This document shows positions 1-64,000 of a stretch of DNA of 64,000 nt, piece by piece. How positions within the stretch are numbered: the first letter of the stretch is position 1; every line of letters starts with the position of its first letter. The notes under the pieces are model-generated. The model worked only from the letters and a program-made list of their open reading frames with translations. It had not been told where the DNA came from and did not search any database. Source of the DNA: Catellatospora sichuanensis (lineage in GTDB: Bacteria; Actinomycetota; Actinomycetes; Mycobacteriales; Micromonosporaceae); assembly GCF_007483665.1 (NCBI RefSeq), contig NZ_VIQO01000011.1, positions 1-64,000 on the forward strand, written 5' to 3'. The position numbers and the translations under genes are program-made.

Positions 1-217
1 GCAGGTACCAGCGGCTGTGGCGCACGACGACCGCCCACGGGTCGACGTCCAGCTCGCGCTCATTGCCGGCCTCGGAGCGATACCGCAGGCGCACCCGCCG
101 GCGGTCCGCGCAGGCGTGCACCAGTTCAGTGGTGGTCTGTGGGTCGGGCCGGGCGGCACCACGATCGGGCGCCGGGGCGGTGGCCCGGCGTACCGCCTCG
201 GCCTGGGCGGCGATCAT
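1..217 (-). CDS. WYL-domain transcriptional regulator, partial (cut by window edge)
   Basis: The minus-strand frame reads out of the window. It shows the start of a WYL domain, including a stretch ending AVVVRHSRWYL, preceded by an Arg-rich helix (HACADRRRVRLRY). WYL regulators normally have an N-terminal helix-turn-helix, but only about 50 residues precede the WYL fold if translation starts at the ATG at 217. AGGAAGG lies directly against that ATG, which is too close for a good ribosome site. The in-frame sequence beyond 217 stays open but runs into the divergent DinB gene and shows no HTH. It may be an HTH-less WYL protein or a 5'-truncated remnant. The divergent arrangement suggests it could control the DinB gene. 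Confidence 0.55.
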   Translation of the reverse strand, partial: MIAAQAEAVRRATAPAPDRGAARPDPQTTTELVHACADRRRVRLRYRSEAGNERELDVDPWAVVVRHSRWYL

Positions 218-301
218 CCTTCCTGCGCGTGGCGCTCGTTCCGCGACCGCTTCACCGATTCCGGTCGTGAAACGTCCGGAACCGAGTTTAACGTGCTGCC
301 C

Positions 302-856
302 ATGACCGACGACACCGTCCTGAACACCGTGATCCACGAGCCGTCGATGACCGCTGGCGAGGTCGAGATGCTGATGTTCGCGCTCGACCGCTCCCGCGCC
401 CAGTTCGCCTGGAAGTGCGGCGGGCTGGACACGGCCGGGCTGAACCGGCCCCAGCCACCGTCGACGATGACGCTCGGCAGCCTGCTCAAGCACATGGCGG
501 CCGTCGAGGAGCGCTACACGATCGATTTCACGGGTGAGGCGCCCGGACCGCCGCTGGACGCGCCCGAAGCGGCAGACCCGCGATGGGTCTGGCAGAGCGC
601 GGCAGACGACACACCGGCCGAGCTCTACGGCCTGTGGCGAGGCGCCGTCGAGCGCTCGCGGGCGGCGATGGCGAAGGCGCTCGCCGACGGCGGGCTCGAT
701 CAGCCCGCGAAGTACACGACCGCGGACGACGGCAGGTCGCCCAACCTGCGGCGCATCGTGGTGGACCTGCACGACGAGTACGCCCGGCATGTGGGCCACG
801 CCGACCTGCTGCGCGAGGCCGTCGACGGGCTCACCGGGGAAGACCCGCCGCAGTGA
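302..856 (+). CDS. DinB/DUF664-family protein
   Basis: 184 residues from the ATG at 302. This start is chosen because an upstream extension of the frame has no domain character and would overlap the divergent WYL gene. The helical pattern, with LGSLLKHMAAVEERYT in the first half and VVDLHDEYARHVGHADLLREAVDG near the end, fits the DinB/DUF664 four-helix bundle. The two spaced His residues (HMAAVEE and HVGHADLLRE) are typical metal-site positions. Family members include mycothiol- or bacillithiol-dependent transferases, usually small cytosolic enzymes. The substrate cannot be told. It ends 12 bases before the convergent gene's stop. Confidence 0.8.
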   Translation: MTDDTVLNTVIHEPSMTAGEVEMLMFALDRSRAQFAWKCGGLDTAGLNRPQPPSTMTLGSLLKHMAAVEERYTIDFTGEAPGPPLDAPEAADPRWVWQSAADDTPAELYGLWRGAVERSRAAMAKALADGGLDQPAKYTTADDGRSPNLRRIVVDLHDEYARHVGHADLLREAVDGLTGEDPPQ

Positions 857-868
857 CCGCACCGACGC

Positions 869-2542
869 TCAGCCGGGCAGCCGCGTGCCCGACGGCACCC
901 ACTCGGGGTCGAGTTCGAAGACGAAACGATAACCGTCGCCACGGTCGGCGGGGCCGAGCGTCTCGATAGGCCCTGCGGGCACACCATCCACGAACTGCTG
1001 CCGGTACGCGGTCCCGGCGCGCCACTGATATGCGCTCACCCACAGACTGAGCGCCGCCGCGACCCCCACCCCGTAGACCGGGCGGTAGTTGTACGGCCCG
1101 GAGGCGATGAGGTCGCCAACATCAAGTTGCCCGGCCCCGACGCCCGTCGCCACGACGGAGAACCGCAACGGGCCCTCGACCTCCACTGCCACTTCACCGG
1201 ACGAGACGACGCTTAGGAGCGTGTGGAGCAGGTCAGGATCCGTCCGAGCGACGCCGAGAAACATGTGAGGACTGTTTCTGATCGACCAGGTCGGTAGCGG
1301 AAGAAGTATCGTGCGATCGTAGGTGGGACGGTCGGCACCGTCGAGCACGACAGGGACGCGGACATTCCGCCACCGTTCACGGTCGTGTGGCAGGCCGGCC
1401 GCGGCGAACATCTCCGCGACGCCGTCACAGGTCCCGTCCCAGAGGTCGTCACGGGCCGCGATCACGTCCGCGAATCGCGTCTGCTGAACCGACGCGGTGC
1501 CGTCCTCCACCAACCCGGCCGGGAACGCATGACGCAGGTACGGGCCGAACTCGGCGACAGGCTGGTGGACACCGCGCAGGTCGACCGCAGCCAGGGCGGC
1601 GTCCAGCAGCCGACGGAAGTCGTCGACCCGGTCGCACACGGTGTGGATGAGCACCCGGCACGGCCGAACCTGCAGCTGAGGAAGGTACATCATCCGGTAC
1701 GCAGGAGGGACGAACGGCTCGGTGAACGAGTGGTCGAACGCGCGGGGATGTTCGGCCGCTCGCACCAGTACTTCTGTCGCGGTCGGGTCATCGGCGAGCG
1801 CCGGTGCGAGCGCGGCGCAGGTGCGCACAGCGAGTCTCGGATCGTCGAGCCAGTCCCGTGGCGCGACGCCCAGTTCGCCGAGGCCGAAAACCAGGGTCGC
1901 GCACTCGCCGCGATCGGCGGTCACCCGCGCGGTCTCCTGGTGGTAGGCGATCACCTCGGCACGCTGGCCCGACAGCTGGGGATGCCGGACGAGCATGGTC
2001 GTCGCGGCGGCGGCCATCGTCCGGGTCCACGCCGGCCAACCTGCCGGGATCGGCCACACCGCCTCGAAGACTTCGGGAAGCAGGTCGAAGCAGTCGACGA
2101 TCGCGTTATGAAGCAGCACGCGCCCGGGTCCGTCACCGTCCGCCCAGTCGTGGACAGCAGGTGGACGCGTTTGCGTGAGGTACGTATCGAGCCAGGCCCG
2201 CACGGTTTCATCGACATCGGCATGAACCTGGATCGTCTTGGCGTTCGCATCGGCCGTCGCTCGTGCGATCTCACGCAGCAGGAACAGGATGCCTTCGCGG
2301 ATGGTGTCGTCGCCGGCACCGAGTCCAGACTCGTGGAGCACCGCAACAACGTGGCGCACGACCGGCGCTGTCGCGGGCGTGAGTGCTCCGCCCGCGAAGA
2401 TGCGGGGCCACAGGGAGGTGAACGCGTCCCCGGCAGCGTCCTGGTCCGCGCCGCACAGCGCCGCAAGCCTGGCCGGAAGGTCGACCGCTTGGCCCTGCGC
2501 ATGAAACAGCCGCGCCCAGTCGATTCCGTCCAAGGTCACCAC
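869..2542 (-). CDS. HEAT-like repeat protein with a degenerate GyrB/GHKL-like C-terminal segment
   Basis: 557 residues from GTG at 2542; a second GTG follows at once. The first roughly 330 residues are alpha-helical repeats of HEAT/Armadillo type (for example RTCAALAPALADDPTATEVLVRAAEH). The tail, residues about 486-557, has the look of the gyrase B ATPase fold: VYGVGVAAALSLWVSAYQW matches the GGLHGVG-VSVVNALS box and following strand, then AYRQQFVDGVPAGPIETLG and a late Phe-rich strand as in GyrB. The N-box Glu and the DNGRGIP box are not evident, so ATP binding is doubtful. No function is known. It is convergent with the DinB gene. Confidence 0.6.
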   Translation of the reverse strand: MVTLDGIDWARLFHAQGQAVDLPARLAALCGADQDAAGDAFTSLWPRIFAGGALTPATAPVVRHVVAVLHESGLGAGDDTIREGILFLLREIARATADANAKTIQVHADVDETVRAWLDTYLTQTRPPAVHDWADGDGPGRVLLHNAIVDCFDLLPEVFEAVWPIPAGWPAWTRTMAAAATTMLVRHPQLSGQRAEVIAYHQETARVTADRGECATLVFGLGELGVAPRDWLDDPRLAVRTCAALAPALADDPTATEVLVRAAEHPRAFDHSFTEPFVPPAYRMMYLPQLQVRPCRVLIHTVCDRVDDFRRLLDAALAAVDLRGVHQPVAEFGPYLRHAFPAGLVEDGTASVQQTRFADVIAARDDLWDGTCDGVAEMFAAAGLPHDRERWRNVRVPVVLDGADRPTYDRTILLPLPTWSIRNSPHMFLGVARTDPDLLHTLLSVVSSGEVAVEVEGPLRFSVVATGVGAGQLDVGDLIASGPYNYRPVYGVGVAAALSLWVSAYQWRAGTAYRQQFVDGVPAGPIETLGPADRGDGYRFVFELDPEWVPSGTRLPG

Positions 2543-2662
2543 GAGCGGAGATTACCCGCCACACCGGCGCCTCCGCTGACGTGCCTGATCGCCGAGCGCA
2601 GGCGTCAGCTGCACGCCGTAACGCGAAGGCGCGGCTGCCCGGTGCCGCACTACGGTGGCAGC

Positions 2663-3094
2663 ATGGAACTGGTGGACGTCGCAGCGGAGAGGACCTACCG
2701 GCTGCGGTCCGAGGTGCTCGGCTGGGCATCGCCCGCGACGCGGATCGACGGGGACGGTGCCGAACATCTGGCGCTGGCCGACGGGGAAGCGGTCGTCGCG
2801 GCAGTGTCCCATGTGACCTGGCCGTGCCCGGCCGAGCCGAGTCTTCCGGCCCGCTACTTCTGGGCGATGGCGGTCGACACCGCGTATCAGCAGCGCGGCT
2901 ACGGACGGCGACTGCTCGCCGCGGTCGCGGACCGGGCACGCGCCTCCGGCGAGGCAGTCATGTGGGCGGACGCCCGCGAGTCAGCCGTGGGCTTCTACGT
3001 CGCCTGCGGTGCTCGCGTCGCGGGCGAACCCTATGCCGATGACGGCACCGGTCTGCTGGTCCGCCACGTGGTTTTCCCGATCCGGCGGTCCTGA
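2663..3094 (+). CDS. GNAT-family N-acetyltransferase
   Basis: 143 residues from ATG at 2663; the frame is open far upstream but the protein-like sequence starts here. The acetyl-CoA loop is QQRGYGRRLL (motif A, Q/RxxGxG/A), preceded by the strand FWAMAVDTAYQ. The typical C-terminal segment ESAVGFYVACGARV (GFYxxxGF motif) follows. It is therefore a cytosolic acyltransferase of unknown acceptor. It stands alone on the plus strand and ends at a strong shared terminator hairpin with the convergent SDR gene. Confidence 0.85.
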   Translation: MELVDVAAERTYRLRSEVLGWASPATRIDGDGAEHLALADGEAVVAAVSHVTWPCPAEPSLPARYFWAMAVDTAYQQRGYGRRLLAAVADRARASGEAVMWADARESAVGFYVACGARVAGEPYADDGTGLLVRHVVFPIRRS

Positions 3095-3124
3095 ACGGCT
3101 CCTCGTGGACACCATTGTGGGCAC

Positions 3125-3169
3125 GAGCGCGGTGCCCCACGCCGCATGGCGTAGTGGGGCACCGCGCTC
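3125..3169. terminator. Bidirectional rho-independent-type hairpin
   Basis: A perfect 16-base-pair stem (3125-3140 with 3154-3169) with a 13-base loop lies between the convergent GNAT (ends 3094) and SDR (ends 3189) genes. There is no long U tract, as is common for actinobacterial terminators. Confidence 0.85.
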
Positions 3170-3188
3170 ATGACGGCTTAATGCCGCG

Positions 3189-3932
3189 CTAAATGGCGAA
3201 ACCGCCGTCGACGTCGATGGTCGAGCCAGTGACGTACCGGCTGTCCTCACGGGCAAGGAAGGCGACCGCCGCCGCAATGTCGGCCGGTGCGCCGTACTGT
3301 CCGAGGGCGGTGAATCCCCTGATCGTGTCGGCGTAGGGGCCATTGGCTGGATTCGCGTCGGTATCAGTCGGACCGGGATTGATCAGGTTCACGGTGATAC
3401 CGCGTGGTCCCAGGTCACGGCCGAGGCCTTTGGTGAGACCGATGAGGGCCGTCTTGCTCATCGAATAGAGGGAGTGGCCGGGGAACGCCGCACGCTGTGC
3501 CATGTTGCTGCCGATGTTGATGATCCGCCCGCCGTTGACCATGTGCCTGGCTGCGGCCTTCGCCGCGACGAACGGCGCGCGGACGTTGACGGCGACAGTG
3601 CGGTCGAACTCCGCCAATCCGAGATCCTCTATTGGCGCAACGAGATAGACCCCGGCGTTGTTGACGAGGATGTCTAGCCGCCCGAACTCGCCGGCAACGT
3701 CGTCCACCACCGCGGTCAGCGCCTCAGCGTCAGCGCTGTCGGCACGGACAGCCAACGCGCGACGTCCTACGGCCTTGATCTGCTCGACCACCTGCGCTGC
3801 ACGGTCGGCGTTCTGCTGGTAGGTCAGCGCCACGTCAGCGCCGTCTTCGGCCAGGCGCAACGCCACCGCCGCGCCGATGCCGCGGCTGCCGCCCGTTACC
3901 AGCGCTACTTTTCCGTCAAGAACTCTGTTCAT
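3189..3932 (-). CDS. SDR-family oxidoreductase (3-oxoacyl-ACP reductase-like)
   Basis: 247 residues from ATG at 3932. Classical short-chain dehydrogenase: cofactor loop TGGSRGIG near residues 14-21, NNAG near 90, catalytic Ser in NIGSNMA, and YSMSK with the catalytic Tyr and Lys near 150. The C-terminal GSTIDVDGGFAI is standard. An Arg after the glycine loop and a downstream Asp-Ser segment fit NADPH use. The substrate is unknown. It lies on the same strand as the esterase at 4061, but a terminator hairpin (4009-4043) separates them, so it is probably not part of the arabinan locus. Confidence 0.9.
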   Translation of the reverse strand: MNRVLDGKVALVTGGSRGIGAAVALRLAEDGADVALTYQQNADRAAQVVEQIKAVGRRALAVRADSADAEALTAVVDDVAGEFGRLDILVNNAGVYLVAPIEDLGLAEFDRTVAVNVRAPFVAAKAAARHMVNGGRIINIGSNMAQRAAFPGHSLYSMSKTALIGLTKGLGRDLGPRGITVNLINPGPTDTDANPANGPYADTIRGFTALGQYGAPADIAAAVAFLAREDSRYVTGSTIDVDGGFAI

Positions 3933-4008
3933 GACGCCAAGCCTGATCCACCAGACCGTGCGAGTCTGGCGGAAATCCGCCCTCGCATTCCCGGCAAAAC
4001 ACTCCGTC

Positions 4009-4043
4009 GTCGGCGGGTCCGGCATGTCGCCGGACCCGCCGAC
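4009..4043 (-). terminator. Terminator hairpin after the esterase gene
   Basis: A perfect 15-base-pair stem (4009-4023 with 4029-4043) and a 5-base loop just downstream of the esterase stop at 4061. It marks the left end of the carbohydrate locus. Confidence 0.8.
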
Positions 4044-4060
4044 TCCTCGGGATTCGCGAG

Positions 4061-5059
4061 TCAGCCGGCCCGGCGCAGGCGGGCGAGCATGCCGTCGAGG
4101 TCGCGCAGGAACATCTCGTGCCGGAAGTAGTGGCCACCCGGTAGCTCGTGCCACTCGTGGCCGATGCCGGCCTGACCGAGCGCGGCGCGGAACTCGCGCT
4201 GCCCGGCCAGGACCTGCGTCTCGTTGGCGGTGTCGAACCAGTTGATCGGGTCCGGTGACGTCCCGGCCACCAGGAAGATGCGCTTGTTGTGGTAGCTGGG
4301 GATGCGCTGCATCGGGTTGTCGGCGCTGACCCGCGCCTCGTCCCAGAACGGCGCGCCGTAGACGGTGCCGCCGCCGAGGTCCAGCGCGGCGGAGGTGGCG
4401 TTGGCCCAGTGCACCACCAGACCGAAGTCGCGGCGCAGGCTGGCCGGTCCGGAGTGGGCGCTGACGGAGCAGAAGTGGCCGTAGTACTTCGCCGTGTACT
4501 TCAGCGCACCGAAGCCGCCCATCGAGAAGCCGGCGACGGCGCGGCCGTCGTACTCGGCGAACGTGCGGAAGTTCGCCTCCACCCAGGGCAGCAGCTGGCC
4601 GATGTGGAAGGTCTCCCAGTTGCGGGGACCGGAAAGCGACCTGACCGGATTGCTGTACCAGCCGGTGGACGCGTCGGGCATGACGATGATCAGCTCGCGG
4701 CCGGCGGTGAGGTTGACGATGTTGTCCTGCAGGTGGAACGTGCGGAAGTCCGCTCCCCCGCCACCGTGCAGCAGGAAGAGCACCGGGTAGCGCTTGCCGC
4801 TGGTGTGGTAGCCGTCGGGGAGCAGGATGTTGACCGCCGGGTCCCATTCGATGGCGTCGGTGGCGAACCGGTAGTACTGCAGTCGGCCACCGTTCTCGTT
4901 GCGGTCGACGATACGCAGGCCGAAGCCGTCGCCCGCGGCTTGGGCGGGTGTCGCGGCGAACAGGCTCGCGGTGGCGCCGGCGATGCCCGCGGCCGCGGCC
5001 CCGGTGATGAGCCGGCGGCGGCTGACCTGCTGAGGACGTGCGGAAGCGTGGTGGTCCAT
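4061..5059 (-). CDS. Secreted antigen-85-fold / esterase D-like esterase
   Basis: 332 residues from ATG at 5059, with GGAGGAAACC just before it. A TAT signal is clear: SRRRLITGAAAAGIAGA, then a hydrophobic run ending ATPAQA. The mature part is an alpha/beta hydrolase of the Ag85/esterase-D group: oxyanion segment LFLLHGGGGADF, nucleophile Ser in GFSMGGFGALKY, and catalytic His in GGHYFRHEMF near the C-terminus. Family members act on acyl esters at or outside the cell wall. It lies 23 bases downstream of the GH183 gene, so it probably shares its mRNA. In an arabinan locus it could remove mycoloyl, succinyl or other acyl groups from the polymer; this role is inference. Confidence 0.85.
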   Translation of the reverse strand: MDHHASARPQQVSRRRLITGAAAAGIAGATASLFAATPAQAAGDGFGLRIVDRNENGGRLQYYRFATDAIEWDPAVNILLPDGYHTSGKRYPVLFLLHGGGGADFRTFHLQDNIVNLTAGRELIIVMPDASTGWYSNPVRSLSGPRNWETFHIGQLLPWVEANFRTFAEYDGRAVAGFSMGGFGALKYTAKYYGHFCSVSAHSGPASLRRDFGLVVHWANATSAALDLGGGTVYGAPFWDEARVSADNPMQRIPSYHNKRIFLVAGTSPDPINWFDTANETQVLAGQREFRAALGQAGIGHEWHELPGGHYFRHEMFLRDLDGMLARLRRAG

Positions 5060-5082
5060 GGTTTCCTCCAGGTGGCCCGGGT

Positions 5083-6648
5083 TCAGGCGCGGGTGAGGGA
5101 GAAGTCGTCGAGCTGGATCCAGATGTCGCCGTGGTCGGTCCACACGCCGCCGAAGACGGTGACGGCGGTGCGCGAGCCGCTGTTGAAGTTCACGGTGAAG
5201 CGTGTCCACGGCCCGACCGCGTGGAAGTTCGCCTCGGCGATGACCACGTCGTTGGTGCCGCGTACGCCGAAGAAGCCGTTGTCGCTGTTGGGCGAGGTGC
5301 GCAGCCAGCCGCTGAGCTGGTAGTTGGTGTTCGCGGTGACCGGCACGGTCTGGTGCAGGTCGTGCCAGCCGCTGTTGTAGCGGGCGTAGCCGTTGCGCAC
5401 GCCGGTGTAGCCCCAGTAGCCGGCGTCGATGCCGCAGTTGCCCTTGCAGGCCCAGAAGCCGCCGGTGCCGGTGCCGTTGAGCGCGCCGCGCTCGAAGCTG
5501 GCGTCGCCCATGAGGTTCGGGTTGACGACCTGCCCCGCCGTGTTGATCTGGATCTTCATCAGGTAGACGTTGTACGGGTCCCACTGCGACATGGCGAAGT
5601 AGATGTTGCCGCCGGAGCTCCACGGGTGGATGTAGCCGCCGTAGAGGCCCGGGTAGTCGGCGGAGCTGACGACGACCTGTGCGCTGCTCCACGGGCCGGT
5701 GGGGGTGGTCGCGGTGCGCAGGATGATGTCCTCGCCGGACAGGTACATCATCAGCCAGCGGCCGCTGTAGGCGTCGTAGCGCACGGACAGCTCGGAGGCG
5801 GGCGCGCCGACGATCGGCGTGGCGGCGGCGACGTTGTTCGTCACCCAGCTGCTGCCGTTCCAGTACTGGTAGGCGCTCTGGGCCAGCACCTGGGCCTCGG
5901 GGACGCGGGCCAGCCGGATGCTGCCGCTGCGGCCGCTGGGGGTGCCGAAGACGTAGAGGTAACCGCCGCGGCGCTCGAACGCGTGCATCTGGAACTGGTC
6001 GTTGAACGACGGGTTGTTCCAGGTCGGGGTGTTGGTCGTCGACCAGGTCGTGCCGTTGTCGTCGGAGTAGGCGAGCTTGGCGTAGTTGGTGTCCCACTGG
6101 CCGGGGGCGCCCCAGTGGCGGACCGACATGAACGACACGTACTGCCGGGTGCCGACGGCGATGCCCGCCGTGGGGATCTTCGTGACCTCGCCGCCCGCGT
6201 CGTTGCCCTGGTGCAGGCCGGGCAGGATCTCCCGGGCGCGGCCGTCGGCACCGGTGACCGCGCTGGCGAACGACATGCCGTCGGCGAGATTCGTGTCGGT
6301 GGAGCGCAGCAGGACGTTGCTGCGCCAGTTGAGGTCCCCGGCGCCGAACGCGCCGCCGCCGGGGCCGATCCACGCGTCGCCGAAGGTGTCGCCGAACAGG
6401 GCCATCGTCTGGCCGGAGCCGTTGTCCCAGAGGATGCCGAGGTCGGTGGACTTGATGTTCCACCGGCCGTAGGTGTTGTTCGGGGAGCCGACGCCGGTGA
6501 TCTTCTGGACCAGGCTCGCCGGGGTGTGGGCCGAGCTGGCGGCTACCGGTGCGGCGGTGATGAGGCCGGTGGCGGCCACGGTGCCCAGCGTCACGACGAC
6601 GCCGGTCAGGAGACGCGGGATGGATCTGAGCCCGTTGTGCGTGTGCAT
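5083..6648 (-). CDS. Secreted GH183 (DUF4185) putative endo-D-arabinanase with C-terminal carbohydrate-binding module
   Basis: 521 residues from ATG at 6648; GGAG sits 8 bases upstream, so this start is preferred over the ATG at 6666. A Sec signal (residues about 10-38) is followed by a DUF4185 domain (about 45-375). Family features are FGDTFGDAWIG, WRSNVLLRSTD, MSVRHWG and WDPYNV, all shared with the second paralogue at 19568. The last about 130 residues form a beta-sandwich that looks like a carbohydrate-binding module (NYQLSGWLRTS, IWIQLDDFSL). DUF4185 members have been shown to be endo-D-arabinofuranases (GH183) acting on mycobacterial arabinan. It is probably the external depolymerase of the locus. 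Exact linkage specificity cannot be read from sequence. Confidence 0.85.
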   Translation of the reverse strand: MHTHNGLRSIPRLLTGVVVTLGTVAATGLITAAPVAASSAHTPASLVQKITGVGSPNNTYGRWNIKSTDLGILWDNGSGQTMALFGDTFGDAWIGPGGGAFGAGDLNWRSNVLLRSTDTNLADGMSFASAVTGADGRAREILPGLHQGNDAGGEVTKIPTAGIAVGTRQYVSFMSVRHWGAPGQWDTNYAKLAYSDDNGTTWSTTNTPTWNNPSFNDQFQMHAFERRGGYLYVFGTPSGRSGSIRLARVPEAQVLAQSAYQYWNGSSWVTNNVAAATPIVGAPASELSVRYDAYSGRWLMMYLSGEDIILRTATTPTGPWSSAQVVVSSADYPGLYGGYIHPWSSGGNIYFAMSQWDPYNVYLMKIQINTAGQVVNPNLMGDASFERGALNGTGTGGFWACKGNCGIDAGYWGYTGVRNGYARYNSGWHDLHQTVPVTANTNYQLSGWLRTSPNSDNGFFGVRGTNDVVIAEANFHAVGPWTRFTVNFNSGSRTAVTVFGGVWTDHGDIWIQLDDFSLTRA

Positions 6649-6724
6649 GTGCGGTACTCCTTCCATGTCGCGGGCACGCGCAGGCCGCGGGGTGCGGCCC
6701 GCCGTCCCGGTGAACGCGTGCCGG

Positions 6725-7846
<1,122 letters not shown>

Positions 7847-7900
7847 ATGCTCTCCTCGACGATTCGGGGCAGGGCTCGACGGCGGGCAAGGGGCACCGCG

Positions 7901-7914
7901 TGCAATCGATTTCA
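7901..7914. promoter_or_regulatory. LacI-type operator upstream of GH172
   Basis: TGCAATCGATTTCA is a near-perfect palindrome around a central CG. Its core matches the sites at 9039, 20756 and 20825. It lies between the divergent GH172 and LacI genes and could control both. Confidence 0.75.
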
Positions 7915-8019
7915 TTAAGGTAGGGTGAGGGGGCCGCCGTGTCAACGGGTCGCCGACGCCCCGAGCCCCGACGCCCCAGGCTCCACCGGCGGGCAGGCCG
8001 GCCGATCGATGAGGAAGCG

Positions 8020-8997
8020 ATGCCAACGATCTACGAGGTCGCCGCCGCGGCCGGGGTCTCCCCCGCCACCGTCTCGCGCGTGTTCAACGGCGCCAACGTG
8101 TCCCCCGAGAAGGCCGAGGCGGTGCGCAAGGCGGCCAAGGCACTGGCGTTCACGCCGAGCCGCACCGCGCGCACCCTGCGGTTGCAGAGCTCCGAGGTGA
8201 TCGCCCTGGTCATCCCGGACATCGAGAACCCGTTCTTCACCGCGCTGGCGCGCGGCGTCGAGGACGTGGCCCGCGCCGCCGGCTACTCGGTGGTGCTGTG
8301 CAACACCGACGAGGACCACGAGAAGGAACTGGTCTACCTCGACATCGCGCTGAGCGCCACCATGGCCGGCGTGATCATCGCGGCCGCGGGCGGCAACAGC
8401 GACCTGAGCGGCCTGCTCGCCCGCAAGTGTCCGGTGGTGGCGGTCGACCGCAGCCCGCACGGCGTGGACGTCGACGCGGTCATCGTCGACAACCGGGCTG
8501 GCGGCCGTGCGGCCACCCATGCCCTGGTGGAGCAGGGTTTTCAGCGGATCGCGTGCATCACCGGCCCGAGCGACGTCGAGACGGCCACCCAGCGCGCCGA
8601 CGGCTGGCGCGACGCGGTCACCACCGGCCGGCCGGCCGAGGCCGACGACCGCTACCTGCGCTACGCCGACTTCCGCGTCGACGGCGGCGCGGCGGCGATG
8701 AGCGAGCTGCTCGCCCTGCCCGAGCCCCCGGACGCGGTGTTCGTCGCCAACAACCTGATGAGCGTCGGCGCCCTGCGGGTGCTGTCCGAGCAGGGCAAGC
8801 TCCCCCCGGCTACCGGGGTGGCCGTCTTCGGCGACCTGCCCTTCCTGCCGCTGGTGCCGATCCCGATCACGGTCGTGCACATGCCGGCCCGGCACCTGGG
8901 CATCACCGCCGCGAAACTGCTGCTGGAGCGCATCAAGGGCGACGACCAGCCGGCCCGCACCATCGTGCTGCGCAACCAGGTGAGCCCCGTCGGCTGA
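8020..8997 (+). CDS. LacI-family transcriptional regulator of the arabinan locus
   Basis: 325 residues from ATG at 8020, with GAGGAAG just upstream. An upstream in-frame extension is Arg/Pro-rich and not protein-like. The N-terminal LacI HTH is textbook: TIYEVAAAAGVSPATVSRVFNG, with the hinge near residues 48-60. A periplasmic-binding-like sugar domain follows (VIALVIPDIENPFFTALARGVEDVARAAGYSV; GFQRIACITGP; PDAVFVANNLM). It is divergent from GH172 and directly upstream of the FGGY kinase unit. The four similar palindromes in this locus are its likely operators. The inducer is presumably a D-arabinan-derived sugar, which is inference. Confidence 0.92.
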   Translation: MPTIYEVAAAAGVSPATVSRVFNGANVSPEKAEAVRKAAKALAFTPSRTARTLRLQSSEVIALVIPDIENPFFTALARGVEDVARAAGYSVVLCNTDEDHEKELVYLDIALSATMAGVIIAAAGGNSDLSGLLARKCPVVAVDRSPHGVDVDAVIVDNRAGGRAATHALVEQGFQRIACITGPSDVETATQRADGWRDAVTTGRPAEADDRYLRYADFRVDGGAAAMSELLALPEPPDAVFVANNLMSVGALRVLSEQGKLPPATGVAVFGDLPFLPLVPIPITVVHMPARHLGITAAKLLLERIKGDDQPARTIVLRNQVSPVG

Positions 8998-9038
8998 GAC
9001 CCCCGAGCGACACTCGAGATGTCGGTAGTGCTTGACGG

Positions 9039-9052
9039 TGAAATCGATTTCT
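9039..9052. promoter_or_regulatory. LacI-type operator in the kinase promoter
   Basis: TGAAATCGATTTCT contains the perfect 12-base palindrome GAAATCGATTTC (9040-9051). It sits right after a TTGACG (9032-9037), which resembles a -35 box; CAGGGT at 9055-9060 would be a -10 at 17-base spacing. Bound repressor would block polymerase. The putative start point would be next to the ATG at 9067, so the mRNA may be nearly leaderless. Confidence 0.75.
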
Positions 9053-9066
9053 GACAGGGTACGGGC

Positions 9067-10590
9067 ATGTTGAGGCAAGCCTGTGTCCTCGGCGTCGACA
9101 TCGGAACGTCGAGCAGTAAGGGCGTACTCGTCACGCTCGACGGCACGATCGTCGCCACCGCCACCCGCGAGCACGAGGTGCGCCGGCCCGCGCCGGGGCA
9201 CGTCGAGATGGACGCCCACGTCTGGTGGGACGAGGCTGCCGGCATCATCCGCGAGCTGCTGGCCGCGCCCGGTGCGCCCGCGCCCGGTCAGGTCCGCTCC
9301 GTCGGCGTGAGCGGGATGGGCCCGTGCGTGCTGGTCACCGATCTCGCGGGCCAGCCGCGCCGGCCCGCGATGCTCTATGGCATCGACACCCGCGCGACCG
9401 AGCAGATCGAGCGACTGACCGAGCGGCTCGGCGGGGCCGACACGATCCGCGAGCGCTGCGGCTCGTCGCTGAGCACGCAGGCGGCCGGGCCGAAGTTGGC
9501 GTGGCTCGCCGACAACGAGCCCCAGGCGGTCGCCGGCGACTGGCGCTTCTTCCAGCCCAGCACGTGGCTCGGCTGGCAGCTGACCGGGACCTACTACCTC
9601 GACCACCACTCGGCCAGCCAGTGCACACCGATGTACGACGCGAACGTGCAGGACTGGTACGGCCCCTGGGCGGGCGAGGTCGCCGCCGGGGCGCAGCTGC
9701 CGCCGTTGGTCTGGCCCGGCGACACCATCGGCGGCGTGTCGGCTGCGGCTGCCGCCGAGACGGGGCTCGCCCCGGGCACTCCCGTCATCGCGGGCACGAT
9801 CGACGCCTGGTCCGAGGCGATCAGCGTCGGCGCGCACCGGGTCGGCGACCTGATGCTGATGTACGGCACCACCATGTTCCTCATCAACACCGTGGACAAG
9901 CCGCTGACCTCGCCGACGCTGTGGGGCACGGTCGGCGCGCTGCCCGGCACCCGCAACCTCGCCGGGGGGATGGCCACCTCGGGCGCGATCACCGGATGGC
10001 TGCGCGAGCTGTTCGGCTCCCCCGGCTATCCGGAGCTGCTGGCGCTGGCCGACGCCGCCGGGCCGGGCGCGAACGGGCTGCTCATGCTGCCCTACTTCGC
10101 CGGTGAGCGGACCCCGGTCGCCGATCCCGACGCGCGCGGCGTGCTCGCCGGGCTCACCGTCGCGCACACCCGCGGCGACCTCTACCGGGCGGCGCTGGAG
10201 GCGACGGCGTTCGGCGTACGCCACAACGTCGCCGCGATCGAGCAGGCAGGCGGACACGTCGAGCGGATCGTCGCCGTCGGCGGCGGCGCGCAGGGCAGCC
10301 TGTGGACCCAGATCGTGTCCGACGTGACCGGACGCCCGCAGGCCATCCCCGCCAAGACGATCGGGGCCGCCTTCGGCGCCGCGTTCCTCGCTGCCGGTGC
10401 TGTCGCCGATCCCGACATCGACCTGTGGAACCCGATCCTCGAAGCACGGACCCCGCAGCCGTCGGTCCGCGCCGACTACGACGAGCTCTACGCGCTCTAC
10501 CTGGAGCTGTATCCGGCCACCGCGCCGACCGTGCACGCCCTCGCCGCTCGCGAGCGGCACCGCGCCACCGGTCGACGTCCCGCCCCGTGA
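9067..10590 (+). CDS. FGGY-family pentulose kinase (D-ribulo-/xylulokinase-like)
   Basis: 507 residues. Actin-like kinase fold: phosphate loop LGVDIGTSSSKGVLV at the N-terminus, HVEMDAHVWWDEA, VIAGTIDAWSEAISVG in the middle (substrate Asp region), and GGGAQGSLWTQIVSDVTGRP near the C-terminus (FGGY adenosine signature). Length is normal for xylulokinases and related pentulose kinases. It starts the operon with GH116 and a fucose/arabinose-type isomerase. In the proposed pathway it phosphorylates D-ribulose formed from D-arabinose, giving an entry to the pentose phosphate pathway. Xylulokinase activity is the main alternative and cannot be excluded. Confidence 0.88.
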   Translation: MLRQACVLGVDIGTSSSKGVLVTLDGTIVATATREHEVRRPAPGHVEMDAHVWWDEAAGIIRELLAAPGAPAPGQVRSVGVSGMGPCVLVTDLAGQPRRPAMLYGIDTRATEQIERLTERLGGADTIRERCGSSLSTQAAGPKLAWLADNEPQAVAGDWRFFQPSTWLGWQLTGTYYLDHHSASQCTPMYDANVQDWYGPWAGEVAAGAQLPPLVWPGDTIGGVSAAAAAETGLAPGTPVIAGTIDAWSEAISVGAHRVGDLMLMYGTTMFLINTVDKPLTSPTLWGTVGALPGTRNLAGGMATSGAITGWLRELFGSPGYPELLALADAAGPGANGLLMLPYFAGERTPVADPDARGVLAGLTVAHTRGDLYRAALEATAFGVRHNVAAIEQAGGHVERIVAVGGGAQGSLWTQIVSDVTGRPQAIPAKTIGAAFGAAFLAAGAVADPDIDLWNPILEARTPQPSVRADYDELYALYLELYPATAPTVHALAARERHRATGRRPAP

Positions 10591-10702
10591 GCGGCCGCGC
10601 CACCCGCTGACACGCCACCGGCGAGTGGCCGCGCCACCTGTGCACACCCCACCCCGACGACCCCGCAAACCCGTCGACCCCTGGACGGAGGCCTACCCCC
10701 TC

Positions 10703-13294
10703 ATGCCTGTGCACCCTGAAAGCGCTCCCCCGGCCGCGCGGGGGCTCGGCCCGGACGCGTCCGCCGCGGCCTTCCCGCTCGGCGGGATCGGCACCGGCAA
10801 CGTGTCGATCGGCGCGCGCGGCGAGCTGCGCGACTGGGAGCTCGCCAACCGGCCGGCCAAAGGCGCGCGGCTGCCGTTCTCCTTCTTCGCGATCCGCGCA
10901 GAGCCTGCAGGCGGCGTGCCCGTCACCCGCATCCTGGAGTCGCGGCTGACCGGACCGCACGAAGGCGACCAGGGCTACTACGCCGGGCAGCTGGCCGGGC
11001 TTCCGAGACTGCGCGCGAGCCGGATGCACGGCGAGTATCCGCTGCTGCGGGTCGACTTCGCCGACGACGACCTCGGCGTGCAGGTGGCGCTGACCGCGTT
11101 CACGCCGCTGGTGCCGCTGGACGCGGACGCCTCGGGCATCCCCGGCGCGGTGCTGCGCTACACGGTGACCAACCCAATCGCTGTCGCGGCCGACGTGACC
11201 GTCGTCGGCTCGCTGGCCAACCCGATCGGCATCACCGGATACGACGTGCACCACTTCCCGCGTTACGCCGGGCGACCGGCGAACGCCTGGGCCGACGCGG
11301 ATGGGCTGCACGGCATCCGGTTCACCAGCGACCTGCCCGACGACGACCTGCGACACGGCACCGCGGTGCTGGCCACCACGGACACCAGGACGACGGCCAA
11401 GCCGCAGTGGCTCAGCGGCTTCTGGCAGGACGGCGTCCAGGTGTTCTGGGACGAGCTGAGCACCGCCGGGCGGCTGACGCCGGAGACCGCGTTCAGCCTG
11501 GACGAGCCCCCGTACCCGGACTGGTTCACGCGGCTGCGGGTGGGTTCGCTCGCCGTCGACCACCGGATCGCCCCGGGTGCGAGCCGGGACTTCGAGTTCC
11601 TGCTCACCTGGCACTTCCCGAACCGCCCGAGCGCCTGGCAGGGCAACATCAATCTGGACGGCACGCGGGCCGGTGAGGTGGTCCGCAACCACTACGCCAC
11701 CGCGTACGCCGACGCCTGGGCCGCCGCCCGCCGCCTCGCCGCCGACCTGCCGGAACTGGAACGGCACACCCGCGCGTTCCACGGGGCCCTGTTCGGCGGC
11801 ACGCTGCCGCCGGAGGTCGTCGACGCGGTCAGCTCGACCCTGGTCGTGCTGCGCAGCACCACCTGCTTCCGGCTGACGGGCGGTCGCTTCGCCGCCTGGG
11901 AGGGCAGCTTCGACGACGCCGGCAGCTGCGAAGGCACCTGCACGCATGTATGGAACTACGCCCAGACCGCCGCGTTCCTGTTCCCGGAGCTGGAACGCGA
12001 CGCCCGGCGCACCGAGTTCGTGCACGAGACCCGGCCCGACGGCCGGATGAACTTCCGCGCCAACAGCGTCTTCGGCAACGCGCCGTGGGACTTCCACCCC
12101 GCGGTCGACGGGCAGCTCGGCGCGATCGTGCGGCTGCACCGCGAATGGCGGTTCAGCGGCGACGACGAATTCCTGGCCGCCTGCTGGCCGGGCGCGCAAC
12201 GGGCGCTGGAGTACGCCTTCACCACGTGGGACGCCGACGGCGACGGCGTGCTGGACAGCCAGCAGCACAACACCTACGACATCGAGTTCCACGGGCCGAA
12301 CTCGCTGGCGAACTCGATGTTCTTCGCGGCCCTGACCGCCGGTGCGGCCATCGCCGACCGGATGGGCGACACCTCGTCCGCGCAGCGCTACCGCGCCGCG
12401 GCCGCGACGGGCGCGTCCCGGATGGACGCGCTGCTGTTCAACGGCGAGTACTACGAGCAGCAGCTCGACGACGTCGACGCCCGCCGCTACCAGTACGGCA
12501 CCGGATGCCTGTCCGACCAGGTGTTCGGCCAGCTCCTGGCGCACGTCGCGGGGCTGGGCCACGTCCTGCCCGCCGAACACGTGCGCAGCGCCGTCGCCGC
12601 GGTCCACCGGCACAACTTCCGCGCCGACCTGGGCGGCCACCACAGCGTCCAGCGCACCTACGCCCTCAACGACGAGGCGGGACTGCTGCTGTGCTCCTGG
12701 CCGCGCGGCGGCCGCCCGCGCATCCCGTTCGTCTACAGCGACGAGGTGTGGACCGGCATCGAGTACCAGGTGGCCACCCACCTGGTCTTCGAAGGGCTGG
12801 TCGACGAGGGCCTGCAGCTGGTCCGCGCGGTGCGCGCACGGCACGACGGCCGGCGGCGCAACCCCTGGAACGAGGTCGAGTGCGGCAACCACTACGCCCG
12901 CTCGCTGGCGAGCTGGGGCCTGGTCGTCGCGCTCAGCGGCGCGGACTACGACGCCACCGCGCGCACCCTCGCCTTCGCCCCGCGCTGGGGCGGCGACCGG
13001 CTACGAACGATCTTCACCACCGGCACCGGCTGGGGCGAGCTGACCCTCTCCCCCGGCGGCGCACAGCTGCGCCTGCTCGGCGGCCGGCTCGACCTGGACA
13101 CCCTCACCGTCGCCCACCCCGTGCTCGGGCCGCTGGCCGCGGGCCCGGTCCGGCTCACCGCGGGCGACGCCGTACCGCTCACCGCCCCTGACCCCTCGAT
13201 CGGAAGGACCGACCATGACGAGTTATCTCCTGCCCGCGCCGTCGCAGCGCCCGCCGGCGTCGCCCCGCACCGTCTACACGATCGCCAGCGGTGA
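10703..13294 (+). CDS. GH116-family glycosidase, putative exo-beta-D-arabinofuranosidase
   Basis: 863 residues from ATG at 10703, with GGAGG eleven bases upstream. GH116 (GBA2-type) features: FPLGGIGTGNVSIGARGELRDWEL at the N-terminus, nucleophile region GSCEGTCTHVWNYAQ (about residues 408-422), acid/base region HNTYDIEFHGPNS (about 522-535), and WTGIEYQVATHL. There is no signal peptide, so it is intracellular. GH116 covers beta-glucosidases and beta-xylosidases, and exo-beta-D-arabinofuranosidases were found in a Microbacterium arabinan system. Here the partners GH172 and GH183 favour the last. Its 3' end overlaps the isomerase start by 80 bases, unusually long for this operon. Confidence 0.85.
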   Translation: MPVHPESAPPAARGLGPDASAAAFPLGGIGTGNVSIGARGELRDWELANRPAKGARLPFSFFAIRAEPAGGVPVTRILESRLTGPHEGDQGYYAGQLAGLPRLRASRMHGEYPLLRVDFADDDLGVQVALTAFTPLVPLDADASGIPGAVLRYTVTNPIAVAADVTVVGSLANPIGITGYDVHHFPRYAGRPANAWADADGLHGIRFTSDLPDDDLRHGTAVLATTDTRTTAKPQWLSGFWQDGVQVFWDELSTAGRLTPETAFSLDEPPYPDWFTRLRVGSLAVDHRIAPGASRDFEFLLTWHFPNRPSAWQGNINLDGTRAGEVVRNHYATAYADAWAAARRLAADLPELERHTRAFHGALFGGTLPPEVVDAVSSTLVVLRSTTCFRLTGGRFAAWEGSFDDAGSCEGTCTHVWNYAQTAAFLFPELERDARRTEFVHETRPDGRMNFRANSVFGNAPWDFHPAVDGQLGAIVRLHREWRFSGDDEFLAACWPGAQRALEYAFTTWDADGDGVLDSQQHNTYDIEFHGPNSLANSMFFAALTAGAAIADRMGDTSSAQRYRAAAATGASRMDALLFNGEYYEQQLDDVDARRYQYGTGCLSDQVFGQLLAHVAGLGHVLPAEHVRSAVAAVHRHNFRADLGGHHSVQRTYALNDEAGLLLCSWPRGGRPRIPFVYSDEVWTGIEYQVATHLVFEGLVDEGLQLVRAVRARHDGRRRNPWNEVECGNHYARSLASWGLVVALSGADYDATARTLAFAPRWGGDRLRTIFTTGTGWGELTLSPGGAQLRLLGGRLDLDTLTVAHPVLGPLAAGPVRLTAGDAVPLTAPDPSIGRTDHDELSPARAVAAPAGVAPHRLHDRQR

Positions 13295-14852
13295 CCTGCG
13301 GCTGTCCGCCAACATCACCTGCTGGCCGGCGCAGCAGCAGTTCGAGGCCGCCGTCACCGCGGCCCTGGCCGAGCTGGGCTGGGCGGCGCAGCGGGCGCAC
13401 CCGTTCGACCCGGACAAGGGCCACGGCTTCATCGACAGCCAGCGCTACGGCATCGAGGTGTTCAAGGACATCCCGGTGGACGCGCCACTGGTCGTCGTCG
13501 ACGCGGTGTGGCAGTACAGCCACCACGTGCTGGCCGGGCTGCGCAGCCACCGCGGGCCGATCCTCGTCGTGGCGAACTGGTCCGGCGAGTTCCCCGGCCT
13601 GGTGGGACTGCTGAACCTGACCGCCAGCCTCACCAAGGCCGGTGTCTTCCACTCGGCGCTGTGGAGCGAGGACTTCACCGACGCGTGGGCCCGTGACGGG
13701 CTGCGGACCTGGCTGGACACCGGAGAGCTGCGCCACGACCAGTCGCACGTGCGCGACCTGCCCGGCCTCGACCCGGCTGCGGCCGAGGTGGAGCTCGGCG
13801 TCGCCCTGGCCCGGCAGCTGCGCGACGACAAGGCCGTCATCGGGGTGTTCGACGAGGGCTGCATGGGCATGTACAACGCGATCATCGACGACGAGCTGCT
13901 CAACCCGCTGGGCATCTTCAAGGAACGGCTGTCGCAGAGCGCGCTGGTCGCCGAGATGGCCCGGGTCGGCGACGACGAGGCCGCCGCCGCGCGCCGATGG
14001 CTGGACGAGCGCGGCCTCACCTTCCACTTCGGCACCGACGAGGCCACCGAGCTGACCGAGGCGCAGGTGACCAGCCAGCTCAAGATGTACATCGCGGCGC
14101 TGCGCATCAGTGACGACTTCGGCCTGGACGCGGTCGGCATCCAGTACCAGCAGGGGCTCAAGGACACGGTGCCGGCCAGCGACCTGGCCGAGGGTCTGCT
14201 CAACAACGTCGAGCGCCCGCCGGTGCGCAGCCGGGACGGCGCCCGCGAGTTGTACGCCGGGCAGCCGCTGCCGCACTTCAACGAGGTGGACTGGGGCGTC
14301 GCCGTCGACGCGCTGGTCACCAACCGGATCTGGACGGCGATGGGCTTCGACCCGGCGACCACGCTGCACGACATCCGGTGGGGCGACGAGTACGGCGGCG
14401 AGTTCGTCTGGGTGTTCGAGATCTCCGGCTCCGCGCCCGCCTCGCACCACGGCGGCTACCAGCACAGCTACAGCATGCGGCAGCCGCCGATGTACTTCCC
14501 GCTCGGCGGCGGCACCCTCAGCGGGATCGCGGTGCCGGGCGAGATCGTCTGGTCGCGGGTGTTCGTCATGGGCGGGGCGCTGCACGTCGACATCGGCCGC
14601 GGCCACGTCGTGGACCTGCCGGCCGCCGAGACGCAGCGGCGGCTCGACGCCACCACCAGGCAGTGGCCGATCATGCACGCGGTCCTCGAAGGCGTCAGCC
14701 GCGACCAGCTGATGGCCCGCCACAAGGCCAACCACGTGCAGGTCGCGTACGCGCCCGACGCGGACGGGGCCGACCGCGCGCTGCTGGCCAAGGCGGCGCT
14801 GTTCCGGGAGCTGGGGGTCGCCGTGCACCTGTGCGGCGACGTGAAACTCTGA
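13215..14852 (+). CDS. L-fucose/D-arabinose isomerase-family protein
   Basis: 545 residues from ATG at 13215 (GGAAGG upstream). The fold resembles the fucose/arabinose isomerase group: an N-terminal Rossmann-like part (VVVDAVWQYSHHVLAGL; ILVVANWSGEFPGLVGLL), the segment VIGVFDEGCMGMYNAII, metal-ligand candidates in HFNEVDWGVAVDALVTNRIW, and a C-terminal HKANHVQVAYA. L-fucose and D-arabinose share the configuration the enzyme recognises, so fucose isomerases convert D-arabinose to D-ribulose. With an arabinan locus and an adjacent pentulose kinase, D-arabinose isomerase is the best reading. It closes the plus-strand operon before a strong terminator. Confidence 0.8.
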   Translation: MTSYLLPAPSQRPPASPRTVYTIASGDLRLSANITCWPAQQQFEAAVTAALAELGWAAQRAHPFDPDKGHGFIDSQRYGIEVFKDIPVDAPLVVVDAVWQYSHHVLAGLRSHRGPILVVANWSGEFPGLVGLLNLTASLTKAGVFHSALWSEDFTDAWARDGLRTWLDTGELRHDQSHVRDLPGLDPAAAEVELGVALARQLRDDKAVIGVFDEGCMGMYNAIIDDELLNPLGIFKERLSQSALVAEMARVGDDEAAAARRWLDERGLTFHFGTDEATELTEAQVTSQLKMYIAALRISDDFGLDAVGIQYQQGLKDTVPASDLAEGLLNNVERPPVRSRDGARELYAGQPLPHFNEVDWGVAVDALVTNRIWTAMGFDPATTLHDIRWGDEYGGEFVWVFEISGSAPASHHGGYQHSYSMRQPPMYFPLGGGTLSGIAVPGEIVWSRVFVMGGALHVDIGRGHVVDLPAAETQRRLDATTRQWPIMHAVLEGVSRDQLMARHKANHVQVAYAPDADGADRALLAKAALFRELGVAVHLCGDVKL

Positions 14853-14867
14853 CCATCCCGCGACGGT

Positions 14868-14907
14868 GACGGGCCGGCGACCTTGGATCCAAGGTCGCCG
14901 GCCCGTC
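14868..14907. terminator. Perfect 40-base palindromic bidirectional terminator
   Basis: Two 20-base arms (14868-14887, 14888-14907) form a perfect inverted repeat centred on GGATCC and followed by GTTTG. It lies between the convergent isomerase (ends 14852) and mannitol-dehydrogenase-family (ends 14927) genes. Confidence 0.9.
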
Positions 14908-14926
14908 GTTTGAGGCAGGTCAGGAC

Positions 14927-16318
14927 TTACAGGTCCGCGAGTGTCGCCTGGGCGCCTCGGTGGATCAATGAGTTGAGCGCCCACCGGTACTCGGCCGCGA
15001 AAACGGCGTCGTCGGCCAGGTCGCCGAACAGGTCACGCTGCCGCAGGAAGGCCGTCGGATCGGCACGCTGCCGGGCCGCGTACGCCATCACCGTTTCGCG
15101 TTGCCGGTCCACGACGTCGATCGCTTCGCCGTGCTCGTCGACGCCCTCGGCGTAGCGGGCCCAGCTGGCGACGATCGCCGCCGAAAACCGCACCGGGCCG
15201 CCCGTGGCGAGTTGGTGCCGTACGACGGGCAGCAGCCAGGTCGGGATGCGGTCGGACGAGTCGGTGCACAGCCGAGCGATCGTGTCGCGCACATGGGGAT
15301 TGGCGAAGCGTTCGAGCAGGGTGTCCTTGTAGCGGTCGAGGTCGACGCCGGGTACCGGGCGCAGAGTCGGGGTGGCCTCCTCATCCATGTAGCGGCGCAA
15401 CAGCCGCACGATGAGCGGGTCCTGCGCCGCCTCGTGCACGAGGTCGTATCCGCTGAGCCGGCCGAAGTAACACAGCCCCTGATGGCCGGCGTTGAGCAGA
15501 CGCAGCTTCATCAGCTCGTACGGCTCGACGTCGGCCACCAGCTGCACGCCCGCCGCCTCGAACGGCGGCCGCCCGGCCGGGAAGTGATCCTCGATCACCC
15601 ACTGGAAGAACGGTTCGGCGACCACCGGCCAGGCGTCGTCGACGCCGAACCGGGCGGTGATCGCCGCCCGGTCGTCGTCCGTCGTCGCGGGGGTGATCCG
15701 GTCCACCATGGAGTTCGGGAACGCGACGGCGGCGGCGATCCAGGTCCCGAGTTCGGGATCCTTGCGGGTGGCGAACGCCGCAAGCATCCGTCGGCAGACG
15801 TCGCCGTTGCCCTGGATGTTGTCGCACGACAGCACGGTGAACGGGACCACGCCCCGTTCGCGGCGGCGGCGCAGCGCCTCGGCGATCAGGCCGAACGCGG
15901 TCTGCGGGACGGCGCCGGGCGCCAGGTCCGCGGCGATCCTCGGGTCGCTCGCGTCGAACTCTCCGGTGATCCGGTCGACGTGGTAGCCGCCCTCGGTGAT
16001 GGTCAGCGAGACGATGCGGACCTCGGGCGAGGCCATCTTCTCGATGACGGCTTCCGGATCGTCGGGCGCGAACAGGTAGTCGGTGATCGAGGCGATGCCG
16101 CGGGCGGTCTGCTGCCCGTCGGGGTGTTTGAGTACCAGCGTGTAGCGGTGGTCCTGCGCGTGCAGCACGTCGCGCATACGCCGGTCGCCGGGCAGCACGC
16201 CGACGCCGCAGATGCCCCAGCCGTCGGCCAGGCCCAGCACCCTCAGGTCGTCCAGGACCATCGCCTGGTGGGCGCGGTGGAAGCCGCCGACGCCGATGTG
16301 CACGATGCCGGCGCTCAT
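14927..16318 (-). CDS. Mannitol dehydrogenase-family polyol/uronate oxidoreductase
   Basis: 463 residues from ATG at 16318, overlapping the permease stop by four bases (ATGA), so translation is coupled. Family features: N-terminal NAD site HIGVGGFHRAHQA, LTITEGGYHVD, FPNSMVDRITPAT, and the catalytic KLRLLNAGHQGLCYFG (Lys, Asn, His). The family covers mannitol 2-dehydrogenase, D-arabinitol 4-dehydrogenase, mannonate and altronate reductases. In this locus D-arabinitol or a mannose-derived polyol is plausible, but sequence alone does not decide. It is the last gene of the transporter operon. Confidence 0.85.
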   Translation of the reverse strand: MSAGIVHIGVGGFHRAHQAMVLDDLRVLGLADGWGICGVGVLPGDRRMRDVLHAQDHRYTLVLKHPDGQQTARGIASITDYLFAPDDPEAVIEKMASPEVRIVSLTITEGGYHVDRITGEFDASDPRIAADLAPGAVPQTAFGLIAEALRRRRERGVVPFTVLSCDNIQGNGDVCRRMLAAFATRKDPELGTWIAAAVAFPNSMVDRITPATTDDDRAAITARFGVDDAWPVVAEPFFQWVIEDHFPAGRPPFEAAGVQLVADVEPYELMKLRLLNAGHQGLCYFGRLSGYDLVHEAAQDPLIVRLLRRYMDEEATPTLRPVPGVDLDRYKDTLLERFANPHVRDTIARLCTDSSDRIPTWLLPVVRHQLATGGPVRFSAAIVASWARYAEGVDEHGEAIDVVDRQRETVMAYAARQRADPTAFLRQRDLFGDLADDAVFAAEYRWALNSLIHRGAQATLADL

Positions 16319-17136
16319 TTGATGCCCGAGATGCGCACGCCGTTGACGATGAACCGCTGGAAGACCAGCAGCAGCGCGATCGTGGGCAGGGAGGCCAGCG
16401 TGGAGCCGGCCATCAGCAGGCCCCAGTCGTTGCCCCGGTCGGACCGGAAGTTGCCGAGGAACTGCATGATCTGCGTCAGGTCCGGGTCGGTGATGGTGAG
16501 CACCGGCCACACGTAGGCGTTCCAGTACGCCAGGTAGGACGCGATGCCCATGACCACGAACGGGGCGGCCGACTGCGGCAGGAACACCCGGACGAAGATC
16601 TGCCAGCGGGTGGCGCCGTCGACCAGCGCGGCCTCCTCGACCGCCATCGGGAAGCCGAGGTAGAACTGCCGGATGAAGAACATCTGGGCGGACGACGCGG
16701 CCCCCGGGATGATCAGGACGGCGAGCGTGTCGAGCATGCCGAGCTTGGACACCACCATGAACGAGGTCAGCAGGATCGCCATCGCCGGGATGAACATCGG
16801 CGTCAGGCAGTAGACCCACCAGAAGCGCTTGCCGGTGAACTCCAGCCGGGCGAAGGCGTACGCGGCAAGGGTGTTCACGGTCAGGCTCAGCGCGGTGAAG
16901 ATGAGCGCGCCGACGACGGTAATGCCCATCGCCCGCAGGAACTGCGGATCGGCCAGGATCGCCGAGTAGTTGTCCCAGCGCCACATGTCCGGGAAGAACT
17001 GGAACGGCGAGCGCAGCACCTCGGTCTTGCCCTTGAACCCGGCGATCGCCATCCAGGCGAGGGGAAACATCACGCTGACGCTGATCAGTGTGATGAGCAC
17101 GGCGGAGAAGACCCGTTGCGGGACGGACTTTTTCAT
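16315..17136 (-). CDS. Carbohydrate ABC transporter permease (MalG/CUT1 type)
   Basis: 273 residues with six predicted membrane segments, beginning VFSAVLITLISVSVMFPLAWMAIAGF. The inner-membrane coupling motif EEAALVDGATRWQIFVRVFLP (EAA-x3-G) is clear. The end, FIVNGVRISGIK, is typical of MalG-type CUT1 permeases. It forms the membrane channel with the permease at 17154, fed by the lipoprotein at 18189. No ATPase is encoded nearby, so it probably uses a shared MsiK-type ATPase, as in other actinobacterial CUT1 systems. Confidence 0.93.
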   Translation of the reverse strand: MKKSVPQRVFSAVLITLISVSVMFPLAWMAIAGFKGKTEVLRSPFQFFPDMWRWDNYSAILADPQFLRAMGITVVGALIFTALSLTVNTLAAYAFARLEFTGKRFWWVYCLTPMFIPAMAILLTSFMVVSKLGMLDTLAVLIIPGAASSAQMFFIRQFYLGFPMAVEEAALVDGATRWQIFVRVFLPQSAAPFVVMGIASYLAYWNAYVWPVLTITDPDLTQIMQFLGNFRSDRGNDWGLLMAGSTLASLPTIALLLVFQRFIVNGVRISGIK

Positions 17137-17153
17137 GGGCTACCCCTGCGCGT

Positions 17154-18119
17154 CTAGCCGTCGATGGCTTTGTCGGAGTTGACGAGTCTGAAGATCACCA
17201 GCGAGATCGCGCCGAGCACGACGAACAGCATCAGCGACGCGGTGAGCGAGAAGCTGGTGGCGTACGGCGTCAGGTCGCGGAAGCTGTTGAAGATGTAGAG
17301 GTTCGGCGTCGTGGTCGCGTCGACCGGCCCGCCGTTCGTCATGATCAGGGGCAGCTCGAACAACTGGATCGCCAGCGTGAAACCGGTGACGAACAGGTAG
17401 AGCAGCACGTTCTTCAGCAGCGGGATGGTGATGCGGAACAGCCTCTGGAAGAAGCCGGCCCCGTCGAGCTGCGCCGACTCGTAGTAGTTCTCGGGGATGT
17501 CGAGCAGCCCGGCCAGCAGGATGAGCGTGGTGATGCCGAAGCTGAGCCAGATGCCCGGCACGGCGATGGCCGGCAGCGCGTAGCCGGGGTCGTTGAGCCA
17601 GTTGACCGGGCCGCTGTTGAGCAGGCCGAGCATCCAGTTGATGACGCCTTCGTCCTGGTACATGAACACGAACAGGACCGAGGCGACCACCGTGGAGACG
17701 ACGGCGGGCAGGTAGACGGTGGTCTTCATGTACGCCGCCGCGCGTCTGCTCAGCGTCTTGATGAAGCTGGCCAGCAGCAGCGCGATGACGATGCCGGTCG
17801 GCACGGTGAGCAGCGCGTAGTAGAGGCCGACCCAGATCGACTCCCAGAAGCGCGGGCTGTCCAGCACGTACTGGTAGAAGTCCAGGCCGACGAACTCCGG
17901 CTCCTCGTAGAAGCTGATTTTGAAGGTGCTCAGGTAGACCGAGTAGATCAGTGGCCACACCACGAAGATGCTCAGCAGCACGACCATCGGGGCGATCATC
18001 AGGTACGCGGTGCGGTTGTCCCGGCGGTGGCGGGCCAGGAGCCGCCGACGGTCGCGTTGCGCGACGCCGTCCGGGGCCGGGTCCGCCGGCACGGCGACCC
18101 GGGAGTCGAGAGCGGTCAT
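17154..18119 (-). CDS. Carbohydrate ABC transporter permease (MalF/UgpA type)
   Basis: 321 residues from ATG at 18119, chosen because GAGGGGATT precedes it; an earlier ATG gives an Arg-rich extension. Six membrane segments start at about residue 42 (YLMIAPMVVLLSIFVVWPLIYSVYLS). The coupling motif is YYESAQLDGAGFFQRLFRITIP. It pairs with the MalG-type permease 17 bases downstream and probably imports arabinan-derived oligosaccharides. Confidence 0.93.
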   Translation of the reverse strand: MTALDSRVAVPADPAPDGVAQRDRRRLLARHRRDNRTAYLMIAPMVVLLSIFVVWPLIYSVYLSTFKISFYEEPEFVGLDFYQYVLDSPRFWESIWVGLYYALLTVPTGIVIALLLASFIKTLSRRAAAYMKTTVYLPAVVSTVVASVLFVFMYQDEGVINWMLGLLNSGPVNWLNDPGYALPAIAVPGIWLSFGITTLILLAGLLDIPENYYESAQLDGAGFFQRLFRITIPLLKNVLLYLFVTGFTLAIQLFELPLIMTNGGPVDATTTPNLYIFNSFRDLTPYATSFSLTASLMLFVVLGAISLVIFRLVNSDKAIDG

Positions 18120-18188
18120 CGTCAATCCCCTCGAAGAGCGGTGCCCGGGACGCCGAACGCGCGACCCGGGCACCGGAGTCCGGCACGC

Positions 18189-19511
18189 TTACTTGGGCGC
18201 AGTCCCGGCCAGCGACTGCTTCTTGATGACGTCGTCGATGGCGGCCGCGGCCGTCTTCAGCGACGTCGGCACGTCGGCCTTGCCCTTCATCGCCGACTCG
18301 ATGGCGGTGCCGAACGCGAGCGAGATGTCCCACGGGTACGCGGGCTCCTGCTTGCCGTAGGGCACGACCTTATCGGAGATGACCTTCATGAAGGGGTCCG
18401 ACGAGGCGTCGGGGTTGCTCGCCAGCGCCTGGTCGACCGAGGTGCGCACGGTGTACTTGGAGAACCCGCTCGTCTTGAAGAAGTCGGCCATCAGCGCCGG
18501 GTCCCCGGCGAGCAGGTACTTGACGAAGTCGGCGGCCTGCTGCTTGCCCTTGGACTTGGCGTCGACGGTCAGTGTCCAGCCGCCCAGGGTCGCGGTCGTC
18601 TTGGCGGGGTCGCCGTCGACGGACGGGAACGGGGCCACCGCGGTCTTCGGGACCATCGCCTTGAAGTCGTTCTTGAGCTGGCCGATCACCCACGAGCCGC
18701 CCGCCATCATCGCGACCTCGCCCTGACCGTACGGCGCCCCGTCGGCGTAGCCGACCTTCGGCGTCTTGGGGATCAGGCCGTTCTGGTAGAGCGTCTTGTA
18801 GAAGGTCAGCAGCTTCTCGAAGCACGGCTCGGTCGCCGTCGACTTGGACCAGTCGTCGTTGACCGGCAGCCGCCCGCAGGCGTTGTACTGCAGGCCCCAG
18901 CTGGACCAGCCGAGGTCGGGCCCGGCGGAGGCGATGGTCATGCCCTTCACCTTGCCCTGGGTCAGCTTGGTCGCCCAGGTGATCAGCTCGTCCCAGGTCC
19001 TGGGCGGGCTGGCCGGATCCAGGCCGGCGGCGGTCACCAGGTCGGTGCGGTAGTACAGCACCGTCGACGGCTCGACCAGCATCGGGTACGCGTAGTGCTT
19101 GCCGCCGACCGTGACGAAGCCCTTGACGTTGTCCTTGATGTCGGTGAACGCCGCGGCGGGCAGCAGGTCGTCGAGCGCGGCGAACTGTCCTTGGGCCACA
19201 CCGGGCGCGACGTTGCCGTAGCTGGTGGTCGCGATGTCGGGGGCCTTGCCGGCGGCCTGCGCCGCCTTGAGCTTCTGCGCCCAGGTGTCGGCCGGCACGA
19301 CCTGCAGGTCGACCTTCACCTTGTCCTGCGAGGCGTTGTACTGGTCCACATGCTTCTTGAACCAGGCCTGCTGGTAGTCCTCGAACTTCTGCTGCCAGAA
19401 CGTGACGGTGGTCTTGCCGGCCGGGTCCTCACTCCCGCCACCGCATCCGCTCAACGCGGTGGACGCAGTGACAGCTGCTATCGCGAGCAAAACTATGCCG
19501 CGTCTGCGCAT
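18189..19511 (-). CDS. Sugar ABC transporter substrate-binding lipoprotein
   Basis: 440 residues. A strong ribosome site (GGAGGAGGAG) precedes ATG at 19511. The lipoprotein signal RRRGIVLLAIAAVTASTALSGC gives Cys22 as the anchored residue. The mature domain is a family 1-type solute-binding protein: VTFWQQKFEDYQQAWFKKHV, ALDDLLPAAAF, RTDLVTAAGLDPASPPRTWDEL, MMAGGSWVIGQLK, QQAADFVKYLLAGDP. It captures the sugar outside and delivers it to the two permeases downstream. The ligand is inferred from context as D-arabino-oligosaccharide. Confidence 0.93.
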   Translation of the reverse strand: MRRRGIVLLAIAAVTASTALSGCGGGSEDPAGKTTVTFWQQKFEDYQQAWFKKHVDQYNASQDKVKVDLQVVPADTWAQKLKAAQAAGKAPDIATTSYGNVAPGVAQGQFAALDDLLPAAAFTDIKDNVKGFVTVGGKHYAYPMLVEPSTVLYYRTDLVTAAGLDPASPPRTWDELITWATKLTQGKVKGMTIASAGPDLGWSSWGLQYNACGRLPVNDDWSKSTATEPCFEKLLTFYKTLYQNGLIPKTPKVGYADGAPYGQGEVAMMAGGSWVIGQLKNDFKAMVPKTAVAPFPSVDGDPAKTTATLGGWTLTVDAKSKGKQQAADFVKYLLAGDPALMADFFKTSGFSKYTVRTSVDQALASNPDASSDPFMKVISDKVVPYGKQEPAYPWDISLAFGTAIESAMKGKADVPTSLKTAAAAIDDVIKKQSLAGTAPK

Positions 19512-19567
19512 CGCTCCTCCTCCTGCTGCGACCCGCGACCGGGGCGCAGTTCGTCATAATGCCTGCG

Positions 19568-20692
19568 TCAGGCTTTGCTGACCAGGTCGGCCCGGTACCA
19601 GAAGACGTTGTACGGGTCCCAGACCGAAAGCGTGAAATAGATGGTTCTGCCCCCGTCCGCGGTGTACCGCGGGAGCATGTACGGCGAGTAGAGCCCCGGC
19701 ACGTCGACCGAGGAGACCAGGGTGATCGCGTCACCCCAGGGTCCCCACGGCGTCAGGCCCTCGCGCAGGCTCGCGCCGGCTCCCCCACCGTTGGTGTAGG
19801 ACATCAGCCACCGGGACAGGTGCTTGTTCCACACCACGGACAACTCGCCGACGGTGTCGTCGACGATCGTGCGTGCGGCGGCAGGATCGCTCGACCAGAG
19901 CGGCGAACCGTCGGCGCCGGTGCCGGCGAAGTACCGGTAGGCACCGGACTGCTCGACCTGCGCCGGCGCGACCTTCATCAGCTGCACGCCACCGAAGCGG
20001 CCGTGCGTGACGCCCCAGAAGTAGAGCTCTCCGTCGACCTCGGCGACGCTGACCTGGACGAAGTTGCCGTCCCCGGGCCAGTGCGGCGCGGCGAGCTTGG
20101 TCCAGGTCTGCCCCTGATCGGTGGACTTGGCCAGGCCCGCGTGGTTCACCTCCCACTCGCCCGGCTCGCCCCAGTGGCGGACGGACATGTAGGCGAGGTA
20201 CATCGCGCCTGCGGCGGCGAACCCGTAGGTCGGGATCACCGTCATCTCGCTGAAATCGACCTTCTCGGAACCGAGCAGTTCCTTGGCCCGACCCTGCTCG
20301 TCGACGATGAAGCCGTCCAGCGTGATCCCGTCGGCCGGGTCGGTGTCGGTGGTGTAGGCCAGCGCGTTGGAGCGCCACTGCTCGCCACCGCCGCCGGTGA
20401 AACCCGGCGCCCGCTTGCCGAACGTGTCGCCGAAGACGAACCACACCTTGCCGTCGGACTCGAACATCGACCCCAGGTCGGTGCCCGCGATCGCGGCGCG
20501 GTCGGTGCGGTTGGGCGAGTCCGGGCCGGTGAGCTGCGCGACCCGGTGCACATCGGTCACGCCCGCCAGCACGAAGGGCAGGTCTTGCGGCGGGTTCATC
20601 TGACCCCCTCTGGTGGAGCAGCCGGTGGACGCGACCACGACGGCGAGGATCAGTGCCGCCGTCCCGTCACGACGTGGGCGGCGGAATTTCAT
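19568..20692 (-). CDS. Second GH183 (DUF4185) protein, lipoprotein-type putative endo-D-arabinanase
   Basis: 374 residues from ATG at 20692. The signal ends ILAVVVASTGCS, a lipobox, so the enzyme is probably anchored outside the membrane. DUF4185 features match the paralogue at 5083: FGDTFGKRAPG, WRSNALAYTTDTD, MSVRHWG and WDPYNV near the end. It lacks the C-terminal carbohydrate-binding module. It is the first gene of the importer operon (56 bases before the binding protein), suggesting a surface enzyme that trims polymer next to the transporter. A GAAATCGGTTTC operator lies 64 bases upstream. Confidence 0.87.
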   Translation of the reverse strand: MKFRRPRRDGTAALILAVVVASTGCSTRGGQMNPPQDLPFVLAGVTDVHRVAQLTGPDSPNRTDRAAIAGTDLGSMFESDGKVWFVFGDTFGKRAPGFTGGGGEQWRSNALAYTTDTDPADGITLDGFIVDEQGRAKELLGSEKVDFSEMTVIPTYGFAAAGAMYLAYMSVRHWGEPGEWEVNHAGLAKSTDQGQTWTKLAAPHWPGDGNFVQVSVAEVDGELYFWGVTHGRFGGVQLMKVAPAQVEQSGAYRYFAGTGADGSPLWSSDPAAARTIVDDTVGELSVVWNKHLSRWLMSYTNGGGAGASLREGLTPWGPWGDAITLVSSVDVPGLYSPYMLPRYTADGGRTIYFTLSVWDPYNVFWYRADLVSKA

Positions 20693-20755
20693 GCGCGTTG
20701 CCGGCACGTGTCCGCCCTTCTCGTCGGGAGCAGGATGGCTAGCAGTGAACCGCAG

Positions 20756-20767
20756 GAAATCGGTTTC
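20756..20767. promoter_or_regulatory. LacI-type operator upstream of the transporter operon
   Basis: GAAATCGGTTTC differs by one base from the perfect palindrome found at 9040 and 20825. It is the copy nearest the GH183-transporter operon. Confidence 0.65.
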
Positions 20768-20824
20768 GTCAAGAGCCGCCCAACCCCTGCTCAACTGACC
20801 TCGGAAAACCTTGTCCAACAGCGC

Positions 20825-20836
20825 GAAATCGATTTC
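20825..20836. promoter_or_regulatory. LacI-type operator upstream of GH38
   Basis: GAAATCGATTTC is a perfect palindrome, identical to the site in the kinase promoter. It lies 82 bases before the GH38 start, in the divergent gap shared with the GH183-transporter operon. Confidence 0.75.
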
Positions 20837-20918
20837 AAGATCCTGGGCCGCAGCGGTATGGGTGTGCGGTTAGGATCGCCGTGGACGGCCCCCGATTCAG
20901 CCACCCTGCGAGGTCCTG

Positions 20919-23900
20919 ATGCACGACGACCGCGTTCTGGTCGAGCAGCGGCTGCGGCGGCTGCTGGCCGAACGGATCCGCCCCGCGATCCACTCCGCGA
21001 CGGCCGCGCTGACGGTCCACGTCTGGCACGCCCCCGGCGAGCCGGTCCCGTTCACCGAGGCTGCCGCCGCGCGATACCGGCCCACGGCCCACGGGGACCG
21101 GTGGGGTGCGCCGTGGGGCACGTCCTGGTTCCGCATCACCGGCACCGTCCCGGCCGACTGGGCCGGGCGTGCGGTCGAGGCGCTGGTCGACCTGGGTTTC
21201 GAGGCTGACCGCCCAGGATTTCAGTGCGAGGGCCTGGCGTACGCCCTCGACGGCCGGATCGTCAAAGGACTCCACCCGCGCAGCGGACACCTGCCCGTCG
21301 CCCGCCCCGCCCACGGCGGCGAGGCGGTGGGCTTCCTCGTCGAGGCGGCGGCCAACCCGCTGATCGACCTCCCGTGGGGCCGGACCGCGCTGGGCGACCG
21401 CGCCACCGCCGGCGCCGAGCCGCTGTACCGGCTCGGCCGGATCGAACTGGCGGTCTTCGAACGGCAGGTGTGGGAACTCGTCCAGGACCTGGAGGTGCTC
21501 GCCCAGCTGATGGCTGAGCTGAGCCTGCACGACGCGCGCCGGTTCGAGATCCTGCGCGCCGTCGAACGCTGCCTGGACGTGACCGACCTGTCCGACGTAC
21601 CCGGCAGCGCCAGCGCCGCCCGCGACCAGCTGCGCGAGGTGCTGTCGCGCCGTGCGCACGCCAGCGCGCACCGGATCTCGGCGGTCGGCCACGCACACAT
21701 CGACACCGCCTGGCTGTGGCCGCTGCGCGAGACCGTACGCAAGGTCGCCCGCACCACGGCCAACGTCACCGCGCTGATGGACGAGCACCCGGACTTCCGC
21801 TACGCGATGTCACAGGCGCAGCAGCTCGCCTGGATGAAGGAGCACCAACCGCAGCTGTACGCGCGCATCAAGGAGCACGTCGCAGCGGGCCGGTTCATCC
21901 CCGTGGGCGGCATGTGGGTCGAATCGGACACCAACCTGCCCGGCGGGGAGTCCCTGGCCCGCCAGCTCGTGCACGGCAAGCGCTTCTACGCCCAGGAGTT
22001 CGGACTCGACACCCAGGAGGTGTGGCTGCCCGACTCGTTCGGCTACAGTGCGGCACTCCCGCAGCTCATGCGGCTCGCGGGCGTACGGTGGTTCCTGACG
22101 CAGAAGCTCTCGTGGAACCAGACCAACCGCTTCCCGCACCACACCTTCGACTGGGAGGGCATCGACGGGAGCCGGGTCTTCACCCACTTCCCGCCGGTGG
22201 ACACCTACAACAGCGAGCTGTCGGCCGCGGAACTGGCGCACGCGGCGCGCAACTTCGCGGAGAAGGGCCGGGCCACCCATTCGCTCGTGCCGTTCGGCTG
22301 GGGCGACGGCGGCGGCGGCCCCACCCGGGAGATGATCGCCCGGGCACGGCGGACCGCGGACCTGGAAGGATCGCCGCAGGTGACCATGCGCTCACCCGCG
22401 GCGTTCTTCCGGGCCGCGCAGGCGGAGTACCCGCATCCGCCGGTGTGGGCGGGCGAGCTGTACCTCGAACTCCACCGGGGCACGTACACCAGCCAGGCGC
22501 GCACCAAGCGCGGCAACCGGCGCAGCGAGCACCTGCTGCGCGAAGCCGAACTGTGGGCGAGCACCGCGGCCGTCGCGGGGCTGGCCGAGTACCCGTACGA
22601 CGACCTGGACCGGCTGTGGAAGACGGTGCTGCTGCACCAGTTCCACGACATCCTGCCGGGCAGCTCGATCGCCTGGGTGCACCAGGAGGCCGAACAGACC
22701 TACCGCCGGGTGTGCGAGGAGCTGGAACGGATCATCGACGGCGCACAACGTGCCCTGGCCGGGCCCGGCAGCACTCCGGTGCTGTTCAACGCCGCGCCCC
22801 ACGCCCGCGACGGATTGCCCGCGATGGGTGCGGCCCTGGCCGACGGTGGTACACACGACCCGTCCGCGCCGGTGACCGCCATCGCCGGTGTCGAAGGGAT
22901 CGTGCTGGACAACGGTCTGCTCCGTGTGCGCGTGGACCCCACCGGAGAGATCTCGTCCTTGATCGATCTGCGGGCCGGACGGGAGGTCGTTCCGCACGGG
23001 CTGGCGGCGAACCTCGTCCAGCTGCACCCGGACGTGCCCCACGCCTGGGACGCCTGGGAGATCGACGCGCACTACCGCAACACCACCATCGAGGTCCTGG
23101 CCGAGGAGGTCCGCCTGGACACTGAGGCTGCGGACGAATGCGTGGTGCGGACGGTGCGCCGGTTCGGCCGGTCGTCGATGGTCCAGTGGATACGCCTGGC
23201 GGCCGGGCAGCGCAGCCTCGACATCGACACCGAGGTGTCCTGGCGCGAGAGCGAGCAGATCCTCAAGCTCGGATTCGGCGTCGATGTGCTCACCGACCGG
23301 GCGACCGCCGAGATCCAGTACGGGCACGTGAACCGCCCTACACACGCCAACACCTCGTGGGACGCCGCCAAGTTCGAGATGTGCGCCCACCGGTGGCTGC
23401 ACGTGGGCGAGCCGGGCTACGGGGTGGCGCTGCTCAACGACGGCACCTACGGCCATGAGGTGACCCGGGTCCGGGATGCGCACGGCCGGACGGCGACCAC
23501 GGTGCGGGTCTCCCTGCTGCGGGCGCCGCGCTTTCCCGACCCCGGCACCGATCAGGGCTCCCACCGGTTCCGGCACGTGCTGCTGCCCGGCGCCGACATC
23601 GTCGACGCGGTCCGTGGCGGATACCACCTCAACCTGCCGGTACGCCGGGTCATGGGCGGGCGTCCGGTCGCGCCCCTCGTCGGTGTCGACCACGACGGCA
23701 TCGTCGTCGAGGCGGTCAAGCTGGCCGACGACCGCACCGGCGACGTCGTGGTCCGGTTGTACGAAGCCCGCGGGAGTCAGACGGCCGCACGGCTGAGTTT
23801 CGCCCGGCCGGACGCCACCGCGCGCCGCACCGACCTGATGGAGAACCCGCTGGGCGACGGCGACCTGCCACAGCTGCGCGACGGGTCTGGTGTCACCCGC

Positions 23901-23960
23901 GTCGACCTGCGGCTTCGTCCGTTCCAGATCCTCACCGTCAGGTTCACCCGGCACGCGTAG
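20919..23960 (+). CDS. GH38 alpha-mannosidase
   Basis: 1013 residues from ATG at 20919. GH38 features: zinc-binding VGHAHIDTAWLWPLRET near residue 257, YAMSQAQQLAWMKEHQP, and WLPDSFGYSAALPQL, whose Asp near residue 371 is the nucleophile. FPHHTFDWEGIDGSRVFTHFPP and later VLLHQFHDILPGSSIAWVHQEAE are also typical, followed by the C-terminal beta domains. Length fits bacterial GH38. There is no signal peptide, so it acts in the cytoplasm on imported manno-oligosaccharides. Its operator links it to the arabinan regulon; the mannan core and mannose caps of lipoarabinomannan are a natural substrate, by inference. Confidence 0.95.
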   Translation: MHDDRVLVEQRLRRLLAERIRPAIHSATAALTVHVWHAPGEPVPFTEAAAARYRPTAHGDRWGAPWGTSWFRITGTVPADWAGRAVEALVDLGFEADRPGFQCEGLAYALDGRIVKGLHPRSGHLPVARPAHGGEAVGFLVEAAANPLIDLPWGRTALGDRATAGAEPLYRLGRIELAVFERQVWELVQDLEVLAQLMAELSLHDARRFEILRAVERCLDVTDLSDVPGSASAARDQLREVLSRRAHASAHRISAVGHAHIDTAWLWPLRETVRKVARTTANVTALMDEHPDFRYAMSQAQQLAWMKEHQPQLYARIKEHVAAGRFIPVGGMWVESDTNLPGGESLARQLVHGKRFYAQEFGLDTQEVWLPDSFGYSAALPQLMRLAGVRWFLTQKLSWNQTNRFPHHTFDWEGIDGSRVFTHFPPVDTYNSELSAAELAHAARNFAEKGRATHSLVPFGWGDGGGGPTREMIARARRTADLEGSPQVTMRSPAAFFRAAQAEYPHPPVWAGELYLELHRGTYTSQARTKRGNRRSEHLLREAELWASTAAVAGLAEYPYDDLDRLWKTVLLHQFHDILPGSSIAWVHQEAEQTYRRVCEELERIIDGAQRALAGPGSTPVLFNAAPHARDGLPAMGAALADGGTHDPSAPVTAIAGVEGIVLDNGLLRVRVDPTGEISSLIDLRAGREVVPHGLAANLVQLHPDVPHAWDAWEIDAHYRNTTIEVLAEEVRLDTEAADECVVRTVRRFGRSSMVQWIRLAAGQRSLDIDTEVSWRESEQILKLGFGVDVLTDRATAEIQYGHVNRPTHANTSWDAAKFEMCAHRWLHVGEPGYGVALLNDGTYGHEVTRVRDAHGRTATTVRVSLLRAPRFPDPGTDQGSHRFRHVLLPGADIVDAVRGGYHLNLPVRRVMGGRPVAPLVGVDHDGIVVEAVKLADDRTGDVVVRLYEARGSQTAARLSFARPDATARRTDLMENPLGDGDLPQLRDGSGVTRVDLRLRPFQILTVRFTRHA

Positions 23961-24048
23961 ATCCCGTGCGGCGGCTACGCTCTCCGCTGTACTGACGGGG
24001 ATGTCCTGGTGGAACGAGCCATGCGATTCACCGCAGGACGGCGACGTC

Positions 24049-24450
24049 CTACATCGGCTTCGTGCACAGCACGTCCGGCATCGGCAGGTAGCCGAGCGCC
24101 TGCCAGAACCTCAGCCCGGCCGCGTTGTCCGGCATGACCAGCAGGTTCACCCTCGGGCAGCCCAGCTGCCGGAAGCGCTTCTCCAGCTCGCCCACCAGCC
24201 GCCCGGCTATGCCTCGACGCCGGTGCTCGGGACGAACGGCGAGCCGCAGAATCCACCCCCGCCGCCCGTCGTAGGTTCCCATCACCACGCCGACCAGCTC
24301 ATCGTCGGTCTCGGCGACCAGGAACAGCTCGGGATCACGGATCAGCTTCGCCTCCAGCTCCGCGCGGGGCACGACCTCGCGGCCCGCCGTCGCCCACACC
24401 GCCACGACGGCGTCGTAGTCGCTCCACCGGAACTGCCGGATGTGAATCAC
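24049..24450 (-). CDS. GNAT-family N-acetyltransferase
   Basis: 133 residues from GTG at 24450, chosen because GGAG stands 7 bases upstream. Features: IHIRQFRWSDYDAVVAVWA at the N-terminus, WILRLAVRPEHRRRGIAGRLVGELEKRF with the acetyl-CoA loop RRRGIAG, and NNA-type end NAAGLRFWQALGY. The pattern is close to RimI-like and ribosomal-type acetyltransferases, but the acceptor is unknown. It lies downstream of the GH38 gene in the opposite direction and is probably not part of that regulon. Confidence 0.88.
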   Translation of the reverse strand: MIHIRQFRWSDYDAVVAVWATAGREVVPRAELEAKLIRDPELFLVAETDDELVGVVMGTYDGRRGWILRLAVRPEHRRRGIAGRLVGELEKRFRQLGCPRVNLLVMPDNAAGLRFWQALGYLPMPDVLCTKPM

Positions 24451-24746
24451 CGCATGTCTCCTCGCCCACGTCCCTTCACACGCGGACAGGCCGGGCGAGC
24501 GCTGGCGGCACCTCGCCCCACCTGTCCGCCAGTGCACTGCGCAACTCTCCGGCGCACGCCGCGATCTCCGGCACCGTCGACGTCCGCACGGCGCCAAGCT
24601 ACCGCGCCGACGGCCGGGACGGCGTCACACCGCGCTCGCTGCCGGGGCGGCGACCCGCTCGGCTGGGGCCGGGCCGGTCGACGCGGCTGGGCGGCGGCCC
24701 CGGGCAGGCATCAGCCCCGCCACGGTGTCGCCTCGCCTGGCCGCGA
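24451..24746. other. Gap without a supported gene
   Basis: About 300 bases between the acetyltransferase start and the stop of the small membrane protein. Open frames exist on both strands, but their products are Arg/Pro/Ala-rich antisense-type translations without domain character. I see no clear hairpin or operator. Confidence 0.5.
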
Positions 24747-25175
24747 TCAGGTTCCGCGGGGCCGCCGCGGGCCGCGGGCCTGGCGCAGCGCCATGACCGC
24801 GCCCGTGACACCGAGCGCCAGGACCGCCGCACCGAAGGCGGTCGCACCCACCGCACCCAGCACTGAGCCGAGGTCGTCGCCCCGGACGTAGGCCCGGGTC
24901 TCGTCCCACGGGAAGACCTTCGCGTGCACGGTGACACCCGCCCGGTCGGCGCCCTCGGCAGTCACCGTCCATGTCGTGCCGTCCGGAGCGGTGAAGACGC
25001 CGGTGCAGTCGACGCCGCCCCGGCTGACCGGCGCGCAATACGACACGGCAAGCGGTCCTGGCGTGCCCACCTCCGGCACGTGCACGAGCAGCCTCAATGC
25101 GCCGTGCCAGGTGAGGAACGCCCCGACGGCAAGGAACACGATCGTGACAACGATGTGCAGGGCGCGTCGGTTCAT
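24747..25175 (-). CDS. Small membrane protein of unknown function
   Basis: 142 residues from ATG at 25175. One membrane segment near the N-terminus (HIVVTIVFLAVGAFLTWHGAL) and one near the C-terminus (GSVLGAVGATAFGAAVLALGVTGAVMAL) frame an extracellular-type loop. The loop holds two Cys (YCAPVSRGGVDCTG) that could form a disulfide, followed by WTVTAEGADRAG. No family was recognised. It is separate from the downstream importer genes, which run the same way but belong to another unit. Confidence 0.65.
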   Translation of the reverse strand: MNRRALHIVVTIVFLAVGAFLTWHGALRLLVHVPEVGTPGPLAVSYCAPVSRGGVDCTGVFTAPDGTTWTVTAEGADRAGVTVHAKVFPWDETRAYVRGDDLGSVLGAVGATAFGAAVLALGVTGAVMALRQARGPRRPRGT

Positions 25176-25271
25176 CCGGTCACGGTACCCACCGGAGGCG
25201 GACCGCCGATGCCCCCGGGCGGGCACGGCCCCGCGCCACCGCCCGGAGCACGTGCGTTCGGTTCTGTCCGG

Positions 25272-26972
25272 TCAGCCGCCGACGGTCAGGGTCCACCCGG
25301 CGGCCTGCTCGCGCTGACGCCAGTACCCGGCGAAGCTGCCGTCCGCGGCCAGCAGCTCGGCCAGGGTGCCGGCCTCGGTGACCCTGCCGCCCTCGAGGAA
25401 GACGATCCGGTCGGCGCGGGCGATGGTGCTGAGCCGGTGCGCGACGATCAGGGTCGCCCGCTGCCGGCCGCCGGCCTCCAGGGCGTGTACGACCGCCTGC
25501 TCGTTGGCGTTGTCCAGGGCCGCGGTCGCCTCGTCGAGCAGCAGGATCGGGGCCTGCTTCAGCAGCGCACGGGCGATGCTGACGCGCTGGCGTTCCCCGC
25601 CTGACAGGGTCGCCCCGCGCTCGCCGACCCGGGTGTCCCACCCGTCGGGCAGCCGTCCCACGACCTCGTCGAGCTGAGCGGCGGTCGCCGCCGCCCGGAC
25701 CTGCTCGTCGGTGGCGTCCGGCGCGCCCAGGCGCACGTTGTCCAGCAGGCTCGCCTCGAACAGGTAGGGATGCTGGAACACGATGCCCAGCTGCCGCATC
25801 AGCGCGGCCGGGTCGTAGTCGCGGACGTCGTGGCCGAAGACCCGCACGCTGCCGGCGTCGGTCTCGTGGAACCGGGCGATGAGCGCCAGCAGGGTGCTCT
25901 TGCCCGCCCCCGACGGTCCCACGACCGCGGTGGTTGTCCCGGCGTGCACCGTGAACGAGACCCCGTCGATCGTGGTGCGTCCCGGTTCGTGGCCGAACCG
26001 CACGTCGCGCAGCTCGATCGCGGGCGCACCGAGGTCGGGGGCGATGTCGGTGCCGCCAAGGACAGGCGCGTCCAGCAGTTCGCGTACCCGCACGACGGTC
26101 CCGCGCAGGTTCTGCAACGCCGGGGACAGCCCGGCCAGGGTGGTGAACGGTTCGACGAAGCGCACCGCGACGACGACCAGCGCGACCGCCTGCGGGCCGG
26201 TGACGTCGGCCAGCACTGCCGCCGCGGCCAGCGCCAGCAGCGCCGCCTGACTGGCCAGACCGAACAGGACCTGCCCCGGCAGGCCGAAGCCGATCAGGCG
26301 CAGCACGGCCGCACGCTGCCGGGCCAGGGCACGGCCGACGGCGGTGCCGTCGCTGCCCGTGCGCCCCGCCGCTCGCAGCGCGGACTGTGCCTGGGCCAGC
26401 TCGATGATGCGCTCCCCCGCCTCCTGCGACGCCGCGTCATAGGAGGTGTCGGCCGCCCGGATGAACTGCATACTCGCCCACAGGCTGCCCAGCAGTACCG
26501 GCACCGCGGCCAGCGCGACCAGGCCCAGCTGCGGGGCGACCAGCAGCAGGCCGAGTGCGATCAGCGCCGGGGTGAGCAGCGCGTTGATCGCCGGGGTGAT
26601 CAGCCAGGCGACGGAGGAGCACAGCTCCCGTCCGGCCGACGTCAGCGCGCGGCGGGCCTCGGCCCGGCGGTCGGCGGTCAGCCAGCCCAGCGGGATGGCG
26701 TGCAGCCGGTCCAGCAGCCGCCCCTCGATGCTGTTGAGCAGCTGGAAGCCGATGGTGAACCCGACGTCGGCGACCCGGTGGTCGACCACCCAGCCGACCG
26801 CGACGAGGACCGCGAGCGCGGCCGCCCAGGGCAGTGCCTGCCCGCCGTCGTCGAAGATCGCCGACAGCAGTGGGACGAGGCTGAGCACGGCGGCGGCACG
26901 GATCACGGCGCCGGCCGTCAGCAGTACCAGGTAGCGGGTGAGTACGCGGCGGTCGCCGACCAGATCGATCAT
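25272..26972 (-). CDS. IrtB-like ABC transporter half (siderophore import)
   Basis: 566 residues from ATG at 26972, overlapping the stop of the upstream partner by four bases. An N-terminal exporter-fold membrane domain (six segments, about residues 12-300) precedes an ATPase: Walker A GPSGAGKST, Q-loop GIVFQHPYLF, signature LSGGERQRVS, Walker B ILLLDEATAALD, and switch His in VAHRLS. Despite its exporter fold, in mycobacteria this half pairs with IrtA to import iron-loaded siderophores. Length and pairing fit IrtB. Confidence 0.88.
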   Translation of the reverse strand: MIDLVGDRRVLTRYLVLLTAGAVIRAAAVLSLVPLLSAIFDDGGQALPWAAALAVLVAVGWVVDHRVADVGFTIGFQLLNSIEGRLLDRLHAIPLGWLTADRRAEARRALTSAGRELCSSVAWLITPAINALLTPALIALGLLLVAPQLGLVALAAVPVLLGSLWASMQFIRAADTSYDAASQEAGERIIELAQAQSALRAAGRTGSDGTAVGRALARQRAAVLRLIGFGLPGQVLFGLASQAALLALAAAAVLADVTGPQAVALVVVAVRFVEPFTTLAGLSPALQNLRGTVVRVRELLDAPVLGGTDIAPDLGAPAIELRDVRFGHEPGRTTIDGVSFTVHAGTTTAVVGPSGAGKSTLLALIARFHETDAGSVRVFGHDVRDYDPAALMRQLGIVFQHPYLFEASLLDNVRLGAPDATDEQVRAAATAAQLDEVVGRLPDGWDTRVGERGATLSGGERQRVSIARALLKQAPILLLDEATAALDNANEQAVVHALEAGGRQRATLIVAHRLSTIARADRIVFLEGGRVTEAGTLAELLAADGSFAGYWRQREQAAGWTLTVGG

Positions 26973-29560
26973 GCGGGCACCTTCTCCGGTCGGGCGGCCT
27001 GCCACAGGTCGCGATACAGGCCTGGGGCGGCCAGCAGGTCGGGGTGTCTGCCGTGCTGCACGACGCGGCCGCCGTCGAGCACGACGATGTTGTCGGCGCC
27101 GGTGACGGTGTGCAGGCGGTGGGCGATGACGAGTACGGTGCGCCCGACGGCCAGGCGGCTGAGGGCCTGCTGCACGTGGTGCTCGGACTCGGGGTCGGCG
27201 TAGGCGGTGGCCTCGTCGAGCACGATGATGCCCGGGTCGGCCAGCAGCGTCCGGGCGATGGTCAGCCGCTGGGCCTCGCCGCCGGACAGGCGCACGTCGT
27301 GGGTGTCGTACCCGGACGGCAGGCGGGTGATCCGGTCGTGGATCCCGGCCGCCCGCGCGGCCTGTTCGACCTGCTCGCGGGTGGCGTCGGGACGGGCCAG
27401 GGCGATGTTGTCGTGCACGGTGCCGCGCACCAGCATCACGTCCTGGAACACGAAGCCGACCTTGCGGTAGAGCTCGTCGGCGGGCAGGTCGCGCAGGTCG
27501 ACGCCGTCGATGGTGATGCGGCCGGCGACCGGGTCGTGGAACCGGGCCAGCAGCGCGGCGAGGGTGGATTTGCCCGCGCCGCTCGGGCCGACCAGCGCCG
27601 TGACGGTGCCGGGCGTCAGCTGCAGGTCCACGCCGTCGAGCACGGTGTGCCGCCCGTCGTAGCTGAACCGGACGTCGTCGAAGCGCACCGAGTGCCGGTC
27701 GCCCGGCGGTGTGCGCGGCTTTTCCGGCCGGGCCAGTTCGGGCTCGTCGAGCAGCAGCCCGATGCGCTGGGCGGCGGCCTGTGCCTCGCGCACCGAACCA
27801 AGGCCGTACGCGGCGGCCAGCAGCTGGCTGCCGAAGGTGACGCCGAGCATCAGGAACGGCAGCAGGTCGGCCGTCTCCAGCAGGCCCGCGCCGGCCAGCA
27901 GCCCACCGGCCACGATGATGAGCAGCAGCGTGGTGAGCGGGCGGGTCATCAGGTCGAGGTAGGTCTTGCGACTCGACAGCGGCCGCTGCCAGGCGTCGAG
28001 GAACCGGGCGCGTTCGGCCAGGTTGGCCCGGAAGCCGCCGGCCGGCCCCGCGTCGTAGGCCCGGACCACGGTGAGGCCGTCGAGGTAGGCCACGGCCTCG
28101 GAGCCGACCTGGGCCTCCCAGGTCGTGAACCGGGCCAGCTGCGACGCCGACATCTGCACCATGCGGGCGGTCAGCAGGAGGAACGCGATCAGCGGGAGCA
28201 CCAGGATCACGGTCAGCCAGCCCGACACGGTGGCCAGGTAGACCAGCACCGCCAGCGGGGCCGCCAGCGCGGCGACCACGTCGAGGACGGCGTGGGTGAC
28301 CAGGTAGTGCAGGTCGGCGGAGTCGTCCTGGACGGCCTTCTTGACCCGGCCCGAGCTGTGCTCGCTGAACCAGCCCAGCGGCAGGCGGGACAGCTTGTCG
28401 ACCACGGCGGTGCGCACCTGGTGGCCGAACCTGGCGTCGACCACGTGCATGGCGAGCACCAGCAGACCGGCCAGCGTCGCGCCGGCCCCCATCAGGATCA
28501 CCGCGAGCACGGCGAGCCCGGCGAGGTCGCCGTCGCCTGCCAGCAGCCTGCGGCACAGCTCGACCAGCAGCACGTAGGGCGCCAGTTGCAGCATCGACAC
28601 CACGGTCTGGAACAGACCGGCCAGGACGAGGCGGGACTTCAGCGGCGCCAGCAGGCGTGCTCCGGCACGCGAGCGCCACCGGCCCGTCGCGGGCGCGGCG
28701 ACTTCGGCGAGCGCAGGCGCAGCGGCCACGGGGGTCACGGGAGCGGCAGCCACGGCGCCGGCCGGTCCGGCGGCCGTGGGTGCCGCGGCCGGTTCCGTGG
28801 CGGGCGCGGCGGTCCGGTCCCGGTCGGTGCCCATGGCCTTGCCCTTGCTCCAGTACGCGCGGCCGTGCACGTCGGGCTTGGGGAAGCCGAGTTCCTTCAG
28901 CCGGGCCCGGACGTGCTTGAAGGTCGCCGTCTCGCCGGTGACCCAGGCGAACCAGTTGGACCAGTCGCGCTCGCCGATCGCGCGGCCCAGCATGGCCGGG
29001 TCACCGGTGGCGGGCTGCCAGGTCACCGTGCACCGTGGATGCTCGGCGATCGGGATCGCCAGGTCGTGGTCGTGGAACTGCTCCAGCAGCACCTGCACCG
29101 GGGTGGTGTCCGGGATCGTGGCGATGATCGCGTTGATCCCCGGCACGGAGGCCGCGTCGCCGATGAGCAGGTAGCCGTCCGGGGCCGGGTCGGGCGTGAC
29201 GAAATGCGGCGAAGCCCACCAGCACAGCTCGATGCTGTCACCGGGTCGGGCCTTGCGCGCCCAGGCACTGGCCGGGCCCGCCGGTTCGTGCAGCAGGAAC
29301 TCCAGGCTGAACCGGCCCGCGTCGGGTTCGGGGTCGATCAGCGTGTAGCCGCGCTGGTGTTCACGGCCGGAGCCGTCGGGTTCGGGCGCCCACAGGCGTA
29401 CGAAGCAGGCGGGTTCGATGGTCTTGCCGTCGAAGAACGTCGGCGCGTCGAACGTGATGCGCCGGTAGTGCGGCGTGACGTCGTGCACGGCGGTGACGGT
29501 GATGGTGTGGTCCTTGGCGCCGAAGACCTTCATGACGGCGCCGCCGTAACCCCTGGACAT
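26969..29560 (-). CDS. IrtA-like fusion: siderophore-interacting reductase plus ABC transporter half
   Basis: 863 residues. ATG at 29560 overlaps the TetR stop in TGATG, so translation is coupled; an ATG at 29533 is the alternative. Residues 1-275 form a FAD-type siderophore-interacting domain (HYRRITFDAP, ARKARPGDSIELCWWASP, GDAASVPGINAIIA, RAYWSKGKA). An Ala/Pro linker leads to the membrane domain (about 315-590) and an ATPase with Walker A GPSGAGKST, signature LSGGEAQRL and Walker B IIVLDEATAYAD. This order is the IrtA layout, in which iron is reduced and the siderophore imported. Confidence 0.92.
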   Translation of the reverse strand: MSRGYGGAVMKVFGAKDHTITVTAVHDVTPHYRRITFDAPTFFDGKTIEPACFVRLWAPEPDGSGREHQRGYTLIDPEPDAGRFSLEFLLHEPAGPASAWARKARPGDSIELCWWASPHFVTPDPAPDGYLLIGDAASVPGINAIIATIPDTTPVQVLLEQFHDHDLAIPIAEHPRCTVTWQPATGDPAMLGRAIGERDWSNWFAWVTGETATFKHVRARLKELGFPKPDVHGRAYWSKGKAMGTDRDRTAAPATEPAAAPTAAGPAGAVAAAPVTPVAAAPALAEVAAPATGRWRSRAGARLLAPLKSRLVLAGLFQTVVSMLQLAPYVLLVELCRRLLAGDGDLAGLAVLAVILMGAGATLAGLLVLAMHVVDARFGHQVRTAVVDKLSRLPLGWFSEHSSGRVKKAVQDDSADLHYLVTHAVLDVVAALAAPLAVLVYLATVSGWLTVILVLPLIAFLLLTARMVQMSASQLARFTTWEAQVGSEAVAYLDGLTVVRAYDAGPAGGFRANLAERARFLDAWQRPLSSRKTYLDLMTRPLTTLLLIIVAGGLLAGAGLLETADLLPFLMLGVTFGSQLLAAAYGLGSVREAQAAAQRIGLLLDEPELARPEKPRTPPGDRHSVRFDDVRFSYDGRHTVLDGVDLQLTPGTVTALVGPSGAGKSTLAALLARFHDPVAGRITIDGVDLRDLPADELYRKVGFVFQDVMLVRGTVHDNIALARPDATREQVEQAARAAGIHDRITRLPSGYDTHDVRLSGGEAQRLTIARTLLADPGIIVLDEATAYADPESEHHVQQALSRLAVGRTVLVIAHRLHTVTGADNIVVLDGGRVVQHGRHPDLLAAPGLYRDLWQAARPEKVPA

Positions 29561-30219
29561 CAGCTGTCCCTGGCGGGCAGGGCCAGCGCCTGGCCGGGCG
29601 GGAACTGTGCGACGAGCCCGGTGGCGGCCGCGGTGATCATCAACACGAAGTAGTCCTCGGGGGTGTGGGCCGGGATGCCGGCCGAGGCTTGCTGCAGGAT
29701 CGGCGAGGCGGCGACCGCGGCGATCGCCTCGGCGGTGGCGGCCTGGTCGAACAGGGCCGCCAGGCGCTGCTGTTCGGCCACCGTCGCGCCGAGGGCGATG
29801 GTGGCGATGGCCGAACTGAACACGATGGCCGCTGCCGGGTCGTAGCCGCGCCTGCCGAGCGCGGCGATCTCGCACTCCAGCAGCCGCACGCCCGACGGCC
29901 CGCGGGGGAACAGCCGCAGGAAGTACTCGGCCGAGCCCGGGTGGCGCATGGTGAACTCGCGCAGCTGCAGGCCGAAGCTCACCAGGTGGGCCACGGTCTG
30001 CTCGGCGGGGTCGTCGACCAGGTCCAGTCCGTCGAGAACGGCCTCGCCGACCAGACGTTCCAGGGCGGATCGACTGGGCACGTGCCGGTAGACGGCGGCC
30101 GCCGTCACGCCGAGCACGTCGGCTACACCCTGGACCGTCAGATCGACGAGTCCGATGTGGCTACCGGCGCGGATCACGTCCTCGATGGTGAACGTGGCCA
30201 GACGACCACCGCTTCGCAT
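29560..30219 (-). CDS. TetR-family regulator linked to the Irt-like importer
   Basis: 219 residues from ATG at 30219. The N-terminal helix-turn-helix is TIEDVIRAGSHIGLVDLTVQGVADVLGVTAAAVYRHVPSRSALERLV; the C-terminal half is a helical ligand domain with AAAIVFSSAIATIALGATVAEQQRLA. It is the first gene of a three-gene coupled unit with the importer pair. An IdeR-like iron box overlaps its start, so the unit is probably iron-repressed with TetR as a second input. Confidence 0.88.
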   Translation of the reverse strand: MRSGGRLATFTIEDVIRAGSHIGLVDLTVQGVADVLGVTAAAVYRHVPSRSALERLVGEAVLDGLDLVDDPAEQTVAHLVSFGLQLREFTMRHPGSAEYFLRLFPRGPSGVRLLECEIAALGRRGYDPAAAIVFSSAIATIALGATVAEQQRLAALFDQAATAEAIAAVAASPILQQASAGIPAHTPEDYFVLMITAAATGLVAQFPPGQALALPARDS

Positions 30220-30236
30220 AGGTAAGCCTTCCCTTA
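30218..30236. promoter_or_regulatory. IdeR/DmdR-like iron box over the TetR start
   Basis: The 19-base site ATAGGTAAGCCTTCCCTTA matches 14 of 19 positions of the IdeR/DtxR consensus TTAGGTTAGSCTAACCTAA. It overlaps the start codon and ribosome site of the TetR gene. A weaker second match (AACTTAGCCTGCC) lies about 12 bases further upstream. Confidence 0.6.
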
Positions 30237-30284
30237 GTTACGGCGCATAACTTAGCCTGCCGACCGGGACGGCGCAAGGTCCGA

Positions 30285-31226
30285 TCAGGCCGTGAGGACG
30301 AGACGTCCTCGCAGACCGCCCGCGGCCATGCGCTCGTGCGCCACGGCGACCTGGTCCAGCGGCAGAGTGTCGGCCACCCGGAGGGTGAGCCGCCCGGCGT
30401 CGACCAGCGCGGCGAGTGCGGCCAAGCGTGCGCCGTCGGCGTACACCTCCTGCACCACGACCCGGGTCGCCCGCAGTGGCGGCGGCGCGAACGGCGCCAC
30501 CAGAGCGACGAACGTCCCGCCTGCCCGCAGGGCCTCATGGGCCGCGATCCCGATCACGGCCGCGTCGACCACCGCGTCGACACCGCCGGGAACCTGCCTG
30601 CGGACCGCTTCCGCCAGCCGATCGGTGCGCGGCACGAACCACGTCGCGGCCAGACCCCGCACCGCCTCCTCGTCCTGTTCGCCCGCTACGGCCACGGTGC
30701 GGATGCCGCTCAGGGCGGCCAGCTCGACCACCAGCCCACCGACCCCACCGGCCGCACCGGTGACCAGCAGCGTCTGCCCGGCGTGCAGGCCGGCCAGGGC
30801 CAGCGATCGGTCCGCGGTCAGCCCGATCAGGGGCAGGGTCGCGGCCAGCTCGACGGACACCCGCGTCGGTGCCGGGGCCACGGCCGTCTCATCGAGCACC
30901 ACGAAATCGGCCTGCGCCCCTCCGGCGGACAGCACGTCGCGAAGACCGATCACCTGATCACCGACGGCGAAGCGGGTGACGCCGGGTCCGAGCTGGTCGA
31001 CCCGGCCGGCCACATCCCAGCCCAGCCACACCTCGGCTGCGGGAGCCAGCAGGCCGGCCTTGGTGAGCGCACCGTTTCGGGTGGACAGATCGATGCGGTT
31101 GACCGACGCCGCGGCCACCCTCACCCGCACCTGACCAGGGCCAGCCTGCGGGACGGGGGTGTCGAGGACTTCCAGGACTTCAGGGCCGCCGAATCGGCGT
31201 ACCGCAACAGCTCTCATGGAGATCAC
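30285..31226 (-). CDS. Zinc-type/quinone oxidoreductase, MDR family
   Basis: 313 residues from GTG at 31226; ATG at 31217 is an alternative (MRAVAVRRFGGPEVL). MDR features: N-terminal RFGGPEVLEVLDTPVPQAGPGQVRVRVAAASVNRIDL, and the cofactor loop LLVTGAAGGVGGLVVELA near residue 148. It lacks the structural-zinc Cys cluster, so it is of the quinone-oxidoreductase type and probably uses NADPH. It is divergent from an HxlR regulator 70 bases away, a common regulator-target pair for redox or quinone stress. Confidence 0.9.
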   Translation of the reverse strand: MISMRAVAVRRFGGPEVLEVLDTPVPQAGPGQVRVRVAAASVNRIDLSTRNGALTKAGLLAPAAEVWLGWDVAGRVDQLGPGVTRFAVGDQVIGLRDVLSAGGAQADFVVLDETAVAPAPTRVSVELAATLPLIGLTADRSLALAGLHAGQTLLVTGAAGGVGGLVVELAALSGIRTVAVAGEQDEEAVRGLAATWFVPRTDRLAEAVRRQVPGGVDAVVDAAVIGIAAHEALRAGGTFVALVAPFAPPPLRATRVVVQEVYADGARLAALAALVDAGRLTLRVADTLPLDQVAVAHERMAAGGLRGRLVLTA

Positions 31227-31295
31227 GCTAGGACTGTTACTCTCCTTCGGTTAGTAGGTACCTGAAAGTGCGTAACCGACGCGGAGGTGCGGCGC

Positions 31296-31700
31296 ATGAC
31301 GACACTGAACGCACCACAGCGGCGAGAGCAGCAGCGCGAGGAGTACAACGCCTACCTGTCCCAGTGTCCGGGGCATCAGCTCCTGGCGACACTCAGCGAC
31401 AAATGGGTCACCCTCGTTCTCGCCGCGCTGGCCGACCGCCCGCGCCGGTACAGCGACCTGAGCCGGACCATCCCGGGTGCAAGCCAGAAGATGCTCACTC
31501 AGACGCTGCGCAAGCTCGAACGGGACGGCCTGCTCACCAGAACCGTCACGCCGTCGGTGCCCGTGCGCGTCGACTACGGGGTCACCCCGCTCGGCCGCAG
31601 CCTGATCCCGGTCCAGCAGGCGATCAAGACCTGGGCCGAGACACACATCGAACAGGTTCATCTCGCTCGCGACGACTACGACCGCCGCAACGCCGGCTGA
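31296..31700 (+). CDS. HxlR-family transcriptional regulator
   Basis: 134 residues from ATG at 31296; GGAGG lies 8 bases upstream, which favours it over GTG at 31287. The winged-helix signature is clear: CPGHQLLATLSDKWVTLVLAAL, RRYSDLSRTIPGASQKMLTQTLRKLERDGLLTRTV, VDYGVTPLGRSL. The single Cys (QCPGHQ) near residue 24 is the conserved Cys seen in redox-sensing HxlR proteins. It probably controls the divergent oxidoreductase at 30285. Confidence 0.92.
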   Translation: MTTLNAPQRREQQREEYNAYLSQCPGHQLLATLSDKWVTLVLAALADRPRRYSDLSRTIPGASQKMLTQTLRKLERDGLLTRTVTPSVPVRVDYGVTPLGRSLIPVQQAIKTWAETHIEQVHLARDDYDRRNAG

Positions 31701-31764
31701 CCGCGGACGACGGCAGGTGACGGCCGTTGATCAGGAACCGCGGCGCCGGGCACCGCGCCAACGT

Positions 31765-32619
31765 CTACCGGGCTTGACCCGGGTCGGCCGGCCGGAAGGC
31801 CAGCAGAGCGAGGATCAGCTCGACGACCTCGTGCGGAGTGTCGGTGATCGAGAAGTGCGCCGCCCCGGGGATGGTTTTGAGCGCCACGTGCGGGGACGCC
31901 TCGATGGCGGCCTGTTCCTGCGCGGTGAAGCCCACCTCGTCGCGATCGCCGCGGCCGACCCACACCACGTTGTCCGTGCCCGCGAGCCGGGTGGCGAGTT
32001 CGCCGTGGCGCCTGAGGTGATCGAAGAAGCCGGCCACCAGGTGCCGGTTCGCGGCGTGCGGGTTGCGTTTCATCTGCTGGAACAGCTCGGTGAAGCGCTC
32101 CGAAGGCAGCCGGTCGCGCATCCCCTTCTTCAGGGTCGGGTTGATGCCCAGCCAGACCAGCGTGCCGAGCACAGGGATGTGGCCGGCCTCGTCGAGGGAG
32201 ATGAGGTCGTGCTCCTCGTCGTCGCGGGAGAAGGACGGCGAGAGCAGCAGCAGGCGGCCCGGGTAGTCGCCGCGGGCGGCGATCTCGATGCCGACGTTGG
32301 CGAAGTACGAGTGCCCCACGATCAGGTCGACGGCCTCCTGCGCGGCGAAGTCCTCGACCATCGCGGCATAGCGCTCGACCGAGTAGTCGAATCCGGCCGG
32401 CACCGGCCGACCCGCGAACCCGGGCGGGTCGGCGGCCATGGCGTGCACCCCTGCGTCGGCCAGCGCGGGGTCGGCGAGCATGGCGGTGTAGAACTCGGCG
32501 GTGCAGAACAGGCCCGGCAGCATGAGCACGCGGTGCCGGGTCGTCGCGGGTTCGTTCTCGACGATCGCCCAGCCGGCCTGCTCACGGTGCCGCAGGGGCC
32601 GGTGCTGTGTCGCGGTCAC
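31765..32619 (-). CDS. Alpha/beta hydrolase
   Basis: 284 residues from GTG at 32619 (GGAGGGAG upstream). Fold features: RVLMLPGLFCTAEFY (oxyanion), nucleophile Ser in IVGHSYFANVG near residue 103, VVWVGRGDRDEVG (Asp), and AAHFSITDTPHEVV (His). No lid signature identifies the substrate. There is no signal peptide. It is separate from its neighbours and has no evident pathway partner. Confidence 0.85.
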   Translation of the reverse strand: MTATQHRPLRHREQAGWAIVENEPATTRHRVLMLPGLFCTAEFYTAMLADPALADAGVHAMAADPPGFAGRPVPAGFDYSVERYAAMVEDFAAQEAVDLIVGHSYFANVGIEIAARGDYPGRLLLLSPSFSRDDEEHDLISLDEAGHIPVLGTLVWLGINPTLKKGMRDRLPSERFTELFQQMKRNPHAANRHLVAGFFDHLRRHGELATRLAGTDNVVWVGRGDRDEVGFTAQEQAAIEASPHVALKTIPGAAHFSITDTPHEVVELILALLAFRPADPGQAR

Positions 32620-32718
32620 GGTGCTCCCTCCACATGTCCTTCTTGATCATAGTTAGTGCGGTCTGCCCGGGTAGGCGTTTCGCGGTTCCACCGTGGTGCC
32701 CGACCGTAGGCTGCGGGC

Positions 32719-33165
32719 ATGGCCGGTATCGCAGGCAGCCCGCAGGACGAGGAAGCGATCGGCGCGGTGATGGCGCGCCTGGCGCACGCGTTCGGCAGCC
32801 TTTCCGCCGATGGCGTCGCCGATCTCTACACGGCCGACGCGGACTGGACGAACGCCTTCGGGACGAGCCGCACGGGCGGCGCGCAGATCGCGGCATACCT
32901 GACCGAGCTGTTCGCCGACCGGCACTTCGCCGCGGGCCGACCGCTCGGTCCGCCGCAGGCCGACGTCCGCTGGCTAACCGCGGACGTGGCGGTGGTGAAG
33001 ACCTACCTGGAGCGCGAGGGGCAGCAGCGCGCCGACGGGACGTCGATGCCGGTGCGGCGCAACTTCTCACTGAAGGTGTTCGTCCGCGAGCCGGACGGCT
33101 GGAAGATCGCGTCCGACATGTACATGGACGCCCGCGACGACAGCACGCTCACCACCGGGGCGTGA
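32719..33165 (+). CDS. SnoaL-like / SgcJ-EcaC-type small protein (DUF4440-like)
   Basis: 148 residues. The cone-fold (NTF2-like) pattern is visible: an N-terminal helix EEAIGAVMARLAHAFGSLSADGVADLYTADADWTNAFG, then strands with VAVVKTYLEREGQ and FSLKVFVREPDGWKIASDMYMD. Members of this family are small enzymes or binding proteins of widely differing function. It is convergent with the membrane protein at 33172, 6 bases apart. Confidence 0.8.
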   Translation: MAGIAGSPQDEEAIGAVMARLAHAFGSLSADGVADLYTADADWTNAFGTSRTGGAQIAAYLTELFADRHFAAGRPLGPPQADVRWLTADVAVVKTYLEREGQQRADGTSMPVRRNFSLKVFVREPDGWKIASDMYMDARDDSTLTTGA

Positions 33166-33171
33166 CCGTCC

Positions 33172-33747
33172 TCAGGCGGTGGCCGTCCCGGCGGCGCGGG
33201 CACCGGCCTTCACGTGGTCGGGGTACCAGGCGGTGAACTTGAAAGCGCCGACCACCAGCGCGATCGGAATGATCCAGTTCAGCCAGGCGGAGCCGCCGTG
33301 ATCGGGCTGCGCCAGCACGCCGAGCACCGCGCAGACCGCGAACGTCAGGCCCCAGACCAGGGTCAGCATCCGGTTGATGTGTTTGAACTGGGGTGTGGAC
33401 CAGAACTGCTGCGGCACCTGCTCACGGGCGTACTGCTCGGTGAACGGCACGAACGCCAGCGAGCCGAGCACGACCACCGCGAGCACGGTGCTGGCGATGG
33501 CCTGCGCGTACTCCTCCAGCCACATCAACTGGCTGTGGTCGAGCACCAGTCCGGCGATGGCCAGCGCGCCGAAGAACAGCACGGAGACGATCTCGAGCAG
33601 CTTGACCCCGCCGCGCTCGTGCGACGGGATCAGCAGGATCACCGCCGCCAGCAGTGCGCCTCCGGCCGCGAACTCCCATGTGCTCGGCCCGCTCACCACC
33701 CAGAAGATGATCCACGGTACGAAACCACGGAACGCCTTAGCCCCCAT
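33172..33747 (-). CDS. Integral membrane protein of unknown function
   Basis: 191 residues from ATG at 33747; ATG at 33765 gives six more residues. About five to six membrane segments: FVPWIIFWVVSGPSTWEFAAGGALLAAVILLIP, IVSVLFFGALAIAGLVLD, AIASTVLAVVVLGSLAFVPF, MLTLVWGLTFAVCAVLGVLA, WLNWIIPIALVVGAFKF. It is Trp-rich and begins MGAKAFRGFVP. No family was recognised. It faces the PL9 gene with a 293-base gap holding regulatory elements. Confidence 0.75.
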   Translation of the reverse strand: MGAKAFRGFVPWIIFWVVSGPSTWEFAAGGALLAAVILLIPSHERGGVKLLEIVSVLFFGALAIAGLVLDHSQLMWLEEYAQAIASTVLAVVVLGSLAFVPFTEQYAREQVPQQFWSTPQFKHINRMLTLVWGLTFAVCAVLGVLAQPDHGGSAWLNWIIPIALVVGAFKFTAWYPDHVKAGARAAGTATA

Positions 33748-33862
33748 TGTCCAAATTTCCCACATTCCACCGGCTCCGGCGGTCGATTCCGGATCTCTCC
33801 GCCGACGCGGTGCGGCGTCCCCATCGGACCGGATGCTTCCCGGGCCGGACGGCCGCGACGGC

Positions 33863-33878
33863 CTGCAACAAATCTGCA
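33863..33878 (+). promoter_or_regulatory. Shared 16-base element upstream of the PL9 gene
   Basis: TGCAACAAATCTGCAA occurs here and, exactly inverted, at 37544-37559 ahead of the PL1 gene. It has the same orientation relative to each gene. The ends (TTGCA/TGCAA) form a partial palindrome, so it may be a regulator or sensor-kinase target. Confidence 0.6.
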
Positions 33879-33896
33879 ACCGTCAACCCTTGCCTT

Positions 33897-33912
33897 TTGG
33901 CAAGCGCTTTCC
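33897..33912. promoter_or_regulatory. LacI/CcpA-like operator upstream of PL9
   Basis: TGGCAAGCGCTTTCCA is a palindrome but for one base pair, centred on GCGC, and resembles cre and LacI-family operators. Similar sites lie at 37486 and 37676 upstream of PL1 and GH43. Confidence 0.65.
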
Positions 33913-34040
33913 AGAGACTGGGTCGCATCGACGTTCCGGGCTCCTTCCGGGCGAGGACCCTCGCGCGTCGTCCTGCCCCTGCGGCGTGTGTCCGCGCACC
34001 CCCGTGCGCCCGCATCACGCCGCTCCAGCATGGGAGACAC

Positions 34041-35618
34041 ATGAGAGTCACATCATTGGCCGCCGGCGCAGCCCTGGCCATCGTCGCGGTGCTCGCGCTG
34101 CCCGCGCCCATGGCCACGGCCGCGCCGACCCGCCACGAGGCCGAGACCTCACCCGCCGTCTGCGTCGGCACCATCGACAGCAACTGGACCGGGTTCTCCG
34201 GCACCGGCTTCTGCAACGGCAACAACGCCACCAGCGGCTACCTGCAGTTCACCGTCACCGCGTCCGCCGCGGGCACCGCCACCCTCGGCGTACGCTTCGC
34301 CAACGGCACCACGACGGCCCGACCCGCCGCCCTGGCCGTGAACGGCGCGACGGTGCAGACCGTGTCGTTCGAGGGCACCGGCACCTGGGACGCCTGGACC
34401 ACCAAGACGCTGACGGTGAACGTCAACGCCGGCAGCAACACCATCCGCCTCACCCCGACCACGTCCACCGGCCTGGCGAACGTGGACCACCTGGAGTTCG
34501 AGACAGGCTCCACCCCGCCGCCCACGACCGCGCTGTACGTGGCGACCGGCGGCAACGACGCGAACGCGGGCACGCTCAGCGCCCCGCTCAAGACCATCCA
34601 GCGCGCGGTCGACCTGGCCCAGGCGGGGTACACCATCTACGTGCGCGGCGGCACCTACGCGCCGAGCACCAACGTGCAGCTGCTCAAGAACGGCACCTCG
34701 AGCCAGCCGATCACCCTGCGCAACTACGGCAGCGAGAAGGTCGTGCTCGACGGCGAGAACATGTCCTACACGCCCGGCGCGCTGGACTCCAGCATCCCCC
34801 GCGCCGAACGCGGCGCGATCCACATCGAGGGCGACTGGTGGCGCATCGTCGGCCTGGAGATCATCCATGGACCGTACGCCGTCTTCGGCCTGGACACCAA
34901 CAACAGCGTGTTCGAGCGGCTGATCACCCGCGACAACTACGAGAGCGGCCTGCACCTGCAGGGCGCCTCCAGCAACAACCTGGTCCTGAACCTGGACAGC
35001 TACGGCAACCGCGACCCGCGCAAGAACGGCGAGAGCGCCGACGGCCTGGCCATCAAGGAGGGTTCCGGCAGCGGGAACGTCGTACGCGGCGCGCGCCTGT
35101 GGAACAACTCCGACGACGGGCTCGACTTCTGGATGTTCTCCTCGCCGATCCTGCTTGAGAACAGCCTGGCCTGGGGCAACGGGTTCAACCGGTGGAACCT
35201 GCCGAACTACACCGGCGACGGCAACGGGTTCAAGCTCGGCGGCAACGCCGTGTCCGCGAGCCACACCGTACGCAACAGCATGACCTGGGACAACGCGGTC
35301 GGCGGTTTTATCGACAACAACAACCCCGGCCAGCACCTGATCGACCACTGCACCGCCTGGGACAACCCCGGCACCGGGTTCAACGTCAACCGCTCCGACA
35401 GCACCCTGACCAAGAACCTGGCGGTGGCCAACGGGACCGCCGTGTCGCTCGGCGCCAACTCCAGCGGTTCGGGCAACTCGTGGGACCTCGGCGGCACCTG
35501 GACGCTGCAGAGCACCGATCCCGGCACGATCACCGGACCGCGGACCTCCGACGGCTCCATCCCCTCGTCCACGTTCCTGCGTCCCGGCAACGGCGCGGAC
35601 GTCGGGGCGCGCTTCTGA
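34041..35618 (+). CDS. Secreted pectate lyase-type protein (PL9-like) with N-terminal carbohydrate-binding domain
   Basis: 525 residues from ATG at 34041 (GGGAG upstream). A Sec signal ends near MATAAP. Residues about 30-155 form a CBM35-like sandwich (HEAETSPAV, FANGTTTARPAALAVNGA, NTIRLTPTTSTGLANVDHLEF). A right-handed beta-helix follows (ALYVATGGNDANAGTLSAPLKTIQRAVD). The segment GESADGLAIKEGSG and the Asp cluster NNSDDGLDFW match the calcium site of PL9 pectate lyases. It should cleave pectate outside the cell. It faces a PL1 gene and a GH43 gene with related upstream sites, so it belongs to a pectin-breakdown set. Confidence 0.87.
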   Translation: MRVTSLAAGAALAIVAVLALPAPMATAAPTRHEAETSPAVCVGTIDSNWTGFSGTGFCNGNNATSGYLQFTVTASAAGTATLGVRFANGTTTARPAALAVNGATVQTVSFEGTGTWDAWTTKTLTVNVNAGSNTIRLTPTTSTGLANVDHLEFETGSTPPPTTALYVATGGNDANAGTLSAPLKTIQRAVDLAQAGYTIYVRGGTYAPSTNVQLLKNGTSSQPITLRNYGSEKVVLDGENMSYTPGALDSSIPRAERGAIHIEGDWWRIVGLEIIHGPYAVFGLDTNNSVFERLITRDNYESGLHLQGASSNNLVLNLDSYGNRDPRKNGESADGLAIKEGSGSGNVVRGARLWNNSDDGLDFWMFSSPILLENSLAWGNGFNRWNLPNYTGDGNGFKLGGNAVSASHTVRNSMTWDNAVGGFIDNNNPGQHLIDHCTAWDNPGTGFNVNRSDSTLTKNLAVANGTAVSLGANSSGSGNSWDLGGTWTLQSTDPGTITGPRTSDGSIPSSTFLRPGNGADVGARF

Positions 35619-35688
35619 TCCTCGGCCCGCGGCACTTTGATCCTCACGGGCCCCGCCTGGCACTGCCCGCCGGCGCGGGTGCGGTGGA

Positions 35689-35714
35689 GGGGGGGGGGGG
35701 GGGGGGGGGGGGGG
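35689..35714. repeat. 26-base G homopolymer in a G/C-only stretch
   Basis: An unbroken run of 26 G is followed to about 35815 by almost only G and C, between the convergent PL9 (ends 35618) and PL1 (ends 35833) genes. Such runs are a known site of sequencing or assembly error, so the length here is doubtful. Confidence 0.8.
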
Positions 35715-35832
35715 CGCCCCGCCCCCCGCGGGGGGCCGCCGCCCCCACCGGGGGCGGGGGGGGGGTGGGGGGGGCCGGGCCGGGGTGCCCCCGGGGCCCC
35801 CCACCCCTGCTGTGCCCAACCCGGAAGCGGGA

Positions 35833-37467
35833 TCAGAGCCTGCCCGCTCCGGCACCGGCCGTGACGGACGACTTGACCGTGCCGACGCTCTGCGCCGTGT
35901 AGCCGTAGGGCACCGCGGCCACGGAGCCGTTGGTCTCGCACGGCCCGGAGTTGGTGAGCAGGTTGTCGCGTGCCACCAGCCGGCCCGGATCGGAGTCGGC
36001 ATAGCCGCTCGCCGACCAGCATGCCTGCACCACGTTCTCGAAGACGTTGCCTTCGACGAGCACCCCGGCGTTCATGGTGGACGCGATGCCGTACGAGGAC
36101 GTGTTGTTGTCGATGTTGGAGTAGTAGTTGTTGAAGACGTGGACCGTCTCGCCGAACCGCACCCGCGGGTTGCGCTCGAAGGTCCGGTCGAACCAGTTGT
36201 GGTGGTAGGTGATCCGCAGGTGGCCGACGTCCTCGCCGGCGTTGCCGTCGGAGTGCCCGACCAGCGAGTCCTTCCAGTGGTTGCGGAGGATGTTCCACGA
36301 CACCGTGACGTAGTCGCCCGCGTGGGTGATGTCGATCATCCCGTCGTAGAAGTCGACGTCGCTCTCGATGGTGCTGGACATCGTGTTGTGGTCGATCCAG
36401 ATGTGGGTGGCGTTCTCGATCTGGATCGCGTCACCGCCCGGCACGCCGCGGATGTTCATGTTCTGGATGATGACGTTGGCCGGGTGCATGTCCTCGATGT
36501 TGAGGGTGGTCGCGGAGATGCCGGAGTTCGCGCCGACACCCCGGATGGTCTTGTTCGCCGTGACCTCGACCGTGCCCGATCCGGCGAGCATGCCGTTGAC
36601 CAGGATGGTCCGGGTGCCCGCGGCCTGGGCCTGGGTCCGGAAGTCGGCCCAGGTGCTCACGGTGACCGTGGCCCCGCCCGCGCCGCCGGTGGTGCCGCCG
36701 GCCTGCGTGGCCCAGCCGACGATCCCGCCGGGCGGTGGCGGTGGGCTGGTGCTCGGCGACGGTGGCGCGGAAGGCGAGGATGACGGTGACGGCGACGGTC
36801 CGGTGGACGGCGATGCCGACGGCGGGGTAGACGGGCTCGGGCCCGCCGCGTCGGTCGCCACGACGTCGTCGAACGAAGCCGCGGTGTAGTTGGCCAGCAG
36901 ACCGGCCCGCCCGGTCGGGTACGAGCCGTCCGAGACCGACACCACCTGGCTGCCGTTGACCGAACCGACCAGGGTGCTGCCGGTCGCGCTCAGCGACAGG
37001 GTGTACCAGGTGCCGACGGCGGCGGAGAACGGCGCGGTGGCCAGCGTGGTCGTGCTTCCCTTGCGGATCTGCACCGCGGTGGGCGTGACCACGAGCGCGT
37101 AGAAGCTGGACGTGCTCTGTACGCGGGCCGCGATGCCGACCCCGCGCGATGCCGAGCTGCTGAACGTGTTGGCCCGGACCTTCGCCGACACCGTGACGGT
37201 CGACCAGGACGTGGAGCCGGCCAGGGCTTTGGCGCTGGCGCCCGTGCTCGACTGGGCGTAGACGCCGGACGACACCGACCAGCTGCCGCCGGAGGTGCTC
37301 CAGCCGGTGGCGTTGCCGTCGTTGAAGTCGTCCGAGAAGAGCGTGGCCGCGTTGGCTGCCGCGCCGATGGTCAGGATCAGCGCCGCGACGGTGACGCTGA
37401 CGCCGGCGGCCAGGGCGCTGCGGGTACGCCTGCTCCGCCGAAGGGGGACGTGAAACGCTTCCTGCAC
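35833..37467 (-). CDS. Secreted pectate lyase (PL1) with N-terminal sugar-binding-type domain
   Basis: 544 residues from GTG at 37467, chosen because GGGAGG precedes it. A Sec signal (ALAAGVSVTVAALILTIGAAANAA) is followed by a LamG/CBM-like sandwich (about 45-205). A Pro/Ser linker leads to the PL1 beta-helix. PL1 features: VWIDH-type IWIDHNTM, VSWNILRNHWKDSLVGHSD, and RITYHHNWFDRTFERNPRVRFG with the catalytic Arg. It should act on pectate outside the cell. Two upstream elements repeat those of the PL9 gene. Confidence 0.93.
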   Translation of the reverse strand: MQEAFHVPLRRSRRTRSALAAGVSVTVAALILTIGAAANAATLFSDDFNDGNATGWSTSGGSWSVSSGVYAQSSTGASAKALAGSTSWSTVTVSAKVRANTFSSSASRGVGIAARVQSTSSFYALVVTPTAVQIRKGSTTTLATAPFSAAVGTWYTLSLSATGSTLVGSVNGSQVVSVSDGSYPTGRAGLLANYTAASFDDVVATDAAGPSPSTPPSASPSTGPSPSPSSSPSAPPSPSTSPPPPPGGIVGWATQAGGTTGGAGGATVTVSTWADFRTQAQAAGTRTILVNGMLAGSGTVEVTANKTIRGVGANSGISATTLNIEDMHPANVIIQNMNIRGVPGGDAIQIENATHIWIDHNTMSSTIESDVDFYDGMIDITHAGDYVTVSWNILRNHWKDSLVGHSDGNAGEDVGHLRITYHHNWFDRTFERNPRVRFGETVHVFNNYYSNIDNNTSSYGIASTMNAGVLVEGNVFENVVQACWSASGYADSDPGRLVARDNLLTNSGPCETNGSVAAVPYGYTAQSVGTVKSSVTAGAGAGRL

Positions 37468-37485
37468 TGTAGGACCTCCCTGTGT

Positions 37486-37501
37486 TGGAATGCGCTTTCC
37501 A
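37486..37501. promoter_or_regulatory. LacI/CcpA-like operator upstream of PL1
   Basis: TGGAATGCGCTTTCCA is a palindrome with one mismatched pair, centred on GCGC. It lies 19 bases before the GTG start of PL1. Confidence 0.6.
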
Positions 37502-37543
37502 CCAACGTAGGAAGACATACTTAAAACAGTCAATGGCTCCGAT

Positions 37544-37559
37544 TTGCAGATTTGTTGCA
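37544..37559 (-). promoter_or_regulatory. Shared 16-base element upstream of PL1
   Basis: Exact reverse complement of the element at 33863-33878, so both have the same orientation relative to their gene. In the 340-base gap 37468-37807 between PL1 and GH43 it is one of three regulatory-type sites. Confidence 0.6.
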
Positions 37560-37675
37560 TCGAATCCACCGAAACACCCATGGCCGACCCTAGGTCGGCC
37601 CTGGTTGGACAGCTATTGCGAACTTTGCGGCGCGGGCGGAAGTCCCTCCGTTCGCAGGAATGGCACCGATCCTAC

Positions 37676-37689
37676 GGCAAGCGCTTTCC
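37676..37689. promoter_or_regulatory. LacI/CcpA-like operator upstream of GH43
   Basis: GGCAAGCGCTTTCC is the same 14-base core as at 33898-33911. It lies about 120 bases before the GH43 start, and is flanked by ACGG/CCGT on a longer palindrome. Confidence 0.6.
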
Positions 37690-37807
37690 CGTTGCCACGG
37701 GACGACTCGGCGCGCCCGGCGAGCGGATGACTATAACGTCATACTTCGATACGCTCCTGTTTCTGGATGCTTTCTTTCCAGTTCCGAAAGCGACCTGAGG
37801 AGGAGCG

Positions 37808-39166
37808 ATGCCACGCTCACCATCGCCTGTCGTCTCTGCGTTCCTGGCGCTCGCGTCGATCGTCGCGGCCGTCGCCACCGTCCCGTTCGCGGTCGCCACC
37901 CCGGCCGCGGCCGACGTGTCGGTCGCCGCGACGACCGCGCCGCCGCTCGTCATCGGCAGCGACTTCCCCGACCCCGACGTCTCGCGCTTCGACGGCGTCT
38001 ACTACGCCTACTCGACGAACAACGGCTTCGGCAACGTGCCCGTCGCCTCGGCGCCCTCGCTGACCGGGCCGTGGACCCGCCGCGGCAACGCGCTGCCCAC
38101 GCTGGGCGCGTGGGCCAGCGGCGGCCTGACCTGGGCGCCCGAGGTGTCCCGCCGGGCCGACGGCAGATACGTGCTCTATTACACGGCCCGCAGCGTCGCC
38201 GTCGGCAGGCAGTGCATCGGCGCGGCCCTGGCCACCTCTCCGCTCGGGCCGTTCACGCCGGTCGGCACCCAGCCGCTGGTCTGCAACGGAGGCGAGGGCG
38301 GCGACATCGACGCGTCGAGTTTCACCGACAGCACGGGCGCGCGCTACCTGCTCTACAAGGACGACGGCAACGCCATCGGCCAGCCGACGAGCCTGTGGTT
38401 GCAGGGCGTCGCCGCCGACGGCCTCACGTTCCAGGGCGGCCGCGTCGAGCTGCTGCGCAGCGGACGACCCGAGGAGCAGGGCGTCATCGAGGCCCCGGTG
38501 CTGACCAAGGTCGGCACGCAGTACGTGCTGTTCTACTCGCTCGGCGGCTACGGCGGCGACGCGTACCAGACGAGCTACGCGACCTCGGCGTCGTTGACCG
38601 GCCCGTACACGAAGGCGTTCCGTTCCCTGATCACCACCGACAGCGTCGACGGCACGGTCCGCGGGCCGGGCGGCGCGGACGTGGTGCGCGACGCCGGCGG
38701 AGACCACCTCGTGTTCCACGGCTGGATCAACAACTACAGCGCCCGGGGCATGTACGTCGCCGCGCTCGGCTGGGCCGGCGGCTTCCCCGTCGTACGGGGC
38801 AGCCGGGTACGCACCGAGGCCGAACGCGGCACCCTCAACCGCTGCTCGATACGCGCCACCACCACCGCGTCCCAGGGCCAGGCCGTCGCCTACATCGACT
38901 ACGCCGACAGCTGGGTGCAGCTGAGCGTCTTCGCGCCGCGGGCCGGGGCCTACACGGTCCACGTCGCCTACGCCGCAGGCTTCGGCGACGCCCAGCACAC
39001 GCTCACGGTGAACGGGGGCAATCCGACGACCGTCAACTATCCGAACAGCGGCTGGGAGACCTGGCGCCAGGCCCCGGTCGGTGTCACCCTGGCGGCGGGC
39101 TGGAACACGGTGCGCCTGACCTACCTGTCCCGCTGGGCCGAACTGGACTACCTAGAGGTGGCGTAG
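37808..39166 (+). CDS. Secreted GH43 arabinanase/arabinofuranosidase-type enzyme with C-terminal CBM35-like domain
   Basis: 452 residues from ATG at 37808 (GAGGAGCG upstream). A Sec signal ends near ATPAAA. GH43 five-bladed propeller: first Asp in FPDPDVSRFDGVYYAYST, second Asp in EGGDIDASSFTDS, Glu in EQGVIEAPVL. A C-terminal beta-sandwich (EAERGTLNRCS to AELDYLEVA) resembles CBM35. It probably removes arabinose from pectin side chains outside the cell. GH43 has several specificities (arabinanase, arabinofuranosidase, xylosidase). The neighbouring pectate lyases favour arabinan. It is not likely to belong to the D-arabinan locus, since its operator differs. Confidence 0.9.
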   Translation: MPRSPSPVVSAFLALASIVAAVATVPFAVATPAAADVSVAATTAPPLVIGSDFPDPDVSRFDGVYYAYSTNNGFGNVPVASAPSLTGPWTRRGNALPTLGAWASGGLTWAPEVSRRADGRYVLYYTARSVAVGRQCIGAALATSPLGPFTPVGTQPLVCNGGEGGDIDASSFTDSTGARYLLYKDDGNAIGQPTSLWLQGVAADGLTFQGGRVELLRSGRPEEQGVIEAPVLTKVGTQYVLFYSLGGYGGDAYQTSYATSASLTGPYTKAFRSLITTDSVDGTVRGPGGADVVRDAGGDHLVFHGWINNYSARGMYVAALGWAGGFPVVRGSRVRTEAERGTLNRCSIRATTTASQGQAVAYIDYADSWVQLSVFAPRAGAYTVHVAYAAGFGDAQHTLTVNGGNPTTVNYPNSGWETWRQAPVGVTLAAGWNTVRLTYLSRWAELDYLEVA

Positions 39167-39170
39167 GGAA

Positions 39171-39210
39171 AGGCCTGCACCGACGGGTGTGCCCCCGCCG
39201 GTGCAGGCCT
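39171..39210. terminator. Bidirectional terminator hairpin
   Basis: A perfect 12-base-pair stem (39171-39182 with 39199-39210) and a 16-base loop between the convergent GH43 gene and the M1 peptidase gene. Confidence 0.85.
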
Positions 39211-39221
39211 CAGGCACACCG

Positions 39222-40613
39222 TCAGGACGGACGGCCCGTGGTGTAGAGCCACTGGTCGAAGAAGCCGTCCAGCTGCCGCCCGGAGGCCCGCTCGGCCAGG
39301 GCGACGAAGTCGGCGGTGCTGGCGTTGCCGTCCTTGTGCTGCTCGGTCCAGGTGTGCAGCATCCCGAAGAACGTCTCGTCCCCGACGAGGCGGCGCAGCG
39401 CGTGCAGGGTCATGCCGCCGCGCTCGTACACGCTGTCGGAGAAGATCTCCTCCCGGCCCGGGTCACCGGGCGGGATCTTCCACAAGTCGGAGTCACGATC
39501 GGCATAACGCTTGTCGTACTGCTGCTGCACGCTCGGCCCGCCGTCGTGCTCCAGCCACAGCCACTCGGCGTAGGTGGCGAACCCCTCGTTGAGCCAGATG
39601 TCGCGCCAGGTGTCCAGAGATACGCTGTCACCGAACCACTGGTGGGCGAGCTCGTGCGCGAGGATCCCGGTGTCGGGGCCGTCGGCCCAGGTCTCGGCCG
39701 TGTACACCGGGCGGGTCTGGCTCTCCATCTCATCCTCGACCCGGCGCTCGGCCACGACGATCCCGCCGTAGGCGTCGAACGGGTACGGACCCGCGATCGT
39801 CTCCAGGAAGTCGGCGACCTCCGGGGTCCGGGCCAGGTTGCGGTCGGCCTCCCCCACCGGCACCTTCTCCGCGATCGCGGTGATCATCGGCTTGCCCTTG
39901 TGCTCGCCCTGGACCACCCGGAACTTGCCCACGGCCATCAGTGCCAGGTAGGACGCCATGGGTGACGTGACCTCCCACCGCCAGGTGCTCCAGCCGGCGT
40001 TCTCGGTGCGCCCGCGCAGCAGCCCGTTGCTGATCCCGCTGTATCCGGGAGGCACCGTCAGCTCGATCTCGTACAGCGCCTTGTCACGCGGGTGGTCGTT
40101 GACCGGGAACCAGGCTGCCGCCGACTGCGGCTCGCCGACGGCGACCGCGCCGCGGCGGCTCGTGAAGAAGCCGTTGTTCTCGGCGTCGCCGTCCGGCGTG
40201 TCGGCGGGGCGACCGCCATAGACGACCTCGGTGGTGAAAGCAGCACCGGAGGCGATGGGCGCGGCGGGCGTGATCACCAGCTCGTCGTGGTCGCGGGCGG
40301 CCTTGGCGGTCCGGCCGTCGACGGTGACGTCGCTGACGGTCAGTCCGTACAGGTCGAGGTGGAACTGGTCGAGGGGCTGCGTCGCCTTCGCGCGCACGGT
40401 CGTGGTCCCGTCCAGTCGCCCGGTGGCCGGATCGAACTTGACCCTCAGCTGATATCGCTCGACGTCGTAGCCGCTGTTGCCGTAGGTCGGAAAGTACGGG
40501 TCCCCGATGCCGGCCAGCCCGACCTGCCCGGTCAGGCTCGGCGGGAGCAGGCTGCAGCTGGTCAGCAACGATGAGGTGACGACCATCATCCACATCATTC
40601 GGGCGTTTCGCAT
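39222..40613 (-). CDS. M1-family metallopeptidase, lipoprotein
   Basis: 463 residues from ATG at 40613. A lipoprotein signal (MWMMVVTSSLLTSC) suggests anchoring outside the membrane. M1 features: N-terminal sandwich, zinc site HELAHQWFGD near residue 319, and third ligand Glu with WLNEGFATYAEWLW about 20 residues later. The substrate is unknown. It is shorter than classic aminopeptidase N, lacking the long C-terminal helical domain. No operon partner is seen. Confidence 0.92.
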   Translation of the reverse strand: MRNARMMWMMVVTSSLLTSCSLLPPSLTGQVGLAGIGDPYFPTYGNSGYDVERYQLRVKFDPATGRLDGTTTVRAKATQPLDQFHLDLYGLTVSDVTVDGRTAKAARDHDELVITPAAPIASGAAFTTEVVYGGRPADTPDGDAENNGFFTSRRGAVAVGEPQSAAAWFPVNDHPRDKALYEIELTVPPGYSGISNGLLRGRTENAGWSTWRWEVTSPMASYLALMAVGKFRVVQGEHKGKPMITAIAEKVPVGEADRNLARTPEVADFLETIAGPYPFDAYGGIVVAERRVEDEMESQTRPVYTAETWADGPDTGILAHELAHQWFGDSVSLDTWRDIWLNEGFATYAEWLWLEHDGGPSVQQQYDKRYADRDSDLWKIPPGDPGREEIFSDSVYERGGMTLHALRRLVGDETFFGMLHTWTEQHKDGNASTADFVALAERASGRQLDGFFDQWLYTTGRPS

Positions 40614-40731
40614 GGAATCACGTTAAGTGAGAGCCGGCTTGCCCGTGGACGGTCGGCGAAGCTGGGAAGAACCTGTGACCTGCCGTGGAAGCGGCCAAGT
40701 CCCGAGTGGCTGCGGACGAAGGCGGTGGCGC

Positions 40732-40748
40732 ATTACCTGCGAGGTAAT
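40732..40748. promoter_or_regulatory. Palindrome upstream of a membrane-protein/XRE gene pair
   Basis: ATTACCT-GCG-AGGTAAT is a perfect 7-base-pair inverted repeat with a 3-base gap. It lies 35 bases before the start at 40784, a position for a repressor site. The XRE regulator at 41218 is a candidate binder. Confidence 0.5.
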
Positions 40749-40783
40749 CGACCGTCGGCGGGCGGTGCGGCAGCGTGGCGGTC

Positions 40784-41191
40784 ATGACGAACAACGCGCT
40801 CCTCGCCACCGACACCCCCCGCCTGCTTCGCCACGCGCTGCGGATCGACGCGATCGCCTCCGGCGCGACCGGGATCAGCCTCGTCGCCGCCGGGCGCCTG
40901 CACGCCGACCTGTTCGGCCTGCCCGTCGCGCTGACCTTGCCGATCGGCCTGTTCCTGCTGGCGTTCGCCGCCTTCGTAGGGTTCACCGGTACCCGCCGCG
41001 AGGTCGACCTGCGGGCGGCCAAGGCGATCATCCTGATCAACGTCGGCTGGGTGCTGCTGAGCGCGGCCGTGGTCGCGACCGGCCTGGTACCGCTGAACGC
41101 CCTCGGCACCGGATACGTGATCGCCCAGGCGGTCGCGGTCGGGATCCTGGCGGAGCTCCAGTTCACGGGTGTTCGGCGCACCCGACGGTGA
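40784..41191 (+). CDS. Small integral membrane protein of unknown function
   Basis: 135 residues from ATG at 40784; GTG at 40775 is an alternative. Four membrane segments: IDAIASGATGISLVAAGRL, VALTLPIGLFLLAFAAFVGF, AKAIILINVGWVLLSAAVVATGLV, GTGYVIAQAVAVGILAELQF. No domain was recognised. It is 26 bases before the XRE regulator on the same strand, so the two probably form one unit. Confidence 0.75.
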   Translation: MTNNALLATDTPRLLRHALRIDAIASGATGISLVAAGRLHADLFGLPVALTLPIGLFLLAFAAFVGFTGTRREVDLRAAKAIILINVGWVLLSAAVVATGLVPLNALGTGYVIAQAVAVGILAELQFTGVRRTRR

Positions 41192-41217
41192 TCGCGATCG
41201 AAGTTAAGGTGGGCGGC

Positions 41218-42009
41218 GTGACATCCGCCCACCCCATCGGCTTTCAGCTGCGGCAGTGGCGTGAGCGCCGCCGGCTCAGTCAGCTGGACCTGGCCAACCT
41301 CGCCGAGATCTCCACCCGCCATCTCAGCTTCGTCGAGACCGGACGCTCCGCGCCGAGCCGCGACATGGTCCTCGTGCTCACCGACCACCTCGAGGTGCCG
41401 CTGCGGGAACGCAACAGACTCCTGCTGGCCGCGGGCTACGCGCCGGTGTACGCCGAGTCGGCGTTCGACGCGCCGCAGCTGGCATCGGTACGGGCCGCCC
41501 TGCGCCAGATCCTCGACGGCCACGAGCCCTATCCGGCGGTCGTGGTCGACCGGGCCTGGAATCTGGTCGAGGCGAACAGCGCACTGTCGCTGTTCACCGA
41601 CCTCGTCGCGCCGCACCTGCTCGCGCCGCCGGCGAACGTGCTGCGGGCCGGCCTGCACCCGGACGGGCTGGGCCGACACATCGTCAACCACGGCGAATGG
41701 CGGGCGCATCTGCTCACCAGGCTGCGGCGACAGGTCGAGATCACCACGGATCCGGGCCTCACCGCGCTGGAACGGGAACTGGCCGGGTACCCGTGCCCGC
41801 AACCGGAACCGGCGGTCGAGCCGTCCGGCCCGAACGAGATCATGGTGCCCCTGCGTATCCGCGTCGGGGGTCAGGAGCTGCGGTTCTTCAGCATCGTCGC
41901 GACCTTCGGCACCCCGATGGACGTCACCGTCGCCGAACTGGCCATCGAGTCGTTCTTCCCCGCCGACCCCGCCACCGCCGACATCCTCCGGAACCTACCG
42001 AAGGCGTGA
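41218..42009 (+). CDS. XRE-family regulator with MmyB-like C-terminal domain
   Basis: 263 residues from GTG at 41218. The XRE helix-turn-helix is residues about 7-62: GFQLRQWRERRRLSQLDLANLAEISTRHLSFVETGRSAPSRDMVLVL. A C-terminal PAS-like MmyB ligand domain follows (VVVDRAWNLVEANSALSLFTDLV, RLRRQVEITTDPGLTALERELAGY, IRVGGQELRFFSIVATFGTPMDVTVAELAIESFFPAD). Such regulators often act on nearby SDR or membrane genes and on themselves. It follows the small membrane protein. Confidence 0.92.
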   Translation: MTSAHPIGFQLRQWRERRRLSQLDLANLAEISTRHLSFVETGRSAPSRDMVLVLTDHLEVPLRERNRLLLAAGYAPVYAESAFDAPQLASVRAALRQILDGHEPYPAVVVDRAWNLVEANSALSLFTDLVAPHLLAPPANVLRAGLHPDGLGRHIVNHGEWRAHLLTRLRRQVEITTDPGLTALERELAGYPCPQPEPAVEPSGPNEIMVPLRIRVGGQELRFFSIVATFGTPMDVTVAELAIESFFPADPATADILRNLPKA

Positions 42010-42107
42010 CGGTGCTTCGATGGGTCTCCCCAAGTCCATCGGCACCCTGGCCCTACCACCGTCCACTTACGATGTGCGCACCCATCCCTCTCGTAGACAG
42101 GTGCGCG

Positions 42108-43049
42108 ATGTCCACAGCAGACCCCACGGCCGTTCCCAAGATCGCCTGGTCGCAGCGGATGGCCGGGATCCTGGCCAGCTCCATCGCGCTCCCGCTGATC
42201 TTCGAGATCCTGCTGGCGCTGTTGGGCGGCGATCCGTTCAACTTCGGCCGGGCCGCCGTGACCGTCGTGGTGGTCGGCTTCGCGGCGGCTGGGCTGTACC
42301 TGTTCCGGCCGGGCTGGCTGAACATGCAGCGCGCCCGGGCCACGTTCCTCGTCCTGGCCGGCTTGGGCACCGCCCTGCACGGGTTCCTGGTCACCGCCGC
42401 GTTCGACCTGTTCGACAACAAGGAACTCGTGCAGGACGTGGTGGGCATGACCACCCTGGTCCTCGGGGTGACCACGTTCGCCATCGGCTGCTTCTACTTC
42501 CGCGTCGAGGACGTGCAGGAGGTCATCGAGAACCCGCCGACGACCAAGGTCCCCGGCGAGGAGATCGCCGTGTCCCCGGTAGCGGGCGTCTACCAGGCCG
42601 ACTCCAGCGATCGGGCGCTGCTGGAGGCGTGCCGTGACGCGCTGAGCGTCGAGCGGCTGCACTACCTCGCGCTTTACGAGCCGCCGGACACCGACCCCAC
42701 CGCGCCCGCCCAGCGGGTCTTCAGCGTCGACACCTTCGAGCAGGCCAGGTACCGGGTACGCCAGCTCAGCGCCCACCAGCGCCGCGAGCTCTACCACGCC
42801 CAGGGCGACCGGGTGGTCGAGCTGCGACGTTCCCTCGACCCGCAGCTCGCCCACCTGCACACCGGCCCACTGGTCCGGCTGGTGCTCGACGTCGAGCAGG
42901 GTGCCATCTATTACTACGAGATCAGCCGCAACCCCAGTCGCCACCTCGTCGCCGTCACCCTCGACCAGGACCACGTGTACACCACCGACGCCGAACTGGA
43001 GATGCTCAAGGGCAAGCTGCGCAGGGAGTTGGGCCTGCCGCGCTCCTGA
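42108..43049 (+). CDS. Membrane protein with four N-terminal transmembrane segments and soluble tail
   Basis: 313 residues from ATG at 42108; ATG at 42072 is an alternative. Residues about 18-130 hold four membrane segments (AGILASSIALPLIFEILLALLG, AAVTVVVVGFAAAGLYLF, TFLVLAGLGTALHGFLVTAAFDLF, TLVLGVTTFAIGCFYF). The C-terminal half is soluble, charged and probably mixed alpha/beta. I recognise no domain. It ends at a terminator hairpin shared with the convergent MBL-fold gene. Confidence 0.75.
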   Translation: MSTADPTAVPKIAWSQRMAGILASSIALPLIFEILLALLGGDPFNFGRAAVTVVVVGFAAAGLYLFRPGWLNMQRARATFLVLAGLGTALHGFLVTAAFDLFDNKELVQDVVGMTTLVLGVTTFAIGCFYFRVEDVQEVIENPPTTKVPGEEIAVSPVAGVYQADSSDRALLEACRDALSVERLHYLALYEPPDTDPTAPAQRVFSVDTFEQARYRVRQLSAHQRRELYHAQGDRVVELRRSLDPQLAHLHTGPLVRLVLDVEQGAIYYYEISRNPSRHLVAVTLDQDHVYTTDAELEMLKGKLRRELGLPRS

Positions 43050-43057
43050 CGACGGGC

Positions 43058-43090
43058 GGCCTCGACCGGTTTCACGACCCGGTCGAGGCC
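43058..43090. terminator. Bidirectional terminator hairpin
   Basis: A 12-base-pair stem (43058-43069 with 43079-43090) and a 9-base loop between the convergent membrane-protein (ends 43049) and MBL-fold (ends 43099) genes. Confidence 0.8.
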
Positions 43091-43098
43091 GTGTCCGG

Positions 43099-44085
43099 TC
43101 AGAAGGTGTACGGGGTGGCGTACTGCGGCCGCAGGATGGTCGTGCGTGGCGCCACCTGCCGGATCGCCGCCTCGAACGCGGTCAGCCGCTGGGCGTCGGC
43201 GGGTGCGACGATCGGCGGGTTCTGCAGCGGCGTCTCGAAGTTGTCCCAGTGCACCGGCACCACGACCGCCGGGCTGTCGAGCGCCTCGATCAGGCGGGGG
43301 ACGTAGTCGTGGGTGGCGGTGCTCGACGGCAGGGCCAGCATCGCCACGTCCGGGCGCAGGCCGCGCAGGTTGCGCTCGACGAAGTCGCTCGCGCCCATGA
43401 AGAACACCGACGGCCCGCCCGTGACGCTGACCTGATAGGACAGCGTGTCGCCCTCGGGCAGGTCGGCGATGGTCTGCGGCGCGGGAACAGCCGGGCTCGT
43501 GCGCACCCCGGGGAAGGCCATCGAGTACGAAGCGTTGCGGCTGTGCAGGGCGGACACGACCTCGACGGAGTAGTCGCCGAACTCCAGCACCTCGCCGCCC
43601 TTGACCGGGCTGAGTTGCGCCGTCGGCACGCCCGAGGCGAGGCCGAGGTGGTACGCGGTGAGCGTGCCGAAGACCCGGGCGCCGGTGGTCGTCGCGACGT
43701 GCGGCACGTCGTTGAAGTGGTCCCAGTGGGTGTGCGTGACGAACACGTTCTCGGGCTTGCCGACGTGCGCGGCGACCGCGGACGTGTCCACGGTGAGCGC
43801 GGTCGCGGGATCGAATGCGCCGGTGAACAGGCCGGTCGGGAACCGGGTGAGGTACGGGTCGATCAGGAGGGTGCGAGCGCCGACGTCGATGCGCCACCCG
43901 GAGGTGCCCAGCCAGCGCAACGTCGCCGTCTGCCGCTTCGCCGCGCTCGGCCGGGAGTCGGGCGCGGCGGTGGGTGCGGCGGCGACCGGTGCGGCGGCGA
44001 CCGGGATGGCGGCGATCGAGGTGAGCGCGGTACCTGCGGCGGCCGTACGCAGGAAGCGGCGGCGGTCGACCTGATGCTCGGACAT
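43099..44085 (-). CDS. Secreted MBL-fold metallo-hydrolase (UlaG-like)
   Basis: 328 residues from ATG at 44085 (GAGGGG upstream). A TAT signal is clear: DRRRFLRTAAAGTALTSIAA, ending near VAAAPV. Metallo-beta-lactamase fold with metal motif VTHTHWDHFND, preceded by LRWLGTSGWRIDVGARTLLIDPYL and followed by HWDNFETPLQN. The pattern is that of the UlaG-like hydrolase group rather than true metallo-beta-lactamases. The substrate is unknown. The upstream gap (44086-44239) holds an inverted repeat. Confidence 0.88.
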   Translation of the reverse strand: MSEHQVDRRRFLRTAAAGTALTSIAAIPVAAAPVAAAPTAAPDSRPSAAKRQTATLRWLGTSGWRIDVGARTLLIDPYLTRFPTGLFTGAFDPATALTVDTSAVAAHVGKPENVFVTHTHWDHFNDVPHVATTTGARVFGTLTAYHLGLASGVPTAQLSPVKGGEVLEFGDYSVEVVSALHSRNASYSMAFPGVRTSPAVPAPQTIADLPEGDTLSYQVSVTGGPSVFFMGASDFVERNLRGLRPDVAMLALPSSTATHDYVPRLIEALDSPAVVVPVHWDNFETPLQNPPIVAPADAQRLTAFEAAIRQVAPRTTILRPQYATPYTF

Positions 44086-44174
44086 GGATGGTTCCCCTCG
44101 TGCGGTGGATCAAGATGACCAGCGCAGCGAAGCATCCGGCCGACAGCGCCGTCCAAGATCGGAGAGCGGCACCT

Positions 44175-44196
44175 GCGATATCGGTCCGGATATCGC
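44175..44196. promoter_or_regulatory. Inverted repeat upstream of the MBL-fold gene
   Basis: GCGATATC and GATATCGC are perfect arms flanking GGTCCG. It lies about 90 bases upstream of the start at 44085. Such a 22-base dyad is typical of a dimeric repressor site. Confidence 0.5.
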
Positions 44197-44239
44197 CCCA
44201 GTTCAGGCATTGCCCGATGAGGCCGACAAGTGTCTTATG

Positions 44240-45121
44240 TCACTCGTCGCGTAGCTCGTCCACGGCCAGTTTCGCGGCCCGCCCGAGCACCAGGTCGAGC
44301 TCGAGCCGCGGCATGGACAGCCGCTCGGTCTTCGCGAACACCGCCACCGCGTAGCGGCCGCCGTCGGGATACTCCGCGACACCGGCCTCCATGTGCAGGC
44401 CGGGCAGGGTCCCGGTCTTGCCCGCGACCCGCACGCCCGGCGGGAATGCCGCGGCGAGCCGGGTCCAGAACAGCTGCCGGAACATCAGCGCGCGTACGGT
44501 CGCGCAGGCCTGCGCCGGGCCTGCCTCGTCCTGCCAGATGAGCCCGAGCAGCCGGGTGACCTCCTCCGGCGTGCTGGAGTTCGTGTGGGCGGGGTCGAAC
44601 ACCCGCAGTGCCCGGACCTGCTCGTCGGGCAGGGTGGGGAAGATCCGGGCGAACTCCGCGTCGTCGCGTGCCCCGACGTCGGCGATCATGGTTGCGAGGA
44701 TCTCGCGCGGCCCGCCGATCAGGCGAGTGCGGGTCAGGCCCAGTTCCTGCGCGAGCAGTGGCAGCAGGTCCGGGCCGATGCGGCACAGCAGCAGGTCGGC
44801 GGCGGTGTTGTCGCTGACGGACATGGTGAAGTAAGCCAGGTCGCGCAGCGACGCCTCGACGTCGTCGGCGCAGCCGGCCGTCCCCCAGCCGCCGAGCCGG
44901 TCGGTGGCGCGGACCAGCACCCGGTCGGCCGGATCCAGCGAGCCTGCGGCGGCCTGCCGGGCGAATTCCAGTACCAGCAGGATCTTGAAGATGGACCCGA
45001 TGACGACCTGGTCGTGGGCACCGACCGCGACCTCCCGGCCGGTGTCGAGGTCGCGTGCGTGCAGCCAGCCCTGCATGTCCGCGCCGGCGAACACGTCCGC
45101 GACCCGGTTCGTGATCAACAT
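44240..45121 (-). CDS. Class A beta-lactamase-related serine hydrolase
   Basis: 293 residues from ATG at 45121. Class A fold with all three active-site motifs: SxxK in GSIFKILLVL near residue 42, SDN in MSVSDNTAADLLL, and KTG in RVAGKTGTLPG near the C-terminus. No signal peptide is evident, unlike a secreted beta-lactamase, so it may be a cytosolic serine hydrolase or the start may be wrong. It is divergent from a LysR regulator 22 bases away, an AmpR-AmpC-like layout. Confidence 0.85.
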   Translation of the reverse strand: MLITNRVADVFAGADMQGWLHARDLDTGREVAVGAHDQVVIGSIFKILLVLEFARQAAAGSLDPADRVLVRATDRLGGWGTAGCADDVEASLRDLAYFTMSVSDNTAADLLLCRIGPDLLPLLAQELGLTRTRLIGGPREILATMIADVGARDDAEFARIFPTLPDEQVRALRVFDPAHTNSSTPEEVTRLLGLIWQDEAGPAQACATVRALMFRQLFWTRLAAAFPPGVRVAGKTGTLPGLHMEAGVAEYPDGGRYAVAVFAKTERLSMPRLELDLVLGRAAKLAVDELRDE

Positions 45122-45143
45122 CTGGTCAGCCTATGGTCGGACG

Positions 45144-46109
45144 GTGGATCTCTCCAAGCACCTGCGCTACTTCCTGGTCGTCGCGGAGGAACTGCACTTC
45201 AGCCGCGCCGCGGTGATCCTGGGCATGGCCCAGCCGCCGCTGAGTCAGGCCATGCGGAGGCTGGAGGACGAGCTCGGGGTCACGCTGTTCGACCGGCTGC
45301 CCCGCGAGACCGCCCTGACCGCCGCCGGGCACGCGCTGCGCGACGAAGCCCGGGAATTCCTGGCCGCCGAGCAGCGGATGCGGACCCTGATGAACACCAT
45401 CCGCGACGGCGCGCTCGGCACCCTGCGCGCCGGGGTGCCGCCGGAGACCCCGGCCGCGGCCCTCGGCGAGCTGCTGCGCCGGCTCGCCGAGCAGGCCCCC
45501 GGGCTCGACGTCGATCTGCAAGAATTGACGACCGCCGAGCAGCTGGAACTGCTCGCCGCCGCCCGCCTCGACGTGGGTCTGGTGCACCAGCCGATCGATG
45601 ACGTGGACCTGCACGCCGGCCCGATGATCCGGACCCGTCTGGGCGTGGTCCTGCCCCGCACCAGCCCGCTGGCCCGGTCGAACGAGGTCGCCCTGGCCGA
45701 CCTCGCCGGGCACGGACTGATCGTCTTCCCCCGCGCCGGCGCCCCCGCGTGGCACGACCACCTGCTCGCGGTATGCCGCGAGCACGGCTTCACGCCCAGC
45801 CGGATCCGGCACGCCCGCAACCCCGAGTTCCTGTGCGGCCTGGTGCTCGCGGGGCAGGGCGTGGCCCTGGAGCGGGAGTCCGCGACCCGCCGCGAGCCCC
45901 GGGTCACCTGGCGGCCGCTGACCGGCGACCCACTCTGGCAGCAGGTCGCGGCCGTGTGGCCCCGCCGGTCGCCGCACCCGGCGGCGCAGCGCTTCGCCGC
46001 GGTCGCCGGTGAGATCCTCACCCGGTCCGCGGCGTCGCCCGTGCCGGAGCGGGCCGAAGGAGCGCCGCCGCCGTGGTCGGTGGTTTTTCACACGGCCCCA
46101 GGCGTGTGA
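45144..46109 (+). CDS. LysR-family transcriptional regulator
   Basis: 321 residues from GTG at 45144, right where LysR homology begins. The helix-turn-helix is LRYFLVVAEELHFSRAAVILGMAQPPLSQAMRRLEDELGVTLFDR. An effector-binding domain with LRAGVPPETP, DVDLQELTTAEQ, GLVHQPIDD and FPRAGAPAWHDHLLAVCREHGF follows. It is divergent from, and probably controls, the serine hydrolase at 44240. About 20 residues of extra tail are Pro/Ala-rich. Confidence 0.93.
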   Translation: MDLSKHLRYFLVVAEELHFSRAAVILGMAQPPLSQAMRRLEDELGVTLFDRLPRETALTAAGHALRDEAREFLAAEQRMRTLMNTIRDGALGTLRAGVPPETPAAALGELLRRLAEQAPGLDVDLQELTTAEQLELLAAARLDVGLVHQPIDDVDLHAGPMIRTRLGVVLPRTSPLARSNEVALADLAGHGLIVFPRAGAPAWHDHLLAVCREHGFTPSRIRHARNPEFLCGLVLAGQGVALERESATRREPRVTWRPLTGDPLWQQVAAVWPRRSPHPAAQRFAAVAGEILTRSAASPVPERAEGAPPPWSVVFHTAPGV

Positions 46110-46214
46110 CGGCGTCCATTCCTGGGCCGTGCCCGCTGCGTTGCCCGCTTCGGGCCACCGGCGGACAGATGCGCATAAGCCGCAGGTATCCGCTGCTTGC
46201 CGATACGCTGGCGG

Positions 46215-47546
46215 ATGAAGATCCAGACTGTCGTCACCCAGGTGGCGGATGCGGTCAGGGGGCCGGTGATGGCGATGGGCGGCCTGCCCGACGCGAGCGC
46301 GAACGCGGAGTTCGACGCGGTGCTCTCCGGCGGGCTCATCCACGCGGTCTACCAGCCCATCATCGCGCTGGGCGGCGGGCAGACGGTGGGCTACGAAGCG
46401 CTGGCCCGCGGGCCTGCCGACAGCGCCTTCGCCAGTCCGGAGCTGCTGTTCCGGCACGCCGCGCAGACGGGACGCCTCGCCGAACTCGACCGGGCATGCG
46501 GGTTGGCGGCCTTCCGGGGCGCGCTGGCCGCCGGGATGCCGCGGCGGGTGCCGCTGTTCGTCAACGTCGAGCCGACGACGTTGCGCACCGCGCCGCCGCA
46601 GGAGGTGCTCGAGGTTCATGAGGCCGCACTGGCCCACCTGCACATCGTGGTGGAGCTGACCGAGCGGTCGCTGTCCGCCGACCCGGCGGCGCTGCTGGCG
46701 GCGATCCTGGCGCTGCGGGGGCGCTCGATTCGCATCGCCCTGGACGACGTCGGGGCCGACCCCACGAGCCTGGCCATGATGCCGCTGCTGAGCCCTGATG
46801 TGATCAAGCTGGATCGCAGCATCGTGCAGGGCCCCGTCACCCCGGCGGTGTCGGCCGTCGTCAACGCGGTGCTGGCCGAGTCCGAACGCACCGGTGCCGC
46901 CGTGCTCGCCGAGGGCATCGAGACACCACATCACCTCGCCATCGCACGATCGATGGGGGCGACCCTGGGCCAGGGCTGGTTGTTCGGCCGTCCCGGGCCG
47001 CTGCCCGACACGTTCGCGACGGCGGATCTCGTGCTCGCTCAGGTCGACGCGCCTACGGCCACCGCGGACACCCCGTTTGCGGTCGCCCGCAAACATCGGC
47101 CGGTCATCCGCACCACCAAGCAGATGCTCAAGTGTCTGAGCAGGCACCTGGAGAACAAGTGCCTGCAGCTGGCCGAGTCCACGGTGCTGATGGCGTCATT
47201 CCAGCACGTCCGGAACTTCGACGGCCACGCCCGGCAGCGGTACCGCCGCCTCGCCGCCGAATGCGTCTTCACGGCGGTGTTCGCCCAGGGCGTGCCGGCA
47301 CTGCCGACCGCCGGGATCCGCGGCGGCCCGCTGCAGCCCGACGATCCGCTGATCAACGAGTGGACCGTCGTCGTGCTGGGCGCCCACTTCGCGGGAGGTC
47401 TGTTCGCCTTCGACCGCGGCGGCCCCGGCGAGCACGACGATCGGGAGTTCGACTTCGTCCTCACCTACGACCGGGACGTGGTCATCGAGGCGGCCCAGCC
47501 GCTGCTGCACCGGCTGGTTCCCGCCGACCCGGAGACCTACTGGTAG
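46215..47546 (+). CDS. EAL-domain phosphodiesterase with C-terminal DICT sensor domain
   Basis: 443 residues from ATG at 46215. The N-terminal EAL domain (about 35-270) keeps the usual catalytic and metal residues: EAL in VGYEALARG, Asn in FVNVEP, Glu in VVELTERS, the Asp pair in ALDDVGAD (DDFG has become DDVG), Lys in IKLDRSIV, and AEGIET. The C-terminal part, about 290-443, has the DICT pattern (LAESTVLMASFQHVRNF, EWTVVVLGAHFAGGLFAFDR). It should break down cyclic-di-GMP under a sensed signal. No partner cyclase is close by. Confidence 0.87.
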   Translation: MKIQTVVTQVADAVRGPVMAMGGLPDASANAEFDAVLSGGLIHAVYQPIIALGGGQTVGYEALARGPADSAFASPELLFRHAAQTGRLAELDRACGLAAFRGALAAGMPRRVPLFVNVEPTTLRTAPPQEVLEVHEAALAHLHIVVELTERSLSADPAALLAAILALRGRSIRIALDDVGADPTSLAMMPLLSPDVIKLDRSIVQGPVTPAVSAVVNAVLAESERTGAAVLAEGIETPHHLAIARSMGATLGQGWLFGRPGPLPDTFATADLVLAQVDAPTATADTPFAVARKHRPVIRTTKQMLKCLSRHLENKCLQLAESTVLMASFQHVRNFDGHARQRYRRLAAECVFTAVFAQGVPALPTAGIRGGPLQPDDPLINEWTVVVLGAHFAGGLFAFDRGGPGEHDDREFDFVLTYDRDVVIEAAQPLLHRLVPADPETYW

Positions 47547-47587
47547 GCCGCTCGCCCGAACGGGCCGGGCCCGCGGCACGGACGGGT

Positions 47588-48538
47588 TCACCCGTTCAGC
47601 AGCGCACGGACCTCGCGGGCGAGCTCGACCGAAGCCTCGATCTCCACCTTGCGGATGGACACGCTCTCGACGTTGAACCCGAACGGCACGCCCAGCCGCC
47701 GGCAGAACGCGGCCAGCTCCCGGGCGGTCGCCAGGCACTGCTGGTAGGACTCGGTCAACGGGTCGTCGGAGTAGCGCAGCGCGTTCTCCAGCCAGCGGGG
47801 CACGTCGACGCCCAGCCAGTGCAGGAACGACAGCGTCTTCAGCGAACCGCACACCGACAACGTGAAGATCACCGGACGGGGCGTGACGCCCTTCTGCGCG
47901 CAGGTGTAGAAGTAGTCCGACAGCAGGCTCTTGGTCGCATCGACGTCGTAGACCACCTGCGTGATGAAGAACGAGGTGCCGCGGTCCTGCTTGGTCAGCA
48001 TGCGCAGGTGCTCGTCGCCGGTGCGGGTGTAGCGCTCGGTGATGGCGACGGCCCCCAGCGGCAGGTCGGCGCGCACCCGGTCGCGCAGCGCGTACGCCTG
48101 CGTCAGGCCCGTGCGCACGCCCTTGTCCCGCGACGACGCGCCGACGAACACGCCCAGCACCCGATCGGTGTCCACGTCGCCGAGCCAGTCGGCCAGCTCG
48201 GGCTCGGTGTACTTGCCCACGCACCGGTAGATGACCGCGGGCAGTTCCCACGAGCCCAGGTGGTCGCGGTGGAACACGACCGGATCCATCGTCGGCAGGT
48301 ATGGGAACGGGCGCTCCTGCGGGTTGCGGTCGCTCTCGTCGTCGATGTCGTAGAGGATGAGCCCGTCGAGGTCCACTGTGGCCAGCCGGGCGAGCGTGAC
48401 CTCGGCGATCTGGGCGGCCTGCTCGGGCGAGACGCTGCGCCGCGGCGGCGTGATGCCGAGCAGCAGCACCCCCGCGTCGGCCCGCTCCAGCATCGCGCGC
48501 AGGGACCGGCGGCCCGGACGGGCGGTGTCGTCAGCCAT
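47588..48538 (-). CDS. Methylenetetrahydrofolate reductase-family protein (atypical)
   Basis: 316 residues from ATG at 48538; upstream frame extension is not protein-like. The TIM-barrel sequence follows the MTHFR family (DGLILYDIDDESDR, YRCVGKYTEPELADWL, AITERYTRTGDEHLRMLTKQDRGTSFFITQVVYD, FGFNVESVSIRKVEIEASVELA). The N-terminus lacks the usual FEFFPP motif, so this is a divergent member. Its cofactor and exact reaction cannot be read from sequence. It is convergent with the EAL-DICT gene. Confidence 0.75.
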   Translation of the reverse strand: MADDTARPGRRSLRAMLERADAGVLLLGITPPRRSVSPEQAAQIAEVTLARLATVDLDGLILYDIDDESDRNPQERPFPYLPTMDPVVFHRDHLGSWELPAVIYRCVGKYTEPELADWLGDVDTDRVLGVFVGASSRDKGVRTGLTQAYALRDRVRADLPLGAVAITERYTRTGDEHLRMLTKQDRGTSFFITQVVYDVDATKSLLSDYFYTCAQKGVTPRPVIFTLSVCGSLKTLSFLHWLGVDVPRWLENALRYSDDPLTESYQQCLATARELAAFCRRLGVPFGFNVESVSIRKVEIEASVELAREVRALLNG

Positions 48539-48621
48539 GCGGTCACGGTATCGAACCCGCTCGCACCACAGGGACCCCTGCGCAGGCGATCCGCGCCACA
48601 ATCCGGCGACGCCGAGCGGCG

Positions 48622-48653
48622 CGTGGCCGGGTGCGCGGCGGCACCCGGCCACG
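48622..48653 (-). terminator. Terminator hairpin after the secreted protein gene
   Basis: A perfect 13-base-pair stem (48622-48634 with 48641-48653) and a 6-base loop immediately downstream of the stop at 48660. Confidence 0.8.
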
Positions 48654-48659
48654 GACCGT

Positions 48660-49190
48660 TCAGTCCAGGTCGTCGCAGATGTTATGCGAGGTGCCGTGGA
48701 CCATCGTGACGGTCTTGTAGTACGTCGGCGTGAACGCGATGGAGTAGACGCCGTCGATCACCCACATGCCGCGTGCCAGGTTGCCGCCGTCCACCCGGAA
48801 CCCGAAGATCGCCGGGCCGACCACGTACCAGGTCATCGACCCGTCCGTGCCGTAGTCGACCAACGCCGTGCCGCCCGCGTCGATCTGCGTGGACGCCCCC
48901 GTCGCCAGGTTGCTGTACTTGACGAGGAGGTCGCCGGCGTACAGCTCGCGCTTCGGCTTGCCGTCGGCGTAGGTGTCCAGGACGAGCTTGCGCACCTCGT
49001 CCAGGACCGGCTCGGCGCGGATGGCGAAGTCGCAGCGGGCCCCCGCCGGCTGCTCGAAGCCCACTGCCGGGGCCGGCACCCAGCCGCCGTGCGCACCGGG
49101 TCCCCCGGCCGCCTCCGCCGCCTGAGCCGGTGCGGCCCCTGTCAGCAGCGCGGTGAACATGACCATGGCCGCGATGACTGCTCGACGCAT
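48660..49190 (-). CDS. Secreted protein of unknown function
   Basis: 176 residues from ATG at 49190. A Sec signal (VIAAMVMFTALLTGAAPAQAAE) is followed by a small exported domain with two Cys (CDFAI and NICDD) that may pair. A beta-rich core has LLVKYSNLATGASTQIDAGGTALVDYGTDGSMTWYVVGPAIFGF. No family was recognised. It is divergent from the BTAD regulator. Confidence 0.8.
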   Translation of the reverse strand: MRRAVIAAMVMFTALLTGAAPAQAAEAAGGPGAHGGWVPAPAVGFEQPAGARCDFAIRAEPVLDEVRKLVLDTYADGKPKRELYAGDLLVKYSNLATGASTQIDAGGTALVDYGTDGSMTWYVVGPAIFGFRVDGGNLARGMWVIDGVYSIAFTPTYYKTVTMVHGTSHNICDDLD

Positions 49191-49391
49191 GAACGCTCCC
49201 TTCCTGTGCTTCGTTGCGTGCCGGCACAGCCTGCCCAGGCCGCCTCACCAATGCCTGACCGCCGGAAACGGACCGATGGGGTGAAATACCGCTCCGGCGG
49301 CGTCGGACCGTCGGCTGCGCCGGGCGGCCTCACCACTGTCTCGACACGCCTCAAGGTCAACCACTTGGCCGCGGTCGGGCGTCCTACCGGT

Positions 49392-50717
49392 ATGGAGTTC
49401 CGCCTGCTCGGTCCGTTCGAGGCCTGTCACGACGGTCACCTCGTGGAGATCGCCGGCCGCCGCCAGGAACGCTGCCTGCTGGCCTTGCTGCTGCTCGACC
49501 TCGGGCACCCGGTCACCATCGACCGCCTCATCGGCCTGCTGTGGAACGGCGAGGAACCGGCCTCGGCACGCGGCGCCGTGTACACCTACGTGGGCCGCCT
49601 GCGCGCCGCGCTGGTCCCGTACGGCGTGCGCATCACCACGCGCGCGGACGGCTACCTGGTCGAGGCCGACAACCATCGCGTCGACGTCGCCGACTTCCAC
49701 CGCGACGTGCAGCAGGCACTGGACGCCGCCGATCCCGCGGCGCGAGCCGCCCTGCTTGACCGCGCGCTACGGCTCTGGCGCGGACCGCTGCTGGCCGATG
49801 TGGCCGACGAAGCGCTGCGACACCGACTCGACGGCCAGCTCGACGAGGCCCGGCTGGTCGCCCACGAGATGCGCGCCGAAGCACAGCTCGCCCTCGGCAG
49901 ACACGCCCGCGTGATCAAGGACCTGGCCGCGCTCGCCGACGCGCTTCCCCTGCGCGAACGACTCGTCGGCACGCTGATGACCGCCCACTACCGTGCCGCC
50001 CGCCAGGCCGACGCGCTGCTGCTGTACGAGGCCACCCGCAAGGCCCTGGCCACCGAACTCGGCGTCGACCCCGGCCCTGACCTCCAGGAACTGCACCGGC
50101 GCATCCTCCGTAGCGATGCCCGCCTGGACCAGCCACGCCGCGCGGTGTACGAGGTGCGGGTCCGCGAAGAGGTGCTGCCCTGGATCGTCGGCGGCCACCC
50201 CGCGCTGGATTTCTGCAACACCTTCGTCGGCTGGGGCGACCCGGCACCCCTGCCCGGCGCCGAATGGCTGCGCGGCTACCGCACCTTCGCCGTGTGGTGC
50301 GGCTACATCGGGCTCGCCGACGACCCGACGGTCAGCCGCCTGCTCACCCTCGCCCTCCGCGACCCGGCCGAGGCGGACCGGACCCTGGAGCAGGCGCGCA
50401 CACTGCGCGCCCACATGTTCGCCTGCCTCAGCGGGCACGCCGACCACGCGGCGTTCGACGCCGTCGCCAGAGCCGCAGAGGCGGCCGCCAAGACGCTGGA
50501 GTACACGCGCGACGATTCCGGCGGCGGACGCTGGCGGCCCAGCCTGGAAGCCGGCTTGCGCCTGCCGCTGCACGCCGCCGCGTGGAGCGCCGCCGAACTG
50601 CTCGCCGACCCGCGCCGGCTCACCGTGCGGTCCTGCGCCGAGTCCCACTGCCGCTGGCTGTTCCTGGACGAGACCAGCATGCGCCGCTGGTGCAGCCTGG
50701 TGACCTGCGCCGGCTAG
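49392..50717 (+). CDS. BTAD (SARP-like) regulator fused to an ABATE-CGNR-type domain
   Basis: 441 residues from ATG at 49392. N-terminal OmpR/SARP winged helix (EFRLLGPFEACHDGHLVEIAGRRQERCLLALLLLD) and a BTAD repeat domain (about 90-240: DVADFHRDVQQALD, RLVGTLMTAHYRAARQADALLLYEATRKALATELGVDPGPDLQELHRRI). The last about 170 residues are an ABATE domain (HPALDFCNTFVGWG) with a zinc finger of CGNR type whose four Cys are present but which stops at CAG, before the usual CGNR basic tail. This is a fusion of two regulator types. It is convergent with the biosynthetic cluster at 50768 and may control it. Confidence 0.85.
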   Translation: MEFRLLGPFEACHDGHLVEIAGRRQERCLLALLLLDLGHPVTIDRLIGLLWNGEEPASARGAVYTYVGRLRAALVPYGVRITTRADGYLVEADNHRVDVADFHRDVQQALDAADPAARAALLDRALRLWRGPLLADVADEALRHRLDGQLDEARLVAHEMRAEAQLALGRHARVIKDLAALADALPLRERLVGTLMTAHYRAARQADALLLYEATRKALATELGVDPGPDLQELHRRILRSDARLDQPRRAVYEVRVREEVLPWIVGGHPALDFCNTFVGWGDPAPLPGAEWLRGYRTFAVWCGYIGLADDPTVSRLLTLALRDPAEADRTLEQARTLRAHMFACLSGHADHAAFDAVARAAEAAAKTLEYTRDDSGGGRWRPSLEAGLRLPLHAAAWSAAELLADPRRLTVRSCAESHCRWLFLDETSMRRWCSLVTCAG

Positions 50718-50767
50718 ACCAGCCCCGCCCTCAGGGCTCCAGCGTGGCCGCCATGCCGACTCCGGCT

Positions 50768-51358
50768 TCAGGTTCTGTCCGCGGCCTCCGTCTGCCATGG
50801 CGCGACCCTGTCGACGGCCGCGGATGAGTGCCGCACCGGAGGGGCAGGCTCAGGACCGAGCAGATGCGCGCGGGCGGCAGCCATGTCCTCGAAGAAGTCG
50901 TCGACGAAGGATGCCTGCCCCTGCCGTCGGACCTGGGCGAGCTCTTCCGCTGAGAGGTATCCCACCCAGCCGACCTCCGCGGGCCGGGTACGGCTCGCGT
51001 CCGGCTCACCGTCGACCAGGCCGGCGTACAGGTAGCAGTACCGCCCGTACGAGTTGATGCCGTGCCTGAGCAGCGTCAGCCGTTCGACGGCCAGCCCGGT
51101 CTCCTCCACCGCCTCGCGCAGCGCGGCCTGCTCGGGGTCCTCGCCCGAGCGCACCGCGCCGCAGACGTGGTTGAACCGGCCGGGCGCGATCATCTTGCCC
51201 GGACCGCGCTGGTTGACGAGCGCACGACCGGAGCCGTCCAGCAGCACCGCCACGATGATCTGCAGGTACGCACCGTCGTGCCGCTCCTGGTCGTCGCGCG
51301 CCACACCGGGCCGTACGACCGTGCCGGCGGCGTCGACGAGGTCCACCAGCTCGGTCAT
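50768..51358 (-). CDS. Nudix hydrolase
   Basis: 196 residues from ATG at 51358, which overlaps the kinase stop in TGATG. The Nudix box is complete: GAVRSGEDPEQAALREAVEETGL (GX5EX7REUXEEXGU) near residues 85-107. It also has the IPP-isomerase-like GRFNHVCGAV upstream. Nudix enzymes cleave nucleoside-diphosphate-type bonds. It is the last gene of the biosynthetic operon and could break down a nucleotide-activated sugar intermediate. Confidence 0.9.
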   Translation of the reverse strand: MTELVDLVDAAGTVVRPGVARDDQERHDGAYLQIIVAVLLDGSGRALVNQRGPGKMIAPGRFNHVCGAVRSGEDPEQAALREAVEETGLAVERLTLLRHGINSYGRYCYLYAGLVDGEPDASRTRPAEVGWVGYLSAEELAQVRRQGQASFVDDFFEDMAAARAHLLGPEPAPPVRHSSAAVDRVAPWQTEAADRT

Positions 51359-52356
51359 CACGCCACCCCCACCGGCAGGGCCGCCGGTCGAAGCCAGTCG
51401 TCGACGGCGTCGGCCGTCCCCGCGCCGTAGGACCGCGCCAGGCGGTCTCGGAAGTCGGCGACGTCGAGTGTGTAGTCCTGCGGCCCGACCACCTCCAGGA
51501 CCGTGGCCGCGAGGGCGCTGCCGACCTGCCCGGCGAGTGCCAGGGACAGGCCCCGGCACCGGGCCGCGAAGAAGCCGGCCCGGAACGCGTCGCCGGTGCC
51601 GGTCGGGTCGGCCTTTCGTGCCACGTCCGCTACCGGCACCCGGACCGGGTCCGCTCCCCCGCGGCAGATCTCCACGCCCTTGGCGCCCAGCGTGGTGACC
51701 CGGACCCCGACCAGATCCGCGATCTGCCCGGCGGACAGGCCCGTCTTCGCGGCGAGCAGCTCGAACTCGTACTCGTTCGACACCAGGTATGCCGCGCCTT
51801 CGATCAGTTCCCGCAACGCCGGGCCGTCCAGCAGGGCGATCTGCTGAGCGGGATCCGCGACGAACGGGATGCCCAGGTCACGGCACTGCCGGGTGTGCTC
51901 GCGCATGGTGCGCGGATCGCCGGCCGCGATGATCGCCAGCTTGGCGTGTCCCGTGGTGGCCGCCTCGGCCAGCGACACCTCGTGGCTCTGGGCCGCCGCG
52001 CCGACGTAGAAGGAGGAGATCTGGCACATCGCCGCGTCGGTGGTGCACACGTACCGGGCGGTGTGGCGGGACGCGCTGACCCGCAGACCGTGCGTGTCGA
52101 CTCCGGCCCGCTCGAGCGCCGCGACGTAATCGGCCGCGTCGGCGCCGACCATGCCGACGAGCATGGGACGCAGCCCGAGCTGCGCGAGCCCGTACGCGAT
52201 GTTCGCGCCGACCCCGCCGCGCCGCACGCACATGTCGTCGGTGAGGAACGACAGCGACACGTTGTCGAGGCTGCCCGCGAGCAGCTGTTCCGAGAACCGG
52301 CCCTCGAACCGCATCAGCTGGTCGAACGCGACCGGCCCACTGATCGCGACGGTCAT
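51358..52356 (-). CDS. PfkB-family carbohydrate/nucleoside kinase
   Basis: 332 residues from ATG at 52356, overlapping the dioxygenase stop by four bases. PfkB features: N-terminal RRGGVGANIAYGLAQLGLRPMLVGMVGADAADY and C-terminal DPTGTGDAFRAGFFAAR (anion hole and catalytic Asp). The resemblance is to adenosine- and ribokinase-type enzymes. In the cluster it may phosphorylate a sugar or nucleoside intermediate. Confidence 0.9.
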   Translation of the reverse strand: MTVAISGPVAFDQLMRFEGRFSEQLLAGSLDNVSLSFLTDDMCVRRGGVGANIAYGLAQLGLRPMLVGMVGADAADYVAALERAGVDTHGLRVSASRHTARYVCTTDAAMCQISSFYVGAAAQSHEVSLAEAATTGHAKLAIIAAGDPRTMREHTRQCRDLGIPFVADPAQQIALLDGPALRELIEGAAYLVSNEYEFELLAAKTGLSAGQIADLVGVRVTTLGAKGVEICRGGADPVRVPVADVARKADPTGTGDAFRAGFFAARCRGLSLALAGQVGSALAATVLEVVGPQDYTLDVADFRDRLARSYGAGTADAVDDWLRPAALPVGVA

Positions 52357-53261
52357 CGCGGCACCGGCCGGTAGACGGGTCGGGCCAGGTACAGCGCCCG
52401 CTTCATGTGCCGGGGCCGCGCGGGGTCGTCGTGGTACGTGGTCCGGCCGTGGGAGATCTTGTCGTTGGCGAAGATCAGGCACTGGTCCGGGCCGAGCGCG
52501 AACCGGAGGTGGTAGCCGCTGTTCCCGTGCTGCAGGTCGGCGAAGAACGCGCAGGCCCGCGCGAGCGCGGTGACGTCGCCCCGGGTGCCCCAGGAGTCGG
52601 TCGAGGAGATCGAGTAGCGCGAGATGAGGTCGCCGTCGGCGCGCATGGCGAAGGTCGGGCCGGCCACGCTGTCGCGGCAGTCGCCGATGTTCGCCGTCCG
52701 GATGAGACTCGTTTCGTGCAGCATCGCGGCGGCCGCGGCGGGGTCGTGCTCGTGCAGGGCGACGAACGCGCCGACGCTGTTGAACAGCGTCGTGTCCCCG
52801 CCCTGGGCCGCGGGCCGGACGCAGTGGAGCAGCGTGGTGGCAACCTCGCCGATCTCCTGCAGCGTCCCGTCGGAATGCAGGTCCTGTGCGGTGCTGCGGC
52901 CGAACGAGGGATGCGCCGGTCCGGCCATGTCCTCGGCCGCGACCGTCAGCGAGGTGATCGCCCGGTCCGCCCAGTCCGGGCGGGAGCGGTACATCGGCGG
53001 CACGAACGGCTCGCTGAGGCCGAATGCCGCCTGCACCTCGCTGATCGCGGCCTGGCTGTCGTGCCCCGTCGGGTACTGCAGGACCGCGAAGCCGTGGTTG
53101 GTGTACGCGGACAGTACGGCGTCGGCGCGCTCGGCCGAGATCGGCGCCGCGTCCATCACGACCACCGAGGCTTCGGGCGCCGCCGGGAACTCGGGGATCG
53201 GCTTGACCCCCTCCCGCAGCGCTTCGAGCACGGTCTCCACGGCCAGGTGCTGTCGATTCAT
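52353..53261 (-). CDS. Fe(II)/2-oxoglutarate-dependent dioxygenase (TauD/CsiD-like)
   Basis: 302 residues from ATG at 53261, overlapping the aminotransferase stop by four bases. Jelly-roll dioxygenase: metal ligands HSD in QDLHSDGTLQEIG, distal His in DKISHGRTTYHDD with Arg about ten residues on for 2-oxoglutarate. Such enzymes hydroxylate, desaturate or cyclise. It is a tailoring enzyme candidate. Confidence 0.88.
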   Translation of the reverse strand: MNRQHLAVETVLEALREGVKPIPEFPAAPEASVVVMDAAPISAERADAVLSAYTNHGFAVLQYPTGHDSQAAISEVQAAFGLSEPFVPPMYRSRPDWADRAITSLTVAAEDMAGPAHPSFGRSTAQDLHSDGTLQEIGEVATTLLHCVRPAAQGGDTTLFNSVGAFVALHEHDPAAAAAMLHETSLIRTANIGDCRDSVAGPTFAMRADGDLISRYSISSTDSWGTRGDVTALARACAFFADLQHGNSGYHLRFALGPDQCLIFANDKISHGRTTYHDDPARPRHMKRALYLARPVYRPVPR

Positions 53262-54622
53262 CGAACTACCTCCACAACGTTGCGGTCGTTACGCTGCGCC
53301 GTCAGCCGGGCCGCCTCGGCGACGATCGAGCACATGGTCAGCGCGTCGGTTTCGGTGAGGGTGAGCGGCGGCATCAGGCACACCGCCGATCCCTGCGTAC
53401 GCACGATCAAGCCGAGTTCCAGGCAGGCCGCGGCGAGCGCGTCCGCGACTCCGGCGTCGGTCATCTGCACCGCCAGCGCCAGCCCCAGCCCGCGCACCTG
53501 GAAGACGCGGGGCTCGTCGGCCAGCAGCCGCCGGAGTTCGTCGAGCATGAGCCCGCCGACGCGGGCGCTGTTCGCGACGAGGTCCTCACCCTCGATCACT
53601 TCGAGCACCGCGAGGCTCGCCGCGCAGGCCAGCGCGTGACCCGACATCGTGTGCCCGTGCCGGAATCCGCCCATCAGGCTGTCGTCGGCGAACGTGCGGT
53701 ACACGTCCTCCGTGGTGGTGACAGCGGCGAGCGGCGCGTAGCCACCGGTCACGCCCTTGCTGGTCATCAGGATGTCCGGGACCACCGCGGCGTGCTCGAA
53801 GCCGAACATGCGCCCGGTCCGGCCGAAGCCGGTCAAGACCTCGTCCAGGACGAACAGGATGCCGTACTCGCTGCAGATCTCCCTGGCCGCGACGAGGTAG
53901 GCCGGGTCCGGGATCAGGCAGCCGGCCACGCCGAGCACCGGCTCCATCACGAACGCCGCGATGTTGTCCGGACCGATCTCCTCGATCGCGTCGCGCAGGG
54001 TCTGCGCGGTCGGCGCGCTGCACTCGTCGTGGGCCTCGGCGGCGCGGCACGACGGGCAGATCGGGGTCGGGACCTGGGCGTACGCGCCGGGCAGCGGGTC
54101 GTTGCCGGCCCTGGTGAGGGTCAGCGCGGTGGCGGTGACGGCACCCAGGGTGGCACCGTGGTAGCCGTCGCGCAGGCTGAGGATGGTCCGGCGACCGGGT
54201 TCCCCGCGCAGGGCGTGGTACATGCGGGTGAGCTTGACGACGGTCTCCATCGCCTCGGATCCGCTGTTGCAGAAGAAGGTCCGGGACAGTGCGGGCGGCA
54301 GCAGCGACGCGTACTTCGCGGCGAGCCCGACCGCGGGCGGATTCGCGGCCGCCTCGATGCTGAAGTGCATCAGCGTGGCGGCCTGCCGGGTGATGGCCGC
54401 CACGATGTGCGGGTGCGAGTACCCGCAGCTGGCGTTGAGCGAGGCCGCCTTGGCGTCGAGGTACTCCCTGCCGTCGGCGTCCCATACCCGCACGCCGTCG
54501 CCTCGCACGATCATCAGCGGGTCGCCGGCCGTCTTGCCCGTCCACGGGTGCCAGAGGTATGCGGCGTCCCATGCGCGCAGTCGCGCGGCCTCTTCTTGGT
54601 CAAATGACATGGTCGTGTCCAC
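53258..54622 (-). CDS. Class III PLP-dependent aminotransferase
   Basis: 454 residues from GTG at 54622; ATG at 54610 is an alternative. Features: HPWTG at the N-terminus, SGSEAMETVVKLTRMYHA, DGYHGATLGAV, LDEVLTGFGRTGRMFGFEH, and the PLP Lys in MTSKGVTGGY. Between them PTPICPSCRAAEAHDECS has three Cys. Length is normal for the omega/acetylornithine group. It supplies an amino group in the cluster product; the substrate is not known. Confidence 0.92.
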   Translation of the reverse strand: MDTTMSFDQEEAARLRAWDAAYLWHPWTGKTAGDPLMIVRGDGVRVWDADGREYLDAKAASLNASCGYSHPHIVAAITRQAATLMHFSIEAAANPPAVGLAAKYASLLPPALSRTFFCNSGSEAMETVVKLTRMYHALRGEPGRRTILSLRDGYHGATLGAVTATALTLTRAGNDPLPGAYAQVPTPICPSCRAAEAHDECSAPTAQTLRDAIEEIGPDNIAAFVMEPVLGVAGCLIPDPAYLVAAREICSEYGILFVLDEVLTGFGRTGRMFGFEHAAVVPDILMTSKGVTGGYAPLAAVTTTEDVYRTFADDSLMGGFRHGHTMSGHALACAASLAVLEVIEGEDLVANSARVGGLMLDELRRLLADEPRVFQVRGLGLALAVQMTDAGVADALAAACLELGLIVRTQGSAVCLMPPLTLTETDALTMCSIVAEAARLTAQRNDRNVVEVVR

Positions 54623-54715
54623 TCTCGTTGTTCGCTTCGCTGGTCCGGACCGCAGTGCCCGGACGCTTGGGTCGGCCGCCGGTGTCGTCGGCAGGTGGCG
54701 CGGGTGCGGCGGCGG

Positions 54716-55792
54716 TCAGGCCGCCGCCGACCACTCCGCGCGGTTGCGCTCGTAGATCTCGCGCATCATGGTCGCCACGTCGTAGCGCGGCGACCAGTTC
54801 GGATAGCGCTGCTGGAACAGCTCGTTGCTGCCCACCCACCAGATGTGATCGCCGACCCGGCTGTCGTCGGAATGACTGAGGTCCATGGGGTTGCCGCTGA
54901 TCTCCTCCGCGAGGCGGACCGCCTCCAGCACCGAGCAGTTCGACGCGCGGCCGCCGCCGACGTTGTAGACCGCGCCGGGGAACGGCGACCGGATGACCTC
55001 CTGGAAGGCGCGCACCAGGTCGTGCACGTGCATGACGTCGCGGACCTGCTTGCCGCCGTGGCCGATCGCGGTGAACGGGTCACGCGACGCGGCGCACTTC
55101 ATGATGTAGCCGAGCATGCCGTGGGACTTGCTGGCCGACTGTGCGGCGCCGGCAATCACGCAGTTGCGGAACGACGCCGTGGCGATGCCGTGGTGGATGC
55201 CGTACTCCTGGACGAGCACGTCCGCGGACAGCTTCGACATGCCCAGCGAGGTGTGCAGGCTCTGGTCCACCGACATGCTCTCGGTGACCCCGTCGGCGTA
55301 CTCGTGCCCTGGCGCGATCTCCCACCGGGTGGCCGTTTCCAGCAGCGGCAGGCGGTTCGGGCGGTCGCCGTACACCTTATTGGTGCTGCAGAACAGGAAC
55401 GCCGCATCGGGACACCAGGCGCGGGTGAGTTCCAGCAGGCCGAGCGTGGCCACCGCGTTGATCTCGAACTCCTCGACCGGGTCCCCGGTCGACCACTGCG
55501 CGTGACCGGGCTGGGCCGCCGCGTGCACCACCACGGCGATGTCACGGCCGTAGCGGCGGAACAGTGCTTCGAGGGCGGGGCGGTCCCGGATGTCGGTGTC
55601 GTGGTGGGTGTACCGGTGGCCGAGTTCCGCGATGAGCCTGTCCCTGTTCGTCTTCGTCGACGCGTCGGCGCCGAAGAAGACGGCCCTCATGTCGTTGTCG
55701 ACGCCGACGACGTCCATTCCGGCCGCGGCCAGTGCCCGGGCGGTCTCGGAACCGACCAGGCCCGCCGACCCGGTGACGATGGCGATGCTCAT
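54716..55792 (-). CDS. NAD-dependent sugar-nucleotide epimerase (CDP-paratose 2-epimerase-like)
   Basis: 358 residues from ATG at 55792. Extended SDR: NAD loop TGSAGLVGSETARAL, FEINAVATLGLLELTR, FCSTNKVYGDRPN, GGKQVRDVMHVHDLVRAF, and the C-terminus NWSPRYDVATMMREIYERN. The usual Tyr of YxxxK is Leu in SLGMSKLSAD, but the Lys is kept; homologues of this type often have Phe there. A second copy of the family is partly visible at 63898. It probably reshapes a nucleotide sugar. Confidence 0.87.
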   Translation of the reverse strand: MSIAIVTGSAGLVGSETARALAAAGMDVVGVDNDMRAVFFGADASTKTNRDRLIAELGHRYTHHDTDIRDRPALEALFRRYGRDIAVVVHAAAQPGHAQWSTGDPVEEFEINAVATLGLLELTRAWCPDAAFLFCSTNKVYGDRPNRLPLLETATRWEIAPGHEYADGVTESMSVDQSLHTSLGMSKLSADVLVQEYGIHHGIATASFRNCVIAGAAQSASKSHGMLGYIMKCAASRDPFTAIGHGGKQVRDVMHVHDLVRAFQEVIRSPFPGAVYNVGGGRASNCSVLEAVRLAEEISGNPMDLSHSDDSRVGDHIWWVGSNELFQQRYPNWSPRYDVATMMREIYERNRAEWSAAA

Positions 55793-56469
55793 TTCTGCGT
55801 CTTCCCTTCTCGAACTGATGTGGTCATGCCTGCGGCCGTCGCCAGCGCGACCGCGCCGGCCAGCGTCTCGGCGACCGGCGCGCCGGTCCGCTCGAGCCGT
55901 GCCCGGTCGATGTAGCCGTGCGCATAGAGCACGCAGCCGACACCGGCCTCCTGCGCCGCCGCGTGGTCGTCATCGGAGTCGCCGATCAGCACCACCGGCG
56001 ATCCGGCCAGCCGCAGCGTGTCCAGGTGGCGCGCCAGCAGTTCGGCCTTGCCTGCCCGCGACCGCACCGGCCGGCCCTCGACGAGCAGGAAGCGGCCCAG
56101 CAGACCCCGCCAGGTGACCTCCTGGATCAGGTGCGGGTGCTCGGCCAGCGACAGCAGCGACTGCCCGCCCGGCCACGAGTCGAGACAGGCCACGGCGTCC
56201 GGAGCCAGCGGGCAGTCGGCCACCCCTGCCTCGTAGGCGTCGTCGAACGTCGCGCACATGACGCCGAACTCGTCGTCGGCGAGCGCGCGACCCAGGCGCC
56301 CCTCGTAGTAGGCCCGGATCGGGCGCCGGTATCGCGTACGGTGCTCGGCCACGGAGACCGGTGCTCCGCCGACCGCGGCCAGCGCGGCGTTGACCGCGGC
56401 GACGAGCAGGCCGACGTCGTCGAGCAGGGTGCCGTTCCAATCCCACACCAGGTGGGGTCGCGCGCTCAC
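55789..56469 (-). CDS. HAD-superfamily hydrolase with an altered motif I
   Basis: 226 residues from ATG at 56469, overlapping both neighbours by four bases. Phosphoglycolate phosphatase-like fold: motif I reads DWNGTLLDD, so the second Asp (general acid/base) is Asn, while motif IV (IGDSDDDHAAAQEAG) is intact. The Asn is also seen in other actinobacterial HADs. Phosphatase activity may be weak or altered. A sugar-phosphate substrate is inferred from its neighbours. Confidence 0.87.
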   Translation of the reverse strand: MSARPHLVWDWNGTLLDDVGLLVAAVNAALAAVGGAPVSVAEHRTRYRRPIRAYYEGRLGRALADDEFGVMCATFDDAYEAGVADCPLAPDAVACLDSWPGGQSLLSLAEHPHLIQEVTWRGLLGRFLLVEGRPVRSRAGKAELLARHLDTLRLAGSPVVLIGDSDDDHAAAQEAGVGCVLYAHGYIDRARLERTGAPVAETLAGAVALATAAGMTTSVREGKTQK

Positions 56470-57788
56470 CGGTCGGCTCCGTACGCCGGGTCGTAGCGGG
56501 GACCCCCGCGCAGGTCGCGGCCGCTGTACTGCGACGGCGGGCCGTCACCGGTGAAGGTGAACCGCAGTTGCGCGGCGCATTCGTCGATGACCGCGATCAT
56601 CTGCTCGTGTGTGTCGGCGTCACCGCTGAGCAGATCGAGGTCGAACGAGGACACACCGCCGGGCAGCTGGTCTCCCGGCCGCGTGAACAGCCGGTGCCGG
56701 GCGCGCGGGTGCCGTACCGTTCCGTCCACGGCGGACAGCGTCCGCGCGCCGAGCGGCGGCTGGGTGTAGTGCTGGAAGTGCACCCGCGCCGGCCGCGGGC
56801 CGTCGGGCAGCCGCACCGGCTGCCCGAGCGCCACCCGGGCGGCCACGATCACCAGGTCCACGCCGAGGGCCCGGCCATACAGCTCGTTGACGTAGCCGCC
56901 GATACGTCCGTTGACCTCGATGATGCGCGGGCCTTGCGGGGTCAGCTTGATCTCGGTGTGGGTGATGCCGCCAGTCACCCCGAGCGCGGCCAGTGCGGCA
57001 GAGGTCAGCGCCGCGATCTCGGCCTGCGCGGCACCGTCCAGCGCGGACGGCCAGAACTGGCCCGTCTCCCGGAAGGGGTCCAGCAGCGGCAGCTTGCCGG
57101 TGATGCCGACGTGGTGGACGACCGAGTCGATGCAGACGCTCTCGACCGAGACGTAGTCCCCGTGGTGCGGGTGCGGCAGTCCGGCCAGGTACTCCTCGAC
57201 GATGTAGCCACCGTCGGCCCGGTCCGGCCTGCTCAGCAGTTCGGTGAGTCGGGCCAGGCAGCTCTCGGCGTCGCCGACGACGAACGTGTCCCGGCTGCCC
57301 TCGCCGCGGACCGGCTTGACGACGGCGGGCATCGGCACCGCGGCCGCCGCTTCGCGGGCCTGCGCGGGGCTGGTCACCAGCGCGAACCGCATCGCCTCCA
57401 GGCCCGCCGCGCGCAGCCGCCGGCGCTGAGCGTGCTTGTCGGTCAGCAGGCGCACCGTGTCCGGGGAGTGGAAGGGCAGGTCGAGCGCGTCAGCGAGGTC
57501 CGCGGTGACCCGCAGCATGCGTTCGCAGTAGGTCACGATCGCGTCCGGGCCGAACGACTTCACCGCGACGGCGTCGGCGGCCGGGTCACCACTGAGCTCG
57601 ACGACTTCGCCCGCGCTCTCGAACAGGCCGCGCAGTGCCCGGCTGTGTGCCGAGCCGTCGGTGACGAACAGCAGCTCCGCCGCGCCGTCCAGGCTGCGCA
57701 GCAGGTCACCGGGTGACACCGCGCCGCGCGCGAACACCACCGCCAGCCTCGGCATGGCGGGCTTTGCCTGATCGGAAAGAAGCGTCAT
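56466..57788 (-). CDS. ATP-grasp ligase (L-amino acid ligase type)
   Basis: 440 residues from ATG at 57788. Features: FGPDAIVTYCERML, TDKHAQRRRLRAAGL, VVKPVRGEGSRDTFVV (nucleotide Lys and Gly loop), IVEEYLAGLPHPHHGDYVSVESV and IIEVNGRIGG (magnesium Glu and Asn). The family joins a carboxylate to an amine through an acyl-phosphate. Here it could make a peptide bond in the product independently of the NRPS. Confidence 0.9.
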   Translation of the reverse strand: MTLLSDQAKPAMPRLAVVFARGAVSPGDLLRSLDGAAELLFVTDGSAHSRALRGLFESAGEVVELSGDPAADAVAVKSFGPDAIVTYCERMLRVTADLADALDLPFHSPDTVRLLTDKHAQRRRLRAAGLEAMRFALVTSPAQAREAAAAVPMPAVVKPVRGEGSRDTFVVGDAESCLARLTELLSRPDRADGGYIVEEYLAGLPHPHHGDYVSVESVCIDSVVHHVGITGKLPLLDPFRETGQFWPSALDGAAQAEIAALTSAALAALGVTGGITHTEIKLTPQGPRIIEVNGRIGGYVNELYGRALGVDLVIVAARVALGQPVRLPDGPRPARVHFQHYTQPPLGARTLSAVDGTVRHPRARHRLFTRPGDQLPGGVSSFDLDLLSGDADTHEQMIAVIDECAAQLRFTFTGDGPPSQYSGRDLRGGPRYDPAYGADR

Positions 57789-57798
57789 CTCGCGGCCC

Positions 57799-59064
57799 TC
57801 ACACGTTCGCCAGGACGGGCTGCCCGGCGGCCGCGTGGTCGGCGGGCTCCGGTCGGCGGTGCTGTGCCCAGCGGGTGACCGGTGTGATCACCAGGGCGGC
57901 GACCAGGTACACGGCGGCCAGGCCGGACCATCCGGCGACCCCGAAACCGACGACGAGGGCCGACATCGCGGCGGGAGCGACGATCCCCTGCACCTGCCCG
58001 CCGAGGCGGAACGCGCTCAGGTACTCGCCACGCCGCTCGTCGGGGGCCAGCGCGACGCTCAGGCCCCAGGCGCCCGCCGACTGCCACAGCTCACCCAGTG
58101 TCAGCAGCAGCATGGCCGTGGCGAGCAGGGCGAGGGTCGTCCACCCGGAGGTGCCGGCGGTGACGGCGAGTACGCCGCACATCGCGACCAGCGCGAAGCC
58201 GCCGTGGCGTTGGGCCTTCGCGGCGCCCGGCGCCGTCTCCGCACCGTGGCTGGCCACCACCTGCAGCGCCACGGCCAGCACCGTGTTGAGGGCGAGCAGC
58301 CAGGCGACGGCCGCGTCCGGGGCGTCGGTGCGGTCGATCACCCAGAGCGGGAACACGACGCCGAGCAGGGTCACGTGCGAGTACAGGATGCCGGACACGC
58401 CGGACATCGCCATGTAGCCGAGGTCGCGCACCGCCCCGACGGCCTTGCGTGGCGCGCCGGCCGGGGCCGGGTGAGCGGCCCGCGGCAGGGACAGCATCAG
58501 AACCGCGGCCAGGGCGAGGATCACCGCGGTGCTGACGGGCATGGCGTAGTAGCCGACCCGGTCACCGAGCGCCAGGGCGATCCCGGCCAGCATCGCGCCG
58601 GCGGTGAAGCCGACGTTGCTGGCGGTGCGCGCGTACGCCATGACCCGCACGCGTTCGGCGGGCGGGAACGCCGCGGCGGTGTACGCCTGGCGGCCCGCCG
58701 TGCCCAGGTTCTCTGCCAGCGCGACCGCGATCACGACCGCGACGAACGTCGCCACCCCGCTGATGGCCGGATACAGGGCGTACGCGCACGCCTCCGCCAC
58801 GGTCCCGGCCAGCCACACCCGCACCCCGCCGAACCGGTCGGCGAGCTTGCCCAGCGGGATGGTCAGGACCAGCGTGGTGACCGCGGCCGCGGACAGGCCG
58901 AGGCCGACCTGGGCGGCGGACAGGCCGATCGCCCGGGTGAAGAAGACGACGCTGACCGCCGCGAACGCGCCTGATCCGACCGCGTAGAGCATGGAGATGA
59001 GGCAGAGCCTGCGTGCGTCACCGCCCGGCGGGATCAGCTGGCGGAGGAGCCTGGAGAGGAGCAT
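57799..59064 (-). CDS. MFS transporter
   Basis: 421 residues from ATG at 59064 with about twelve membrane segments. The loop 2-3 motif is GKLADRFGGVRVWLAG, and the fold is that of drug-efflux and sugar MFS proteins. It lies between the thioesterase and ATP-grasp genes in the cluster and probably exports the product or gives self-resistance. Confidence 0.92.
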   Translation of the reverse strand: MLLSRLLRQLIPPGGDARRLCLISMLYAVGSGAFAAVSVVFFTRAIGLSAAQVGLGLSAAAVTTLVLTIPLGKLADRFGGVRVWLAGTVAEACAYALYPAISGVATFVAVVIAVALAENLGTAGRQAYTAAAFPPAERVRVMAYARTASNVGFTAGAMLAGIALALGDRVGYYAMPVSTAVILALAAVLMLSLPRAAHPAPAGAPRKAVGAVRDLGYMAMSGVSGILYSHVTLLGVVFPLWVIDRTDAPDAAVAWLLALNTVLAVALQVVASHGAETAPGAAKAQRHGGFALVAMCGVLAVTAGTSGWTTLALLATAMLLLTLGELWQSAGAWGLSVALAPDERRGEYLSAFRLGGQVQGIVAPAAMSALVVGFGVAGWSGLAAVYLVAALVITPVTRWAQHRRPEPADHAAAGQPVLANV

Positions 59065-59091
59065 GTCGGTACCTATCTGTTGCGGTCGCGG

Positions 59092-59853
59092 TCAGTTGCC
59101 GTCGCGACGGAGGAGAGCGCCGATCTCGGCCGCGACCGTGGCGGGGGCGTCGCCGAGCAGGAAGTGGCCGCCGTCGGCGCGGGCGGTCCAGCCGCCCCTG
59201 CCGTACGCCACCCAGTCGGCGAGCACGCGCTCGTCGTGGAGGGGATCGCCGGTGCCGCCGACGGCGACCACCGGCACGCCCAGGACGGCCAAAGCGGTGC
59301 CGGCGATCGAGTGCAGCGCGGCGACGTCGGACCGCAGCACGGGCAGCACGAGCTCCAGCAGCTCCTCGTCGGCGAGGATGGCCGCGGGCACGCCGCCGAG
59401 GCGGTCCAGTTCGGTGAGGAACTCGGCGTCACCGGCGTCGACCCAGGCCGCGCCGTTCAGGAACGTGCTCTCCGGCGGTGAGGCGGCCACGACGCCGACC
59501 AGCCCCACCGGCGCGCCGTCGTCGAGCAGCGCGGCGGTGGTGACGGCCAGGGCCGCGCCGAAGCACTGGCCGATCAGGACGACCTTCGGCGCGCGACGCG
59601 GATCGGACCGGATGGTGGCGGCGACGTCGGCCGCGAGTTCTCCCATCACGCACACCGGTTGTTCGGCCAGGCGCTGCTCCCGCCCGGGGAGCCGGATGCC
59701 GACGACGTCCCAGCCGGGTGGCGCCGCCAGCGCCACCGGACGGGCGGTGGCCGCGCCGCCACCGGCGTGGGGCAGGCAGTAGACCGTCACGTCGGCGCCG
59801 TGGTCCGCGCGCCAGCGGGCGGTGCGCCGCTCGATGTCGATGTCGTCAGGCAT
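59092..59853 (-). CDS. Type II thioesterase with Cys nucleophile position
   Basis: 253 residues from ATG at 59853, overlapping the NRPS stop by 8 bases. Type II thioesterase fold: VYCLPHAGGGAATARP, GIRLPGREQRL, the elbow LIGQCFGAALAV, Asp203 in GGTGDPL and His230 in GGHFLL. The nucleophile, normally Ser in GHSMG, is Cys97. Usually such enzymes clear stalled carriers. The change may alter the reaction and matches the Cys in the second thioesterase of this cluster. Confidence 0.92.
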   Translation of the reverse strand: MPDDIDIERRTARWRADHGADVTVYCLPHAGGGAATARPVALAAPPGWDVVGIRLPGREQRLAEQPVCVMGELAADVAATIRSDPRRAPKVVLIGQCFGAALAVTTAALLDDGAPVGLVGVVAASPPESTFLNGAAWVDAGDAEFLTELDRLGGVPAAILADEELLELVLPVLRSDVAALHSIAGTALAVLGVPVVAVGGTGDPLHDERVLADWVAYGRGGWTARADGGHFLLGDAPATVAAEIGALLRRDGN

Positions 59854-62830
59854 GGTCGCCTCCCCGTGCCCCGATCGGCTCCGGTACGCGCGTCGCCCGC
59901 GGGGCGGCGTGCAGGAGCTCGCCGAGGCGGCGCAGTGTCGGTTGGAGATAGAAGTCGCGCGCCGATACCTTGCGGCCGTGGTCGTTGCGCAGTGCGGCGA
60001 GCATCGCGGCGAGGCTGAGCGAGTCGCCGCCCAGCACCGTGAAGTCGTCGTCGGGTCCGATGTCGGTCCGGCCGAGGGCCTGGCTCATCACGGCGAAGGC
60101 GAGCTGCGCCGGGTCCGCCGCCGGTCCGGACGCGTCGACCGTCGCCGGCGTGCCCGGCGGTGCGCCGGTGGTCCCCGGCGTACGCCCGTCGGCGAGGGCC
60201 GCCAGGGTGCGGGCGTCGACCTTGCCGACCGGGGTGAGCGGGAACTGCGCGACGGACACCCACAGTGACGGCACGGCGTAGCCGGGCAGCAGACCGGTGA
60301 CGTGCTCCCGGACGCGGTCGAGAACCGCCGCGGGCAGGGGCGGGGTCACCGCGGCCAGCAGCCGCCGGCCGGTGGCGCCGTCGACCGCCGCGACCACGGC
60401 GTCGTGCACCGCGTCGTGCTCGGCGACGGCCCGGGTCACCTCGTCGAGTTCGATCCGGTAACCCCTGATCTTGACCTGCTGGTCGTTGCGGCCGAGGTAG
60501 CGCAGTCGGCCGCGCCCGTCGAGGCGCACCATGTCCCCGGTGCGGTACAGCCGCTCCGGGACGTCCGGTGACAGCTGCCCGAACCGTGCGGCGGTCTGCT
60601 CCGGCTGGCCGAGGTAGCCGTCGGCCAGTCCCCAGCCGCCGGTGAACAGCTCGCCGACCGCGCCCGGCGGAAGGAGGCGGCCTTCGGCGTCGAGCACGTG
60701 CACCGAGGTGCCGGACAGGGGCCGGCCGATCGGCAGCGGGTCCTCGACGTCCTCGGCCGTGTCCACGTGGTGCACGGTGGTGAAGGTGGTGTTCTCGGTG
60801 GGCCCGTAGCCGTTGGTCACGCGGATGCCGGGGTGGGCGCGCAGCACCGTCCGAACGTGCTCGGGTGACACCACGTCCCCGCCGGTGAGCAGATGCCGCA
60901 GCTCCGCGAAGTCCTCCGGGCACTGCTGCGCCATCAGCCGGAACAGGCCCGAGGTCAGCCAGGCGGTGGTGACGGCCCGTTCCCGCAGGAAACCGCCCAG
61001 CTCGTGCGGGGTGACCGGACCGGCGGGGAAGACGTCGATCGTTCCCCCGTTCAGCAGCGGCGCCCACAGTTCGAGGGTGCTCGCGTCGAACGACAGCGGC
61101 GCCAGGCGCAGGAAGCGGGTGCCCGGCCCCGCGTCCACGAAGCCCGGACGGTGGGCCAGATGCACGACCGCCGACGCGGGGACCGCGACACCCTTCGGCA
61201 CGCCGGTCGACCCGGAGGTGAAGACCAGGTAGGCCGCCCGGTTCGGGCTCAGCACCAGTGGTCCGGCCGCGGGACCGCGAACGCACCCGGCCGTGGGTAC
61301 GGGCACCACCGGCGCCGAGGTCATCGCGGCCAGCCGGACCGCGTCGGCGTCGAGCGCCAGGACCGCGGCCGGGCGGGCCGCGGCCGCGATCGCCGCGAGG
61401 CGTGCGTCGGGCCAGGCCGGATCGACGGCGGCGTACGCGGCACCGGCCCGCACGACGCCGAGCACCGCCACGACCTCGCCGAGCGAGCGCGGCAGTGCGA
61501 GCAGCACGGTGTCGCCCGGACGCACACCCGCCCCGGTCAGCCGGGCGGCGAGGGTCCCGGACAGGTCCAGCAGTTCCTGATAGGTCACCTCGCGACCCGT
61601 CTCGTCGCGGACGGCCACGGCGGCCGGGGCCAGCCGGGCCCGTTCGGCGAACAGAACCTCGAGCGACTCCTGCGGCGCGTGCCCTGCCTCCGCGTTGACC
61701 TGCGCGAGCCGGGCGCGCTGCGATGGGGTCACCGCGCGCAGCTCGGCCAAGGGCGTGCCGGGACACCGTGACAGCGCCGGCAGGACGGACTCCAGGCTGT
61801 CGCGCAGGGCGCAGGCCTCGGTCAGGTCGAGGACGCCGCTGCTCCAGGACATGGTCGCCGTGGCCGTGCCGTCGGCCGCGACGGTGACGTCCAGCAGGAG
61901 GTCGAGCGGTTCGTCGCAGGCTTCGACGACCACGGCCGTCAGCCCGCCCGCGGTCCATCGGCGTTCGGCTTCGTCGGACAGCTGGATGCCGAACTGCGCC
62001 CAGGGGAAGCGCCGACCGTCGGGCACCAGGCCGCCACGGGTCAGTTCGGGCTGCCGCGGCGGCCGCTGCCGCCAGGCGTGCAAGAGCCAGGACCCGGCCG
62101 CGGCGACCAGCTCACCCGCCGTGCCGACGCCGTCCAGGCTCACCTCGACCGGGCAGAGCTCGCCACGGGCGTCCGCCCGGCCGGGCAACCGCACCGCGAG
62201 CGCCTGGCGTCGGTGGCCGGTGTAGCGCGCCAGCACCACCGCGAACGCGGCCAGCAGCCGGGTCGCGGCGTCGGCGCCGCCGAGCGCGGCATCGGCCACC
62301 GGTAGCGCGGACCTGGTCACCGGGAGCGGGCTCGGGCGTCGGACGTCGGTCGGCAGTTCGATGATCTGCGGCAGGCCTGCGGGCCACGTGTGCCACCGCG
62401 TGCCGCCGTCCGCTGCCGACGGTGTGTCGGCCGCGCACGGCGTGCCCGGCGTCGGCGGCCCGGTCGGGTCGAGACCGGCGAGGTGGTCCACGGTCGCGCG
62501 CAGCACCCGGTCGGCCGTCGTACGGTCGAAGCGTGTGGCGATCACCAGGACGCCGTCGCCCTGGTCGGTACGCAGCAGCCGGACGGACACGTCGGCGGCG
62601 GCAGGCGGCCTGGCCTGCCGGCACGCCTCGGCCTCCCGACGGCCGAGTTCTGCGAGTTGCGTCCGGTCCCCGCCGACGTCGAGGTCGGCGATCCGCAGCG
62701 CCCCGGCGGGCGGCAACCCCAGGGCGGCGAGCCGGGCGGGCAGTCCGTCGAGCGCCCCGAGCACCGTCCCGGTCACCATCGCCACCCGGGTGCGGACGAA
62801 GTGGAAGTCGTCCCCGGTGGGCTCAGACAT
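59846..62830 (-). CDS. NRPS module: degenerate condensation domain, adenylation domain, carrier
   Basis: 994 residues from ATG at 62830. Residues 1-360 have the length of a condensation domain but the HHxxxDG motif is replaced (TRFDRTTADRV near 99-109), so condensation is probably lost. The adenylation domain (about 390-880) has A3 LVFTSGSTGVPKG, A5 NGYGPTENTT, A7 YRTGDMVRL, A8 GRNDQQVKIRGYRIELDEV and A10 PVGKVD. Read against GrsA, the pocket is D582 A583 L586 W624 L648 G650 G674 T682 F683 K870, close to valine codes. The carrier has LGGDSL at about 933-938, Ser being the phosphopantetheine site. Confidence 0.92.
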   Translation of the reverse strand: MSEPTGDDFHFVRTRVAMVTGTVLGALDGLPARLAALGLPPAGALRIADLDVGGDRTQLAELGRREAEACRQARPPAAADVSVRLLRTDQGDGVLVIATRFDRTTADRVLRATVDHLAGLDPTGPPTPGTPCAADTPSAADGGTRWHTWPAGLPQIIELPTDVRRPSPLPVTRSALPVADAALGGADAATRLLAAFAVVLARYTGHRRQALAVRLPGRADARGELCPVEVSLDGVGTAGELVAAAGSWLLHAWRQRPPRQPELTRGGLVPDGRRFPWAQFGIQLSDEAERRWTAGGLTAVVVEACDEPLDLLLDVTVAADGTATATMSWSSGVLDLTEACALRDSLESVLPALSRCPGTPLAELRAVTPSQRARLAQVNAEAGHAPQESLEVLFAERARLAPAAVAVRDETGREVTYQELLDLSGTLAARLTGAGVRPGDTVLLALPRSLGEVVAVLGVVRAGAAYAAVDPAWPDARLAAIAAAARPAAVLALDADAVRLAAMTSAPVVPVPTAGCVRGPAAGPLVLSPNRAAYLVFTSGSTGVPKGVAVPASAVVHLAHRPGFVDAGPGTRFLRLAPLSFDASTLELWAPLLNGGTIDVFPAGPVTPHELGGFLRERAVTTAWLTSGLFRLMAQQCPEDFAELRHLLTGGDVVSPEHVRTVLRAHPGIRVTNGYGPTENTTFTTVHHVDTAEDVEDPLPIGRPLSGTSVHVLDAEGRLLPPGAVGELFTGGWGLADGYLGQPEQTAARFGQLSPDVPERLYRTGDMVRLDGRGRLRYLGRNDQQVKIRGYRIELDEVTRAVAEHDAVHDAVVAAVDGATGRRLLAAVTPPLPAAVLDRVREHVTGLLPGYAVPSLWVSVAQFPLTPVGKVDARTLAALADGRTPGTTGAPPGTPATVDASGPAADPAQLAFAVMSQALGRTDIGPDDDFTVLGGDSLSLAAMLAALRNDHGRKVSARDFYLQPTLRRLGELLHAAPRATRVPEPIGARGGDHA

Positions 62831-63863
62831 CCCGGCTCAGCTCCTCGTCGTACGAGCTGAACAGCGCCGCCAAGGTCTCGATCACCTCGGGCCGGCCCAC
62901 GTCGGAGGCGGCCAGCCCGTCAACCGGCTGGGCGTGGAAGCGCGGCGGGTTCAGCGCGCGCCACTGCTGCAGGCCGACCTCGTCCTCGTCACCTGCGGTG
63001 TAGACGACGGCCAGCGGGACGGCCACGGTGCGGGGCTGGTACTGAGCTGCCGCGTGCCAGTTGTGGACGTACACCATGACCCGGGCGGCGAACTCGTCGA
63101 ACGTCGCCTCCACGATCCGAGGGCTGCCCACCACCTGCTCGAACAGCTGACGGATCTGCTCCTGCGCGCGGGCGTCGGACGCCTCGCCGAGCTGCGGCAG
63201 GCCCGCCATCCGCCGGATGTCGTCGAGGCGGTGCTGCAGCCGCTGCGCGACGGTCAGCTGTTCCGGCTGGAAGCTGCCGTTCAGCAGGGTCACCGAGGCC
63301 GCTTGCAGGCCGTGCGCGCCGGCCCGGGCGGCCATCTCGATGGAGGCCAGGCCGCCGACACAGGAGCCGACGAGGTGCACCGGACCGGTGACGCCCTCCG
63401 CGGCCAGCGCGGCGAGCAGATGGTCGGCGATCTCCGGCATGGTCTGCAGCGGCGCGGCCTCCGCGTACGATCCGCGGGACACCAGCCCGATCACGGGTCT
63501 GCCCAGCCGTTCGTCGGCCAGCGCGCTGATCCAGCCGAGGGTTCCCGACGTGCCCGGGGCGAGGACCATCGGCACGCCGCCGGCCGGGCCGGCGTGCAGG
63601 CGGTACGCGTAGCGCTCGCGCCAGCCGTCGTCGGCTGACCTGAGCTGACGGGCGATGCCGGCGATGGTGGGGGTCTCGAACACCACGCGCAGCGGGACCT
63701 TGCGGCCCACCGCTTCGCGCAGGTGCGCCATCAGCGCCGAGGCGTCCAGCGACGTGTATCCCAGTGCGAAGAAGTCGTCGTCGACGGAGGCCGGCACCCG
63801 GCCCACGGCATTGCGCCAGGCCGAGGCCACCAGCCCTTCCACCGCGTCACGTGCCCCGCTCAT
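62823..63863 (-). CDS. Stand-alone carrier-thioesterase didomain with Cys nucleophile
   Basis: 346 residues from ATG at 63863; its 3' end overlaps the NRPS start by 8 bases. Residues 1-75 are a carrier domain (DDDFFALGYTSLDASALMAHL, with Ser38 as the expected phosphopantetheine site). The rest is a thioesterase fold (VPMVLAPGTSGTLGWISALA). The elbow reads LVGSCVGGLAS, so Cys168 replaces Ser, and the C-terminal segment PVDGLAASDVGRPEV shows no His where GGH is normal. It is a partner of the NRPS, but whether it releases, cyclises or transfers is open. Confidence 0.88.
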   Translation of the reverse strand: MSGARDAVEGLVASAWRNAVGRVPASVDDDFFALGYTSLDASALMAHLREAVGRKVPLRVVFETPTIAGIARQLRSADDGWRERYAYRLHAGPAGGVPMVLAPGTSGTLGWISALADERLGRPVIGLVSRGSYAEAAPLQTMPEIADHLLAALAAEGVTGPVHLVGSCVGGLASIEMAARAGAHGLQAASVTLLNGSFQPEQLTVAQRLQHRLDDIRRMAGLPQLGEASDARAQEQIRQLFEQVVGSPRIVEATFDEFAARVMVYVHNWHAAAQYQPRTVAVPLAVVYTAGDEDEVGLQQWRALNPPRFHAQPVDGLAASDVGRPEVIETLAALFSSYDEELSRDV

Positions 63864-63897
63864 CGGTCGTGCTCCTCTCCCTGGCCGGCCCGGCTGT

Positions 63898-64000
63898 TCA
63901 TCTGGTCCACCGATCTGCGTTCGCCTCGTGGATCTCGACGAGGATCTGTCGGAGCGAGGTGCCGATGCCCCAGTGCGGGAAGTGCTCCATGAACTTGCGG
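63898..64000 (-). CDS. NAD-dependent epimerase/dehydratase, partial C-terminus
   Basis: The visible end reads RKFMEHFPHWGIGT, then SLRQILVEIHEANADRW before the stop at 63898-63900. This is the tail of an extended SDR epimerase and resembles the end of the epimerase at 54716 (YPNWSPRYD, MREIYERNRAEW). The gene continues beyond the right edge. It lies 34 bases before the carrier-thioesterase start, so the operon begins outside the window. Confidence 0.7.
   Translation of the reverse strand, partial: RKFMEHFPHWGIGTSLRQILVEIHEANADRWTR

What the first reader, a model, noticed from the sequence alone, without database searches (positions are those of the whole stretch)
4061..23960. Candidate D-arabinan (mycobacterial cell-wall arabinan) utilisation locus in an actinomycete
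The sequence shows two DUF4185/GH183 proteins, DUF2961/GH172, GH116, GH38, an Ag85-fold esterase, a CUT1 importer, a fucose/arabinose-type isomerase, an FGGY kinase, a polyol dehydrogenase and a LacI regulator together. GH183 endo-D-arabinanases, GH172 exo-alpha- and GH116 exo-beta-D-arabinofuranosidases are known from published arabinan degraders (Dysgonomonas, Microbacterium). Here endo enzymes carry export signals while exo enzymes do not, giving a consistent cut-import-trim design. That the host eats arabinogalactan or lipoarabinomannan is inference.
Basis: partly seen in the sequence, partly recalled or inferred. Interest (0 to 1): 0.9.

Follow-up and report, generated by a model that had tools for sequence, protein, structure and literature searches.

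The report
Mycobacterial-wall eating and lysis regulon
A soil actinobacterium carries a complete gene set for cutting, importing and digesting the D-arabinose polymer of mycobacteria-type cell walls, and the same DNA switch that marks these genes also sits in front of secreted wall-dissolving enzymes elsewhere in its genome, which suggests that it dissolves such bacteria and feeds on them.

Summary
Window 4061-23960 of a Catellatospora genome is a D-arabinan utilisation locus like the one proved in Microbacterium arabinogalactanolyticum: its GH183, GH172 and GH116 proteins are 59, 83 and 56% identical to the crystallised enzymes and keep every tested active-site residue. As a feeding locus it is a new member of a known kind.

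Three findings go beyond that. (1) A palindrome, GAAATCGATTTC, lies before its transcription units. With one mismatch allowed it occurs at 12 places in 9.45 Mb: four here, and two directly before secreted peptidoglycan-hydrolase genes at two distant loci. (2) Those hydrolases and a giant GH172 share a beta-propeller tail. (3) The window's esterase lies within 11 kb of a GH183 gene in 23 of 39 Micromonosporaceae genomes that hold both, often beside such hydrolases.

Most likely one LacI regulon couples dissolution of arabinogalactan-bearing walls to feeding. The host lacks the Emb arabinosyltransferase, as do all 76 GH183 carriers among 354 family genomes, so the target is probably foreign. Regulation, activity and prey are inferred, not shown.

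The parts
4061..5059 (-). EST: secreted (twin-arginine signal, by eye) PF00756 esterase; substrate unknown, candidate for ester groups of the acid-fast wall
   Evidence: linked to GH183 in 23 of 39 genomes
5083..6648 (-). GH183A: secreted endo-alpha-D-arabinanase with C-terminal binding domain, EndoMA1 type
6725..7843 (-). GH172: cytosolic exo-alpha-D-arabinofuranosidase, ExoMA1 type (GTG start assumed)
7902..7913 (.). operator 1, GCAATCGATTTC, in the divergent GH172/LacI promoter region
8020..8997 (+). LacI-family regulator, presumed to bind the operators
   Evidence: position conserved
9040..9051 (.). operator 2, GAAATCGATTTC, 27 bp before the kinase gene (start to start)
9067..10590 (+). 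FGGY pentulose kinase (XylB-like), presumed D-ribulokinase
10703..13294 (+). GH116 exo-beta-D-arabinofuranosidase, ExoMA2 type, cytosolic
13215..14852 (+). ISO: L-fucose/D-arabinose isomerase-type enzyme, presumed D-arabinose to D-ribulose
   Evidence: in 8 of 8 tested carriers of the close GH172
14868..14907 (.). perfect inverted repeat between convergent ISO and MDH, likely two-way terminator
   Evidence: core 14880-14895 scored; outer arms read from the sequence
14927..16318 (-). MDH: polyol dehydrogenase (DalD/mannitol 2-dehydrogenase type), overlaps the end of the permease gene; role unassigned
16315..17136 (-). ABC permease 2 (called by operon position and orthologues; no family scan of it was run)
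17154..18119 (-). CUT1-type ABC permease 1
18189..19511 (-). sugar-binding lipoprotein of the importer
19568..20692 (-). GH183B: second endo-D-arabinanase, lipobox by eye; about 40% identical to EndoMA1, all 8 tested residues kept
20756..20767 (.). operator 3, GAAATCGGTTTC, divergent GH183B/GH38 promoter region
20825..20836 (.). operator 4, GAAATCGATTTC, divergent GH183B/GH38 promoter region
20919..23960 (+). GH38 alpha-mannosidase without signal; candidate decapping enzyme for imported mannose-capped arabinan oligosaccharides; only GH38 match of the genome

Best explanation
The locus is a D-arabinan utilisation system and the feeding half of a larger LacI regulon that takes apart walls of arabinogalactan-bearing (mycolata-type) bacteria. 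Outside the cell, secreted GH183A and lipid-anchored GH183B cut D-arabinan and an esterase removes some ester. Also outside, a lysozyme-like enzyme and an amidase (contig C21), and an M23 endopeptidase and a giant GH172 (contig C25), all with one kind of beta-propeller tail, attack the peptidoglycan and arabinan of the same wall. The ABC importer takes up oligo-arabinosides; cytosolic GH38 removes mannose caps, GH116 beta-Araf and GH172 alpha-Araf. ISO turns D-arabinose into D-ribulose and the kinase makes D-ribulose 5-phosphate. LacI is assumed to leave its operators when an arabinan product is present. Shown: homology, active-site residues, gene order, operator placement, shared tails, linkage of EST to GH183, lack of Emb in the host. 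Inferred: activities, the regulator-operator bond, repression, the inducer, the prey, and the roles of EST, GH38 and MDH.
For: Enzymes; residues. Same gene set, with variation, in 3 other Catellatospora, Rugosimonospora, Hamadaea, Micromonospora avicenniae, Leifsonia, Agromyces and a Cryobacterium MAG. Operator: 12 genomic sites with at most 1 mismatch, 0 for the reversed pattern. Four are the window sites; C21:44890 is 71 bp before the lysozyme-like gene and C25:55991 is 139 bp before the M23 gene (site start to first start codon of the ORF). Five of these six sites keep the core AATCGATT (the window site 20756 reads AATCGGTT); none of the other six does. In 36 EST loci (622 kb) the operator gives 26 hits in 13 loci, each of 19 permuted palindromes 0; in 20 PUL loci 60 hits in 19, best control 1 (related species, so hits are not independent). 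It lies between the facing genes of 6 of 6 giant-GH172 cassettes (some sites fall inside over-long ORF starts, but in L158 both lie before the ATG that precedes the signal peptide). Tails: Amidase_2, M23, lysozyme-like and giant GH172 proteins of the own genome all carry FG-GAP repeats; M23 and GH172 tails are 55% identical over 296 columns. EST within 11 kb of GH183 in 23 of 39 genomes with both, three of them with only an EST fragment (0.16 expected by random placement; kinship not corrected). Emb family PF04602 absent from the own genome; 2 of 354 family genomes have it, neither a GH183 carrier. Phage records with GH183: 11; the 10 with a named host are Rhodococcus or Gordonia phages, some proteins called lysin A (two phages are listed twice).
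Against: No activity, binding or growth was measured. EST orthologues outside the family (15 loci of 14 genomes) lie beside a GH183 in 1 and beside a hydrolase of these types in 1 at the cut-off; a second, L229, has an M23 protein below it. So EST need not be specific for this wall. Inside the family 10 of 34 near-full-length EST loci have neither (two of these, L176 and L181, end near a contig end). The 12 GH183C-type cassettes in Micromonospora have no operator at 1 mismatch (one, L164, has it at 2), so they are regulated otherwise. Operator conservation at the two own-genome lysis loci could not be tested in other Catellatospora, and whether the giant-GH172 Micromonospora carry such a LacI was not tested. 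One further operator-like site (C4:85524) lies before PL8/GH20 genes. GH38 is missing next to the locus in C. methionotrophica (L005). Peptidoglycan hydrolases can act on many prey. Only Emb was tested for self arabinan.
Confidence: 0.68

Rival explanations
1. Plain D-arabinan feeding locus of the Microbacterium kind; the lysis enzymes elsewhere are general peptidoglycan scavengers and share the operator by accident or through a different LacI paralogue.
For: The core genes match the published locus (PMC10509167). Twelve Micromonospora cassettes with GH183C have no operator at one mismatch.
Against: Two of eight non-window operator sites in 9.45 Mb fall 71 and 139 bp before the two lysis loci; permuted palindromes give none there; in L159 the lysis genes share a promoter region with a LacI gene beside ISO; in L172, L173 and L192 lysis genes and PUL genes are neighbours.
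Confidence: 0.2
2. Self-wall turnover: the enzymes remodel an arabinan of the host's own wall, as GH183 may do in mycobacteria.
For: Micromonosporaceae walls are described as containing arabinose (recalled); mycobacteria keep their own GH183 enzymes (PMC10115798).
Against: No Emb in the host nor in any of the 76 GH183 carriers among 354 family genomes; GH183 is patchy (76 of 354); importer, isomerase and kinase point to feeding; a sister species has a decayed copy (L125).
Confidence: 0.06
3. The substrate is another D-arabinofuranose or fructan glycan (for example pilin or LPS arabinan, difructose anhydrides), not the mycolata wall.
For: GH172 includes an alpha-fructofuranosidase (PMC10509167); some GH183 enzymes cut pilin oligosaccharides (PMC10115798).
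Against: GH172 has Asn254 where the fructofuranosidase has Gly (Gly299 from the paper); GH183A keeps EndoMA1's binding-domain contacts unchanged in 8 of 10 positions; the shared operator with peptidoglycan hydrolases and the linkage of the esterase point to a whole bacterial wall.
Confidence: 0.06

Closest known systems
D-arabinan PUL of Microbacterium arabinogalactanolyticum (PMC10509167)
   Same: GH183 endo-enzymes, GH172, GH116, ABC importer, isomerase and kinase; 59%, 83% and 56% identity to EndoMA1, ExoMA1 and ExoMA2 with the tested residues kept.
   Different: The parts of that paper that I read (1-4 of 8) do not describe an esterase, mannosidase, polyol dehydrogenase or shared lysis regulon, and a word search of its main text found no esterase, mannosidase, GH38, arabinitol or Micromonospora; its figures and supplements were not seen. 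Whether GH183B belongs to one of its other GH183 clades was not tested.
PUL42 of Dysgonomonas gadei (PMC10115798)
   Same: DUF2961 and DUF4185 enzymes on D-arabinan, and a fucose isomerase abundant during growth on it.
   Different: Bacteroidota system; only parts 1-3 of 9 and passages were read.
Mycobacteriophage LysA/LysB lysis pair (PMC5707550, start of abstract only)
   Same: Works like it: peptidoglycan hydrolase plus esterase, with GH183 added; phages of Rhodococcus and Gordonia also carry GH183.
   Different: Secreted by a free-living bacterium and coupled to feeding; homology of EST to LysB was not tested and EST activity is unknown.
UmbA lectin tails of Streptomyces umbrella toxin particles (PMC11062931, passages)
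   Same: The FG-GAP tail matches a chain of PDB 8w20, an entry that paper names (E 1.2e-8 and 3.7e-10); the paper calls UmbA tails beta-propeller lectins proposed to bind target cells.
   Different: Here the tail is fused to wall hydrolases and to GH172, not to a trypsin-like adaptor. That the matched chain is UmbA is inferred; its label is 'Secreted esterase'.

Membership tests
Gram-positive D-arabinan PUL | secreted GH183 with catalytic Asp33, Asp51 and Glu243 | tested here: met
   GH183A D69, D87, E286; GH183B D72, D89, E283; export signals judged by eye
Gram-positive D-arabinan PUL | GH172 with Asn253 (arabinose over fructose) | tested here: met
   Asn254, 83% identity to ExoMA1
Gram-positive D-arabinan PUL | GH116 with Glu431, Asp557, His446 and Arg483 | tested here: met
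   E400, D526, H415, R452 (paper numbering is 4 less than the count used, spacing checked)
Gram-positive D-arabinan PUL | ABC sugar importer, isomerase and kinase | tested here: met
   isomerase fold by Foldseek; no ATPase gene seen in the locus
Gram-positive D-arabinan PUL | induction by D-arabinose or mycobacterial wall extract | not testable with these tools
   no expression data
L-fucose/D-arabinose isomerase family (ISO) | fold of the family | tested here: met
   model pLDDT 87.2; best matches L-fucose and D-arabinose isomerases, E about 2e-18, but TM 0.5 and rmsd 23, so the domain arrangement differs
L-fucose/D-arabinose isomerase family (ISO) | metal-binding active-site residues | not tested
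   no residue-level alignment to a solved isomerase was made; phmmer finds none at E 0.001
Antigen 85 mycolyltransferase family (EST) | closer to Ag85/Cmt1 than to other PF00756 esterases | tested here: not met
   ferulic acid esterases rank far above Cmt1 among solved structures
Mycolyl-arabinogalactan esterase | releases mycolate from the wall | not testable with these tools
   only gene context
One LacI regulon of PUL and lysis genes | same operator before both sets, rare elsewhere | tested here: met
One LacI regulon of PUL and lysis genes | LacI binds and represses | not testable with these tools
   no binding data

The most novel reading that the evidence does not exclude
Some Micromonosporaceae are specialised consumers of mycolata. 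One LacI switch, released by D-arabinan products, turns on a secreted acid-fast-wall lysis kit (lysozyme-like enzyme, amidase, M23 endopeptidase, GH183 or giant GH172, and a wall esterase), several parts aimed by a shared beta-propeller tail, together with import and catabolism of the released arabinan. It would be a free-living bacterial counterpart of phage LysA/LysB that also feeds on what it dissolves.
Probability: 0.6. Interest if true: 0.87.

Novelty: new variant of a known kind. Interest (0 to 1): 0.74.

Why it matters
The genes for enzymes that cut mycobacterial D-arabinan were only identified in 2023 (PMC10115798, PMC10509167). A natural, co-regulated set that pairs peptidoglycan hydrolases, arabinanases and an esterase under one switch would show how soil bacteria can dismantle acid-fast cells, would suggest substrates for several orphan groups (the FG-GAP-tailed hydrolases, giant GH172 proteins, this esterase clade), and would make bacterial predation on mycolata directly testable in a harmless actinomycete.

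Tried and rejected
In-frame TGA codons reported in five GH172 homologues looked like recoding; in the frames read, the matches only run a few residues past the true stop. AlphaFold of EST with four near-identical rows failed (pLDDT 34.9) and was not used. GH38 as a core part: a close GH38 (87-92%) lies at the locus only in the window, L003 and L004; kept as an accessory because it shares the operator region. MDH as the sole route for D-arabinose in M. avicenniae, where isomerase and kinase are missing from the locus: rejected, since the isomerase is elsewhere in that genome; the kinase was not sought there. My first count of arabinan genes near EST was inflated by tail-to-tail matches and was replaced by a domain-restricted count for the family loci. 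The first GH116 residue mapping used a wrong offset and was redone. EST as a strict marker of arabinan degradation across actinobacteria: rejected, the context is absent from most loci of other families. Print searches for a Micromonosporaceae PUL or lysis kit showed none in their listings; apart from the three papers named only listings and abstract starts were seen, and the library is open-access only.
Full report
What is there. The window lies on contig C7 of a 9.45-Mb genome. The closest relatives of its GH116 are from Catellatospora vulcania, C. coxensis and C. methionotrophica, and three genomes labelled 'same genus' by the search have contigs of exactly the lengths of those records, so the host is a Catellatospora. 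By position they form four groups: GH172-GH183A-EST (minus); LacI (plus, divergent) and kinase-GH116-isomerase (plus); GH183B-binding protein-permease-permease-dehydrogenase (minus); and GH38 (plus, divergent). A perfect inverted repeat separates the convergent isomerase and dehydrogenase genes.

Do the enzymes fit D-arabinan? GH183A is 59% identical (278 of 475 aligned) to EndoMA1 over the catalytic and the C-terminal domain. It keeps Asp33, Asp51, Glu243, Arg198, Trp138, Pro141, Leu292 and Tyr293, and 8 of 10 ligand-contact positions of the C-terminal domain unchanged; the other two are Phe379 (Tyr here) and Asn366, which the paper takes for a crystal-packing contact (unaligned here). GH183B is 40% identical (127 of 320) and keeps the same eight catalytic-domain residues. 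GH172 is 83% identical (306 of 367) to ExoMA1 and has Asn254 at the position of Asn253, which blocks fructose. GH116 is 56% identical (454 of 808) to ExoMA2 and keeps Glu431, Asp557, Arg483 and His446 (residue roles from PMC10509167, parts 1-4 of 8 read). The isomerase has no solved relative by sequence; its model (pLDDT 87.2) matches L-fucose and D-arabinose isomerases best, with a differing domain arrangement. It is present in all 8 tested genomes that have the close GH172 and in none of the 3 others tested. I therefore take D-arabinan as the substrate as well supported, about 0.93.

Is it foreign or self? The own genome lacks the Emb arabinosyltransferase family PF04602, while the control Corynebacterium glutamicum has it. 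Of 354 Micromonosporaceae genomes 2 have PF04602, and neither has GH183. GH183 at E 1e-15 or better occurs in 76 of 354; GH172 of at least 84% identity in 11 of 354, the own genome included. A Catellatospora sister (G087) keeps the kinase, LacI, both operators and 30 codons of GH172; GH183, EST and the isomerase were not found in that genome. It looks like a decayed locus.

The operator. The palindrome GAAATCGATTTC or a one-mismatch variant lies at 7902, 9040, 20756 and 20825, in the promoter regions of all four groups. In the 20 PUL loci scanned it gives 60 hits in 19 loci, against at most 1 for each of 19 permuted palindromes. In the whole own genome there are 12 sites at one mismatch and none for the reversed control. 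Besides the four in the window, one lies 71 bp before a lysozyme-like gene followed by an amidase gene on C21, and one lies 139 bp before an M23 endopeptidase gene on C25 that faces a giant GH172 gene. Of the other six, one lies between PL8 and GH20 genes, one about 100 bp before a gene that looks like purQ (recalled) and inside a weak ORF, one at the start of a small ORF, and three inside ORFs. None of these six has the core AATCGATT, which five of the six kit sites have; the sixth, at 20756, reads AATCGGTT.

The lysis enzymes. The C21 and C25 proteins have export signals by eye, and all four carry FG-GAP repeats: Amidase_2+FG-GAP, M23+FG-GAP, an N-domain without a Pfam match (lysozyme-like by motif, recalled)+FG-GAP, and DUF2961+FG-GAP. 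The M23 and GH172 tails are 55% identical over 296 columns. The same tail on peptidoglycan hydrolases and on a GH172 protein suggests one composite target. The tail resembles a chain of PDB 8w20, an umbrella-toxin entry; the paper describes UmbA tails as beta-propeller lectins. In other genomes some of these hydrolases have DUF346 repeats in place of FG-GAP.

The esterase. EST homologues at E 1e-30 or better, fragments included, occur in 49 of 354 family genomes, and 39 of these also have GH183. The two lie within 11 kb in 23 of 39 (three of these, G163, G190 and G261, hold only an EST fragment), far apart on one contig in 10, and on different contigs in 6. Random placement would give 0.16; related species are not independent, but five genera contribute. 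I fetched 36 of these EST loci; of 34 with near-full-length EST, 23 have a tailed peptidoglycan hydrolase within 9.5 kb, 20 an arabinan-family hydrolase, 19 both, and 10 neither. Micromonospora cassettes come in two forms with a similar layout: GH183 or giant GH172 facing a row of lysozyme-like, amidase, M23 and EST genes, not every gene being present in each. All 6 with giant GH172 have the operator between the facing genes; of 12 with GH183C none has it at one mismatch. In L172 and L173 cassette genes stand beside the PUL, in L192 beside a more distant version of it, and in L159 beside LacI and the isomerase. Outside the family (15 loci of 14 genomes from a class scan of 394) EST is near a GH183 in 1 and near such a hydrolase in 1, or 2 with a weaker M23 match. 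So EST probably serves wall lysis here, but its substrate is open; I give mycolate or succinate about 0.35.

Mechanism and limits. Secreted GH183, esterase and tailed hydrolases open the wall; oligo-arabinosides are imported, trimmed by GH38, GH116 and GH172, isomerised and phosphorylated. The dehydrogenase goes with the importer in the seven sequences aligned, the window's included, and in L115. It fits D-arabinitol or a related polyol, but its step is not assigned. Nothing was measured. The regulator-operator bond, the inducer and the prey are inferences.

Known or new. The feeding locus is a new member of the published kind. The link by operator, gene neighbourhood and shared tail to a secreted lysis kit was not found in print in the searches listed, which cover one open-access library and of which I saw mostly listings. 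That is why I rate the whole a new variant.

Noticed in passing
window 25272-29653 (-): ABC half-transporter pair, one half fused to siderophore-interacting and FAD-binding domains, resembling the mycobacterial IrtAB siderophore importer (recalled); next to the arabinan locus.
   Followed up: partly
window 33747-39166: Beta-helix/CBM6, pectate lyase and GH43-CBM35 genes, looking like plant-pectin degradation.
   Followed up: no
L125 5686-8483 (G087, Catellatospora): Decayed arabinan locus: kinase, LacI and operators kept, GH172 cut to 30 codons, GH183, EST and isomerase not found in that genome.
   Followed up: partly
phage records MT521992, NC_042040, PV467702 and others: GH183 homologues in 11 phage records; the 10 with a named host are Rhodococcus or Gordonia phages, several proteins annotated lysin A.
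   Followed up: no
L044 1966-18280 (Cohnella thailandensis): Firmicutes cluster with two GH183-like genes, GH116, GH172 and a GH127-like gene: a possible further arabinan locus type.
   Followed up: partly
L010 6438-7586 (-): Very distant DUF4185 relative (43 bits, cut-off 39.5), lipoprotein-like by eye, beside GH172 in a PUL.
   Followed up: no
L167 11197-12582 (-); also L168, L187, L189, L230: Second PF00756 esterase (EST2) that recurs near EST and, in L167 and L189, near GH183.
   Followed up: no
G000 C4:85524: Operator-like site between PL8 and GH20 genes; may belong to another LacI regulator.
   Followed up: partly
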